Assembly (NCBI GenBank): GCA_030068145.1
Contig: JAPJBO010000963.1
Location: forward strand, 1-64,000
Direction of reading: 5' to 3'
DNA length: 64,000 bases
From: Diplonema papillatum
Taxonomy: Eukaryota > Euglenozoa > Diplonemea > Diplonemida > Diplonemidae
Shown in pieces: positions 1 to 64,000 of the stretch; the first letter of the stretch is position 1, and each line of letters starts with the position of its first letter. Made by a program: the position numbers and the translations under genes. The notes beneath the pieces are model-generated. The model was not told where the DNA came from and searched no databases. It worked only from the letters and a program-made list of their open reading frames with translations.

Positions 1-640
1 CAGCCGCACGAAGAAGACCAAGAAGATTCACAACAGCATCGGCAAGGTAGGCAAGACGGGGGTCCGGTACACTTGAATGTCTACAAACCAGCACCTCATC
101 ACGACTTCAGGTCAAGCATATATATGGAGGCGGTGCCGCGACGACCACGTGCTGTGCACCTCGTTGAGAAGGGAGCGATTCTCAGCAGGATACTTGGTGC
201 TTGCAGTGACTTCTTTGCACCGAGAGATGAGAGCAGGGAAATGTTACAGGGAAATGTTAACGAGGGTTTAGCACGAGATGGTTCCACGTGGGTTGCTGCC
301 ACCTCCAATCAAAGAAGTTCTGGACTTGGCTTCTGGGAGGAGCACCCCGGATCCAACAGCACACTCAACATATCAAAGAGGAACTTCTTCCTTTGTCCTG
401 CTCTCGCGTTCCCACCAACATGTTGCACAAGCGTACGCCATGCCCCAACTGTGTTGTGCGCCGAGACAGCTGCGAACAGAGAAGGATGCATAGACCGGGA
501 CATGTCAGACGTTCATCAAAGACACGACTCCGCAAGCCTCATGTCCACCACCAGCTGGGTACCGAGTAGGGACGGCGAGCGATTCTGGGTGGTTGAGGGG
601 GGGAAATCTGCTAAGTACCCAAAAAACCTGCAAAAATGGT

Positions 641-703
641 GGCCGGAAATAAACCTGGCGGTTTTGCCCGGTTTTTGGGGGGGCGCCAGGTTTATTTCCG
701 GCC
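641..703. repeat. Perfect 20-bp inverted repeat (hairpin)
   Basis: The arm 641-660 begins GGCCGGAAAT and is exactly complementary to 684-703. The 23-base loop contains a run of seven G. The right arm with its ATTTTT extension recurs as a direct repeat near 19986-20028, without the left arm. Confidence 0.85.
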
Positions 704-1235
704 AACATTTTTAGAAATACGGTACTTGCACTCAAGGGTTGCAAGGCACGGGCACTTCATGGGCGGCGTAAGTCTCACGGATGGATTCCTTCAAATGAAC
801 GGCATGGATAAACGAGGCGGGGTCTTTTTTCATTCATCTTGCTATGACTGCGACAGCATGCGCGCAGGAACTGTCCAGGCATCCAAAGACACCGCATACC
901 TCGTTTTTGTATCCTTGACCTTTCTTGATTGTGTGTTAGCCTGGACAACCTTGAGCACCTTTGCCCTCCTGGAATAAGCGGCAAAATATGGTTAGGGCAA
1001 CCAGGTCAACGACCCCCCTCCCCGGTTACAGCCCTTCCGCGTGCAAAACGCTCAGCTGTCTTTTCACGCAGAGAGTTCAGCAGCTGAATGATGTTCCCCG
1101 AGCTTCCCTTAGAGCGCCGTTTGTGGTGTGTATATCGAAACGAGGCTTGGTGATACACACATCAGCCTGCCGCACCAGACCTTTGTTCCCTTGAGCATCT
1201 TTAGTTGGTTCTCGAGTGAGAACCTGGGAACCCGG

Positions 1236-1448
1236 AGCATGTTTGTAAGATCTGTAAATTATATCGGGCAACCTTGTAAGAAGTGAAAACTTCATGGGCA
1301 TGTGTTTGTAAGAAATGGAAGCTATGCAGGCATGTTTGTAAAAAGGGGAAACTTCATGGGCATGTTTGTAAAAAGTAAGAACTATCAAGGGGCATGTTTG
1401 TGAGAATTAGTAAATATAGTGGGCAACTTTGTAAAAAGTAGTAAAATA
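1236..1448. repeat. Degenerate minisatellite, core GCATGTTTGTAA
   Basis: About seven spaced copies of a GCATGTTTGTAA-like core (some reduced to GGGCAACTTTGTAA) alternate with A/G-rich spacers of roughly 15-25 bp. Read on the - strand it gives a repeated Tyr-Lys-His-Ala pattern, which I take as a consequence of the repeat and not as a protein. Confidence 0.8.
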
Positions 1449-2618
1449 TATGGGACTCCCGCAAAGGCTGGTTGAATGGGCGTGCGGACTTTTAACCTTA
1501 TTTCGTCGCCTGTTCTCTTCGACCGTTGGGCTAGCTTAAGAGCCACATCCATCACACTTGGGAAAACGTAGAGCTCTTTTGTGGAGCCCTCCGTTCTTCG
1601 GTGGCATGTCTCGCCGTCGACGTCGGGGACACGGGTTGCCTTCTTGTTCTTCACTTTCTGTACGAGAACTTCGAGTGGCTCGGTGTAAGCTTTTTACGCC
1701 TCAACACACCCTGGGTCCCTTAGGACTTTCTCGTCGTAGTGGGTCACCATGTCTCCTGATGCCCGATCACCCATCTTTTGAACCTGCATGGGGTCCATAC
1801 CCGCTTTCAGAAGGGATGCAACAACCATCTATCCGGGCACTGTGGGTTAGAAAACGCGCCCTCGTCCGTCCCGAGCCGTCGCCGTCGTTGAACGGCTGCA
1901 GGATGCCCCGCTTCCCCGCGGTCCCGCGGAGGGCATCCCTAAACGAGGCATGGACGGGAAACGGGCACAAGAGGCGTTCCCCCTTGGCCATGAGTTTCAG
2001 AAGGGAAAAGACCTCAACAGGGCAGTACAGAATTGACTCTGGCACGCTGTCGGGTCCATCCGGCAGGAGCAAAGGGGGCAGGCAACAGGTTGATGCTTTC
2101 AAAGGTGAGGTATCTACTGCACGTCCCTTTTGCCTTGGACAGAGTCCATCCAACCCTCACGCCGCCCTCGCCGACGCGGACATCCTCCGTCAGGATCGAC
2201 TGCATGGAGAGTGAAGTGCTCACCCAGCAGCTGCAGATCCACGCCGAGGCGTACAAGGCGCCCCACAACATCATCAACGCCATCTTAGCCGAGGACACGG
2301 CGGATGGTTTGCTGACGACATCCGCAGGTTGATCAGAGCGTTGAAGAGAGCGGCGCCTGACCCTGAGAGCGACGAGCCCCGAGGCGCCGCACAGTCCCGT
2401 CAGATCTTCGGCTTCGTGCGGACCGTTGGCGAGTACGACTTCGCAGCGACCGAAACGGGCGACGACGCAAAAACCTTCCATATCTCTTACCTTAAACTTA
2501 CGTTTGTCAGCATAATCGTCCTCACCAAACCTCTTCTTCCAAGCTGCCCTTAGTGCCGCAGGGTATCTGCAATCCCAAACGTCCGACGTCGGAAGAGGCG
2601 ATTGCGACATTTGAAAAG

Positions 2619-2697
2619 AAATTCCTACCCGGCCAACCGATATATTCCTGGAGAGCGTTCGGTTGCCTTTTGTGGAATTCCGACGATGGAGCGCAAG
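2619..2697 (+). repeat. Left arm of retroelement inverted repeat, unit I
   Basis: 79 bp starting AAATTCCTACCCGG. It is the reverse complement of 6994-7071 with about four to five mismatches and one indel. Together the arms enclose Gag, recombinase and RT/RNase H over about 4.45 kb, as expected for inverted terminal repeats of DIRS-type elements. Confidence 0.75.
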
Positions 2698-3136
2698 ACG
2701 GGAGTAGAAGCCTCCGAGGCCTCCCGGACGATACGACCCTTCTGACACTGGAGAGGCTTCCGATGTGGGCACTTCCGGTGCGTGTGCCCAGTCCTGAGCT
2801 GTACCGCAGAGTACAGGACTTGGTGAGAGCGCGTGATCAGAGCTCTCCTGCGCTGGGCAGTCCCGCAACACCGGTTGAGAAGAGGTCAACGTCTCAGCGG
2901 CGGGCGCTAAAGCGTGCCCTCGAGGACGTCCCCCTGATGCGGCCCGCCCTCGCATGAGGAGCCTGTACACGACTGCAGAGGCACCAGGAGGGTCAACAAC
3001 TCGAACACGGCCACGTACAGGGAGTGGCGTGCGAGCGAGGGCGTGCATCCATACCCGACGACGGTCCGGAGGCTTGAGAACTTCGGCGGATACCTGTAGG
3101 CATGAAAGATCGGTCGAAATCGACGTGCTCGAAATC

Positions 3137-3989
3137 ATGTTTGCGGAGGTGGCAGGGTTCGATCTGCAGCACCTTCTGGCGGTGTTGCTCATGCTGGAGA
3201 GCAAGGATGCCTTGTCCGTAAACAAGGCCGTCGCGAAGGTGGTTCCGGGTTTCGTGGTGCCGCCACCAGGTCCGAGGCCGAAGGAGGATGCATCGAGTAA
3301 GTCGTTTGGCGAGGCAACGACACAACAGCAGTTGCAGCAAATACTCATGCAACAACAGCGCCAGCAGGAAATGATGATGCAGAGGTTGCAACAGGTGCAG
3401 CAGGAGTTGCAAACGGTGAAGGCGCAAGCAGCTGCATGGCCGCCCGCTCCGCAGCAGCACTGGCCGGAGGAAAAATGCCGACTCTTCTTGCGCTCCAGCG
3501 GGAGACGGGCTTCAGCCTCGCGGCCAGCCCGCGACTTCGAGTTCGACGAGGCCGGCATTTGCTGGCTACACGGAGGACGCAACAGACGTCCGAGAGTGGG
3601 AAGGAGCCATGGCAACGGACGTTGCCGGGCTTGTACAAGACCTCCGTCTCAAGTACCTGAACGGTACGGCGCTGGCCGGCAGCTTCGGGCGCTTGCGCGA
3701 CTGGGTTGAGGGAGTCGCGCACGGTGGTGGCTGGACGTACAATTTGGAGATTGTACGTTTGGGCAACAACCTCCTGCAGGAGGTCAGGCTGCACCACTAC
3801 TGGTGCACGAAACAACTGCCGCGCGCGGCGAGCTGGCTCAGACGTCGGACGACCCGATGGAGAGGGCAGCTGCCAAGGTCGAGTGTGCGCGGGCCAAGAA
3901 GTGGGAGTGCACGTCCGCGATTCGGCGGCAAAGGTAGCAAGAAAGGATACGCCGCGGCTCAGGGAAACGTGAGACCCGGGGGAAAGTGA
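3137..3989 (+). pseudogene. Gag-like structural protein of the retroelement, frameshifted
   Basis: This is the first gene of the retroelement body, placed where DIRS/Ngaro/VIPER-type elements carry Gag. That position is the main reason for the call, since no capsid domain is recognisable. The open copy at 22301 shows a hydrophobic amino-terminal helix (HLLAVLLML), a proline-rich linker and a glutamine-rich likely coiled coil (residues about 62-99). A conserved-looking central part follows, then a basic Gly/Lys tail; there is no CCHC knuckle. Here a run of five A at 3471-3475 (four in unit II) breaks the frame after the coiled coil, and the rest continues in another frame to the stop at 3989. 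The recombinase follows after about 190 bp. Confidence 0.6.
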
Positions 3990-4178
3990 CTGGCCCTCCC
4001 CCGGGCCCGGTGGGAGGCGACACTCCCGCATCTGCCAGTAAGGAACGGTCGGCCGCGACAGCTCGCCGGTGCCCGACCGGTGAACGTAAGTTTACCCGGA
4101 AGCGCGAAAACCAGCTTCACGCGCTTTCGAGGTTCAACGCCCGTGCTCGGAAGTCGGCCAACAGCAATCGGACGGGCG

Positions 4179-5127
4179 ATGTTTGACCTGATCGCCAGCA
4201 GGGTTGGAACCACGGTGCCGCGTGGGGTGCAGGCGAAGCACCGGGAACGGCGGGTTTCGTCCGAGGAGGCGATGCAACGCCTGCGCCATTTTGTTGGCAA
4301 GGCATGGGCGGATTCGACAGTGCAGGACCGCCAGAATTTGTGGCACCGCTTCCAGGCATGGCCGGATATGCAGGGATTGCCGGCGGATCCGGATACAGCA
4401 ACCCAATTTGTCGTGGCGACAGTGGTCGAGCCGCAGGGCATGCTGGCGTATACCCGCCTCCTTTCAGCGGTCTTTGGCCACCTTGGGGTGGATGCCCGGC
4501 CCCTCCTATCGTTGGCCACGGTCCTCCGTGGTTCAGGAGGCAATATTCCCCTGGAGCAAGCCCTATCAGTGCCGAGGGAGGTGTTGTTAGCTTGGGCATT
4601 CCGACAGACTCCTCGCGTGCGTGCGGCAGTTTTGATCGCGTGGAAGACGGCTTCGCGGTGGGGCGACGTTCAAAATCTCTCCCGTGCGTGTTTTCCTCTC
4701 ATCTCGAACACGGAGATTAGTGGTCGACTGGAACACGCTGCCGAAGGGCCGTCGGGGCAACCCGTTCTGCAGAAGCAAGGTAGTTGCGATCCGGGGACCG
4801 CTGACCCGGGAGATCGCGGAGTTGCTGCGGGGCCTCGGGAACTTTCAACAGTTGTGCCCCCTCTCGACGGATCAGTTCAGCAGACTGCTCGGAGCGGACA
4901 ACGCGACGAAGCTGTACTCCGCGCACAGCGTGAAGAGGGGCGCCATCGACCACTTGATGAACATGAAGGCTGCGGGAGCTCCGTTCGCGCTGCAGTTGAT
5001 TTCGCGCCTGGCGAAGCACACGAACGACGCCGATCCGACCGTGGCCAACATGACGGTCAGGTACACGTCGGATCCGGTGGCGCTGGCGCGGGTTCTTCAG
5101 ACCGGGGACGTGACAAGGTACCTCTGA
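4179..5127 (+). pseudogene. Tyrosine recombinase (integrase) of a DIRS/VIPER-type retroelement, frameshifted
   Basis: It would insert the circular DNA copy of the element by site-specific recombination in the nucleus. The amino-terminal helical part (RLRHFVGKAW, AYTRLLSAVFG) is followed by the first catalytic arginine in TASRWGDVQNL. After a frame break near 4715 the second frame supplies the HxxR box (AHSVKRG), the third-position histidine (LAKH) and the nucleophile tyrosine (VRYTSDP). All five expected residues are thus present but split over two frames. I start at ATG 4179; the same frame is open further up but without another ATG. The order Gag, recombinase, RT resembles VIPER more than Ngaro. 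Confidence 0.8.
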
Positions 5128-5311
5128 GGAGGAGGAAGTCGGACAAGAAGCGGAGGCACCCCCCTATGTGCAAGCACCCCGATCCGGACCCCGGCGGCTT
5201 GTCGTCCATCAACACCAGCGGTACTCCATCCTTCGGAGGGGGAAGCGGACCCGGCTTCCGGGGACAGAGGAAGAGAAGAAGTCGCCGCTGCACGTCGACT
5301 CGGTACCATCA

Positions 5312-6845
5312 ATGGACGTTGCGGTTCTTCGCCGACGAATGAACGCGCCGACGAGGAAGAGGTTCGATGAGACTTGGTCCCGGACGTTTTACCCGCAGAC
5401 GTTCCCTTCGAAGACGTCTTCACCTCCGGGTCGTTCCCGTTTCGAGGCGGCGCATGCGTTTGAGCTGGAAGAGCACGGAATCGCGGAACGTGCCGCTGGT
5501 CCGGGTAGAGACATGAACGTGCCGTTCACAGTCGTCGAGGAGAAGGAACGCAAGCTCCGCCAGCGGTTCATCCTGTGGACGTACGACGCGAACCGGGTGG
5601 TCGAAGAGGCTCACGTCCCCCTTAGCCACGTGTCGAAGTATCTGCACGCGGTGAATCGAGAGTGCGGCTCGACCCGGGACTTCAGGTGTGGGTTCTACGG
5701 GATGGAGATTCCAGCTGCGTCTCGCCGACTTTTCGCCTTTCAGCGACGGCGACGGCAACTGGTGGCAATTGACGAGGCTACCGATTGGCCATTCGTGTGC
5801 ACCCGAGCTGATGTACACATTGGCGTCGACGACCGCGGGGCACCCAGATTACGTCGACGGCAAGCATGCAGTGTCATCGGAGGTGCTGGTTCACGTCTGG
5901 GTGGACAACATCAGATACGCGGGGCCACGCAATCTCGTGTTGAAGGCGACGTCGTATCCGGACGCCTTGGCTGCCGAGGCACGCATTACGTCGAAGGCTG
6001 CGGATACGAGGAACGCGGCATGCCGCTATGAGTTTCTTGGCGTCGACTGGAAGCATAGCGACGGCACCGTGGGCGTCTCCGCCAAGATGCAATCGCGTTT
6101 GCAGCGCGCCGAGGAGAGTGTTCGAGCGGGTAAGATGTCAGCCGCCGAAATCAAATCCCTGGCTGGTCGTTTGCTGCACGCGTCGGCGATTGCCGGAGTC
6201 TACGTGGGCGAGTACTACTTCGCCCTGAAGTTCTTTCGACTGACGAACGCCCTCAATCGGGGCGAGAAGTGTCTTGACGAGAACGTGGTTCTGTCACACG
6301 GTCTGCAGCGCGCGCTCCCCTCGTGGATGCAGCGTGTTCAGCGTCGCCGAATTGTTCCAGTCGCTGCTCAATCGCCGAAGTTGGCAGTGTTCGTGGATGC
6401 CAGCCTTGATGGTTGGGGAGGTGTACTCGTCGACGTCGACACCAACGACATGGTAGTCGTCGGCTCTTGTTGGAATCGTGTGGAGAAGCGCCTCCACATA
6501 AACCAGCTTGAAGCTATGGCCTTCGAGAGATCCGTGAAGGCCATCTCGCCGGCGTACGCCGGGTCCACGGTAACGGTCATCGTGGACAACACCTCTGTGC
6601 AAGGGGTGGCCCGAAAGGGCGCGTGTTTACGATCGCATATCTTGAACGATGCGGTTGTTCGTGCTTTGTTGTGTTTGCAGCAACTGAAGGTTGCGCTGTC
6701 CGTTAGGTGGGACTGGAGCGCAGGGAATCCCGCTGATCTGCCATCGCGGGTGCCGTTGGCATCTCTCACCGAACAAAACTTTTCGGATATGTCACTGGCG
6801 GTCAGGAGCTTTGTTCTGACTGGCGTCATGGGTCCGGCGGTGTGA
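5312..6845 (+). pseudogene. Reverse transcriptase / RNase H, frameshifted, subunit I-u1
   Basis: This would copy the element RNA into DNA and remove the RNA strand. The first frame carries the fingers (RQRFILWTYDANRVV) and motif A (TRDFRCGFYGMEIP). Near 5741 the frame shifts, and the second frame continues with LTRLPIGHSCAP and the catalytic box VHVWVDN, where the usual second Asp is Asn, then FLGVDW. RNase H follows with VFVDAS, QLEAMAFE and VDNTS, and ends in the GNPADLPSR signature of the DIRS/Ngaro RNase H family. There is no Dam-like methylase domain. Compared with unit III, 12 bp are missing in frame near 5606. ATG 5312 is the first plausible start. Confidence 0.82.
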
Positions 6846-6993
6846 CCTCCTGGGCTAGCCTGTTCTCTCACCAACCGTGGCTATCTCGGGGGGGTTACCC
6901 CAACGGAAGTGATTTCTCCCCTTTTCCCCTTTCTCCTGAGCTGGAAAGACAGAAGCATGTGCCCATGCCTGAGTGAGTAGCCGGCGGAGAATT

Positions 6994-7071
6994 CTTGCGA
7001 TCCATCGTGGGAATTCCACAAAGGCAAACGAACGCTCTCCAGGAATATATCGGTTGGCCGGGTAGGAATTT
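6994..7071 (-). repeat. Right inverted-repeat arm, subunit I-u1
   Basis: It lies about 150 bp after the RNase H stop and is complementary to 2619-2697. The next bases (GGAGGGCTCAC) start the antisense block. Confidence 0.75.
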
Positions 7072-7237
7072 AGAAGGAGGGCTCACCGGGTTCCAGCAAA
7101 GTTTGCTGAGCCGGACGTCCAGTAGCTGTACCCCCTTCTGCAATACCTATGCCTCTTCTGTGGTGTCATCTGCCTCGCACGTGGGGGCCTCATAGCACCC
7201 ACATGAACAAAAACATTCTTCGCATCGTAAAACATAC

Positions 7238-7356
7238 TGTTGTTCTGCACGTCGACCTTGGCACCAGCTGCGATCAATTCCTTGACAACTTCTGAGTGAC
7301 CGTGGAAGCTGGCAGCATGCAGAGCCGTGTTACCATCTGTGTCATTGGGTGAGCGG
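7238..7356 (-). CDS. Single ankyrin-repeat exon, variant A
   Basis: One 33-residue ankyrin repeat lies antisense to the retroelement: DTDGNTALHAASFHGHSEVV followed by KELIAAGAKVDVQNN. Ankyrin repeats are helix-turn-helix protein-binding modules. The segment is bounded by an acceptor-like TTTTAG (preceded by a pyrimidine-rich stretch) and a donor-like GTATGT, giving a predicted exon of 119 bp with the repeat in one frame. Downstream on the same strand, 7137-7087 could be a further 51-bp exon (KGVQLLDVRLSKLCWNP) between GCAG and GTGAGC. Phase does not fit all variants, so the gene model is uncertain. No other ankyrin repeats are visible nearby, so this may be a captured or relic exon. Confidence 0.7.
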
Positions 7357-7659
7357 CTAAAATGTACAACGACACGAACACAATGTGTGGGTGGTAGCAA
7401 TCAGATGCAGACTGCATCACGGGCAGCCTGAAGCGGGAGGTGTTACTTTCAGATTCACGTCTCAGGGTCGAGACGCAGGCGACAGAGAATGGATGATCTT
7501 GGGCAAACACAAATCTTCCGTGTCATGTGGTGACATGTGGCATCTTCTTGTCCGGAAAGTACATGTTGTGAGCCGCTCTCCACATTGGAATTCGGTGTTT
7601 TTCTTTGGTTCCATCTTTGTTTGATAAGGGAACAAGGGAAAACGACATTCACCGATCTG

Positions 7660-7848
7660 CTATGTATCATCCTGCTTCTTGCATGTCAAAACGTTGTGAC
7701 CCGAATCACCACATCTGGTGCACTTTCGTTTCTTTGCTGCTGGCGGTGGGTCACTTGACGTGCCGCGCTTGGAGCCCTTTCGTGGTTTGTTGATTACCCT
7801 CGGAGCATATTCGTTTGCAACAACCACATCGAAGGGGACGGACCTCAC
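7660..7848 (-). pseudogene. MULE/FAR1-like carboxy-terminal zinc-knuckle fragment
   Basis: About 62 codons ending in a TAG. A basic stretch (KPRKGSKRG, AAKKRK) is followed by CTRCGDSGHNVLTC, a CX2CX4HX4C knuckle of the kind that closes Mutator-like transposases and FAR1-type proteins. No DDE or SWIM domain is visible upstream: the frame meets a stop about three codons before 7848. It is therefore a terminal exon or relic. The roughly 300 bp between it and the ankyrin exon show nothing I recognise. Confidence 0.6.
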
Positions 7849-7938
7849 CCTTGCTTTTCATCCTTCGCTTTTTTCCCTGCCCCCCAAGAGCGGTACCGTC
7901 ACGGGAGGAAGTATCATATTATACCCACGGTTGGCATG

Positions 7939-8111
7939 TAATAATTATTATTAGATTTGATTAGATTTTATTAGATATTATTAGCCTGATTATTACGTAT
8001 TATTAGATCTAATAATGGGTAATAACTAATAATTTCTAATAATTATTATTACCTGGTAATAATTTCTCATAACTTCTAACAAAGTCTAATAATTTCTAAT
8101 AATCTAATAAT
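7939..8111. repeat. TAATA-rich cluster (left type)
   Basis: Irregular tandem repeats of a TCTAATAATT-like motif, about 170 bp, ending at CGCCTGCAG. It contains the 19-bp palindrome ATTATTACCTGGTAATAAT at 8045-8063, also found in the right-type cluster. Confidence 0.85.
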
Positions 8112-8538
8112 CGCCTGCAGAGAGTCCCCAGGAAGTGGGAGGATCAGGGAAAGACTACTCAGTCGGGCTAGGGTCTTGGCAATGAAGCCGCGAAAATGGA
8201 GGGAACCCAGAAATCAAAGTAGCTACGGCCCAAATCTCAAAACATCACCGATTTAGCTCTCGGTGAAAATATCAGATTCAGCTTTCGGTGAAGATCTGCA
8301 GATTGTTCCTTCCATCTCACATTTTGCACTCAGCCCAAAACTCTCATGCGAGTTCAAAATCTGCGAGTTCGTGAGCGCAAACCCGGCGCCCGCCCAGAAA
8401 ACATCACGGTCCCGGACGATGCTCAATGGCGACAAACGCAAAGAAGAAGAGACACGAAAACAACACCAGAATCCATGCCAGGCAAGAGACTGGGTGGCCT
8501 GGCAGTGCAAGCCAAGCGGTGATGCCAAGGTGCTTGCC
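8112..8538. other. Tail of subunit I-u1
   Basis: No gene recognised. A short internal repetition of CGGTGAARAT-like phrases occurs at 8255-8295. Near the end an ATG-led Lys-rich frame starts at 8426, and a second frame opened by GTG at 8263 runs on into the next Gag. Confidence 0.5.
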
Positions 8539-9391
8539 ATGTTTGCGGAGGTGGCAGGGTTCGATCTGCAGCACCTTCTGGCGGTGTTGCTCATGCTGGA
8601 GAGCAAGGATGCCTTGTCCGTAAACAAGGCCGTCGCGAAGGTGGTTCCGGGTTTCGTGGTGCCGCCACCAGGTCCGAGGCCGAAGGAGGATGCATCGAGT
8701 AAGTCGTTTGGCGAGGCAACGACACAACAGCAGTTGCAGCAAATACTCATGCAACAACAGCGCCAGCAGGAAATGATGATGCAGAGGTTGCAACAGGTGC
8801 AGCAGGAGTTGCAAACGGTGAAGGCGCAAGCAGCTGCATGGCCGCCCGCTCCGCAGCAGCACTGGCCGGAGGAAAAATGCCGACTCTTCTTGCGCTCCAG
8901 CGGGAGACGGGCTTCAGCCTCGCGGCCAGCCCGCGACTTCGAGTTCGACGAGGCCGGCATTTGCTGGCTACACGGAGGACGCAACAGACGTCCGAGAGTG
9001 GGAAGGAGCCATGGCAACGGACGTTGCCGGGCTTGTACAAGACCTCCGTCTCAAGTACCTGAACGGTACGGCGCTGGCCGGCAGCTTCGGGCGCTTGCGC
9101 GACTGGGTTGAGGGAGTCGCGCACGGTGGTGGCTGGACGTACAATTTGGAGATTGTACGTTTGGGCAACAACCTCCTGCAGGAGGTCAGGCTGCACCACT
9201 ACTGGTGCACGAAACAACTGCCGCGCGCGGCGAGCTGGCTCAGACGTCGGACGACCCGATGGAGAGGGCAGCTGCCAAGGTCGAGTGTGCGCGGGCCAAG
9301 AAGTGGGAGTGCACGTCCGCGATTCGGCGGCAAAGGTAGCAAGAAAGGATACGCCGCGGCTCAGGGAAACGTGAGACCCGGGGGAAAGTGA
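8539..9391 (+). pseudogene. Gag-like, frameshifted, subunit I-u2
   Basis: Same five-A break. Because the subunit joins directly onto the tail of the previous one, the frame is open upstream. From an ATG at 8419 it would add 40 residues of tail-derived, Lys/Arg-rich sequence to the Gag amino terminus. Confidence 0.6.
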
Positions 9392-9580
9392 CTGGCCCTC
9401 CCCCGGGCCCGGTGGGAGGCGACACTCCCGCATCTGCCAGTAAGGAACGGTCGGCCGCGACAGCTCGCCGGTGCCCGACCGGTGAACGTAAGTTTACCCG
9501 GAAGCGCGAAAACCAGCTTCACGCGCTTTCGAGGTTCAACGCCCGTGCTCGGAAGTCGGCCAACAGCAATCGGACGGGCG

Positions 9581-10529
9581 ATGTTTGACCTGATCGCCAG
9601 CAGGGTTGGAACCACGGTGCCGCGTGGGGTGCAGGCGAAGCACCGGGAACGGCGGGTTTCGTCCGAGGAGGCGATGCAACGCCTGCGCCATTTTGTTGGC
9701 AAGGCATGGGCGGATTCGACAGTGCAGGACCGCCAGAATTTGTGGCACCGCTTCCAGGCATGGCCGGATATGCAGGGATTGCCGGCGGATCCGGATACAG
9801 CAACCCAATTTGTCGTGGCGACAGTGGTCGAGCCGCAGGGCATGCTGGCGTATACCCGCCTCCTTTCAGCGGTCTTTGGCCACCTTGGGGTGGATGCCCG
9901 GCCCCTCCTATCGTTGGCCACGGTCCTCCGTGGTTCAGGAGGCAATATTCCCCTGGAGCAAGCCCTATCAGTGCCGAGGGAGGTGTTGTTAGCTTGGGCA
10001 TTCCGACAGACTCCTCGCGTGCGTGCGGCAGTTTTGATCGCGTGGAAGACGGCTTCGCGGTGGGGCGACGTTCAAAATCTCTCCCGTGCGTGTTTTCCTC
10101 TCATCTCGAACACGGAGATTAGTGGTCGACTGGAACACGCTGCCGAAGGGCCGTCGGGGCAACCCGTTCTGCAGAAGCAAGGTAGTTGCGATCCGGGGAC
10201 CGCTGACCCGGGAGATCGCGGAGTTGCTGCGGGGCCTCGGGAACTTTCAACAGTTGTGCCCCCTCTCGACGGATCAGTTCAGCAGACTGCTCGGAGCGGA
10301 CAACGCGACGAAGCTGTACTCCGCGCACAGCGTGAAGAGGGGCGCCATCGACCACTTGATGAACATGAAGGCTGCGGGAGCTCCGTTCGCGCTGCAGTTG
10401 ATTTCGCGCCTGGCGAAGCACACGAACGACGCCGATCCGACCGTGGCCAACATGACGGTCAGGTACACGTCGGATCCGGTGGCGCTGGCGCGGGTTCTTC
10501 AGACCGGGGACGTGACAAGGTACCTCTGA
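9581..10529 (+). pseudogene. Tyrosine recombinase, frameshifted, subunit I-u2
   Basis: It translates identically to the first copy, including the same frame break before LVVDWN. Confidence 0.8.
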
Positions 10530-10713
10530 GGAGGAGGAAGTCGGACAAGAAGCGGAGGCACCCCCCTATGTGCAAGCACCCCGATCCGGACCCCGGCGGC
10601 TTGTCGTCCATCAACACCAGCGGTACTCCATCCTTCGGAGGGGGAAGCGGACCCGGCTTCCGGGGACAGAGGAAGAGAAGAAGTCGCCGCTGCACGTCGA
10701 CTCGGTACCATCA

Positions 10714-12182
10714 ATGGACGTTGCGGTTCTTCGCCGACGAATGAACGCGCCGACGAGGAAGAGGTTCGATGAGACTTGGTCCCGGACGTTTTACCCGCAG
10801 ACGTTCCCTTCGAAGACGTCTTCACCTCCGGGTCGTTCCCGTTTCGAGGCGGCGCATGCGTTTGAGCTGGAAGAGCACGGAATCGCGGAACGTGCCGCTG
10901 GTCCGGGTAGAGACATGAACGTGCCGTTCACAGTCGTCGAGGAGAAGGAACGTCCCCCTTAGCCACGTGTCGAAGTATCTGCACGCGGTGAATCGAGAGT
11001 GCGGCTCGACCCGGGACTTCAGGTGTGGGTTCTACGGGATGGAGATTCCAGCTCCGTCTCGCCGACTTTTCGCCTTTCAGCGACGGCGACGGCAACTGGT
11101 GGCAATTGACGAGGCTACCGATTGGCCATTCGTGTGCACCCGAGCTGATGTACACATTGGCGTCGACGACCGCGGGGCACCCAGATTACGTCGACGGCAA
11201 GCATGCAGTGTCATCGGAGGTGCTGGTTCACGTCTGGGTGGACAACATCAGATACGCGGGGCCACGCAATCTCGTGTTGAAGGCGACGTCGTATCCGGAC
11301 GCCTTGGCTGCCGAGGCACGCATTACGTCGAAGGCTGCGGATACGAGGAACGCGGCATGCCGCTATGAGTTTCTTGGCGTCGACTGGAAGCATAGCGACG
11401 GCACCGTGGGCGTCTCCGCCAAGATGCAATCGCGTTTGCAGCGCGCCGAGGAGAGTGTTCGAGCGGGTAAGATGTCAGCCGCCGAAATCAAATCCCTGGC
11501 TGGTCGTTTGCTGCACGCGTCGGCGATTGCCGGAGTCTACGTGGGCGAGTACTACTTCGCCCTGAAGTTCTTTCGACTGACGAACGCCCTCAATCGGGGC
11601 GAGAAGTGTCTTGACGAGAACGTGGTTCTGTCACACGGTCTGCAGCGCGCGCTCCCCTCGTGGATGCAGCGTGTTCAGCGTCGCCGAATTGTTCCAGTCG
11701 CTGCTCAATCGCCGAAGTTGGCAGTGTTCGTGGATGCCAGCCTTGATGGTTGGGGAGGTGTACTCGTCGACGTCGACACCAACGACATGGTAGTCGTCGG
11801 CTCTTGTTGGAATCGTGTGGAGAAGCGCCTCCACATAAACCAGCTTGAAGCTATGGCCTTCGAGAGATCCGTGAAGGCCATCTCGCCGGCGTACGCCGGG
11901 TCCACGGTAACGGTCATCGTGGACAACACCTCTGTGCAAGGGGTGGCCCGAAAGGGCGCGTGTTTACGATCGCATATCTTGAACGATGCGGTTGTTCGTG
12001 CTTTGTTGTGTTTGCAGCAACTGAAGGTTGCGCTGTCCGTTAGGTGGGACTGGAGCGCAGGGAATCCCGCTGATCTGCCATCGCGGGTGCCGTTGGCATC
12101 TCTCACCGAACAAAACTTTTCGGATATGTCACTGGCGGTCAGGAGCTTTGTTCTGACTGGCGTCATGGGTCCGGCGGTGTGA
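10714..12182 (+). pseudogene. RT / RNase H, subunit I-u2, with 74-bp deletion
   Basis: GAACG is joined directly to TCCCCCTTAG near 10952, removing the fingers segment and ending the first frame in a stop. The motif A context reads IPAPSRR (CCG) instead of IPAASRR. RNase H is intact. Confidence 0.82.
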
Positions 12183-12330
12183 CCTCCTGGGCTAGCCTGT
12201 TCTCTCACCAACCGTGGCTATCTCGGGGGGGTTACCCCAACGGAAGTGATTTCTCCCCTTTTCCCCTTTCTCCTGAGCTGGAAAGACAGAAGCATGTGCC
12301 CATGCCTGAGTGAGTAGCCGGCGGAGAATT

Positions 12331-12408
12331 CTTGCGATCCATCGTGGGAATTCCACAAAGGCAAACGAACGCTCTCCAGGAATATATCGGTTGGCCGGGT
12401 AGGAATTT
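12331..12408 (-). repeat. Right inverted-repeat arm, subunit I-u2
   Basis: It has no left arm of its own within the subunit. Confidence 0.72.
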
Positions 12409-12574
12409 AGAAGGAGGGCTCACCGGGTTCCAGCAAAGTTTGCTGAGCCGGACGTCCAGTAGCTGTACCCCCTTCTGCAATACCTATGCCTCTTCTGTGG
12501 TGTCATCTGCCTCGCACGTGGGGGCCTCATAGCACCCACATGAACAAAAACATTCTTCGCATCGTAAAACATAC

Positions 12575-12696
12575 ATTTTTTGTTCTGCACGTCGACCTTG
12601 GCACCAGCTGCGATCAATTCCTTGACAACTTTCGAGTGACCGTTGTCGCTGGCAAGATGCAGAGCCGTGTTACCATCTGTGTCATTAGGTGAGCGG
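12575..12696 (-). CDS. Ankyrin-repeat exon, variant B
   Basis: Reads TALHLASDNGHSKVV and ends VDVQNKK, 122 bp between the splice-like sites. It differs from variant A at the residue after LH, the two before GH, the one after GHS, and by three extra bases at the donor edge. The base next to GAGCGG on the + strand also differs (ATTAGG for ATTGGG). Confidence 0.7.
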
Positions 12697-12999
12697 CTAA
12701 AATGTACAACGACACGAACACAATGTGTGGGTGGTAGCAATCAGATGCAGACTGCATCACGGGCAGCCTGAAGCGGGAGGTGTTACTTTCAGATTCACGT
12801 CTCAGGGTCGAGACGCAGGCGACAGAGAATGGATGATCTTGGGCAAACACAAATCTTCCGTGTCATGTGGTGACATGTGGCATCTTCTTGTCCGGAAAGT
12901 ACATGTTGTGAGCCGCTCTCCACATTGGAATTCGGTGTTTTTCTTTGGTTCCATCTTTGTTTGATAAGGGAACAAGGGAAAACGACATTCACCGATCTG

Positions 13000-13188
13000 C
13001 TATGTATCATCCTGCTTCTTGCATGTCAAAACGTTGTGACCCGAATCACCACATCTGGTGCACTTTCGTTTCTTTGCTGCTGGCGGTGGGTCACTTGACG
13101 TGCCGCGCTTGGAGCCCTTTCGTGGTTTGTTGATTACCCTCGGAGCATATTCGTTTGCAACAACCACATCGAAGGGGACGGACCTCAC
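13000..13188 (-). pseudogene. Zinc-knuckle fragment, I-u2
   Basis: Translation identical to the first copy. Confidence 0.6.
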
Positions 13189-13278
13189 CCTTGCTTTTCA
13201 TCCTTCGCTTTTTTCCCTGCCCCCCAAGAGCGGTACCGTCACGGGAGGAAGTATCATATTATACCCACGGTTGGCATG

Positions 13279-13451
13279 TAATAATTATTATTAGATTTGA
13301 TTAGATTTTATTAGATATTATTAGCCTGATTATTACGTATTATTAGATCTAATAATGGGTAATAACTAATAATTTCTAATAATTATTATTACCTGGTAAT
13401 AATTTCTCATAACTTCTAACAAAGTCTAATAATTTCTAATAATCTAATAAT
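13279..13451. repeat. TAATA-rich cluster (left type), I-u2
   Basis: Same as the first copy, with the palindrome at 13385-13403. Confidence 0.85.
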
Positions 13452-13878
13452 CGCCTGCAGAGAGTCCCCAGGAAGTGGGAGGATCAGGGAAAGACTACTC
13501 AGTCGGGCTAGGGTCTTGGCAATGAAGCCGCGAAAATGGAGGGAACCCAGAAATCAAAGTAGCTACGGCCCAAATCTCAAAACATCACCGATTTAGCTCT
13601 CGGTGAAAATATCAGATTCAGCTTTCGGTGAAGATCTGCAGATTGTTCCTTCCATCTCACATTTTGCACTCAGCCCAAAACTCTCATGCGAGTTCAAAAT
13701 CTGCGAGTTCGTGAGCGCAAACCCGGCGCCCGCCCAGAAAACATCACGGTCCCGGACGATGCTCAATGGCGACAAACGCAAAGAAGAAGAGACACGAAAA
13801 CAACACCAGAATCCATGCCAGGCAAGAGACTGGGTGGCCTGGCAGTGCAAGCCAAGCGGTGATGCCAAGGTGCTTGCC
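13452..13878. other. Tail of subunit I-u2
   Basis: Same as 8112-8538 and likewise fused to the next Gag. Confidence 0.5.
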
Positions 13879-14731
13879 ATGTTTGCGGAGGTGGCAGGGT
13901 TCGATCTGCAGCACCTTCTGGCGGTGTTGCTCATGCTGGAGAGCAAGGATGCCTTGTCCGTAAACAAGGCCGTCGCGAAGGTGGTTCCGGGTTTCGTGGT
14001 GCCGCCACCAGGTCCGAGGCCGAAGGAGGATGCATCAAGTAAGTCGTTTGGCGAGGCAACGACACAACAGCAGTTGCAGCAAATACTCATGCAACAACAG
14101 CGCCAGCAGGAAATGATGATGCAGAGGTTGCAACAGGTGCAGCAGGAGTTGCAAACGGTGAAGGCGCAAGCAGCTGCATGGCCGCCCGCTCCGCAGCAGC
14201 ACTGGCCGGAGGAAAAATGCCGACTCTTCTTGCGCTCCAGCGGGAGACGGGCTTCAGCCTCGCGGCCAGCCCGCGACTTCGAGTTCGACGAGGCCGGCAT
14301 TTGCTGGCTACACGGAGGACGCAACAGACGTCCGAGAGTGGGAAGGAGCCATGGCAACGGACGTTGCCGGGCTTGTACAAGACCTCCGTCTCAAGTACCT
14401 GAACGGTACGGCGCTGGCCGGCAGCTTCGGGCGCTTGCGCGACTGGGTTGAGGGAGTCGCGCACGGTGGTGGCTGGACGTACAATTTGGAGATTGTACGT
14501 TTGGGCAACAACCTCCTGCAGGAGGTCAGGCTGCACCACTACTGGTGCACGAAACAACTGCCGCGCGCGGCGAGCTGGCTCAGACGTCGGACGACCCGAT
14601 GGAGAGGGCAGCTGCCAAGGTCGAGTGTGCGCGGGCCAAGAAGTGGGAGTGCACGTCCGCGATTCGGCGGCAAAGGTAGCAAGAAAGGATACGCCGCGGC
14701 TCAGGGAAACGTGAGACCCGGGGGAAAGTGA
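13879..14731 (+). pseudogene. Gag-like, frameshifted, subunit I-u3
   Basis: As I-u2, with the same upstream fusion (ATG at 13759). A silent TCG to TCA change in an early serine codon is shared with IV-u2 and IV-u3. Confidence 0.6.
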
Positions 14732-14920
14732 CTGGCCCTCCCCCGGGCCCGGTGGGAGGCGACACTCCCGCATCTGCCAGTAAGGAACGGTCGGCCGCGA
14801 CAGCTCGCCGGTGCCCGACCGGTGAACGTAAGTTTACCCGGAAGCGCGAAAACCAGCTTCACGCGCTTTCGAGGTTCAACGCCCGTGCTCGGAAGTCGGC
14901 CAACAGCAATCGGACGGGCG

Positions 14921-15869
14921 ATGTTTGACCTGATCGCCAGCAGGGTTGGAACCACGGTGCCGCGTGGGGTGCAGGCGAAGCACCGGGAACGGCGGGTTTC
15001 GTCCGAGGAGGCGATGCAACGCCTGCGCCATTTTGTTGGCAAGGCATGGGCGGATTCGACAGTGCAGGACCGCCAGAATTTGTGGCACCGCTTCCAGGCA
15101 TGGCCGGATATGCAGGGATTGCCGGCGGATCCGGATACAGCAACCCAATTTGTCGTGGCGACAGTGGTCGAGCCGCAGGGCATGCTGGCGTATACCCGCC
15201 TCCTTTCAGCGGTCTTTGGCCACCTTGGGGTGGATGCCCGGCCCCTCCTATCGTTGGCCACGGTCCTCCGTGGTTCAGGAGGCAATATTCCCCTGGAGCA
15301 AGCCCTATCAGTGCCGAGGGAGGTGTTGTTAGCTTGGGCATTCCGACAGACTCCTCGCGTGCGTGCGGCAGTTTTGATCGCGTGGAAGACGGCTTCGCGG
15401 TGGGGCGACGTTCAAAATCTCTCCCGTGCGTGTTTTCCTCTCATCTCGAACACGGAGATTAGTGGTCGACTGGAACACGCTGCCGAAGGGCCGTCGGGGC
15501 AACCCGTTCTGCAGAAGCAAGGTAGTTGCGATCCGGGGACCGCTGACCCGGGAGATCGCGGAGTTGCTGCGGGGCCTCGGGAACTTTCAACAGTTGTGCC
15601 CCCTCTCGACGGATCAGTTCAGCAGACTGCTCGGAGCGGACAACGCGACGAAGCTGTACTCCGCGCACAGCGTGAAGAGGGGCGCCATCGACCACTTGAT
15701 GAACATGAAGGCTGCGGGAGCTCCGTTCGCGCTGCAGTTGATTTCGCGCCTGGCGAAGCACACGAACGACGCCGATCCGACCGTGGCCAACATGACGGTC
15801 AGGTACACGTCGGATCCGGTGGCGCTGGCGCGGGTTCTTCAGACCGGGGACGTGACAAGGTACCTCTGA
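14921..15869 (+). pseudogene. Tyrosine recombinase, frameshifted, subunit I-u3
   Basis: Identical translation and identical break. Confidence 0.8.
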
Positions 15870-16053
15870 GGAGGAGGAAGTCGGACAAGAAGCGGAGGCA
15901 CCCCCCTATGTGCAAGCACCCCGATCCGGACCCCGGCGGCTTGTCGTCCATCAACACCAGCGGTACTCCATCCTTCGGAGGGGGAAGCGGACCCGGCTTC
16001 CGGGGACAGAGGAAGAGAAGAAGTCGCCGCTGCACGTCGACTCGGTACCATCA

Positions 16054-17522
16054 ATGGACGTTGCGGTTCTTCGCCGACGAATGAACGCGCCGACGAGGAA
16101 GAGGTTCGATGAGACTTGGTCCCGGACGTTTTACCCGCAGACGTTCCCTTCGAAGACGTCTTCACCTCCGGGTCGTTCCCGTTTCGAGGCGGCGCATGCG
16201 TTTGAGCTGGAAGAGCACGGAATCGCGGAACGTGCCGCTGGTCCGGGTAGAGACATGAACGTGCCGTTCACAGTCGTCGAGGAGAAGGAACGTCCCCCTT
16301 AGCCACGTGTCGAAGTATCTGCACGCGGTGAATCGAGAGTGCGGCTCGACCCGGGACTTCAGGTGTGGGTTCTACGGGATGGAGATTCCAGCTCCGTCTC
16401 GCCGACTTTTCGCCTTTCAGCGACGGCGACGGCAACTGGTGGCAATTGACGAGGCTACCGATTGGCCATTCGTGTGCACCCGAGCTGATGTACACATTGG
16501 CGTCGACGACCGCGGGGCACCCAGATTACGTCGACGGCAAGCATGCAGTGTCATCGGAGGTGCTGGTTCACGTCTGGGTGGACAACATCAGATACGCGGG
16601 GCCACGCAATCTCGTGTTGAAGGCGACGTCGTATCCGGACGCCTTGGCTGCCGAGGCACGCATTACGTCGAAGGCTGCGGATACGAGGAACGCGGCATGC
16701 CGCTATGAGTTTCTTGGCGTCGACTGGAAGCATAGCGACGGCACCGTGGGCGTCTCCGCCAAGATGCAATCGCGTTTGCAGCGCGCCGAGGAGAGTGTTC
16801 GAGCGGGTAAGATGTCAGCCGCCGAAATCAAATCCCTGGCTGGTCGTTTGCTGCACGCGTCGGCGATTGCCGGAGTCTACGTGGGCGAGTACTACTTCGC
16901 CCTGAAGTTCTTTCGACTGACGAACGCCCTCAATCGGGGCGAGAAGTGTCTTGACGAGAACGTGGTTCTGTCACACGGTCTGCAGCGCGCGCTCCCCTCG
17001 TGGATGCAGCGTGTTCAGCGTCGCCGAATTGTTCCAGTCGCTGCTCAATCGCCGAAGTTGGCAGTGTTCGTGGATGCCAGCCTTGATGGTTGGGGAGGTG
17101 TACTCGTCGACGTCGACACCAACGACATGGTAGTCGTCGGCTCTTGTTGGAATCGTGTGGAGAAGCGCCTCCACATAAACCAGCTTGAAGCTATGGCCTT
17201 CGAGAGATCCGTGAAGGCCATCTCGCCGGCGTACGCCGGGTCCACGGTAACGGTCATCGTGGACAACACCTCTGTGCAAGGGGTGGCCCGAAAGGGCGCG
17301 TGTTTACGATCGCATATCTTGAACGATGCGGTTGTTCGTGCTTTGTTGTGTTTGCAGCAACTGAAGGTTGCGCTGTCCGTTAGGTGGGACTGGAGCGCAG
17401 GGAATCCCGCTGATCTGCCATCGCGGGTGCCGTTGGCATCTCTCACCGAACAAAACTTTTCGGATATGTCACTGGCGGTCAGGAGCTTTGTTCTGACTGG
17501 CGTCATGGGTCCGGCGGTGTGA
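16054..17522 (+). pseudogene. RT / RNase H, subunit I-u3, with 74-bp deletion
   Basis: Same deletion and same proline variant as I-u2. Confidence 0.82.
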
Positions 17523-17670
17523 CCTCCTGGGCTAGCCTGTTCTCTCACCAACCGTGGCTATCTCGGGGGGGTTACCCCAACGGAAGTGATTTCTCCCCTT
17601 TTCCCCTTTCTCCTGAGCTGGAAAGACAGAAGCATGTGCCCATGCCTGAGTGAGTAGCCGGCGGAGAATT

Positions 17671-17748
17671 CTTGCGATCCATCGTGGGAATTCCACAAAG
17701 GCAAACGAACGCTCTCCAGGAATATATCGGTTGGCCGGGTAGGAATTT
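17671..17748 (-). repeat. Right inverted-repeat arm, subunit I-u3
   Basis: It has no left arm of its own within the subunit. Confidence 0.72.
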
Positions 17749-17914
17749 AGAAGGAGGGCTCACCGGGTTCCAGCAAAGTTTGCTGAGCCGGACGTCCAGT
17801 AGCTGTACCCCCTTCTGCAATACCTATGCCTCTTCTGTGGTGTCATCTGCCTCGCACGTGGGGGCCTCATAGCACCCACATGAACAAAAACATTCTTCGC
17901 ATCGTAAAACATAC

Positions 17915-18033
17915 ATTTGTTCTGCACGTCGACCTTGGCACCAGCTGCGATCAATTCCTTGACAACTTCTGAGTGACCGTTGAAGCTGGCAGCATGCAGA
18001 GCCGTGTTACCATCTGTGTCATTGGGTGAGCGG
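17915..18033 (-). CDS. Ankyrin-repeat exon, variant C
   Basis: Reads TALHAASFNGHSEVV and ends VDVQNK, 119 bp. It is close to variant A, with His to Asn before GH and a different donor edge (AAAT for AACA). Confidence 0.7.
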
Positions 18034-18336
18034 CTAAAATGTACAACGACACGAACACAATGTGTGGGTGGTAGCAATCAGATGCAGACTGCATCACGGG
18101 CAGCCTGAAGCGGGAGGTGTTACTTTCAGATTCACGTCTCAGGGTCGAGACGCAGGCGACAGAGAATGGATGATCTTGGGCAAACACAAATCTTCCGTGT
18201 CATGTGGTGACATGTGGCATCTTCTTGTCCGGAAAGTACATGTTGTGAGCCGCTCTCCACATTGGAATTCGGTGTTTTTCTTTGGTTCCATCTTTGTTTG
18301 ATAAGGGAACAAGGGAAAACGACATTCACCGATCTG

Positions 18337-18525
18337 CTATGTATCATCCTGCTTCTTGCATGTCAAAACGTTGTGACCCGAATCACCACATCTGGTGCAC
18401 TTTCGTTTCTTTGCTGCTGGCGGTGGGTCACTTGACGTGCCGCGCTTGGAGCCCTTTCGTGGTTTGTTGATTACCCTCGGAGCATATTCGTTTGCAACAA
18501 CCACATCGAAGGGGACGGACCTCAC
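18337..18525 (-). pseudogene. Zinc-knuckle fragment, I-u3
   Basis: Translation identical to the first copy. Confidence 0.6.
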
Positions 18526-18615
18526 CCTTGCTTTTCATCCTTCGCTTTTTTCCCTGCCCCCCAAGAGCGGTACCGTCACGGGAGGAAGTATCATATTATA
18601 CCCACGGTTGGCATG

Positions 18616-18788
18616 TAATAATTATTATTAGATTTGATTAGATTTTATTAGATATTATTAGCCTGATTATTACGTATTATTAGATCTAATAATGGGTAAT
18701 AACTAATAATTTCTAATAATTATTATTACCTGGTAATAATTTCTCATAACTTCTAACAAAGTCTAATAATTTCTAATAATCTAATAAT
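18616..18788. repeat. TAATA-rich cluster (left type), I-u3
   Basis: Same as the first copy, with the palindrome at 18722-18740. Confidence 0.85.
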
Positions 18789-19807
18789 CGCCTGCAGAGA
18801 GTCCCCAGGAAGTGGGAGGATCAGGGAAAGACTACTCAGTCGGGCTAGGGTCTTGGCAATGAAGCCGCGAAAATGGAGGGAACCCAGAAATCAAAGTAGC
18901 TACGGCCCAAATCTCAAAACATCACCGATTTAGCTCTCGGTGAAAATATCAGATTCAGCTTTCGGTGAAGATCTGCAGATTGTTCCTTCCATCTCACATT
19001 TTGCACTCAGCCCAAAACTCTCATGCGAGTTCAAAATCTGCGAGTTCGTGAGCGCAAACCCGGCGCCCGCCCAGAAAACATCACGGTCCCGGACGATGCT
19101 CAATGGCGACAAACGCAAAGAAGAAGAGACACGAAAACAACACCAGAATCCATGCCAGGCAAGAGACTGGGTGGCCTGGCAGTGCAAGCCAAGCGGTGAT
19201 GCCAAGGTGCTTTTAGGCAATGATATTGTATTAGTGTCGCCCCATAGTGCACTTAATCACCGCAAGTCCCAGCGCTTCATCAAAGCGGTTGTGGGCAAGC
19301 CGTGGTGAAAAGGCAGGACGTGACAATGGTGCTTGCAGAAGACAGCCCGAAGAACCGGCAGAAGATTCCAAGGAGGCCGTACATTCTGTGTGCAGATGAA
19401 AGTGAAATGACACCGGGATCTTATTGTCTGCTTCGGTCGGGTTCCAGCGAATGCCGAAACGCACCACGCACATCATCAAAGACCACATGCAACGGACTGT
19501 ATGCCCAGCGAGCGGGATTCGTGCTCAAAAGAAGGTTTCCCAGATGAAGTTAAACCCCCATTCTGCCCTAAGAATACGGGTTCTGGCGGGTAGAGGTCGC
19601 ATACCCCACATGCCACATCATCGTCCTCTGCCGGGATCTTGCCTCAAACCTCTCCTACCTCTTTTGGCATCCTTCCATTTCGACTTAGCAACTAACGGAA
19701 TTGCGAACGGGATGAAAGGAACAGCTTGGACGCACCAACACCCACTGTGACGATCACCTTCCACTCCTAGGGGCACTTTTGCTGTGAGAATGCATGGGAA
19801 AGTCAGG
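18789..19807. other. Full tail of long unit I
   Basis: The subunit tail continues past GTGCTT into about 600 bp found only at long-unit ends. Frames of about 80-120 codons (+ 18940-19308, + 19302-19547, - 19231-19488) show no recognised family. Confidence 0.5.
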
Positions 19808-19974
19808 TAATAATGGATTATTACCTGGTAATAATATCTAACAATAGGTAATAACTTCTAATAATCAGGTAATAATATCTAATAATTTCAGGAACCAGGT
19901 AATAATATCTAATAATTTCTAATAAAATCTAATAATTTGGGGCGGATTTCGGAAATCTAATAATAGGTAATAAT
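19808..19974. repeat. TAATA-rich cluster (right type), unit I
   Basis: A second, differently ordered TAATA cluster present once per long unit. It contains the same 19-bp palindrome at 19817-19835, then GGAACCAGG and GGGGCGGATTTCGG islands. Confidence 0.85.
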
Positions 19975-20684
19975 CGTGGCGGTTTTGGGGGGGCGCCAGG
20001 TTTATTTCCGGCCAACATTTTTTCCAACCAACATTTTTTTGGTAAAAGCAAGTTGTACTTAGCAGATTTCATACTACACCTAGTCAGGCAGGGCCTTCAC
20101 CGGAAGCTGTTCTCCCGCGCTACAGGGATAGCGCAAGGGTTTGCTGGGATCGCCGACGGCTTAGATGTATCCACGGGCCGTCATGATCGCCATCACCGAC
20201 GACTTCTTAGCCTCCCAGGGCCATCCCAAGCCACCCAAAAGCACGTCCAAGTGGAGCTTTGGTCTTGGAGAGTAAGAGCGGGAATCCGGTTGAGGAGCCA
20301 CGTCGTTGCCGACTTACCGTGATGATGCTCATGGTCGACTCGAGTTTCGTCGGCTCTGCCGCCTTTTGCCACGGTGGAAGGACCCACCAGCGACTGTGCC
20401 CGGCCTCGCTCCCGCGAGCGATTGCGTTGATCGATCAAAAAATATTGCATGCCTAATACTCTCCAGGGAAAAGACTTTCGAAAAGGGGTACTTTGGACCT
20501 ACGGAAGTGGCCGGGAACACGGTATTTGGCCATCTGTGCTACTTTCCTTCACCACAAGACTGGTATCCTGCGACCCGCTGTTCCTCATTTCCTTCAGCTC
20601 CTGTATTCCAAGGATTCCTGCTCCCGAACTGTCGCTTTTCAGCCTACGGTTTTCAGGGCTACGGTTGGGTAACTTGAGGATGAC
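19975..20684. other. Spacer before long unit II
   Basis: Begins with the right-arm part of the hairpin (GGCGCCAGGTTTATTTCCGG) without the left arm. About 650 bp without a recognised gene follow. A - strand frame around 20120-20290 (for example LLGGLGWPWEAKKS) looks protein-like but ends quickly. Confidence 0.5.
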
Positions 20685-21244
20685 CAGCCGCACGAAGAAG
20701 ACCAAGAAGATTCACAACAGCATCGGCAAGGTAGGCAAGACGGGGGTCCGGTACACTTGAATGTCTACAAACCAGCACCTCATCACGACTTCAGGTCAAG
20801 CATATATATGGAGGCGGTGCCGCGACGACCACGTGCTGTGCACCTCGTTGAGAAGGGAGCGATTCTCAGCAGGATACTTGGTGCTTGCAGTGACTTCTTT
20901 GCACCGAGAGATGAGAGCAGGGAAATGTTACAGGGAAATGTTAACGAGGGTTTAGCACGAGATGGTTCCACGTGGGTTGCTGCCACCTCCAATCAAAGAA
21001 GTTCTGGACTTGGCTTCTGGGAGGAGCACCCCGGATCCACGCCATGCCCCAACTGTGTTGTGCGCCGAGACAGCTGCGAACAGAGAAGGATGCATAGACC
21101 GGGACATGTCAGACGTTCATCAAAGACACGACTCCGCAAGCCTCATGTCCACCACCAGCTGGGTACCGAGTAGGGACGGCGAGCGATTCTGGGTGGTTGA
21201 GGGGGGGAAATCTGCTAAGTACCCAAAAAACCTGCAAAAATGGT

Positions 21245-21307
21245 GGCCGGAAATAAACCTGGCGGTTTTGCCCGGTTTTTGGGGGGGCGCCAGGTTTATT
21301 TCCGGCC
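21245..21307. repeat. Hairpin, unit II copy
   Basis: Same arms and loop as at 641-703. A leader deletion begins a few bases after its ATTTTTAGA extension. Confidence 0.85.
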
Positions 21308-21776
21308 AACATTTTTAGACCAGACCTTTGTTCCCTTGAGCATATATGGGACTCCCGCAAAGGCTGGTTGAATGGGCGTGCGGACTTTTAACCTTATTTC
21401 GTCGCCTGTTCTCTTCGACCGTTGGGCTAGCTTAAGAGCCACATCCATCACACTTGGGCGGATGGTTTGCTGACGACATCCGCAGGTTGATCAGAGCGTT
21501 GAAGAGAGCGGCGCCTGACCCTGAGAGCGACGAGCCCCGAGGCGCCGCACAGTCCCGTCAGATCTTCGGCTTCGTGCGGACCGTTGGCGAGTACGACTTC
21601 GCAGCGACCGAAACGGGCGACGACGCAAAAACCTTCCATATCTCTTACCTTAAACTTACGTTTGTCAGCATAATCGTCCTCACCAAACCTCTTCTTCCAA
21701 GCTGCCCTTAGTGCCGCAGGGTATCTGCAATCCCAAACGTCCGACGTCGGAAGAGGCGATTGCGACATTTGAAAAG

Positions 21777-21855
21777 AAATTCCTACCCGGCCAACCGATA
21801 TATTCCTGGAGAGCGTTCGGTTGCCTTTTGTGGAATTCCGACGATGGAGCGCAAG
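21777..21855 (+). repeat. Left inverted-repeat arm, unit II
   Basis: Same arm as at 2619. It is paired with 23996-24073, but only about 2.3 kb apart because the body is deleted. Confidence 0.75.
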
Positions 21856-22300
21856 ACGGGAGTAGAAGCCTCCGAGGCCTCCCGGACGATACGACCCTTC
21901 TGACACTGGAGAGGCTTCCGATGTGGGCACTTCCGGTGCGTGTGCCCAGTCCTGAGCTGTACCGCAGAGTACAGGACTTGGTGAGAGCGCGTGATCAGAG
22001 CTCTCCTGCGCTGGGCAGTCCCGCAACACCGGTTGAGAAGAGGTCAACGTCTCAGCGGCCGGCGCTAAAGCGTGCCCTCGAGGACGTCCCCCTGATGCGG
22101 CCCGCCCTCGCATGAGGAGCCTGTACACGACTGCAGGCACCAGGAGGGTCAACAACTCGAACACGGCCACGTACAGGGAGTGGCGTGCGAGCGAGGGCGT
22201 GCATCCATACCCGACGACGGTCCGGAGGCTTGAGAACTTCGGCGGATACCTGTAGGCATGAAAGATCGGTCGTACGCTCGTAATCGACGTGCTCGAAATC

Positions 22301-23152
22301 ATGTTTGCGGAGGTGGCAGGGTTCGATCTGCAGCACCTTCTGGCGGTGTTGCTCATGCTGGAGAGCAAGGATGCCTTGTCCGTAAACAAGGCCGTCGCGA
22401 AGGTGGTTCCGGGTTTCGTGGTGCCGCCACCAGGTCCGAGGCCGAAGGAGGATGCATCGAGTAAGTCGTTTGGCGAGGCAACGACACAACAGCAGTTGCA
22501 GCAAATACTCATGCAACAACAGCGCCAGCAGGAAATGATGATGCAGAGGTTGCAACAGGTGCAGCAGGAGTTGCAAACGGTGAAGGCGCAAGCAGCTGCA
22601 TGGCCGCCCGCTCCGCAGCAGCACTGGCCGGAGGAAAATGCCGACTCTTCTTGCGCTCCAGCGGGAGACGGGCTTCAGCCTCGCGGCCAGCCCGCGACTT
22701 CGAGTTCGACGAGGCCGGCATTTGCTGGCTACACGGAGGACGCAACAGACGTCCGAGAGTGGGAAGGAGCCATGGCAACGGACGTTGCCGGGCTTGTACA
22801 AGACCTCCGTCTCAAGTACCTGAACGGTACGGCGCTGGCCGGCAGCTTCGGGCGCTTGCGCGACTGGGTTGAGGGAGTCGCGCACGGTGGTGGCTGGACG
22901 TACAATTTGGAGATTGTACGTTTGGGCAACAACCTCCTGCAGGAGGTCAGGCTGCACCACTACTGGTGCACGAAACAACTGCCGCGCGCGGCGAGCTGGC
23001 TCAGACGTCGGACGACCCGATGGAGAGGGCAGCTGCCAAGGTCGAGTGTGCGCGGGCCAAGAAGTGGGAGTGCACGTCCGCGATTCGGCGGCAAAGGTAG
23101 CAAGAAAGGATACGCCGCGGCTCAGGGAAACGTGAGACCCGGGGGAAAGTGA
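22301..23152 (+). CDS. Gag-like protein, the only uninterrupted copy (283 aa)
   Basis: It has four A instead of five at the break point seen in the eight other copies, so one frame runs from ATG to TGA. I chose the ATG that is common to all copies. A GTG-initiated extension of four codons (LEI) would also be open upstream. The surrounding element is otherwise the most damaged in the array: recombinase truncated and RT missing. Confidence 0.65.
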   Translation: MFAEVAGFDLQHLLAVLLMLESKDALSVNKAVAKVVPGFVVPPPGPRPKEDASSKSFGEATTQQQLQQILMQQQRQQEMMMQRLQQVQQELQTVKAQAAAWPPAPQQHWPEENADSSCAPAGDGLQPRGQPATSSSTRPAFAGYTEDATDVREWEGAMATDVAGLVQDLRLKYLNGTALAGSFGRLRDWVEGVAHGGGWTYNLEIVRLGNNLLQEVRLHHYWCTKQLPRAASWLRRRTTRWRGQLPRSSVRGPRSGSARPRFGGKGSKKGYAAAQGNVRPGGK

Positions 23153-23341
23153 CTGGCCCTCCCCCGGGCCCGGTGGGAGGCGACACTCCCGCATCTGCCA
23201 GTAAGGAACGGTCGGCCGCGACAGCTCGCCGGTGCCCGACCGGTGAACGTAAGTTTACCCGGAAGCGCGAAAACCAGCTTCACGCGCTTTCGAGGTTCAA
23301 CGCCCGTGCTCGGAAGTCGGCCAACAGCAATCGGACGGGCG

Positions 23342-23647
23342 ATGTTTGACCTGATCGCCAGCAGGGTTGGAACCACGGTGCCGCGTGGGGTGCAGGCGAA
23401 GCACCGGGAACGGCGGGTTTCGTCCGAGGAGGCGATGCAACGCCTGCGCCATTTTGTTGGCAAGGCATGGGCGGATTCGACAGTGCAGGACCGCCAGAAT
23501 TTGTGGCACCGCTTCCAGGCATGGCCGGATATGCAGGGATTGCCGGCGGATCCGGATACAGCAACCCAATTTGTCGTGGCGACAGTGGTCGAGCCGCAGG
23601 GCATGCTGGCGTATACCCTTTGGCCACCTTGGGGTGGACCCTGGTGA
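23342..23647 (+). pseudogene. Tyrosine recombinase, truncated, unit II
   Basis: Only the amino-terminal part remains, to MLAYT. An 18-bp gap follows, then LWPPWGG. After a 13-bp filler (ACCCTGGTGAACG) the sequence jumps into the end of RNase H. All catalytic residues are lost. Confidence 0.8.
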
Positions 23648-23847
23648 ACGTTGCGGTTGTTCGTGCTTTGTTATGTTTGCAGCAACTGAATGTTGCGCTG
23701 TCCGTTAGGTGGGACTGGAGCGCAGGGAATCCCGCTGATCTGCCATCGCGGGTGCCGTTGGCATCTCTCACCGAACAAAACTTTTCGGATATGTCACTGG
23801 CGGTCAGGAGCTTTGTTCTGACTGGCGTCATGGGTCCGGCGGTGTGA
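23648..23847 (+). pseudogene. RNase H carboxy-terminal remnant, unit II
   Basis: Only the last 65 or so codons remain, from VVRALLCLQQL through GNPADLPSR to the stop. A few bases differ from the other copies (TTATGTTTG, CTGAATG). Confidence 0.8.
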
Positions 23848-23995
23848 CCTCCTGGGCTAGCCTGTTCTCTCACCAACCGTGGCTATCTCGGGGGGGTTAC
23901 CCCAACGGAAGTGATTTCTCCCCTTTTCCCCTTTCTCCTGAGCTGGAAAGACAGAAGCATGTGCCCATGCCTGAGTGAGTAGCCGGCGGAGAATT

Positions 23996-24073
23996 CTTGC
24001 GATCCATCGTGGGAATTCCACAAAGGCAAACGAACGCTCTCCAGGAATATATCGGTTGGCCGGGTAGGAATTT
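23996..24073 (-). repeat. Right inverted-repeat arm, unit II
   Basis: Partner of 21777-21855. Confidence 0.75.
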
Positions 24074-24239
24074 AGAAGGAGGGCTCACCGGGTTCCAGCA
24101 AAGTTTGCTGAGCCGGACGTCCAGTAGCTGTACCCCCTTCTGCAATACCTATGCCTCTTCTGTGGTGTCATCTGCCTCGCACGTGGGGGCCTCATAGCAC
24201 CCACATGAACAAAAACATTCTTCGCATCGTAAAACATAC

Positions 24240-24361
24240 ATTTTTTGTTCTGCACGTCGACCTTGGCACCAGCTGCGATCAATTCCTTGACAACTTTCGA
24301 GTGACCATTGTCGCTGGCAATATGCAGAGCCGTGGCACCATCTGTGTCATTGGGTGAGCGG
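24240..24361 (-). CDS. Ankyrin-repeat exon, variant D (unit II)
   Basis: Reads GATALHIASDNGHSKVV and ends VDVQNKK, 122 bp. It is the only copy with Ala after DTDG and with the ATT (Ile) plus AAT (Asn) codons. The acceptor side also has changes (CTAGAAAG), so this unit has drifted slightly outside the exon too. Confidence 0.7.
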
Positions 24362-24664
24362 CTAGAAAGTACAACGACACGAACACAATGTGTGGGTGGT
24401 AGCAACCAGATGCAGACTGCATCACGGGCAGCCTGAAGCGGGAGGTGTTACTTTCAGATTCACGTCTCAGGGTCGAGACGCAGGCGACAGAGAATGGATG
24501 ATCTTGGGCAAACACAAATCTTCCGTGTCATGTGGTGACATGTGGCATCTTCTTGTCCGGAAAGTACATGTTGTGAGCCGCTCTCCACATTGGAATTCGG
24601 TGTTTTTCTTTGGTTCCATCTTTGTTTGATAAGGGAACAAGGGAAAACGACATTCACCGATCTG

Positions 24665-24853
24665 CTATGTATCATCCTGCTTCTTGCATGTCAAAACGTT
24701 GTGACCCGAATCACCACATCTGGTGCACTTTCGTTTCTTTGCTGCTGGCGGTGGGTCACTTGACGTGCCGCGCTTGGAGCCCTTTCGTGGTTTGTTGATT
24801 ACCCTCGGAGCATATTCGTTTGCAACAACCACATCGAAGGGGACGGACCTCAC
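24665..24853 (-). pseudogene. Zinc-knuckle fragment, unit II
   Basis: Translation identical to the first copy, about 170 bp before the hAT-like insertion. Confidence 0.6.
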
Positions 24854-24943
24854 CCTTGCTTTTCATCCTTCGCTTTTTTCCCTGCCCCCCAAGAGCGGTA
24901 CCGTCACGGGAGGAAGTATCATATTATACCCACGGTTGGCATG

Positions 24944-25019
24944 TAATAAGTATTATTAGATTTGATTAGATTTTATTAGATATTATTTGCCTGATTATTA
25001 CGTATTATTAGATCTAATA
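24944..25019. repeat. TAATA-rich cluster, unit II, part before the transposon
   Basis: Left portion of the cluster split by the hAT-like element. Two base changes (AATAAG, TTATTTGCC) are private. Confidence 0.85.
25014..25019. repeat. Target-site duplication, left copy (CTAATA)
   Basis: Empty sites read GATCTAATAATGGG; here GATCTAATA precedes the element. Confidence 0.85.
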
Positions 25020-25250
25020 CATACTATGCAGTCCGCCGCATTCCGCCCGACTTACACGGACTAAAAATACTCCCACACGGACTTACACGGAATCGGGGTG
25101 AGTCCGTCTGGGGTGCGGGTGGGGTGCGGGTGAACGTTTTCCAATGAAAATACTCAGTATCCTTAGTATTGCTTCGTATTCTTAGTATTTCTATTCTTGC
25201 ACATAACAGTCGTTGCGAACTTGGTCATTGCGGTTGCGGAGACCAGCAGC
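25020..25250 (+). repeat. Left terminal inverted repeat of the hAT-like element
   Basis: The outer 27 bp match the right end perfectly. Further in, GGTGCGGGTGAACGTTTTCC and GCGGAGACCAGCAGC are shared with the right end, with small indels between. CACGGACT/AGTCCGT motifs are repeated. Confidence 0.85.
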
Positions 25251-25293
25251 AAGAACACAGGAAACAAACACACAACTTCGAAGGGGGGGGGGA

Positions 25294-27561
25294 ATGGGAA
25301 GGCCTAAGGGCTCGAAAAACAAGGCGAAGGCCGGCAAGTCTGAACCGTCCAACAAGAAGAGAAGGGTGACAATGAGCCAGGCCATGCAGGATGCGGAGTC
25401 CAGCAGCGAAGCACCGACTAGCGAAGCACCGAACAGTGAAGCACCGACCAGCGATTCCGAAGGTGGCTCGTCCGTCCCGATGTCGGTCTCGTCGGTTCTT
25501 GGTCCGCTCTTTGAGGCAGTCGAGGCAGCCTCACAGGCTGACGATGCAGGTTCACAGACAGAAGATGCAGGTTCACAGACAGAAGATGCAGGTTCACAGG
25601 CCGGCGGGTCAGCCTCACAGGCTGGTACGCCAGCCTCGCAGACAAAGGTGGTCAAAAGACCGTCTAAGCTGCAGCTCCGAAAGGGGCTGGCGAAGGGCGC
25701 AGCGAAGGTTGCAGTGGCCGGCAGCAAACGCCACAATCTGCTGATTACAGCCGTAAAAAGGATGAACAAGCTCACAGACGCAGAAAAGGAAGGCTTGGAG
25801 CTCAGGAAGGTGAAGGACCTCCCTTCATCTTGGAAGTCGTTAGCACTCAGAGACCCCAACGTCACGTTGCAGGAAGAAGTGATCTGGTGCGGTTCATGCC
25901 AAAAGAAAATCAACTACCTCGACAGCACCACGTGCAAGAAGCATCACACCTACGAAGAACACAAGAAGAGGCACACACTTCTGGTGGCACAAAAAAAGGC
26001 TGGCGCGGTTGTTGTGGACGTTGACGCCGGTACCGCAAACGTCACTGAAAAGGGGACCGCCGTACAGGACTTCACGAGGTTGGTTGCGATGGCCGGCATG
26101 AAGGCAGGGGCAGTGGCTTGCATGCGTGTCTTTTTCAGAAAGCATGTCTCCCCGGCAATTCCCCACACGAGGACGCTCATGGATATGAGTCGGGGGTGCG
26201 ATGCGAAGACGCAGATGCAGAAGGATCTAATAGAGACGATCGGGACATCGTTTGGCATTGGGTTTGATGGATCCATCATCGACGAGCTCAAGGAGCAGGC
26301 ATTGGCAGTGGTCGCATACGACAAGGGACGAGCATACTTGCTGGGACTTCGCGTTGGAGAGGACGGTGAAGCCTTGGACACAACCTCTCAGTCGGAGTTT
26401 GTTGCCAACGTCCTCAAGGACTACGGGATCAAGATACCCAACGTCGCTTACATCGTCGTTGACAAGGCGTCGACGAACGTGGTCGCCCTTCAGGACTGGG
26501 AGGGCATTGTGATATACTGCTTCGGTCACCATCTGAAAAATGCCATCAAGCCGTGGTTCAAGCTGAGTCACCCGAACGCCCACGACACACTGCGTCTCTT
26601 CAGCAACGCTTTCTACAAAGCACCCACGCGTGAGGTTCGGTGGGTGCAGGCGCAGAAGGCAGTCGTGACCCATGATGTCGATGCAGCCGCTACAGAAGAC
26701 GAGATTCCGATCGCCCAAAAGCTGACTGCCCTGCTGTCGTTGCACGAGGATGGCGAAGACGTCGAAGCTGACATCCTTGAGTGTCTTGGTGAAGGAGATG
26801 GAGACATGTTGGAGCGTGCAAAGGAGAGGTTGACGCAAGCTCAAAATGAGAACGTGCCAGTGGACTTGACACCAGAACCACAACGCGAGCAACGTCCCAG
26901 CCCGGAATACCCCCCCTCTATCAACGACACGAGGTGGGATTCCACCTTCAGATGCCTTGCCCACCTGGTCCCCCGCCTGCAGTCTCTTCCAGCATTTCTT
27001 GAGAAAGAACTGAAAAGGAACACCACACCCGAGAGTATCCAACTACTTGCGGGGAAGTTCAGCGATGCAGACGTCACAGAAACGTGTGCAGCTCTTGTAA
27101 CGGCCTTGGAAGCCATGGAACCCGTCATGCCCCTTTTCAGTTTTGCTGCTGATCCACCCGCGCGCAAGCCCCTTGCAGCGGAACTCCCCGCCATGGTTGC
27201 AAAAGCCATGAAGGCCGTTGGCAACGATCTCTCCGCCGTCCTGAAAGAGATGTGGAGCACCTATCTTTCCCGGGACATCTTCAAATCCATGTGGCTCTTT
27301 TGCCCTGAGAAGCTGGGTACGAAGAAGGCAGCGGGAATTGCCATCCCCTCAGTGGAGTCAATCACGGACACATTCAAGGGCGTGTTTCACCGCGACGCCA
27401 AAACCCAACTGGGCGAGTACCTGAAGGTTTCGATCAGCGTCCTGACGAAATGGAAGGATGCCGATGCATTCTGGACTTCGAAGCCCTTTACTACTGCAAA
27501 CAAAGACATCTCTGGGAGGTTCAAGGACTTCGACGACGAACATTCGCTGTCTCGGGTGTGA
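25294..27561 (+). CDS. hAT-like transposase, 755 aa
   Basis: It would excise and reinsert the surrounding element in the nucleus. I start at ATG 25294: it opens with an AT-hook (GRPKGSKNK) and a basic patch, whereas the frame upstream has no ATG and lies in the terminal repeat. An acidic Ser/Gln region with three SQTEDAG-type repeats follows (residues 78-115). Next is a BED-like zinc finger (C199, C202, H223, H227), then the hAT core: IVVDKASTN with Asp390, YCFGHHLKN (C409, H412) and NDTRWDS (W548). I cannot find the carboxy-terminal hATC dimerisation signature. The frame ends in FKDFDDEHSLSRV at a duplicated segment, so the end may be altered or spliced. Confidence 0.75.
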   Translation: MGRPKGSKNKAKAGKSEPSNKKRRVTMSQAMQDAESSSEAPTSEAPNSEAPTSDSEGGSSVPMSVSSVLGPLFEAVEAASQADDAGSQTEDAGSQTEDAGSQAGGSASQAGTPASQTKVVKRPSKLQLRKGLAKGAAKVAVAGSKRHNLLITAVKRMNKLTDAEKEGLELRKVKDLPSSWKSLALRDPNVTLQEEVIWCGSCQKKINYLDSTTCKKHHTYEEHKKRHTLLVAQKKAGAVVVDVDAGTANVTEKGTAVQDFTRLVAMAGMKAGAVACMRVFFRKHVSPAIPHTRTLMDMSRGCDAKTQMQKDLIETIGTSFGIGFDGSIIDELKEQALAVVAYDKGRAYLLGLRVGEDGEALDTTSQSEFVANVLKDYGIKIPNVAYIVVDKASTNVVALQDWEGIVIYCFGHHLKNAIKPWFKLSHPNAHDTLRLFSNAFYKAPTREVRWVQAQKAVVTHDVDAAATEDEIPIAQKLTALLSLHEDGEDVEADILECLGEGDGDMLERAKERLTQAQNENVPVDLTPEPQREQRPSPEYPPSINDTRWDSTFRCLAHLVPRLQSLPAFLEKELKRNTTPESIQLLAGKFSDADVTETCAALVTALEAMEPVMPLFSFAADPPARKPLAAELPAMVAKAMKAVGNDLSAVLKEMWSTYLSRDIFKSMWLFCPEKLGTKKAAGIAIPSVESITDTFKGVFHRDAKTQLGEYLKVSISVLTKWKDADAFWTSKPFTTANKDISGRFKDFDDEHSLSRV

Positions 27562-27990
27562 TTCTCAATAACAGGCATCTGAGAACACAACAGTGCAAGC
27601 CTTTTTTCTACGTTCAGTGTTTTTCCGGGACTCCCGGAGTGACTTTTCTGAGCGCACCCTGCTACAGTGTGGCTCGCTGGACCGGAAGAGTGAAAGCCAC
27701 GAGAGGTCCCCGGAAGTGTTCTCTCCCCTGTTTCCCCTGTTCCAGGAGGTTCAAAGACTTCGACGACGAACATTCGCTGTCTCGGGTGTGATTCTCAATA
27801 ACAGGCATCTGAGAACAAAAGTGCAAGCCTTTTTCCTACTTTCCTACTTTCAGTGTTTTTCCGGGACTCCTGGAGTGGCTTTTTTTAGCGCACCATGCTA
27901 CAGCGTGGCTCGCTGGACCGAAACCCGGGAAGAGTGTGCACCACGAGAGGTCCCCGGAAGTGTTCTTTCCCCTGTTTCCCATCTTTCCCC
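27516..27990 (+). repeat. Tandem duplication at the end of the transposase gene
   Basis: A segment starting GAGGTTCAAGGACTTCG recurs 230 bp downstream with about 90 percent identity, including the codons for FKDFDDEHSLSRV and the stop. Each copy ends in a pyrimidine-rich TTTCCCCTGT...CCAG or TTCAG tract resembling a 3' splice site. Each coding end has GGGTGTGA, a possible donor. Confidence 0.75.
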
Positions 27991-28513
27991 TCTTCAGCCA
28001 CGACGAAGTTACGCACATATCCCTTTGTGCTTTTCTCGTTTCCATGCGCATCTTCCTGGATCAGGTTTCTTGGCGCATGGTCCAGCCGGGTAGAGAAGAA
28101 CACCAAGAGACCGTGAGTCGGCATTGCGGATTGTCATGGCGAACTGCGTTCCGTGGCGGAAGACTCGGTCGCCAACACTGTCCTCGAGTGGGATTACTCC
28201 CCGTGTGTACGCCACAATGTACGCGGCATACCGCTGGTGTCGCTGAGAAGTGATAACGGGTCCTTGTCCTGGCTGTTCAACCCGGCACAGATGGGCACAG
28301 GGGATCGGAAGCAGTCGGGACCGTGCACATACGCAGTGCACATGAGGCAGTGCGCCGCTGTGGCCACACCCTGATTGAACAGTTGTGCGCCCGTGGGCTG
28401 CGACCGGCAGACACAGAGCCCACTCGCGGTTGGAGGTGGGCTCATAGTGGCCATAAGCTCTTCCCGAGTGTGGCAAGGATACTTGACCGCTCACCATCAT
28501 CACCATAATTGTG
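27991..28513. other. 3' part of the hAT-like element, no recognised gene
   Basis: Frames of 70-180 codons occur on both strands, none with a recognised family. If the transposase is spliced, its missing carboxy terminus would have to lie here, but I do not see the usual hATC residues. Confidence 0.5.
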
Positions 28514-28768
28514 CTGCTGGTCTCCGCAGCCGCAATGAAAAGGTTCACACTGACTGTTATGTGCAGGAATGGAAGTAAAAGTCCACGAATAAATACTAAG
28601 ACTACTGAGTATTTTTCATTGGAAAACGTTCACCCGCACCCCACCCGCACTCCACACGGACTCACCCCGAGTCCGTGTGGAGTGCGGGTGGGGTGCGTGT
28701 GGGGTGCGGGTAGGAGTCGTCGGCGGAAAAAAAAAATCTGCGCGGAATGCGGCGGACTGCATAGTATG
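28514..28768 (-). repeat. Right terminal inverted repeat of the hAT-like element
   Basis: About 24 bp longer than the left one. It contains a palindrome (CGGACTCACCCCGAGTCCG region, 28657-28676) and several GGGGTGCGGGT repeats that could be transposase-binding sites. Confidence 0.82.
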
Positions 28769-28774
28769 CTAATA
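28769..28774. repeat. Target-site duplication, right copy (CTAATA)
   Basis: CTAATAATGGG follows the element, completing a 6-bp duplication. Confidence 0.85.
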
Positions 28775-28881
28775 ATGGGTAATAACTAATAATTTCTAAT
28801 AATTTCTAATAATTATTATTACCTGATAATAATTTCTCATAATTTCTAACAAAGTCTAATAATTTCTAATAATCTAATAAT
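28769..28881. repeat. TAATA-rich cluster, unit II, part after the transposon
   Basis: Right portion of the split cluster. The palindrome has one changed base (CCTGATAAT). One extra TTTCTAATAA motif is present, as in units III and IV-u3. Confidence 0.85.
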
Positions 28882-29649
28882 CGCCTGCAGAGAGTCCCCA
28901 GGAAGTGGGAGGATCAGGGAAAGACTACTCAGTTGGGCTAGGGTCTTGGCAATGAAGCCGCGAAAATGGAGGGAACCCAGAAATCAAAGTAGCTACGGCC
29001 CAAATCTCAGATTTTGTACTCAGTGAAAATATCCGATTTAGCTCTCGGTGAAAATCTCAGATTCAGCTTTCGGTGAAGATCTGCAGATTGTTCCTTCCAT
29101 CTCACATTTTGCACTCAGCCCAAAACTCTCATGCGAGTTCAAAATCTGCGAGTTCGTGAGCGCAAACCCGGCGCCCGCCCAGAAAACATCACGGTCCCGG
29201 ACGATGCTCAATGGCGACAAACGCAAAGAAGAAGAGACACGAAAACAACACCAGAATTGAACCTTATTGTCTGCTTCGGCCGGGTTCCAGCGAATGCCGA
29301 AACGCACCACGCACATCATCGAAGACCACATGCAACGGACTGTATGCCCAGCGAGCGGGATTCGTGCTCAAAAGAAGGTTTCCCAGATGAAGTTAAACCC
29401 CCATTCTGCCCTAAGAATACGGGTTCTGGCGGGTAGAGGTCGCATACCCCACATGCCACATCATCGTCCTCTGCCGGGATCTTGCCTCAAACCTCTCCTA
29501 CCTCTTTTGGCATCCTTCCATTTCGACTTAGCAACTAACGGAATTGCGAACGGGATGAAAGGAACAGCTTGGACGCACCAACACCCACTGTGACGATCAC
29601 CTTCCACTCCTAGGGGCACTTTTGCTGTGAGAATGCATGGGAAAGTCAG
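28882..29649. other. Tail of long unit II, with internal deletion
   Basis: CACCAGAAT is joined to TGAACCTTATTG near 29257, omitting about 280 bp present in unit I. It carries the longer AGATTTTGTACTCAG form also seen in unit III. Confidence 0.5.
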
Positions 29650-29818
29650 GTAATAATGGATTATTACCTGGTAATAATATCTAACAATAGGTAATAATTT
29701 CTAATAATCAGGTAATAATATCTAATAATTTCAGGAACCAGGTAATAATATCTAATAATTTCTAATAAAATCTAATAATTTGGGGCGGATTTCGGAAATC
29801 TAATAATAGGTAATAATC
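29650..29818. repeat. TAATA-rich cluster (right type), unit II
   Basis: Same as unit I. Confidence 0.85.
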
Positions 29819-30528
29819 GTGGCGGTTTTGGGGGGGGCGCCAGGTTTATTTCCGGCCAACATTTTTTCCAACCAACATTTTTTTGGTAAAAGCAAGTTGT
29901 ACTTAGCAGATTTCATACTACACCTAGTCAGGCAGGGCCTTCACCGGAAGCTGTTCTCCCGCGCTACAGGGATAGCGCAAGGGTTTGCTGGGATCGCCGA
30001 CGGCTTAGATGTATCCACGGGCCGTCATGATCGCCATCACCGACGACTTCTTAGCCTCCCAGGGCCATCCCAAGCCACCCAAAAGCACGTCCAAGTGGAG
30101 CTTTGGTCTTGGAGAGTAAGAGCGGGAATCCGGTTGAGGAGCCACGTCGTTGCCGACTTACCGTGATGATGCTCATGGTCGACTCGAGTTTCGTCGGCTC
30201 TGCCGCCTTTTGCCACGGTGGAAGGACCCACCAGCGACTGTGCCCGGCCTCGCTCCCGCGAGCGATTGCGTTGATCGATCAAAAAATATTGCATGCCTAA
30301 TACTCTCCAGGGAAAAGACTTTCGAAAAGGGGTACTTTGGACCTACGGAAGTGGCCGGGAACACGGTATTTGGCCATCTGTGCTACTTTCCTTCACCACA
30401 AGACTGGTATCCTGCGACCCGCTGTTCCTCATTTCCTTCAGCTCCTGTATTCCAAGGATTCCTGCTCCCGAACTGTCGCTTTTCAGCCTACGGTTTTCAG
30501 GGCTACGGTTGGGTAACTTGAGGATGAC
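29819..30528. other. Spacer before long unit III
   Basis: Same as 19975-20684, with one more G in the G run. Confidence 0.5.
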
Positions 30529-31088
30529 CAGCCGCACGAAGAAGACCAAGAAGATTCACAACAGCATCGGCAAGGTAGGCAAGACGGGGGTCCGGTACAC
30601 TTGAATGTCTACAAACCAGCACCTCATCACGACTTCAGGTCAAGCATATATATGGAGGCGGTGCCGCGACGACCACGTGCTGTGCACCTCGTTGAGAAGG
30701 GAGCGATTCTCAGCAGGATACTTGGTGCTTGCAGTGACTTCTTTGCACCGAGAGATGAGAGCAGGGAAATGTTACAGGGAAATGTTAACGAGGGTTTAGC
30801 ACGAGATGGTTCCACGTGGGTTGCTGCCACCTCCAATCAAAGAAGTTCTGGACTTGGCTTCTGGGAGGAGCACCCCGGATCCACGCCATGCCCCAACTGT
30901 GTTGTGCGCCGAGACAGCTGCGAACAGAGAAGGATGCATAGACCGGGACATGTCAGACGTTCATCAAAGACACGACTCCGCAAGCCTCATGTCCACCACC
31001 AGCTGGGTACCGAGTAGGGACGGCGAGCGATTCTGGGTGGTTGAGGGGGGGAAATCTGCTAAGTACCCAAAAAACCTGCAAAAATGGT

Positions 31089-31151
31089 GGCCGGAAATAA
31101 ACCTGGCGGTTTTGCCCGGTTTTTGGGGGGGCGCCAGGTTTATTTCCGGCC
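31089..31151. repeat. Hairpin, unit III copy
   Basis: Identical arms to the unit I copy. Confidence 0.85.
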
Positions 31152-31683
31152 AACATTTTTAGAAATACGGTACTTGCACTCAAGGGTTGCAAGGCACGGG
31201 CACTTCATGGGCGGCGTAAGTCTCACGGATGGATTCCTTCAAATGAACGGCATGGATAAACGAGGCGGGGTCTTTTTTCATTCATCTTGCTATGACTGCG
31301 ACAGCATGCGCGCAGGAACTGTCCAGGCATCCAAAGACACCGCATACCTCGTTTTTGTATCCTTGACCTTTCTTGATTGTGTGTTAGCCTGGACAACCTT
31401 GAGCACCTTTGCCCTCCTGGAATAAGCGGCAAAATATGGTTAGGGCAACCAGGTCAACGACCCCCCTCCCCGGTTACAGCCCTTCCGCGTGCAAAACGCT
31501 CAGCTGTCTTTTCACGCAGAGAGTTCAGCAGCTGAATGATGTTCCCCGAGCTTCCCTTAGAGCGCCGTTTGTGGTGTGTATATCGAAACGAGGCTTGGTG
31601 ATACACACATCAGCCTGCCGCACCAGACCTTTGTTCCCTTGAGCATCTTTAGTTGGTTCTCGAGTGAGAACCTGGGAACCCGG

Positions 31684-31896
31684 AGCATGTTTGTAAGATC
31701 TGTAAATTATATCGGGCAACCTTGTAAGAAGTGAAAACTTCATGGGCATGTGTTTGTAAGAAATGGAAGCTATGCAGGCATGTTTGTAAAAAGGGGAAAC
31801 TTCATGGGCATGTTTGTAAAAAGTAAGAACTATCAAGGGGCATGTTTGTGAGAATTAGTAAATATAGTGGGCAACTTTGTAAAAAGTAGTAAAATA
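31684..31896. repeat. GCATGTTTGTAA minisatellite, unit III
   Basis: Same number and order of cores as in unit I. Confidence 0.8.
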
Positions 31897-33066
31897 TATG
31901 GGACTCCCGCAAAGGCTGGTTGAATGGGCGTGCGGACTTTTAACCTTATTTCGTCGCCTGTTCTCTTCGACCGTTGGGCTAGCTTAAGAGCCACATCCAT
32001 CACACTTGGGAAAACGTAGAGCTCTTTTGTGGAGCCCTCCGTTCTTCGGTGGCATGTCTCGCCGTCGACGTCGGGGACACGGGTTGCCTTCTTGTTCTTC
32101 ACTTTCTGTACGAGAACTTCGAGTGGCTCGGTGTAAGCTTTTTACGCCTCAACACACCCTGGGTCCCTTAGGACTTTCTCGTCGTAGTGGGTCACCATGT
32201 CTCCTGATGCCCGATCACCCATCTTTTGAACCTGCATGGGGTCCATACCCGCTTTCAGAAGGGATGCAACAACCATCTATCCGGGCACTGTGGGTTAGAA
32301 AACGCGCCCTCGTCCGTCCCGAGCCGTCGCCGTCGTTGAACGGCTGCAGGATGCCCCGCTTCCCCGCGGTCCCGCGGAGGGCATCCCTAAACGAGGCATG
32401 GACGGGAAACGGGCACAAGAGGCGTTCCCCCTTGGCCATGAGTTTCAGAAGGGAAAAGACCTCAACAGGGCAGTACAGAATTGACTCTGGCACGCTGTCG
32501 GGTCCATCCGGCAGGAGCAAAGGGGGCAGGCAACAGATTGATGCTTTCAAAGGTGAGGTATCTACTGCACGTCCCTTTTGCCTTGGACAGAGTCCATCCA
32601 ACCCTCACGCCGCCCTCGCCGACGCGGACATCCTCCGTCAGGATCGACTGCATGGAGAGTGAAGTGCTCACCCAGCAGCTGCAGATCCACGCCGAGGCGT
32701 ACAAGGCGCCCCACAACATCATCAACGCCATCTTAGCCGAGGACACGGCGGATGGTTTGCTGACGACATCCGCAGGTTGATCAGAGCGTTGAAGAGAGCG
32801 GCGCCTGACCCTGAGAGCGACGAGCCCCGAGGCGCCGCACAGTCCCGTCAGATCTTCGGCTTCGTGCGGACCGTTGGCGAGTACGACTTCGCAGCGACCG
32901 AAACGGGCGACGACGCAAAAACCTTCCATATCTCTTACCTTAAACTTACGTTTGTCAGCATAATCGTCCTCACCAAACCTCTTCTTCCAAGCTGCCCTTA
33001 GTGCCGCAGGGTATCTGCAATCCCAAACGTCCGACGTCGGAAGAGGCGATTGCGACATTTGAAAAG

Positions 33067-33145
33067 AAATTCCTACCCGGCCAACCGATATATTCCTGGA
33101 GAGCGTTCGGTTGCCTTTTGTGGAATTCCGACGATGGAGCGCAAG
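33067..33145 (+). repeat. Left inverted-repeat arm, unit III
   Basis: Paired with 37451-37528, enclosing the most complete body in the window (4462 bp). Confidence 0.75.
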
Positions 33146-33581
33146 ACGGGAGTAGAAGCCTCCGAGGCCTCCCGGACGATACGACCCTTCTGACACTGGA
33201 GAGGCTTCCGATGTGGGCACTTCCGGTGCGTGTGCCCAGTCCTGAGCTGTACCGCAGAGTACAGGACTTGGTGAGAGCGCGTGATCAGAGCTCTCCTGCG
33301 CTGGGCAGTCCCGCAACACCGGTTGAGAAGAGGTCAACGTCTCAGCGGCGGGCGCTAAAGCGTGCCCTCGAGGACGTCCCCCTGATGCGGCCCGCCCTCG
33401 CATGAGGAGCCTGTACACGACTGCAGGCACCAGGAGGGTCAACAACTCGAACACGGCCACGTACAGGGAGTGGCGTGCGAGCGAGGGCGTGCATCCATAC
33501 CCGACGACGGTCCGGAGGCTTGAGAACTTCGGCGGATACCTGTAGGCATGAAAGATCGGTCGAATCGACGTGCTCGAAATC

Positions 33582-34434
33582 ATGTTTGCGGAGGTGGCAG
33601 GGTTCGATCTGCAGCACCTTCTGGCGGTGTTGCTCATGCTGGAGAGCAAGGATGCCTTGTCCGTAAACAAGGCCGTCGCGAAGGTGGTTCCGGGTTTCGT
33701 GGTGCCGCCACCAGGTCCGAGGCCGAAGGAGGATGCATCGAGTAAGTCGTTTGGCGAGGCAACGACACAACAGCAGTTGCAGCAAATACTCATGCAACAA
33801 CAGCGCCAGCAGGAAATGATGATGCAGAGGTTGCAACAGGTGCAGCAGGAGTTGCAAACGGTGAAGGCGCAAGCAGCTGCATGGCCGCCCGCTCCGCAGC
33901 AGCACTGGCCGGAGGAAAAATGCCGACTCTTCTTGCGCTCCAGCGGGAGACGGGCTTCAGCCTCGCGGCCAGCCCGCGACTTCGAGTTCGACGAGGCCGG
34001 CATTTGCTGGCTACACGGAGGACGCAACAGACGTCCGAGAGTGGGAAGGAGCCATGGCAACGGACGTTGCCGGGCTTGTACAAGACCTCCGTCTCAAGTA
34101 CCTGAACGGTACGGCGCTGGCCGGCAGCTTCGGGCGCTTGCGCGACTGGGTTGAGGGAGTCGCGCACGGTGGTGGCTGGACGTACAATTTGGAGATTGTA
34201 CGTTTGGGCAACAACCTCCTGCAGGAGGTCAGGCTGCACCACTACTGGTGCACGAAACAACTGCCGCGCGCGGCGAGCTGGCTCAGACGTCGGACGACCC
34301 GATGGAGAGGGCAGCTGCCAAGGTCGAGTGTGCGCGGGCCAAGAAGTGGGAGTGCACGTCCGCGATTCGGCGGCAAAGGTAGCAAGAAAGGATACGCCGC
34401 GGCTCAGGGAAACGTGAGACCCGGGGGAAAGTGA
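33582..34434 (+). pseudogene. Gag-like, frameshifted, unit III
   Basis: Same break at the five-A run. It is preceded by the normal long-unit leader, not by tail sequence. Confidence 0.6.
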
Positions 34435-34623
34435 CTGGCCCTCCCCCGGGCCCGGTGGGAGGCGACACTCCCGCATCTGCCAGTAAGGAACGGTCGGCCG
34501 CGACAGCTCGCCGGTGCCCGACCGGTGAACGTAAGTTTACCCGGAAGCGCGAAAACCAGCTTCACGCGCTTTCGAGGTTCAACGCCCGTGCTCGGAAGTC
34601 GGCCAACAGCAATCGGACGGGCG

Positions 34624-35572
34624 ATGTTTGACCTGATCGCCAGCAGGGTTGGAACCACGGTGCCGCGTGGGGTGCAGGCGAAGCACCGGGAACGGCGGGT
34701 TTCGTCCGAGGAGGCGATGCAACGCCTGCGCCATTTTGTTGGCAAGGCATGGGCGGATTCGACAGTGCAGGACCGCCAGAATTTGTGGCACCGCTTCCAG
34801 GCATGGCCGGATATGCAGGGATTGCCGGCGGATCCGGATACAGCAACCCAATTTGTCGTGGCGACAGTGGTCGAGCCGCAGGGCATGCTGGCGTATACCC
34901 GCCTCCTTTCAGCGGTCTTTGGCCACCTTGGGGTGGATGCCCGGCCCCTCCTATCGTTGGCCACGGTCCTCCGTGGTTCAGGAGGCAATATTCCCCTGGA
35001 GCAAGCCCTATCAGTGCCGAGGGAGGTGTTGTTAGCTTGGGCATTCCGACAGACTCCTCGCGTGCGTGCGGCAGTTTTGATCGCGTGGAAGACGGCTTCG
35101 CGGTGGGGCGACGTTCAAAATCTCTCCCGTGCGTGTTTTCCTCTCATCTCGAACACGGAGATTAGTGGTCGACTGGAACACGCTGCCGAAGGGCCGTCGG
35201 GGCAACCCGTTCTGCAGAAGCAAGGTAGTTGCGATCCGGGGACCGCTGACCCGGGAGATCGCGGAGTTGCTGCGGGGCCTCGGGAACTTTCAACAGTTGT
35301 GCCCCCTCTCGACGGATCAGTTCAGCAGACTGCTCGGAGCGGACAACGCGACGAAGCTGTACTCCGCGCACAGCGTGAAGAGGGGCGCCATCGACCACTT
35401 GATGAACATGAAGGCTGCGGGAGCTCCGTTCGCGCTGCAGTTGATTTCGCGCCTGGCGAAGCACACGAACGACGCCGATCCGACCGTGGCCAACATGACG
35501 GTCAGGTACACGTCGGATCCGGTGGCGCTGGCGCGGGTTCTTCAGACCGGGGACGTGACAAGGTACCTCTGA
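34624..35572 (+). pseudogene. Tyrosine recombinase, frameshifted, unit III
   Basis: Identical break. It sits in the unit with the most complete RT, so this copy best represents the ancestor. Confidence 0.8.
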
Positions 35573-35756
35573 GGAGGAGGAAGTCGGACAAGAAGCGGAG
35601 GCACCCCCCTATGTGCAAGCACCCCGATCCGGACCCCGGCGGCTTGTCGTCCATCAACACCAGCGGTACTCCATCCTTCGGAGGGGGAAGCGGACCCGGC
35701 TTCCGGGGACAGAGGAAGAGAAGAAGTCGCCGCTGCACGTCGACTCGGTACCATCA

Positions 35757-37302
35757 ATGGACGTTGCGGTTCTTCGCCGACGAATGAACGCGCCGACGAG
35801 GAAGAGGTTCGATGAGACTTGGTCCCGGACGTTTTACCCGCAGACGTTCCCTTCGAAGACGTCTTCACCTCCGGGTCGTTCCCGTTTCGAGGCGGCGCAT
35901 GCGTTTGAGCTGGAAGAGCACGGAATCGCGGAACGTGCCGCTGGTCCGGGTAGAGACATGAACGTGCCGTTCACAGTCGTCGAGGAGAAGGAACGCAAGC
36001 TCCGCCAGCGGTTCATCCTGTGGACGTACGACGCGAACCGGGTGGTCGAAGCGGACGGATACGAGGCTCACGTCCCCCTTAGCCACGTGTCGAAGTATCT
36101 GCACGCGGTGAATCGAGAGTGCGGCTCGACCCGGGACTTCAGGTGTGGGTTCTACGGGATGGAGATTCCAGCTGCGTCTCGCCGACTTTTCGCCTTTCAG
36201 CGACGGCGACGGCAACTGGTGGCAATTGACGAGGCTACCGATTGGCCATTCGTGTGCACCCGAGCTGATGTACACATTGGCGTCGACGACCGCGGGGCAC
36301 CCAGATTACGTCGACGGCAAGCATGCAGTGTCATCGGAGGTGCTGGTTCACGTCTGGGTGGACAACATCAGATACGCGGGGCCACGCAATCTCGTGTTGA
36401 AGGCGACGTCGTATCCGGACGCCTTGGCTGCCGAGGCACGCATTACGTCGAAGGCTGCGGATACGAGGAACGCGGCATGCCGCTATGAGTTTCTTGGCGT
36501 CGACTGGAAGCATAGCGACGGCACCGTGGGCGTCTCCGCCAAGATGCAATCGCGTTTGCAGCGCGCCGAGGAGAGTGTTCGAGCGGGTAAGATGTCAGCC
36601 GCCGAAATCAAATCCCTGGCTGGTCGTTTGCTGCACGCGTCGGCGATTGCCGGAGTCTACGTGGGCGAGTACTACTTCGCCCTGAAGTTCTTTCGACTGA
36701 CGAACGCCCTCAATCGGGGCGAGAAGTGTCTTGACGAGAACGTGGTTCTGTCACACGGTCTGCAGCGCGCGCTCCCCTCGTGGATGCAGCGTGTTCAGCG
36801 TCGCCGAATTGTTCCAGTCGCTGCTCAATCGCCGAAGTTGGCAGTGTTCGTGGATGCCAGCCTTGATGGTTGGGGAGGTGTACTCGTCGACGTCGACACC
36901 AACGACATGGTAGTCGTCGGCTCTTGTTGGAATCGTGTGGAGAAGCGCCTCCACATAAACCAGCTTGAAGCTATGGCCTTCGAGAGATCCGTGAAGGCCA
37001 TCTCGCCGGCGTACGCCGGGTCCACGGTAACGGTCATCGTGGACAACACCTCTGTGCAAGGGGTGGCCCGAAAGGGCGCGTGTTTACGATCGCATATCTT
37101 GAACGATGCGGTTGTTCGTGCTTTGTTGTGTTTGCAGCAACTGAAGGTTGCGCTGTCCGTTAGGTGGGACTGGAGCGCAGGGAATCCCGCTGATCTGCCA
37201 TCGCGGGTGCCGTTGGCATCTCTCACCGAACAAAACTTTTCGGATATGTCACTGGCGGTCAGGAGCTTTGTTCTGACTGGCGTCATGGGTCCGGCGGTGT
37301 GA
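35757..37302 (+). pseudogene. RT / RNase H, unit III, longest copy
   Basis: It retains a complete fingers-to-motif A stretch including EADGYEAH, missing in every other copy. The mid-RT frame shift near 36198 is still present, so the protein is not continuous. Confidence 0.82.
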
Positions 37303-37450
37303 CCTCCTGGGCTAGCCTGTTCTCTCACCAACCGTGGCTATCTCGGGGGGGTTACCCCAACGGAAGTGATTTCTCCCCTTTTCCCCTTTCTCCTGAGCTG
37401 GAAAGACAGAAGCATGTGCCCATGCCTGAGTGAGTAGCCGGCGGAGAATT

Positions 37451-37528
37451 CTTGCGATCCATCGTGGGAATTCCACAAAGGCAAACGAACGCTCTCCAGG
37501 AATATATCGGTTGGCCGGGTAGGAATTT
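37451..37528 (-). repeat. Right inverted-repeat arm, unit III
   Basis: Partner of 33067-33145. Confidence 0.75.
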
Positions 37529-37694
37529 AGAAGGAGGGCTCACCGGGTTCCAGCAAAGTTTGCTGAGCCGGACGTCCAGTAGCTGTACCCCCTTCTGCAA
37601 TACCTATGCCTCTTCTGTGATGTCATCTGCCTCGCACGTGGGGGCCTCATAGCACCCACATGAACAAAAACATTCTTCGCATCGTAAAACATAC

Positions 37695-37814
37695 CCTTGC
37701 TCTGCACGTCGACCTTGGCACCAGCTGCGATCAACTCCTTGACAACTTCTGAGTGACCGTTCCAGGCTGGCAAGATGCAGAGCCGTGTAACCATCTGTGT
37801 CATTGGGTGAGCGG
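37695..37814 (-). pseudogene. Ankyrin-repeat exon, variant E, frameshifted (unit III)
   Basis: Begins GYTALHLAS, then one extra base (CTGG where others have a three-base codon) moves the rest, WNGHSEVVKELIAAGAKV, to another frame. It ends VQSKG. A private GAG replaces GAA in KEL. Confidence 0.7.
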
Positions 37815-38117
37815 CTAAAATGTACAACGACACGAACACAATGTGTGGGTGGTAGCAATCAGATGCAGACTGCATCACGGGCAGCCTGAAGCGGGAGGTG
37901 TTACTTTCAGATTCACGTCTCAGGGTCGAGACGCAGGCGACAGAGAATGGATGATCTTGGGCAAACACAAATCTTCCGTGTCATGTGGTGACATGTGGCA
38001 TCTTCTTGTCCGGAAAGTACATGTTGTGAGCCGCTCTCCACATTGGAATTCGGTGTTTTTCTTTGGTTCCATCTTTGTTTGATAAGGGAACAAGGGAAAA
38101 CGACATTCACCGATCTG

Positions 38118-38306
38118 CTATGTATCATCCTGCTTCTTGCATGTCAAAACGTTGTGACCCGAATCACCACATCTGGTGCACTTTCGTTTCTTTGCTGCTG
38201 GCGGTGGGTCACTTGACGTGCCGCGCTTGGAGCCCTTTCGTGGTTTGTTGATTACCCTCGGAGCATATTCGTTTGCAACAACCACATCGAAGGGGACGGA
38301 CCTCAC
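38118..38306 (-). pseudogene. Zinc-knuckle fragment, unit III
   Basis: Translation identical to the first copy. Confidence 0.6.
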
Positions 38307-38395
38307 CCTTGCTTTTCATCCTTCGCTTTTTTCCCTGCCCCCCAAGAGCGGTACCGTCACGGGAGGAAGTATCATATTATACCCACGGTTGGCAT

Positions 38396-38579
38396 GTAAT
38401 AATTATTATTAGATTTGATTAGATTTTATTAGATATTATTAGCCTGATTATTACGTATTATTAGATCTAATAATGGGTAATAACTAATAATTTCTAATAA
38501 TTTCTAATAATTATTATTACCTGGTAATAATTTCTCATAATTTCTAACAAAGTCTAATAATTTCTAATAATCTAATAAT
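38396..38579. repeat. TAATA-rich cluster (left type), unit III
   Basis: One 10-bp motif longer than in I-u1. Confidence 0.85.
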
Positions 38580-39516
38580 CGCCTGCAGAGAGTCCCCAGG
38601 AAGTGGGAGGATCAGGGAAAGACTACTCAGTCGGGCTAGGGTCTTGGCAATGAAGCCGCGAAAATGGAGGGAACCCAGAAATCAAAGTAGCTACGGCCCA
38701 AATCTCAGATTTTGTACTCAGTGAAAATATCCGATTTAGCTCTCGGTGAAAATCTCAGATTCAGCTTTCGGTGAAGATCTGCAGATTGTTCCTTCCATCT
38801 CACATTTTGCACTCAGCCCAAAACTCTCATGCGAGTTCAAAATCTGCGAGTTCGTGAGCGCAAACCCGGCGCCCGCCCAGAAAACATCACGGTCCCGGAC
38901 GATGCTCAATGGCGACAAACGCAAAGAAGAAGAGACACGAAAACAACACCAGAATCCATGCCAGGCAAGAGACTGGGTGGCCTGGCAGTGCAAGCCAAGC
39001 GGTGATGCCAAGGTGCTTTTAGGCAATGATATTGTATTAGTGTCGCCCCATAGTGCACTTAATCACCGCAAGTCCCAGCGCTTCATCAAAGCGGTTGTGG
39101 GCAAGCCGTGGTGAAAAGGCAGGACGTGACAATGGTGCTTGCAGAAGACAGCCCGAAGAACCGGCAGAAGATTCCAAGGAGGCCGTACATTCTGTGTGCA
39201 GATGAAAGTGAAATGACACCGGGATCTTATTGTCTGCTTCGGTCGGGTTCCAGCGAATGCCGAAACGCACCACGCACATCATCGAAGACCACATGCAACG
39301 GACTGTATGCCCAGCGAGCGGGATTCGTGCTCAAAAGAAGGTTTCCCAGATGAAGTTAAACCCCCATTCTGCCCTAAGAATACGGGTTCTGGCGGGTAGA
39401 GGTCGCATACCCCACATGCCACATCATCGTCCTCTGCCGGGATCTTGCCTCAAACCTCTCCTACCTCTTTTGGCATCCTTCCATTTCGACTTAGCAACTA
39501 ACGGAATTGCGAACGT
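38580..39516. other. Tail of long unit III
   Basis: Complete tail until a deletion removes its last part together with most of the right TAATA cluster. Confidence 0.5.
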
Positions 39517-39566
39517 GTCTAATAATTTGGGGCGGATTTCGGAAATCTAATAATAGGTAATAATCG
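39517..39566. repeat. TAATA-rich cluster (right type), unit III, truncated
   Basis: Only the last 50 bp remain. GCGAACG is joined to TCTAATAATTTGGGG with TGT as possible filler, and the palindrome is lost. Confidence 0.85.
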
Positions 39567-40275
39567 TGGCGGTTTTGGGGGGGGCGCCAGGTTTATTTCC
39601 GGCCAACATTTTTTCCAACCAACATTTTTTTGGTAAAAGCAAGTTGTACTTAGCAGATTTCATACTACACCTAGTCAGGCAGGGCCTTCACCGGAAGCTG
39701 TTCTCCCGCGCTACAGGGATAGCGCAAGGGTTTGCTGGGATCGCCGACGGCTTAGATGTATCCACGGGCCGTCATGATCGCCATCACCGACGACTTCTTA
39801 GCCTCCCAGGGCCATCCCAAGCCACCCAAAAGCACGTCCAAGTGGAGCTTTGGTCTTGGAGAGTAAGAGCGGGAATCCGGTTGAGGAGCCACGTCGTTGC
39901 CGACTTACCGTGATGATGCTCATGGTCGACTCGAGTTTCGTCGGCTCTGCCGCCTTTTGCCACGGTGGAAGGACCCACCAGCGACTGTGCCCGGCCTCGC
40001 TCCCGCGAGCGATTGCGTTGATCGATCAAAAAATATTGCATGCCTAATACTCTCCAGGGAAAAGACTTTCGAAAAGGGGTACTTTGGACCTACGGAAGTG
40101 GCCGGGAACACGGTATTTGGCCATCTGTGCTACTTTCCTTCACCACAAGACTGGTATCCTGCGACCCGCTGTTCCTCATTTCCTTCAGCTCCTGTATTCC
40201 AAGGATTCCTGCTCCCGAACTGTCGCTTTTCAGCCTACGGTTTTCAGGGCTACGGTTGGGTAATTTGAGGATGAC
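39567..40275. other. Spacer before long unit IV
   Basis: Same as 19975-20684; it ends GGGTAATTTG instead of GGGTAACTTG. Confidence 0.5.
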
Positions 40276-40915
40276 CAGCCGCACGAAGAAGACCAAGAAG
40301 ATTCACAACAGCATCGGCAAGGTAGGCAAGACGGGGGTCCGGTACACTTGAATGTCTACAAACCAGCACCTCATCACGACTTCAGGTCAAGCATATATAT
40401 GGAGGCGGTGCCGCGACGACCACGTGCTGTGCACCTCGTTGAGAAGGGAGCGATTCTCAGCAGGATACTTGGTGCTTGCAGTGACTTCTTTGCACCGAGA
40501 GATGAGAGCAGGGAAATGTTACAGGGAAATGTTAACGAGGGTTTAGCACGAGATGGTTCCACGTGGGTTGCTGCCACCTCCAATCAAAGAAGTTCTGGAC
40601 TTGGCTTCTGGGAGGAGCACCCCGGATCCAACAGCACACTCAACATATCAAAGAGGAACTTCTTCCTTTGTCCTGCTCTCGCGTTCCCACCAACATGTTG
40701 CACAAGCGTACGCCATGCCCCAACTGTGTTGTGCGCCGAGACAGCTGCGAACAGAGAAGGATGCATAGACCGGGACATGTCAGACGTTCATCAAAGACAC
40801 GACTCCGCAAGCCTCATGTCCACCACCAGCTGGGTACCGAGTAGGGACGGCGAGCGATTCTGGGTGGTTGAGGGGGGGAAATCTGCTAAGTACCCAAAAA
40901 ACCTGCAAAAATGGT

Positions 40916-40978
40916 GGCCGGAAATAAACCTGGCGGTTTTGCCCGGTTTTTGGGGGGGCGCCAGGTTTATTTCCGGCC
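40916..40978. repeat. Hairpin, unit IV copy
   Basis: Identical arms to the unit I copy. Unit V has lost this element in its first leader deletion. Confidence 0.85.
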
Positions 40979-41510
40979 AACATTTTTAGAAATACGGTAC
41001 TTGCACTCAAGGGTTGCAAGGCACGGGCACTTCATGGGCGGCGTAAGTCTCACGGATGGATTCCTTCAAATGAACGGCATGGATAAACGAGGCGGGGTCT
41101 TTTTTCATTCATCTTGCTATGACTGCGACAGCATGCGCGCAGGAACTGTCCAGGCATCCAAAGACACCGCATACCTCGTTTTTGTATCCTTGACCTTTCT
41201 TGATTGTGTGTTAGCCTGGACAACCTTGAGCACCTTTGCCCTCCTGGAATAAGCGGCAAAATATGGTTAGGGCAACCAGGTCAACGACCCCCCTCCCCGG
41301 TTACAGCCCTTCCGCGTGCAAAACGCTCAGCTGTCTTTTCACGCAGAGAGTTCAGCAGCTGAATGATGTTCCCCGAGCTTCCCTTAGAGCGCCGTTTGTG
41401 GTGTGTATATCGAAACGAGGCTTGGTGATACACACATCAGCCTGCCGCACCAGACCTTTGTTCCCTTGAGCATCTTTAGTTGGTTCTCGAGTGAGAACCT
41501 GGGAACCCGG

Positions 41511-41723
41511 AGCATGTTTGTAAGATCTGTAAATTATATCGGGCAACCTTGTAAGAAGTGAAAACTTCATGGGCATGTGTTTGTAAGAAATGGAAGCTAT
41601 GCAGGCATGTTTGTAAAAAGGGGAAACTTCATGGGCATGTTTGTAAAAAGTAAGAACTATCAAGGGGCATGTTTGTGAGAATTAGTAAATATAGTGGGCA
41701 ACTTTGTAAAAAGTAGTAAAATA
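41511..41723. repeat. GCATGTTTGTAA minisatellite, unit IV
   Basis: Same number and order of cores as in unit I. Confidence 0.8.
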
Positions 41724-42893
41724 TATGGGACTCCCGCAAAGGCTGGTTGAATGGGCGTGCGGACTTTTAACCTTATTTCGTCGCCTGTTCTCTTCGACCG
41801 TTGGGCTAGCTTAAGAGCCACATCCATCACACTTGGGAAAACGTAGAGCTCTTTTGTGGAGCCCTCCGTTCTTCGGTGGCATGTCTCGCCGTCGACGTCG
41901 GGGACACGGGTTGCCTTCTTGTTCTTCACTTTCTGTACGAGAACTTCGAGTGGCTCGGTGTAAGCTTTTTACGCCTCAACACACCCTGGGTCCCTTAGGA
42001 CTTTCTCGTCGTAGTGGGTCACCATGTCTCCTGATGCCCGATCACCCATCTTTTGAACCTGCATGGGGTCCATACCCGCTTTCAGAAGGGATGCAACAAC
42101 CATCTATCCGGGCACTGTGGGTTAGAAAACGCGCCCTCGTCCGTCCCGAGCCGTCGCCGTCGTTGAACGGCTGCAGGATGCCCCGCTTCCCCGCGGTCCC
42201 GCGGAGGGCATCCCTAAACGAGGCATGGACGGGAAACGGGCACAAGAGGCGTTCCCCCTTGGCCATGAGTTTCAGAAGGGAAAAGACCTCAACAGGGCAG
42301 TACAGAATTGACTCTGGCACGCTGTCGGGTCCATCCGGCAGGAGCAAAGGGGGCAGGCAACAGATTGATGCTTTCAAAGGTGAGGTATCTACTGCACGTC
42401 CCTTTTGCCTTGGACAGAGTCCATCCAACCCTCACGCCGCCCTCGCCGACGCGGACATCCTCCGTCAGGATCGACTGCATGGAGAGTGAAGTGCTCACCC
42501 AGCAGCTGCAGATCCACGCCGAGGCGTACAAGGCGCCCCACAACATCATCAACGCCATCTTAGCCGAGGACACGGCGGATGGTTTGCTGACGACATCCGC
42601 AGGTTGATCAGAGCGTTGAAGAGAGCGGCGCCTGACCCTGAGAGCGACGAGCCCCGAGGCGCCGCACAGTCCCGTCAGATCTTCGGCTTCGTGCGGACCG
42701 TTGGCGAGTACGACTTCGCAGCGACCGAAACGGGCGACGACGCAAAAACCTTCCATATCTCTTACCTTAAACTTACGTTTGTCAGCATAATCGTCCTCAC
42801 CAAACCTCTTCTTCCAAGCTGCCCTTAGTGCCGCAGGGTATCTGCAATCCCAAACGTCCGACGTCGGAAGAGGCGATTGCGACATTTGAAAAG

Positions 42894-42972
42894 AAATTCC
42901 TACCCGGCCAACCGATATATTCCTGGAGAGCGTTCGGTTGCCTTTTGTGGAATTCCGACGATGGAGCGCAAG
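42894..42972 (+). repeat. Left inverted-repeat arm, unit IV
   Basis: Only one left arm serves three right arms (47210, 52550, 57902), because the tandem subunits start downstream of it. Confidence 0.75.
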
Positions 42973-43417
42973 ACGGGAGTAGAAGCCTCCGAGGCCTCCC
43001 GGACGATACGACCCTTCTGACACTGGAGAGGCTTCCGATGTGGGCACTTCCGGTGCGTGTGCCCAGTCCTGAGCTGTACCGCAGAGTACAGGACTTGGTG
43101 AGAGCGCGTGATCAGAGCTCTCCTGCGCTGGGCAGTCCCGCAACACCGGTTGAGAAGAGGTCAACGTCTCAGCGGCGGGCGCTAAAGCGTGCCCTCGAGG
43201 ACGTCCCCCTGATGCGGCCCGCCCTCGCATGAGGAGCCTGTACACGACTGCAGGCACCAGGAGGGTCAACAACTCGAACACGGCCACGTACAGGGAGTGG
43301 CGTGCGAGCGAGGGCGTGCATCCATACCCGACGACGGTCCGGAGGCTTGAGAACTTCGGCGGATACCTGTAGGCATGAAAGATCGGTCGTACGCTCGTAA
43401 TCGACGTGCTCGAAATC

Positions 43418-44270
43418 ATGTTTGCGGAGGTGGCAGGGTTCGATCTGCAGCACCTTCTGGCGGTGTTGCTCATGCTGGAGAGCAAGGATGCCTTGTCCGT
43501 AAACAAGGCCGTCGCGAAGGTGGTTCCGGGTTTCGTGGTGCCGCCACCAGGTCCGAGGCCGAAGGAGGATGCATCGAGTAAGTCGTTTGGCGAGGCAACG
43601 ACACAACAGCAGTTGCAGCAAATACTCATGCAACAACAGCGCCAGCAGGAAATGATGATGCAGAGGTTGCAACAGGTGCAGCAGGAGTTGCAAACGGTGA
43701 AGGCGCAAGCAGCTGCATGGCCGCCCGCTCCGCAGCAGCACTGGCCGGAGGAAAAATGCCGACTCTTCTTGCGCTCCAGCGGGAGACGGGCTTCAGCCTC
43801 GCGGCCAGCCCGCGACTTCGAGTTCGACGAGGCCGGCATTTGCTGGCTACACGGAGGACGCAACAGACGTCCGAGAGTGGGAAGGAGCCATGGCAACGGA
43901 CGTTGCCGGGCTTGTACAAGACCTCCGTCTCAAGTACCTGAACGGTACGGCGCTGGCCGGCAGCTTCGGGCGCTTGCGCGACTGGGTTGAGGGAGTCGCG
44001 CACGGTGGTGGCTGGACGTACAATTTGGAGATTGTACGTTTGGGCAACAACCTCCTGCAGGAGGTCAGGCTGCACCACTACTGGTGCACGAAACAACTGC
44101 CGCGCGCGGCGAGCTGGCTCAGACGTCGGACGACCCGATGGAGAGGGCAGCTGCCAAGGTCGAGTGTGCGCGGGCCAAGAAGTGGGAGTGCACGTCCGCG
44201 ATTCGGCGGCAAAGGTAGCAAGAAAGGATACGCCGCGGCTCAGGGAAACGTGAGACCCGGGGGAAAGTGA
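43418..44270 (+). pseudogene. Gag-like, frameshifted, subunit IV-u1
   Basis: Same break. The pre-Gag sequence carries the longer TACGCTCGT variant shared with unit II. Confidence 0.6.
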
Positions 44271-44459
44271 CTGGCCCTCCCCCGGGCCCGGTGGGAGGCG
44301 ACACTCCCGCATCTGCCAGTAAGGAACGGTCGGCCGCGACAGCTCGCCGGTGCCCGACCGGTGAACGTAAGTTTACCCGGAAGCGCGAAAACCAGCTTCA
44401 CGCGCTTTCGAGGTTCAACGCCCGTGCTCGGAAGTCGGCCAACAGCAATCGGACGGGCG

Positions 44460-45408
44460 ATGTTTGACCTGATCGCCAGCAGGGTTGGAACCACGGTGCC
44501 GCGTGGGGTGCAGGCGAAGCACCGGGAACGGCGGGTTTCGTCCGAGGAGGCGATGCAACGCCTGCGCCATTTTGTTGGCAAGGCATGGGCGGATTCGACA
44601 GTGCAGGACCGCCAGAATTTGTGGCACCGCTTCCAGGCATGGCCGGATATGCAGGGATTGCCGGCGGATCCGGATACAGCAACCCAATTTGTCGTGGCGA
44701 CAGTGGTCGAGCCGCAGGGCATGCTGGCGTATACCCGCCTCCTTTCAGCGGTCTTTGGCCACCTTGGGGTGGATGCCCGGCCCCTCCTATCGTTGGCCAC
44801 GGTCCTCCGTGGTTCAGGAGGCAATATTCCCCTGGAGCAAGCCCTATCAGTGCCGAGGGAGGTGTTGTTAGCTTGGGCATTCCGACAGACTCCTCGCGTG
44901 CGTGCGGCAGTTTTGATCGCGTGGAAGACGGCTTCGCGGTGGGGCGACGTTCAAAATCTCTCCCGTGCGTGTTTTCCTCTCATCTCGAACACGGAGATTA
45001 GTGGTCGACTGGAACACGCTGCCGAAGGGCCGTCGGGGCAACCCGTTCTGCAGAAGCAAGGTAGTTGCGATCCGGGGACCGCTGACCCGGGAGATCGCGG
45101 AGTTGCTGCGGGGCCTCGGGAACTTTCAACAGTTGTGCCCCCTCTCGACGGATCAGTTCAGCAGACTGCTCGGAGCGGACAACGCGACGAAGCTGTACTC
45201 CGCGCACAGCGTGAAGAGGGGCGCCATCGACCACTTGATGAACATGAAGGCTGCGGGAGCTCCGTTCGCGCTGCAGTTGATTTCGCGCCTGGCGAAGCAC
45301 ACGAACGACGCCGATCCGACCGTGGCCAACATGACGGTCAGGTACACGTCGGATCCGGTGGCGCTGGCGCGGGTTCTTCAGACCGGGGACGTGACAAGGT
45401 ACCTCTGA
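44460..45408 (+). pseudogene. Tyrosine recombinase, frameshifted, subunit IV-u1
   Basis: Identical translation and break. Confidence 0.8.
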
Positions 45409-45592
45409 GGAGGAGGAAGTCGGACAAGAAGCGGAGGCACCCCCCTATGTGCAAGCACCCCGATCCGGACCCCGGCGGCTTGTCGTCCATCAACACCAGC
45501 GGTACTCCATCCTTCGGAGGGGGAAGCGGACCCGGCTTCCGGGGACAGAGGAAGAGAAGAAGTCGCCGCTGCACGTCGACTCGGTACCATCA

Positions 45593-47061
45593 ATGGACGT
45601 TGCGGTTCTTCGCCGACGAATGAACGCGCCGACGAGGAAGAGGTTCGATGAGACTTGGTCCCGGACGTTTTACCCGCAGACGTTCCCTTCGAAGACGTCT
45701 TCACCTCCGGGTCGTTCCCGTTTCGAGGCGGCGCATGCGTTTGAGCTGGAAGAGCACGGAATCGCGGAACGTGCCGCTGGTCCGGGTAGAGACATGAACG
45801 TGCCGTTCACAGTCGTCGAGGAGAAGGAACGTCCCCCTTAGCCACGTGTCGAAGTATCTGCACGCGGTGAATCGAGAGTGCGGCTCGACCCGGGACTTCA
45901 GGTGTGGGTTCTACGGGATGGAGATTCCAGCTGCGTCTCGCCGACTTTTCGCCTTTCAGCGACGGCGACGGCAACTGGTGGCAATTGACGAGGCTACCGA
46001 TTGGCCATTCGTGTGCACCCGAGCTGATGTACACATTGGCGTCGACGACCGCGGGGCACCCAGATTACGTCGACGGCAAGCATGCAGTGTCATCGGAGGT
46101 GCTGGTTCACGTCTGGGTGGACAACATCAGATACGCGGGGCCACGCAATCTCGTGTTGAAGGCGACGTCGTATCCGGACGCCTTGGCTGCCGAGGCACGC
46201 ATTACGTCGAAGGCTGCGGATACGAGGAACGCGGCATGCCGCTATGAGTTTCTTGGCGTCGACTGGAAGCATAGCGACGGCACCGTGGGCGTCTCCGCCA
46301 AGATGCAATCGCGTTTGCAGCGCGCCGAGGAGAGTGTTCGAGCGGGTAAGATGTCAGCCGCCGAAATCAAATCCCTGGCTGGTCGTTTGCTGCACGCGTC
46401 GGCGATTGCCGGAGTCTACGTGGGCGAGTACTACTTCGCCCTGAAGTTCTTTCGACTGACGAACGCCCTCAATCGGGGCGAGAAGTGTCTTGACGAGAAC
46501 GTGGTTCTGTCACACGGTCTGCAGCGCGCGCTCCCCTCGTGGATGCAGCGTGTTCAGCGTCGCCGAATTGTTCCAGTCGCTGCTCAATCGCCGAAGTTGG
46601 CAGTGTTCGTGGATGCCAGCCTTGATGGTTGGGGAGGTGTACTCGTCGACGTCGACACCAACGACATGGTAGTCGTCGGCTCTTGTTGGAATCGTGTGGA
46701 GAAGCGCCTCCACATAAACCAGCTTGAAGCTATGGCCTTCGAGAGATCCGTGAAGGCCATCTCGCCGGCGTACGCCGGGTCCACGGTAACGGTCATCGTG
46801 GACAACACCTCTGTGCAAGGGGTGGCCCGAAAGGGCGCGTGTTTACGATCGCATATCTTGAACGATGCGGTTGTTCGTGCTTTGTTGTGTTTGCAGCAAC
46901 TGAAGGTTGCGCTGTCCGTTAGGTGGGACTGGAGCGCAGGGAATCCCGCTGATCTGCCATCGCGGGTGCCGTTGGCATCTCTCACCGAACAAAACTTTTC
47001 GGATATGTCACTGGCGGTCAGGAGCTTTGTTCTGACTGGCGTCATGGGTCCGGCGGTGTGA
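45593..47061 (+). pseudogene. RT / RNase H, subunit IV-u1, with 74-bp deletion
   Basis: It carries the 74-bp deletion but keeps the alanine (GCG) in IPAASRR, unlike I-u2, I-u3 and IV-u2. Confidence 0.82.
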
Positions 47062-47209
47062 CCTCCTGGGCTAGCCTGTTCTCTCACCAACCGTGGCTAT
47101 CTCGGGGGGGTTACCCCAACGGAAGTGATTTCTCCCCTTTTCCCCTTTCTCCTGAGCTGGAAAGACAGAAGCATGTGCCCATGCCTGAGTGAGTAGCCGG
47201 CGGAGAATT

Positions 47210-47287
47210 CTTGCGATCCATCGTGGGAATTCCACAAAGGCAAACGAACGCTCTCCAGGAATATATCGGTTGGCCGGGTAGGAATTT
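47210..47287 (-). repeat. Right inverted-repeat arm, subunit IV-u1
   Basis: Nearest partner is 42894-42972. Confidence 0.75.
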
Positions 47288-47453
47288 AGAAGGAGGGCTC
47301 ACCGGGTTCCAGCAAAGTTTGCTGAGCCGGACGTCCAGTAGCTGTACCCCCTTCTGCAATACCTATGCCTCTTCTGTGATGTCATCTGCCTCGCACGTGG
47401 GGGCCTCATAGCACCCACATGAACAAAAACATTCTTCGCATCGTAAAACATAC

Positions 47454-47575
47454 TGTTTTGTTCTGCACGTCGACCTTGGCACCAGCTGCGATCAATTCCT
47501 TGACAACTTCTGAGTGACCGTTCTCGCTGGCAGCAATGCAGAGCCGTGTTACCATCTGTGTCATTGGGTGAGCGG
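47454..47575 (-). pseudogene. Ankyrin-repeat exon, variant F, frameshifted (IV-u1)
   Basis: One extra T after the LH codons breaks the frame. The downstream part would read ASENGHSEVV in the shifted frame. Two extra bases at the donor edge bring the total length back to 122 bp. Confidence 0.7.
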
Positions 47576-47878
47576 CTAAAATGTACAACGACACGAACAC
47601 AATGTGTGGGTGGTAGCAATCAGATGCAGACTGCATCACGGGCAGCCTGAAGCGGGAGGTGTTACTTTCAGATTCACGTCTCAGGGTCGAGACGCAGGCG
47701 ACAGAGAATGGATGATCTTGGGCAAACACAAATCTTCCGTGTCATGTGGTGACATGTGGCATCTTCTTGTCCGGAAAGTACATGTTGTGAGCCGCTCTCC
47801 ACATTGGAATTCGGTGTTTTTCTTTGGTTCCATCTTTGTTTGATAAGGGAACAAGGGAAAACGACATTCACCGATCTG

Positions 47879-48067
47879 CTATGTATCATCCTGCTTCTTG
47901 CATGTCAAAACGTTGTGACCCGAATCACCACATCTGGTGCACTTTCGTTTCTTTGCTGCTGGCGGTGGGTCACTTGACGTGCCGCGCTTGGAGCCCTTTC
48001 GTGGTTTGTTGATTACCCTCGGAGCATATTCGTTTGCAACAACCACATCGAAGGGGACGGACCTCAC
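47879..48067 (-). pseudogene. Zinc-knuckle fragment, IV-u1
   Basis: Translation identical to the first copy. Confidence 0.6.
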
Positions 48068-48157
48068 CCTTGCTTTTCATCCTTCGCTTTTTTCCCTGCC
48101 CCCCAAGAGCGGTACCGTCACGGGAGGAAGTATCATATTATACCCACGGTTGGCATG

Positions 48158-48330
48158 TAATAATTATTATTAGATTTGATTAGATTTTATTAGATATTAT
48201 TAGCCTGATTATTACGTATTATTAGATCTAATAATGGGTAATAACTAATAATTTCTAATAATTATTATTACCTGGTAATAATTTCTCATAACTTCTAACA
48301 AAGTCTAATAATTTCTAATAATCTAATAAT
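48158..48330. repeat. TAATA-rich cluster (left type), IV-u1
   Basis: Same length class as I-u1. Confidence 0.85.
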
Positions 48331-48757
48331 CGCCTGCAGAGAGTCCCCAGGAAGTGGGAGGATCAGGGAAAGACTACTCAGTCGGGCTAGGGTCTTGGCA
48401 ATGAAGCCGCGAAAATGGAGGGAACCCAGAAATCAAAGTAGCTACGGCCCAAATCTCAAAACATCACCGATTTAGCTCTCGGTGAAAATATCAGATTCAG
48501 CTTTCGGTGAAGATCTGCAGATTGTTCCTTCCATCTCACATTTTGCACTCAGCCCAAAACTCTCATGCGAGTTCAAAATCTGCGAGTTCGTGAGCGCAAA
48601 CCCGGCGCCCGCCCAGAAAACATCACGGTCCCGGACGATGCTCAATGGCGACAAACGCAAAGAAGAAGAGACACGAAAACAACACCAGAATCCATGCCAG
48701 GCAAGAGACTGGGTGGCCTGGCAGTGCAAGCCAAGCGGTGATGCCAAGGTGCTTGCC
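48331..48757. other. Tail of subunit IV-u1
   Basis: Same as 8112-8538. Confidence 0.5.
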
Positions 48758-49610
48758 ATGTTTGCGGAGGTGGCAGGGTTCGATCTGCAGCACCTTCTGG
48801 CGGTGTTGCTCATGCTGGAGAGCAAGGATGCCTTGTCCGTAAACAAGGCCGTCGCGAAGGTGGTTCCGGGTTTCGTGGTGCCGCCACCAGGTCCGAGGCC
48901 GAAGGAGGATGCATCAAGTAAGTCGTTTGGCGAGGCAACGACACAACAGCAGTTGCAGCAAATACTCATGCAACAACAGCGCCAGCAGGAAATGATGATG
49001 CAGAGGTTGCAACAGGTGCAGCAGGAGTTGCAAACGGTGAAGGCGCAAGCAGCTGCATGGCCGCCCGCTCCGCAGCAGCACTGGCCGGAGGAAAAATGCC
49101 GACTCTTCTTGCGCTCCAGCGGGAGACGGGCTTCAGCCTCGCGGCCAGCCCGCGACTTCGAGTTCGACGAGGCCGGCATTTGCTGGCTACACGGAGGACG
49201 CAACAGACGTCCGAGAGTGGGAAGGAGCCATGGCAACGGACGTTGCCGGGCTTGTACAAGACCTCCGTCTCAAGTACCTGAACGGTACGGCGCTGGCCGG
49301 CAGCTTCGGGCGCTTGCGCGACTGGGTTGAGGGAGTCGCGCACGGTGGTGGCTGGACGTACAATTTGGAGATTGTACGTTTGGGCAACAACCTCCTGCAG
49401 GAGGTCAGGCTGCACCACTACTGGTGCACGAAACAACTGCCGCGCGCGGCGAGCTGGCTCAGACGTCGGACGACCCGATGGAGAGGGCAGCTGCCAAGGT
49501 CGAGTGTGCGCGGGCCAAGAAGTGGGAGTGCACGTCCGCGATTCGGCGGCAAAGGTAGCAAGAAAGGATACGCCGCGGCTCAGGGAAACGTGAGACCCGG
49601 GGGAAAGTGA
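48758..49610 (+). pseudogene. Gag-like, frameshifted, subunit IV-u2
   Basis: Same break. It is fused upstream to the previous subunit's tail in an open frame starting at an ATG near 48638. Confidence 0.6.
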
Positions 49611-49799
49611 CTGGCCCTCCCCCGGGCCCGGTGGGAGGCGACACTCCCGCATCTGCCAGTAAGGAACGGTCGGCCGCGACAGCTCGCCGGTGCCCGACCG
49701 GTGAACGTAAGTTTACCCGGAAGCGCGAAAACCAGCTTCACGCGCTTTCGAGGTTCAACGCCCGTGCTCGGAAGTCGGCCAACAGCAATCGGACGGGCG

Positions 49800-50748
49800 A
49801 TGTTTGACCTGATCGCCAGCAGGGTTGGAACCACGGTGCCGCGTGGGGTGCAGGCGAAGCACCGGGAACGGCGGGTTTCGTCCGAGGAGGCGATGCAACG
49901 CCTGCGCCATTTTGTTGGCAAGGCATGGGCGGATTCGACAGTGCAGGACCGCCAGAATTTGTGGCACCGCTTCCAGGCATGGCCGGATATGCAGGGATTG
50001 CCGGCGGATCCGGATACAGCAACCCAATTTGTCGTGGCGACAGTGGTCGAGCCGCAGGGCATGCTGGCGTATACCCGCCTCCTTTCAGCGGTCTTTGGCC
50101 ACCTTGGGGTGGATGCCCGGCCCCTCCTATCGTTGGCCACGGTCCTCCGTGGTTCAGGAGGCAATATTCCCCTGGAGCAAGCCCTATCAGTGCCGAGGGA
50201 GGTGTTGTTAGCTTGGGCATTCCGACAGACTCCTCGCGTGCGTGCGGCAGTTTTGATCGCGTGGAAGACGGCTTCGCGGTGGGGCGACGTTCAAAATCTC
50301 TCCCGTGCGTGTTTTCCTCTCATCTCGAACACGGAGATTAGTGGTCGACTGGAACACGCTGCCGAAGGGCCGTCGGGGCAACCCGTTCTGCAGAAGCAAG
50401 GTAGTTGCGATCCGGGGACCGCTGACCCGGGAGATCGCGGAGTTGCTGCGGGGCCTCGGGAACTTTCAACAGTTGTGCCCCCTCTCGACGGATCAGTTCA
50501 GCAGACTGCTCGGAGCGGACAACGCGACGAAGCTGTACTCCGCGCACAGCGTGAAGAGGGGCGCCATCGACCACTTGATGAACATGAAGGCTGCGGGAGC
50601 TCCGTTCGCGCTGCAGTTGATTTCGCGCCTGGCGAAGCACACGAACGACGCCGATCCGACCGTGGCCAACATGACGGTCAGGTACACGTCGGATCCGGTG
50701 GCGCTGGCGCGGGTTCTTCAGACCGGGGACGTGACAAGGTACCTCTGA
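49800..50748 (+). pseudogene. Tyrosine recombinase, frameshifted, subunit IV-u2
   Basis: Identical translation and break. Confidence 0.8.
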
Positions 50749-50932
50749 GGAGGAGGAAGTCGGACAAGAAGCGGAGGCACCCCCCTATGTGCAAGCACCC
50801 CGATCCGGACCCCGGCGGCTTGTCGTCCATCAACACCAGCGGTACTCCATCCTTCGGAGGGGGAAGCGGACCCGGCTTCCGGGGACAGAGGAAGAGAAGA
50901 AGTCGCCGCTGCACGTCGACTCGGTACCATCA

Positions 50933-52401
50933 ATGGACGTTGCGGTTCTTCGCCGACGAATGAACGCGCCGACGAGGAAGAGGTTCGATGAGACTTGGTC
51001 CCGGACGTTTTACCCGCAGACGTTCCCTTCGAAGACGTCTTCACCTCCGGGTCGTTCCCGTTTCGAGGCGGCGCATGCGTTTGAGCTGGAAGAGCACGGA
51101 ATCGCGGAACGTGCCGCTGGTCCGGGTAGAGACATGAACGTGCCGTTCACAGTCGTCGAGGAGAAGGAACGTCCCCCTTAGCCACGTGTCGAAGTATCTG
51201 CACGCGGTGAATCGAGAGTGCGGCTCGACCCGGGACTTCAGGTGTGGGTTCTACGGGATGGAGATTCCAGCTCCGTCTCGCCGACTTTTCGCCTTTCAGC
51301 GACGGCGACGGCAACTGGTGGCAATTGACGAGGCTACCGATTGGCCATTCGTGTGCACCCGAGCTGATGTACACATTGGCGTCGACGACCGCGGGGCACC
51401 CAGATTACGTCGACGGCAAGCATGCAGTGTCATCGGAGGTGCTGGTTCACGTCTGGGTGGACAACATCAGATACGCGGGGCCACGCAATCTCGTGTTGAA
51501 GGCGACGTCGTATCCGGACGCCTTGGCTGCCGAGGCACGCATTACGTCGAAGGCTGCGGATACGAGGAACGCGGCATGCCGCTATGAGTTTCTTGGCGTC
51601 GACTGGAAGCATAGCGACGGCACCGTGGGCGTCTCCGCCAAGATGCAATCGCGTTTGCAGCGCGCCGAGGAGAGTGTTCGAGCGGGTAAGATGTCAGCCG
51701 CCGAAATCAAATCCCTGGCTGGTCGTTTGCTGCACGCGTCGGCGATTGCCGGAGTCTACGTGGGCGAGTACTACTTCGCCCTGAAGTTCTTTCGACTGAC
51801 GAACGCCCTCAATCGGGGCGAGAAGTGTCTTGACGAGAACGTGGTTCTGTCACACGGTCTGCAGCGCGCGCTCCCCTCGTGGATGCAGCGTGTTCAGCGT
51901 CGCCGAATTGTTCCAGTCGCTGCTCAATCGCCGAAGTTGGCAGTGTTCGTGGATGCCAGCCTTGATGGTTGGGGAGGTGTACTCGTCGACGTCGACACCA
52001 ACGACATGGTAGTCGTCGGCTCTTGTTGGAATCGTGTGGAGAAGCGCCTCCACATAAACCAGCTTGAAGCTATGGCCTTCGAGAGATCCGTGAAGGCCAT
52101 CTCGCCGGCGTACGCCGGGTCCACGGTAACGGTCATCGTGGACAACACCTCTGTGCAAGGGGTGGCCCGAAAGGGCGCGTGTTTACGATCGCATATCTTG
52201 AACGATGCGGTTGTTCGTGCTTTGTTGTGTTTGCAGCAACTGAAGGTTGCGCTGTCCGTTAGGTGGGACTGGAGCGCAGGGAATCCCGCTGATCTGCCAT
52301 CGCGGGTGCCGTTGGCATCTCTCACCGAACAAAACTTTTCGGATATGTCACTGGCGGTCAGGAGCTTTGTTCTGACTGGCGTCATGGGTCCGGCGGTGTG
52401 A
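50933..52401 (+). pseudogene. RT / RNase H, subunit IV-u2, with 74-bp deletion
   Basis: 74-bp deletion plus the proline variant. Confidence 0.82.
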
Positions 52402-52549
52402 CCTCCTGGGCTAGCCTGTTCTCTCACCAACCGTGGCTATCTCGGGGGGGTTACCCCAACGGAAGTGATTTCTCCCCTTTTCCCCTTTCTCCTGAGCTGG
52501 AAAGACAGAAGCATGTGCCCATGCCTGAGTGAGTAGCCGGCGGAGAATT

Positions 52550-52627
52550 CTTGCGATCCATCGTGGGAATTCCACAAAGGCAAACGAACGCTCTCCAGGA
52601 ATATATCGGTTGGCCGGGTAGGAATTT
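52550..52627 (-). repeat. Right inverted-repeat arm, subunit IV-u2
   Basis: No left arm within the subunit. Confidence 0.72.
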
Positions 52628-52793
52628 AGAAGGAGGGCTCACCGGGTTCCAGCAAAGTTTGCTGAGCCGGACGTCCAGTAGCTGTACCCCCTTCTGCAAT
52701 ACCTATGCCTCTTCTGTGGTGTCATCTGCCTCGCACGTGGGGGCCTCATAGCACCCACATGAACAAAAACATTCTTCGCATCGTAAAACATAC

Positions 52794-52912
52794 ATTTGTT
52801 CTGCACGTCGACCTTGGCACCAGCTGCGATCAATTCCTTGACAACTTTCGAGTGACCGTTGTCGCTGGCAATATGCAGAGCCGTGTTACCATCTGTGTCA
52901 TTGGGTGAGCGG
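52794..52912 (-). CDS. Ankyrin-repeat exon, variant G (IV-u2)
   Basis: Reads TALHIASDNGHSKVV and ends VDVQNK, 119 bp: the repeat body of variant D (without its Ala) combined with the donor edge of variant C. Confidence 0.7.
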
Positions 52913-53215
52913 CTAAAATGTACAACGACACGAACACAATGTGTGGGTGGTAGCAATCAGATGCAGACTGCATCACGGGCAGCCTGAAGCGGGAGGTGTT
53001 ACTTTCAGATTCACGTCTCAGGGTCGAGACGCAGGCGACAGAGAATGGATGATCTTGGGCAAACACAAATCTTCCGTGTCATGTGGTGACATGTGGCATC
53101 TTCTTGTCCGGAAAGTACATGTTGTGAGCCGCTCTCCACATTGGAATTCGGTGTTTTTCTTTGGTTCCATCTTTGTTTGATAAGGGAACAAGGGAAAACG
53201 ACATTCACCGATCTG

Positions 53216-53404
53216 CTATGTATCATCCTGCTTCTTGCATGTCAAAACGTTGTGACCCGAATCACCACATCTGGTGCACTTTCGTTTCTTTGCTGCTGGC
53301 GGTGGGTCACTTGACGTGCCGCGCTTGGAGCCCTTTCGTGGTTTGTTGATTACCCTCGGAGCATATTCGTTTGCAACAACCACATCGAAGGGGACGGACC
53401 TCAC
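53216..53404 (-). pseudogene. Zinc-knuckle fragment, IV-u2
   Basis: Translation identical to the first copy. Confidence 0.6.
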
Positions 53405-53494
53405 CCTTGCTTTTCATCCTTCGCTTTTTTCCCTGCCCCCCAAGAGCGGTACCGTCACGGGAGGAAGTATCATATTATACCCACGGTTGGCATG

Positions 53495-53667
53495 TAATAA
53501 TTATTATTAGATTTGATTAGATTTTATTAGATATTATTAGCCTGATTATTACGTATTATTAGATCTAATAATGGGTAATAACTAATAATTTCTAATAATT
53601 ATTATTACCTGGTAATAATTTCTCATAACTTCTAACAAAGTCTAATAATTTCTAATAATCTAATAAT
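53495..53667. repeat. TAATA-rich cluster (left type), IV-u2
   Basis: Same length class as I-u1. Confidence 0.85.
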
Positions 53668-54094
53668 CGCCTGCAGAGAGTCCCCAGGAAGTGGGAGGAT
53701 CAGGGAAAGACTACTCAGTCGGGCTAGGGTCTTGGCAATGAAGCCGCGAAAATGGAGGGAACCCAGAAATCAAAGTAGCTACGGCCCAAATCTCAAAACA
53801 TCACCGATTTAGCTCTCGGTGAAAATATCAGATTCAGCTTTCGGTGAAGATCTGCAGATTGTTCCTTCCATCTCACATTTTGCACTCAGCCCAAAACTCT
53901 CATGCGAGTTCAAAATCTGCGAGTTCGTGAGCGCAAACCCGGCGCCCGCCCAGAAAACATCACGGTCCCGGACGATGCTCAATGGCGACAAACGCAAAGA
54001 AGAAGAGACACGAAAACAACACCAGAATCCATGCCAGGCAAGAGACTGGGTGGCCTGGCAGTGCAAGCCAAGCGGTGATGCCAAGGTGCTTGCC
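53668..54094. other. Tail of subunit IV-u2
   Basis: Same as 8112-8538. Confidence 0.5.
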
Positions 54095-54947
54095 ATGTTT
54101 GCGGAGGTGGCAGGGTTCGATCTGCAGCACCTTCTGGCGGTGTTGCTCATGCTGGAGAGCAAGGATGCCTTGTCCGTAAACAAGGCCGTCGCGAAGGTGG
54201 TTCCGGGTTTCGTGGTGCCGCCACCAGGTCCGAGGCCGAAGGAGGATGCATCAAGTAAGTCGTTTGGCGAGGCAACGACACAACAGCAGTTGCAGCAAAT
54301 ACTCATGCAACAACAGCGCCAGCAGGAAATGATGATGCAGAGGTTGCAACAGGTGCAGCAGGAGTTGCAAACGGTGAAGGCGCAAGCAGCTGCATGGCCG
54401 CCCGCTCCGCAGCAGCACTGGCCGGAGGAAAAATGCCGACTCTTCTTGCGCTCCAGCGGGAGACGGGCTTCAGCCTCGCGGCCAGCCCGCGACTTCGAGT
54501 TCGACGAGGCCGGCATTTGCTGGCTACACGGAGGACGCAACAGACGTCCGAGAGTGGGAAGGAGCCATGGCAACGGACGTTGCCGGGCTTGTACAAGACC
54601 TCCGTCTCAAGTACCTGAACGGTACGGCGCTGGCCGGCAGCTTCGGGCGCTTGCGCGACTGGGTTGAGGGAGTCGCGCACGGTGGTGGCTGGACGTACAA
54701 TTTGGAGATTGTACGTTTGGGCAACAACCTCCTGCAGGAGGTCAGGCTGCACCACTACTGGTGCACGAAACAACTGCCGCGCGCGGCGAGCTGGCTCAGA
54801 CGTCGGACGACCCGATGGAGAGGGCAGCTGCCAAGGTCGAGTGTGCGCGGGCCAAGAAGTGGGAGTGCACGTCCGCGATTCGGCGGCAAAGGTAGCAAGA
54901 AAGGATACGCCGCGGCTCAGGGAAACGTGAGACCCGGGGGAAAGTGA
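54095..54947 (+). pseudogene. Gag-like, frameshifted, subunit IV-u3
   Basis: Same break and same upstream fusion as IV-u2. Confidence 0.6.
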
Positions 54948-55136
54948 CTGGCCCTCCCCCGGGCCCGGTGGGAGGCGACACTCCCGCATCTGCCAGTAAG
55001 GAACGGTCGGCCGCGACAGCTCGCCGGTGCCCGACCGGTGAACGTAAGTTTACCCGGAAGCGCGAAAACCAGCTTCACGCGCTTTCGAGGTTCAACGCCC
55101 GTGCTCGGAAGTCGGCCAACAGCAATCGGACGGGCG

Positions 55137-56085
55137 ATGTTTGACCTGATCGCCAGCAGGGTTGGAACCACGGTGCCGCGTGGGGTGCAGGCGAAGCACC
55201 GGGAACGGCGGGTTTCGTCCGAGGAGGCGATGCAACGCCTGCGCCATTTTGTTGGCAAGGCATGGGCGGATTCGACAGTGCAGGACCGCCAGAATTTGTG
55301 GCACCGCTTCCAGGCATGGCCGGATATGCAGGGATTGCCGGCGGATCCGGATACAGCAACCCAATTTGTCGTGGCGACAGTGGTCGAGCCGCAGGGCATG
55401 CTGGCGTATACCCGCCTCCTTTCAGCGGTCTTTGGCCACCTTGGGGTGGATGCCCGGCCCCTCCTATCGTTGGCCACGGTCCTCCGTGGTTCAGGAGGCA
55501 ATATTCCCCTGGAGCAAGCCCTATCAGTGCCGAGGGAGGTGTTGTTAGCTTGGGCATTCCGACAGACTCCTCGCGTGCGTGCGGCAGTTTTGATCGCGTG
55601 GAAGACGGCTTCGCGGTGGGGCGACGTTCAAAATCTCTCCCGTGCGTGTTTTCCTCTCATCTCGAACACGGAGATTAGTGGTCGACTGGAACACGCTGCC
55701 GAAGGGCCGTCGGGGCAACCCGTTCTGCAGAAGCAAGGTAGTTGCGATCCGGGGACCGCTGACCCGGGAGATCGCGGAGTTGCTGCGGGGCCTCGGGAAC
55801 TTTCAACAGTTGTGCCCCCTCTCGACGGATCAGTTCAGCAGACTGCTCGGAGCGGACAACGCGACGAAGCTGTACTCCGCGCACAGCGTGAAGAGGGGCG
55901 CCATCGACCACTTGATGAACATGAAGGCTGCGGGAGCTCCGTTCGCGCTGCAGTTGATTTCGCGCCTGGCGAAGCACACGAACGACGCCGATCCGACCGT
56001 GGCCAACATGACGGTCAGGTACACGTCGGATCCGGTGGCGCTGGCGCGGGTTCTTCAGACCGGGGACGTGACAAGGTACCTCTGA
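55137..56085 (+). pseudogene. Tyrosine recombinase, frameshifted, subunit IV-u3
   Basis: Identical translation and break. Confidence 0.8.
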
Positions 56086-56269
56086 GGAGGAGGAAGTCGG
56101 ACAAGAAGCGGAGGCACCCCCCTATGTGCAAGCACCCCGATCCGGACCCCGGCGGCTTGTCGTCCATCAACACCAGCGGTACTCCATCCTTCGGAGGGGG
56201 AAGCGGACCCGGCTTCCGGGGACAGAGGAAGAGAAGAAGTCGCCGCTGCACGTCGACTCGGTACCATCA

Positions 56270-57753
56270 ATGGACGTTGCGGTTCTTCGCCGACGAATGA
56301 ACGCGCCGACGAGGAAGAGGTTCGATGAGACTTGGTCCCGGACGTTTTACCCGCAGACGTTCCCTTCGAAGACGTCTTCACCTCCGGGTCGTTCCCGTTT
56401 CGAGGCGGCGCATGCGTTTGAGCTGGAAGAGCACGGAATCGCGGAACGTGCCGCTGGTCCGGGTAGAGACATGAACGTGCCGTTCACAGTCGTCGAGGAG
56501 AAGGAACGTCCCCCTTAGCCACGTGTCGAAGTATCACGTGCACGTGTCGGTGCACGCGGTGAATCGAGAGTGCGGCTCGACCCGGGACTTCAGGTGTGGG
56601 TTCTACGGGATGGAGATTCCAGCTGCGTCTCGCCGACTTTTCGCCTTTCAGCGACGGCGACGGCAACTGGTGGCAATTGACGAGGCTACCGATTGGCCAT
56701 TCGTGTGCACCCGAGCTGATGTACACATTGGCGTCGACGACCGCGGGGCACCCAGATTACGTCGACGGCAAGCATGCAGTGTCATCGGAGGTGCTGGTTC
56801 ACGTCTGGGTGGACAACATCAGATACGCGGGGCCACGCAATCTCGTGTTGAAGGCGACGTCGTATCCGGACGCCTTGGCTGCCGAGGCACGCATTACGTC
56901 GAAGGCTGCGGATACGAGGAACGCGGCATGCCGCTATGAGTTTCTTGGCGTCGACTGGAAGCATAGCGACGGCACCGTGGGCGTCTCCGCCAAGATGCAA
57001 TCGCGTTTGCAGCGCGCCGAGGAGAGTGTTCGAGCGGGTAAGATGTCAGCCGCCGAAATCAAATCCCTGGCTGGTCGTTTGCTGCACGCGTCGGCGATTG
57101 CCGGAGTCTACGTGGGCGAGTACTACTTCGCCCTGAAGTTCTTTCGACTGACGAACGCCCTCAATCGGGGCGAGAAGTGTCTTGACGAGAACGTGGTTCT
57201 GTCACACGGTCTGCAGCGCGCGCTCCCCTCGTGGATGCAGCGTGTTCAGCGTCGCCGAATTGTTCCAGTCGCTGCTCAATCGCCGAAGTTGGCAGTGTTC
57301 GTGGATGCCAGCCTTGATGGTTGGGGAGGTGTACTCGTCGACGTCGACACCAACGACATGGTAGTCGTCGGCTCTTGTTGGAATCGTGTGGAGAAGCGCC
57401 TCCACATAAACCAGCTTGAAGCTATGGCCTTCGAGAGATCCGTGAAGGCCATCTCGCCGGCGTACGCCGGGTCCACGGTAACGGTCATCGTGGACAACAC
57501 CTCTGTGCAAGGGGTGGCCCGAAAGGGCGCGTGTTTACGATCGCATATCTTGAACGATGCGGTTGTTCGTGCTTTGTTGTGTTTGCAGCAACTGAAGGTT
57601 GCGCTGTCCGTTAGGTGGGACTGGAGCGCAGGGAATCCCGCTGATCTGCCATCGCGGGTGCCGTTGGCATCTCTCACCGAACAAAACTTTTCGGATATGT
57701 CACTGGCGGTCAGGAGCTTTGTTCTGACTGGCGTCATGGGTCCGGCGGTGTGA
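56270..57753 (+). pseudogene. RT / RNase H, subunit IV-u3, deletion plus 15-bp insertion
   Basis: 74-bp deletion with the alanine variant, and an extra ACGTGCACGTGTCGG at 56536-56550. This repeats part of the CACGTGTCG found just upstream. Confidence 0.82.
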
Positions 57754-57901
57754 CCTCCTGGGCTAGCCTGTTCTCTCACCAACCGTGGCTATCTCGGGGG
57801 GGTTACCCCAACGGAAGTGATTTCTCCCCTTTTCCCCTTTCTCCTGAGCTGGAAAGACAGAAGCATGTGCCCATGCCTGAGTGAGTAGCCGGCGGAGAAT
57901 T

Positions 57902-57979
57902 CTTGCGATCCATCGTGGGAATTCCACAAAGGCAAACGAACGCTCTCCAGGAATATATCGGTTGGCCGGGTAGGAATTT
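57902..57979 (-). repeat. Right inverted-repeat arm, subunit IV-u3
   Basis: No left arm within the subunit. Confidence 0.72.
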
Positions 57980-58145
57980 AGAAGGAGGGCTCACCGGGTT
58001 CCAGCAAAGTTTGCTGAGCCGGACGTCCAGTAGCTGTACCCCCTTCTGCAATACCTATGCCTCTTCTGTGATGTCATCTGCCTCGCACGTGGGGGCCTCA
58101 TAGCACCCACATGAACAAAAACATTCTTCGCATCGTAAAACATAC

Positions 58146-58264
58146 TGTTGTTCTGCACGTCGACGTTGGCACCAGCTGCGATCAATTCCTTGACAACTTC
58201 TGAGTGACCGTTCTAGCTGGCAGCATGCAGAGCCGTGTTACCATCTGTGTCATTGGGTGAGCGG
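58146..58264 (-). pseudogene. Ankyrin-repeat exon, variant H, stop codon (IV-u3)
   Basis: Reads TALHAAS, then TAG, then NGHSEVV; later AKV becomes ANV. The donor edge equals variant A. A single base change at the variable codon (GAG, TTC, GAC in others) creates the stop. Confidence 0.7.
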
Positions 58265-58567
58265 CTAAAATGTACAACGACACGAACACAATGTGTGGGT
58301 GGTAGCAATCAGATGCAGACTGCATCACGGGCAGCCTGAAGCGGGAGGTGTTACTTTCAGATTCACGTCTCAGGGTCGAGACGCAGGCGACAGAGAATGG
58401 ATGATCTTGGGCAAACACAAATCTTCCGTGTCATGTGGTGACATGTGGCATCTTCTTGTCCGGAAAGTACATGTTGTGAGCCGCTCTCCACATTGGAATT
58501 CGGTGTTTTTCTTTGGTTCCATCTTTGTTTGATAAGGGAACAAGGGAAAACGACATTCACCGATCTG

Positions 58568-58756
58568 CTATGTATCATCCTGCTTCTTGCATGTCAAAAC
58601 GTTGTGACCCGAATCACCACATCTGGTGCACTTTCGTTTCTTTGCTGCTGGCGGTGGGTCACTTGACGTGCCGCGCTTGGAGCCCTTTCGTGGTTTGTTG
58701 ATTACCCTCGGAGCATATTCGTTTGCAACAACCACATCGAAGGGGACGGACCTCAC
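58568..58756 (-). pseudogene. Zinc-knuckle fragment, IV-u3
   Basis: Translation identical to the first copy. Confidence 0.6.
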
Positions 58757-58846
58757 CCTTGCTTTTCATCCTTCGCTTTTTTCCCTGCCCCCCAAGAGCG
58801 GTACCGTCACGGGAGGAAGTATCATATTATACCCACGGTTGGCATG

Positions 58847-59029
58847 TAATAATTATTATTAGATTTGATTAGATTTTATTAGATATTATTAGCCTGATTA
58901 TTACGTATTATTAGATCTAATAATGGGTAATAACTAATAATTTCTAATAATTTCTAATAATTATTATTACCTGGTAATAATTTCTCATAATTTCTAACAA
59001 AGTCTAATAATTTCTAATAATCTAATAAT
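58847..59029. repeat. TAATA-rich cluster (left type), IV-u3
   Basis: One motif longer, as in unit III. Confidence 0.85.
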
Positions 59030-60061
59030 CGCCTGCAGAGAGTCCCCAGGAAGTGGGAGGATCAGGGAAAGACTACTCAGTCGGGCTAGGGTCTTGGCAA
59101 TGAAGCCGCGAAAATGGAGGGAACCCAGAAATCAAAGTAGCTACGGCCCAAATCTCAGAACATCACCGATTTAGCTCTCGGTGAAAATCTCAGATTCAGC
59201 TTTCGGTGAAGATCTGCAGATTGTTCCTTCCATCTCACATTTTGCACTCAGCCCAAAACTCTCATGCGAGTTCAAAATCTGCGAGTTCGTGAGCGCAAAC
59301 CCGGCGCCCGCCCAGAAAACATCACGGTCCCGGACGATGCTCAATGGCGACAAACGCAAAGAAGAAGAGACACGAAAACAACACCAGAATCCATGCCAGG
59401 CAAGAGACTGGGTGGCCTGGCAGTGCAAGCCAAGCGGTGATGCCAAGGTGCTTTTAGGCAATGATATTGTATTAGTGTCGCCCCATAGTGCACTTAATCA
59501 CCGCAAGTCCCAGCGCTTCATCAAAGCGGTTGTGGGCAAGCCGTGGTGAAAAGGCAGGACGTGACTGGTGCTTGGAGAAGACAGCCCGAAGAACCGGCAG
59601 AAGATCACAAGCAGGCCGTACATTCCGCGTGCAGATGAAAGTGAAACGCCACGGGATCTTATTGTCTGCTTCGGTCGGGTTCCAGCGAATGCCGAAACGC
59701 ACCACGCACATCAGCAAGGACCACATGCAACGGACTGTATGCCCAGCGAACGGGATTCGTGCTCAAAAGAAGGTTTCCCAGATGGAGTTAGACCCCCGTT
59801 CTGCCCCTGCCCTAAGAATAATTGTTCTGGCGGGTAGAGGTCGTCGCATACCCCACATGCCACATCATCGTCCTCTGCCAGGATCTTGCCTCAAAAACCT
59901 CTCCTACCTCTTTCGGCATCCTTCCATTTCGAGCATTTCTAGCAACTAACGGAATTGCGAACGGGATGAAAGGAACAGCTTGGACGCACCAACACCCACT
60001 GTGACGATCACCTTCCACTCCTAGGGGCACTTTTGCTGTGAGAATGCATGGGAAAGTCAGG
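59030..60061. other. Full tail of long unit IV with diverged island
   Basis: The stretch 59557-59945 differs from units I-III by many scattered substitutions and small indels, while its flanks match them closely. Confidence 0.55.
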
Positions 60062-60228
60062 TGATAATGGATTATTACCTGGTAATAATATCTAACAATA
60101 GGTAATAACTTCTAATAATCAGGTAATAATATCTAATAATTTCAGGAACCAGGTAATAATATCTAATAATTTCTAATAAAATCTAATAATTTGGGGCGGA
60201 TTTCGGAAATCTAATAATAGGTAATAAT
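60062..60228. repeat. TAATA-rich cluster (right type), unit IV
   Basis: Same as unit I except a single change at its start (GTGATAATGG). Confidence 0.85.
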
Positions 60229-60938
60229 CGTGGCGGTTTTGGGGGGGCGCCAGGTTTATTTCCGGCCAACATTTTTTCCAACCAACATTTTTTTGGTAAA
60301 AGCAAGTTGTACTTAGCAGATTTCATACTACACCTAGTCAGGCAGGGCCTTCACCGGAAGCTGTTCTCCCGCGCTACAGGGATAGCGCAAGGGTTTGCTG
60401 GGATCGCCGACGGCTTAGATGTATCCACGGGCCGTCATGATCGCCATCACCGACGACTTCTTAGCCTCCCAGGGCCATCCCAAGCCACCCAAAAGCACGT
60501 CCAAGTGGAGCTTTGGTCTTGGAGAGTAAGAGCGGGAATCCGGTTGAGGAGCCACGTCGTTGCCGACTTACCGTGATGATGCTCATGGTCGACTCGAGTT
60601 TCGTCGGCTCTGCCGCCTTTTGCCACGGTGGAAGGACCCACCAGCGACTGTGCCCGACCTCGCTCCCGCGAGCGATTGCGTTGATCGATCAAAAAATATT
60701 GCATGCCTAATACTCTCCAGGGAAAAGACTTTCGAAAAGGGGTACTTTGGACCTACGGAAGTGGCCGGGAACACGGTATTTGGCCATCTGTGCTACTTTC
60801 CTTCACCACAAGACTGGTATCCTGCGACCCGCTGTTCCTCATTTCCTTCAGCTCCTGTATTCCAAGGATTCCTGCTCCCGAACTGTCGCTTTTCAGCCTA
60901 CGGTTTTCAGGGCTACGGTTGGGTAATTTGAGGATGAC
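60229..60938. other. Spacer before long unit V
   Basis: Same as 39567-40275 including the GGGTAATTTG variant, plus a private GCCCGACCTCG. Confidence 0.5.
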
Positions 60939-61361
60939 CAGCCGCACGAAGAAGACCAAGAAGATTCACAACAGCATCGGCAACGTAGGCAAGACGGGGG
61001 TCCGGTACACTTGAATGTCTACAAACCAGCACCTCATCACGACTTCAGGTCAAGCATATATATGGAGGCGGTGCCGCGACGACCACGTGCTGTGCACCTC
61101 TTTGAGAAGGGAGCGGTTCTCAGCAGGACATGGTGCTCACCATGACTTCTTTGAACCGAGAGATGAGAGCAGGGAAATGTTACAGGGAATGTTAACGAGG
61201 GTTTAGCAGCTGAATGATGTTCCCCGAGCTTCCCTTAGAGCGCCGTTTGTGGTGTGTATATCGAAACGAGGCTTGGTGATACACACATCAGCCTGCCGCA
61301 CCAGACCTTTGTTCCCTTGAGCATCTTTAGTTGGTTCTCGAGTGAGAACCTGGGAACCCGG

Positions 61362-61574
61362 AGCATGTTTGTAAGATCTGTAAATTATATCGGGCAACCT
61401 TGTAAGAAGTGAAAACTTCATGGGCATGTGTTTGTAAGAAATGGAAGCTATGCAGGCATGTTTGTAAAAAGGGGAAACTTCATGGGCATGTTTGTAAAAA
61501 GTAAGAACTATCAAGGGGCATGTTTGTGAGAATTAGTAAATATAGTGGGCAACTTTGTAAAAAGTAGTAAAATA
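61362..61574. repeat. GCATGTTTGTAA minisatellite, unit V
   Basis: Same cores as in unit I, so copy number has not changed despite two flanking deletions. Confidence 0.8.
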
Positions 61575-62209
61575 TATGGGACTCCCGCAAAGGCTGGTTG
61601 AATGGGCGTGCGGACTTTTAACCTTATTTCGTCGCCTGTTCTCTTCGACCGTTGGGCTAGCTTAAGAGCCACATCCATCACACTTGGGAAAACGTAGAGC
61701 TCTTTTGTGGAGCCCTCCGTTCTTCGGTGGCATGTCTCGCCGTCGACGTCGGGGACACGGGTTGCCTTCTTGTTCTTCACTTTCTGTACGAGAACTTCGA
61801 GTGGCTCGGTGTAAGCTTTTTACGCCTCAACACACCCTGGGTCCCTTAGGACCCCACAACATCATCAACGCCATCTTAGCCGAGGACACGGCGGATGGTT
61901 TGCTGACGACATCCGCAGGTTGATCAGAGCGTTGAAGAGAGCGGCGCCTGACCCTGAGAGCGACGAGCCCCGAGGCGCCGCACAGTCCCGTCAGATCTTC
62001 GGCTTCGTGCGGACCGTTGGCGAGTACGACTTCGCAGCGACCGAAACGGGCGACGACGCAAAAACCTTCCATATCTCTTACCTTAAACTTACGTTTGTCA
62101 GCATAATCGTCCTCACCAAACCTCTTCTTCCAAGCTGCCCTTAGTGCCGCAGGGTATCTGCAATCCCAAACGTCCGACGTCGGAAGAGGCGATTGCGACA
62201 TTTGAAAAG

Positions 62210-62288
62210 AAATTCCTACCCGGCCAACCGATATATTCCTGGAGAGCGTTCGGTTGCCTTTTGTGGAATTCCGACGATGGAGCGCAAG
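62210..62288 (+). repeat. Left inverted-repeat arm, unit V
   Basis: Same arm; its partner lies beyond the window end. Confidence 0.7.
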
Positions 62289-62724
62289 ACGGGAGTAGAA
62301 GCCTCCGAGGCCTCCCGGACGATACGACCCTTCTGACACTGGAGAGGCTTCCGATGTGGGCACTTCCGGTGCGTGTGCCCAGTCCTGAGCTGTACCGCAG
62401 AGTACAGGACTTGGTGAGAGCGCGTGATCAGAGCTCTCCTGCGCTGGGCAGTCCCGCAACACCGGTTGAGAAGAGGTCAACGTCTCAGCGGCGGGCGCTA
62501 AAGCGTGCCCTCGAGGACGTCCCCCTGATGCGGCCCGCCCTCGCATGAGGAGCCTGTACACGACTGCAGGCACCAGGAGGGTCAACAACTCGAACACGGC
62601 CACGTACAGGGAGTGGCGTGCGAGCGAGGGCGTGCATCCATACCCGACGACGGTCCGGAGGCTTGAGAACTTCGGCGGATACCTGTAGGCATGAAAGATC
62701 GGTCGAATCGACGTGCTCGAAATC

Positions 62725-63577
62725 ATGTTTGCGGAGGTGGCAGGGTTCGATCTGCAGCACCTTCTGGCGGTGTTGCTCATGCTGGAGAGCAAGGATGCCT
62801 TGTCCGTAAACAAGGCCGTCGCGAAGGTGGTTCCGGGTTTCGTGGTGCCGCCACCAGGTCCGAGGCCGAAGGAGGATGCATCGAGTAAGTCGTTTGGCGA
62901 GGCAACGACACAACAGCAGTTGCAGCAAATACTCATGCAACAACAGCGCCAGCAGGAAATGATGATGCAGAGGTTGCAACAGGTGCAGCAGGAGTTGCAA
63001 ACGGTGAAGGCGCAAGCAGCTGCATGGCCGCCCGCTCCGCAGCAGCACTGGCCGGAGGAAAAATGCCGACTCTTCTTGCGCTCCAGCGGGAGACGGGCTT
63101 CAGCCTCGCGGCCAGCCCGCGACTTCGAGTTCGACGAGGCCGGCATTTGCTGGCTACACGGAGGACGCAACAGACGTCCGAGAGTGGGAAGGAGCCATGG
63201 CAACGGACGTTGCCGGGCTTGTACAAGACCTCCGTCTCAAGTACCTGAACGGTACGGCGCTGGCCGGCAGCTTCGGGCGCTTGCGCGACTGGGTTGAGGG
63301 AGTCGCGCACGGTGGTGGCTGGACGTACAATTTGGAGATTGTACGTTTGGGCAACAACCTCCTGCAGGAGGTCAGGCTGCACCACTACTGGTGCACGAAA
63401 CAACTGCCGCGCGCGGCGAGCTGGCTCAGACGTCGGACGACCCGATGGAGAGGGCAGCTGCCAAGGTCGAGTGTGCGCGGGCCAAGAAGTGGGAGTGCAC
63501 GTCCGCGATTCGGCGGCAAAGGTAGCAAGAAAGGATACGCCGCGGCTCAGGGAAACGTGAGACCCGGGGGAAAGTGA
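62725..63577 (+). pseudogene. Gag-like, frameshifted, unit V
   Basis: Same five-A break. The leader form matches unit III immediately upstream. Confidence 0.6.
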
Positions 63578-63766
63578 CTGGCCCTCCCCCGGGCCCGGTG
63601 GGAGGCGACACTCCCGCATCTGCCAGTAAGGAACGGTCGGCCGCGACAGCTCGCCGGTGCCCGACCGGTGAACGTAAGTTTACCCGGAAGCGCGAAAACC
63701 AGCTTCACGCGCTTTCGAGGTTCAACGCCCGTGCTCGGAAGTCGGCCAACAGCAATCGGACGGGCG

Positions 63767-64000
63767 ATGTTTGACCTGATCGCCAGCAGGGTTGGAACCA
63801 CGGTGCCGCGTGGGGTGCAGGCGAAGCACCGGGAACGGCGGGTTTCGTCCGAGGAGGCGATGCAACGCCTGCGCCATTTTGTTGGCAAGGCATGGGCGGA
63901 TTCGACAGTGCAGGACCGCCAGAATTTGTGGCACCGCTTCCAGGCATGGCCGGATATGCAGGGATTGCCGGCGGATCCGGATACAGCAACCCAATTTGTC
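63767..64000 (+). pseudogene. Tyrosine recombinase, cut by the window end, unit V
   Basis: Only the amino-terminal part is visible. Whether the frame break is present cannot be seen; I call it a pseudogene by analogy with the other copies. Confidence 0.65.

Follow-up and report, generated by a model that had tools for sequence, protein, structure and literature searches.

How does one short exon come to differ in every copy of a repeat unit when the DNA on either side of it is almost the same in all of them? The question is posed by a window of 64,000 nucleotides, positions 1 to 64,000 of contig JAPJBO010000963.1 of Diplonema papillatum, a haploid marine euglenozoan. A first-pass annotation of the window had described eight differing copies of an ankyrin exon amid near-invariant kilobases and had inferred diversification focused on the exon itself.

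Results

All eight copies lie on the minus strand where the annotation had placed them, all differ in their DNA, and the variable residues it named are present in their translations (Table 1). Their locations stand; their lengths should probably be corrected to 99-102 bp, which takes 20 bp off the high-coordinate end of each. For copy 1 the splice sites were inferred from CACAG/AT.../GTATGT together with the 33-aa length. Indels shift the frame in copies 5 and 6, copy 8 carries a stop, and a ninth copy lies just beyond the window, at contig position 67043.

Table 1. Coordinates of the repeated exon and of other features within the window.
Feature	Position	Strand	Remarks
Ankyrin exon copy 1	7238..7336	-	99 bp; variable codons AAC/GCT/TTC CAC
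Ankyrin exon copy 2	12575..12676	-	102 bp
Ankyrin exon copy 3	17915..18013	-	99 bp
Ankyrin exon copy 4	24240..24341	-	102 bp; exact copy at C1864:8321
Ankyrin exon copy 5	37695..37794	-	100 bp; +1 at variable codon
Ankyrin exon copy 6	47454..47555	-	102 bp; +1 at variable codon, +2 at 3' end
Ankyrin exon copy 7	52794..52892	-	99 bp
Ankyrin exon copy 8	58146..58244	-	99 bp; TAG stop at variable codon
Exon module, ~825 bp (exon and conserved intron flanks)	7100..7925	-	repeats around each exon copy
Zinc-knuckle coding stretch	7694..7722	-	intron flank; ORF identical in 8/8 copies
RT-RNaseH-like ORF, 396 aa	10992..12182	+	retroelement between exons; Pfam match
Further RT-RNaseH ORF copies	5655, 16332, 36112, 45871, 51211, 56563		
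163-aa ORF	10038..10529	+	apparently the annotation's recombinase; no Pfam match

That variation is focused in the exon while the flanks are near-invariant is borne out both by the alignment of the eight copies and by a wider set of 51 modules. Between 7238 and 7347 substitutions occupy 17 columns of the alignment and indels occur at three sites; over the remaining ~1145 bp of 6690-7944 only four columns vary among the eight copies (7163, 7360, 7363 and 7401), the last three through a change in the 24240 copy alone, whose unit is unrelated to the others on its left side beyond ~595 bp. Between the exons at 37695 and 58146 there are 9 substitutions and 1 indel, in surroundings that differ at 0 of 1652 bp; between those at 7238 and 52794 there are 9 differences, in surroundings that differ at 0 of 1653.

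The wider set was drawn from a single search: its 40 highest-scoring places, of which 30 were fetched, and the contents of the fetched stretches; relative to the 727-763 candidates of a first look it is a non-random sample that favours exons like the first exon of the window and intact frameworks. Of 78 BLAST hits, 12 fell under the coverage filter (including a degenerate exon and a place whose exon is intact, L029/L049) and 13 were the same places in overlapping loci, leaving 53; one locus that could not be parsed (L044, with a change after the donor site) and one repeated place were then removed, leaving 51 exon copies, nine of them on the contig of the window. The module was present, whole or in greater part, in 30/30 fetched loci; in eight of them nothing beyond the module matches the DNA around the window's copies.

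Seven codons are strongly variable across these 51 copies, in surrounding DNA that is nearly identical. Per-base diversity, the check the annotation had proposed, is 0.38 at hot positions, 0.0216 in the framework and 0.0095 in the intron, and 50 distinct codon combinations occur in the 51 places. Among 1275 module pairs, 165 have no substitution in the flanking introns, yet these differ on average at 3.53 of the 5 hot codons scored, and within each cluster of flank-identical modules (16, 12, 6, 2, 2 and 2 members) the exons are all distinct. For the 31 standard 99-nt exons, framework pN is 0.0025 and pS 0.036 (pN/pS 0.07), or 0.0026 and 0.018 without Ser17 (0.14); at the hot codons pN is 0.29, and silent differences are raised there too (pS 0.18).

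Frameshifts (11/51) and stops (3/51) fall at variable codons, and the framework is free of both indels and stops, a count made in a sample that favours good matches. The frameshifts point either to a hotspot of mutation or to read errors left uncorrected; some length variants that keep the frame recur among exons. The intron has 15 gap patterns in 731 columns, as against the indels and stops at hot codons in the 51 parsed exons. Two of the hot codons, X1 and X3, end in C or G in 50/50 and 45/45 cases (counts that include one repeated place) while their first two positions vary widely, and X2 is associated with neither, though only 9-15 bp apart (p 0.27 and 0.22). Indels aside, nearest-neighbour exons are separated by 54 codon changes, of which 24 alter at least two bases.

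Judged from its translation, each exon is a single ankyrin repeat of 33 residues, mostly 99 bp long and in symmetric phase 1. A 68-aa query of two repeats matched 467 distinct PDB sequences at E values up to 0.001, with ankyrin-repeat proteins and DARPins at the top. The 99/102-bp exons share an x/AT...A/ pattern with predicted splicing, and the deposited protein DIPPA_01611 contains two such repeats whose junction has the register expected from the putative splice sites, a comparison made at the protein level. Nine modules occur on each of two contigs, and two exact framework patterns of 32 and 29 bases found nothing in viral and prokaryotic contigs. At least three residues occur at positions 1, 2, 3, 5, 9, 10, 13, 14, 18 and 29, which include 5/5 of the DARPin contact positions that we mapped from the residues given in PMC3602593 (P 0.001); the proposal that the variable codons are the binding-surface positions of the ankyrin fold is thus upheld.

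The other open reading frames of the unit are uniform. The zinc-knuckle ORF is, as had been reported, identical in every copy, and the RT-RNaseH, recombinase-like and 450-aa ORFs are each identical in 7/7 copies. In a check for a DIRS-like element the first of these three matched Pfam RT_RNaseH (PF17917, 3.5e-6), and the 163-aa and 450-aa ORFs, examined for a tyrosine recombinase, had no Pfam match; the sevenfold identity of the supposed recombinase holds, and its name has no support from Pfam.

The exon had been placed inside a transposon array, but it is most likely part of a host gene in which an ankyrin array is followed by a kinase. An ORF in L052 matches PF00069 above the cut-off (E 1.4e-35), with HRDIKPQN present, DLG at the DFG position and an incomplete N-lobe. 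The 25 contigs with a listed kinase hold 37 of the 101 exon places listed; exon and kinase share a strand in 37/37 and the kinase is downstream in 29/37, although the argument from strand is weakened because D. papillatum genes form one-way clusters (PMC10161547). At 27 places the match to the kinase spans the full 239 residues with no stop, and three more places lie in 466-aa open frames; other copies have stops or are cut short, and the kinase-adjacent exons of L038, L051 and L052 have damaged frameworks. The 5' end of the gene was not found in the stretches fetched. From sequence, then, we have a candidate kinase receptor family with TE-bearing introns.

Paralogous arrays on two other contigs bear on the age of the variants. 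The exon at C1864:8321 equals that at 24240 letter for letter, yet over 1.9 kb of flank 12 sites differ, 11 by substitution and 1 by a gap. At C2169:6873, the position matching 24240, the exon differs by 1 substitution and the flank by 1 of 898; C2169:544 and the 17915 unit differ by 4 substitutions in the exon and 5 of 1643 in the flank, and the two C2169 exons are spaced much as 17915 and 24240 are (6329 against 6325). Site -403 is C in 9/9 units of the window's contig and G in all three units from the other contigs (two on C2169, one on C1864); site -519 is C in the same 9/9 units and T in C2169:544 and C1864:8321. At both of these flank SNPs the base goes with the array and not with the type of unit. 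The evidence from arrays consists of these two SNPs and the three paralogous comparisons.

Flank diversity is 0.0025 within and 0.0099 between contigs (0/2000 shuffles), a far larger contrast than that of the hot codons (0.65 and 0.76, p 0.003). Homogenisation is nevertheless not strictly per array, because hot codons too are closer within contigs and because flanks of lineage I, one of the two lineages into which the flanks fall and which differ at about a dozen sites, are equally alike between (0.0027) and within (0.0026) contigs. Recombination between flank SNPs was rejected, as each of the five pairs counted has three gametes and no fourth. Association across the exon is weaker than inside the left flank.

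Discussion

The reading we favour, at a probability of about 0.5, is that the flanks have been homogenised by concerted evolution and the exons kept diverse by selection, within an ankyrin-kinase family. D. papillatum would then hold an expanded gene family with many single-repeat ankyrin exons ahead of a protein kinase domain. Its arrays would expand as exons are duplicated together with their introns, in tandem or in blocks; owing to the symmetric phase, exons can be added, lost or recombined with the frame unbroken. Unequal exchange and gene conversion would keep the introns, partly TE-filled, uniform; purifying selection would act on the framework codons, and diversifying selection would make the paratope codons diverge. 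Certain variants of the exon would be old enough to be common to arrays at matching positions, and in the protein the ankyrin face would bind varied partners while the kinase signals. The data themselves show where the variation is focused and at which codons, a constrained framework, exons ahead of a kinase, two SNPs specific to arrays and one exon common to two arrays; that the exons are spliced and expressed, serve in recognition and owe their diversity mainly to selection is what we infer. The exon shared between 24240 and C1864 across a dozen flank differences, together with the two array-following SNPs, makes focused mutation unneeded, and inferring focused mutation from invariant flanks is unsupported, since homogenised flanks can look young; invariant flanks alone are no clock. 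Against our explanation, conversion spanning both sides of the exon should often erase the exon too, selection cannot favour stops and frameshifts at variable codons, hot-codon pS is raised, and three of the four window exons tested lack an exact copy among the 40 candidates scored.

The focus that the annotation inferred is thus real, but the short-tract conversion or targeted mutation it invoked becomes a rival that we consider doubtful. In such a case a mutagenic or templated short-patch process, acting in tracts of a codon or two or as cassette conversion within ~300 bp, would hit the variable codons after exon duplication. Flank-identical pairs and clusters made up of distinct exons would be expected from it, as would indels and stops concentrated at hot codons, multi-base codon changes, and an X2 unlinked to X1 and X3 beside flank SNP pairs with three gametes. 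The C or G endings of X1 and X3 cut both ways: they accompany variation at positions 1-2, yet a blind mutator would yield A/T at those third positions, where there is none. The exact 24240 exon in two arrays and the merely 0-4 exon changes at matching paralog positions also tell against it, and the frameshifts may be sequencing errors in an assembly from PacBio and Illumina reads. Constant-rate hypermutation is ruled out by the 24240 and C1864:8321 pair. Whole-exon copying from a donor pool is not general: 3/4 window exons tested have no exact copy among the best 40 of 727-763 candidates, and this, with the 50 distinct combinations, led us to reject the shuffling of whole exons as the only source. 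Also rejected, on the one feature compared (adenine-directed change), was mutagenesis of adenines throughout the exon as in a DGR: framework adenines vary at six sites, five in 1-3/51 exons and one in 12/51, against a diversity of ~0.4 at hot sites. A dedicated process that rewrites paratope codons singly, sparing third positions and framework, and so turns duplicated kinase-receptor exons into a naive binding library, strikes us as unlikely.

Unlikely, too, is a partial assembly artefact, in which a consensus of near-identical cassettes evened the flanks and left errors or chimeric calls at conflicting sites. The assembly drew on ~700,000 PacBio and ~900 million Illumina reads, repeats make up 52% of the genome, artificially duplicated or collapsed repeats are mentioned by its authors, and the word 'polished' is absent from the paper's main text (PMC10161547); the frameshifts, moreover, are of 1-2 nt at sites where copies conflict. 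Two flank lineages nevertheless survived, the hot codons coincide with the paratope, which errors would have no means of singling out, the framework has a low pN/pS, some length variants that keep the frame recur, and a different tandem array has reported PacBio support (PMC10161547). That the arrays are for the most part silent relics of an old ankyrin-kinase gene which retroelements dispersed, and that they draw their diversity from a formerly functional pool, seems very unlikely to us. Stops or frameshifts in 14/51 exons, the damaged kinase-adjacent exons, the interrupted kinases and a tandem 2.5-kb repeat reported from the genome with an apparently untranscribed ORF (PMC10161547) would suit such decay, but the frameworks of the parsed exons, in a sample favouring good matches, are clean, and the 27 stop-free kinase places and the three in 466-aa frames speak against it.

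Diversified repeat proteins are known from other eukaryotes. The HNWD genes of Podospora anserina (het-e, het-d, het-r) are fungal non-self recognition genes with WD40 repeats (PMC2873952); they resemble the present family in their much-alike repeat units and concerted evolution, with four diversifying surface codons per repeat, and differ from it in that Diplonema has one ankyrin repeat per exon, dispersed arrays, TE-bearing introns and a kinase output. Tetrahymena LRR genes hold tens of thousands of 90-bp exons in one intron phase, with recent clonal expansion and a retroelement, REP, tied to their introns (PMC6564038). Equal-length exons in one phase and an intronic retroelement are common to both systems; Tetrahymena has LRRs of 90 bp in phase 2, Diplonema ankyrin repeats of 99 bp in phase 1 and a kinase. 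The annotation had compared the locus with brown algae, whose LRR-ROCO and NB-ARC-TPR genes have shuffled exons and are proposed immune receptors (PMC11378527). Equal-length repeat exons of symmetric phase are shared (algal LRR exons are 72 bp, phase 2), but repeats, signalling domains and supergroup are all other, and at the kinase end of the gene, the end that was read, the domain found is a kinase. The Diplonema arrays thus fit the one-repeat-per-exon receptor type of brown algae and Tetrahymena but not the ROCO or NB-ARC-TPR class, and a brown algal origin of the DNA is rejected.

The exon arrays look like a natural binding-module library for a kinase receptor family. They share with DARPin libraries (PMC3602593, PMC8683736) a 33-residue ankyrin framework, and the contact positions randomised there vary in Diplonema too; DARPins, however, are engineered, and in Diplonema positions 1 and 10 are also strongly variable. 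No such ankyrin repertoire with kinases turned up in literature searches that named diplonemids, and 'ankyrin' does not occur in the text of the genome paper (PMC10161547); a large DARPin-like repertoire, apparently wired to kinases, would be of interest for that reason. D. papillatum is haploid, and gene replacement has been reported for it (PMC10161547), so it would allow study of how a repertoire diversifies amid uniform surroundings. A 20-kb repeat made up of eight 2.5-kb units has been published, with an ORF of 283 aa (PMC10161547); the unit spacing on one further contig (C1920) fits it, but the ORF on C1920 is 267 aa long.

Exon copies and their surroundings

The eight ankyrin exon copies that the first-pass annotation had described as all different are indeed so, and all lie on the minus strand. 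As it had also proposed, variation is concentrated in the exon: when the eight copies are aligned, 7238-7347 contains 17 columns with substitutions and three sites with indels, and the remaining ~1145 bp of 6690-7944 only four variable columns. Between units 37695 and 58146 (named, like the others, by the lower exon coordinate) the exon shows 9 substitutions and 1 indel, the surrounding 1652 bp no difference; between units 7238 and 52794 there are 9 exon differences and none in the surrounding 1653 bp. The claimed invariance of the neighbouring ORFs also holds, three TE-type ORFs being identical in 7/7 copies and the zinc-knuckle ORF in 8/8. Frameshifting indels occur in two of the eight exons and a stop in one. 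The far left of the 24240 unit shows no kinship with the other units, and the window RT ORF shares 95-100% identity with proteins from Diplonema papillatum.

Locations of the exon copies and of other features
Location	Strand	Feature
Window, lower coordinates 7238, 12575, 17915, 24240, 37695, 47454, 52794, 58146	minus	Ankyrin exon copies
Window, 7948-8111, with comparable stretches in the other units		AT-rich arrays, 10-bp unit (TTATTAGATT / CTAATAATTT), directly past the exon module
Window, 25207-27561		Open frame of 784 aa containing repeats of 15, 21 and 42 bp; of the relatives found, the single named one is another hypothetical protein from D. papillatum (81% identity over 37%)
C1864:2019 and 8321		Two exons separated by 6.3 kb, with 99 and 100% identity to window exon 24240; hardly any diversification within the pair
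L050, 6696-7245	minus	Different ankyrin gene with roughly six consecutive degenerate repeats, close to an exon of the ankyrin-kinase family
L053, C1118:61485-61838		Degenerate cox1-like fragment containing stops; probably mitochondrial DNA inserted into the nuclear genome

Searches of the 271-Mb assembly gave 727-763 exon candidates at first look, the best 40 being scored per search. A module of ~825 bp (exon plus intron flank) is whole or mostly present in the 30 loci fetched first; because 8 of these have, beyond the module, no match longer than 80 bp to the 3.2 kb surrounding window exon 1, the window retroelement is read here as part of the introns in a single sub-family. From 78 BLAST hits 53 were kept and 51 places used, whose exons carry 50 combinations at the scored fields. 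Pairwise diversity per site in these 51 modules, the comparison proposed at first pass, bears out the focus on the exon, with 0.38 at hot positions (the strongly variable codons), 0.0216 in the framework (the rest of the exon) and 0.0095 in the intron flank.

Exon structure and variable codons

On the minus strand the putative splice sites, placed from the sequence, read CACAG/AT GGT ... CAG AAC AAC A/GTATGT; D. papillatum introns are described as GT-AG, with TEs frequent in long ones (PMC10161547). Most copies are 99 or 102 bp long; the exon corresponds to a single ankyrin repeat of 33 residues and is in symmetric phase 1. The deposited protein DIPPA_01611, compared at the protein level, contains a pair of these repeats whose junction keeps the register expected from the splice sites, and PDB ankyrins and DARPins (engineered ankyrin-repeat binders) resemble the exon's repeat.

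Among 31 standard exons, at least three residues occur at ankyrin positions 1, 2, 3, 5, 9, 10, 13, 14, 18 and 29, and at least four at positions 1, 2, 3, 5, 10, 13 and 14; 12 states are seen at position 13, one of them a TAG stop (three exons), and nine at position 5. All five DARPin contact positions (2, 3, 5, 13, 14; P 0.001), mapped by spacing from the randomised contact residues given in PMC3602593, are among the variable ones, in agreement with the proposal that the variable codons form the binding surface. Two hot codons, X1 and X3, end in C or G in 50/50 and 45/45 cases. The framework has a pN of 0.0025 and a pS of 0.036 (0.018 without Ser17), and intron diversity in the same modules is 0.0099, which means that the framework is under constraint and that the intron is not older than the framework's silent sites. 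At codons 17-18, TCA GAA and TCG AAA tend to switch jointly, adjacent changes of which one is silent; AAA at codon 18 occurs only alongside TCG (51 exons).

Kinase context

On contig C1920, a kinase coding stretch follows a run of nine exon modules, of which the last is incomplete. The kinase ORF at locus L052 is a Pkinase (1.4e-35), with a best protein-collection match of 36% identity over 66%. An out-of-frame query from the kinase region found 57 places at E 1e-11 or better; for the in-frame query the best 150 of 663 candidates were scored, among which 27 match all 239 residues stop-free and 3 places lie within 466-aa frames; others are shortened or carry stops. Among the places listed, 37 of 101 exons sit on 25 contigs with a listed kinase, all 37 on the kinase strand and 29 with a kinase downstream; the argument from strand agreement is somewhat weakened because genes of D. 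papillatum form one-way clusters, as described in the genome paper (PMC10161547). In the exons closest to the kinases at L038, L051 and L052 the framework is damaged. No kinase was found for the window's own array, which runs to the contig start on the kinase side.

Origin of the variation

We favour, at a probability of roughly 0.5, selection on the paratope (binding-surface) codons of an ankyrin-kinase receptor family combined with concerted evolution of the remainder. Selection would have diversified the paratope codons, and everything outside them would evolve in concert, exons being retained while flanks were homogenised. Such evolution predicts like exons with different flanks at matching positions of different arrays. 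The exon at C1864:8321 is identical to exon 24240, and its flanks carry 12 differences over 1.9 kb, of which 11 are substitutions and one is a gap; between C2169:6873 and unit 24240 there is 1 exon change and 1 difference in 898 of flank; and C2169:544, matched to unit 17915 by exon spacing (6329 against 6325 for 17915-24240), shows 4 exon differences and 5 in 1643 of flank. Flank position -403 has one state throughout the nine units of the window contig and the alternative state in the two C2169 units and in the C1864 unit, across unit types; position -519 is likewise array-linked in C2169:544 and C1864:8321. Paralogous arrays thus show, at these matching positions, the same or almost the same exons in different flanks; inside an array the picture is the opposite. 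Flank difference is 0.0025 within contigs and 0.0099 between them, a contrast that is gone in lineage I, one of two flank lineages (0.0026 vs 0.0027); for hot codons (0.65 vs 0.76, p 0.003) it is less clear than for flanks.

The same exact and near-exact exon copies, and flank states that track array rather than unit type, speak against focused diversification of the hot codons, which the first-pass annotation had inferred and which we consider less likely; several observations would fit it. In the 165 of 1275 pairs free of flank substitutions, a mean of 3.53 of 5 hot codons still differ, a value that remains near 4 in pairs with more flank differences, and within flank-identical clusters of 16, 12, 6, 2, 2 and 2 modules all exons are distinct. 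In the 51 parsed exons, the 11 frameshifts and the 3 stops are located at hot codons; the 731 intron columns, by comparison, show 15 gap patterns. Silent differences at hot codons are raised (pS 0.18); X2 is not associated with its neighbours X1 and X3, each of five flank SNP pairs shows three of four gametes, and exon codons are scattered over both flank lineages. The exact donor exons suggested at first pass, sought for four window exons among the best 40 candidates scored, were found for 24240 and not for 7238, 47454 or 58146. Consensus building could also, in near-identical cassettes, have smoothed flanks and left errors of 1-2 nt at conflicting sites: the cassettes are near-identical in hundreds of places, the assembly combines PacBio and Illumina data, the main text of PMC10161547 does not mention polishing of reads, and the exon frameshifts may be consensus errors. 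Such an artefact does not explain why variation follows the paratope, why flank lineages exist or why the framework is constrained.

Relation to known systems

The closest known systems are the Podospora WD40 genes (PMC2873952), the 90-bp LRR exons of Tetrahymena with their REP elements (PMC6564038) and the brown algal LRR-ROCO genes (PMC11378527). As far as could be seen, three features are new: the ankyrin-kinase architecture, the lineage in which it occurs, and a variable surface that matches the one designed into DARPins. The genome paper (PMC10161547) describes a genome of ~280 Mb with evidence for haploidy, 52% repeats and a kinase count comparable to human and plants; a word count of its text gives no 'ankyrin'. 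The C1920 exon array (L036-L038) is partly spaced at ~2.5 kb, like the eight 2.5-kb units that make up a dispersed 20-kb repeat described in that paper; the ORF of the array is 267 aa long, compared with 283 aa in the 20-kb repeat.
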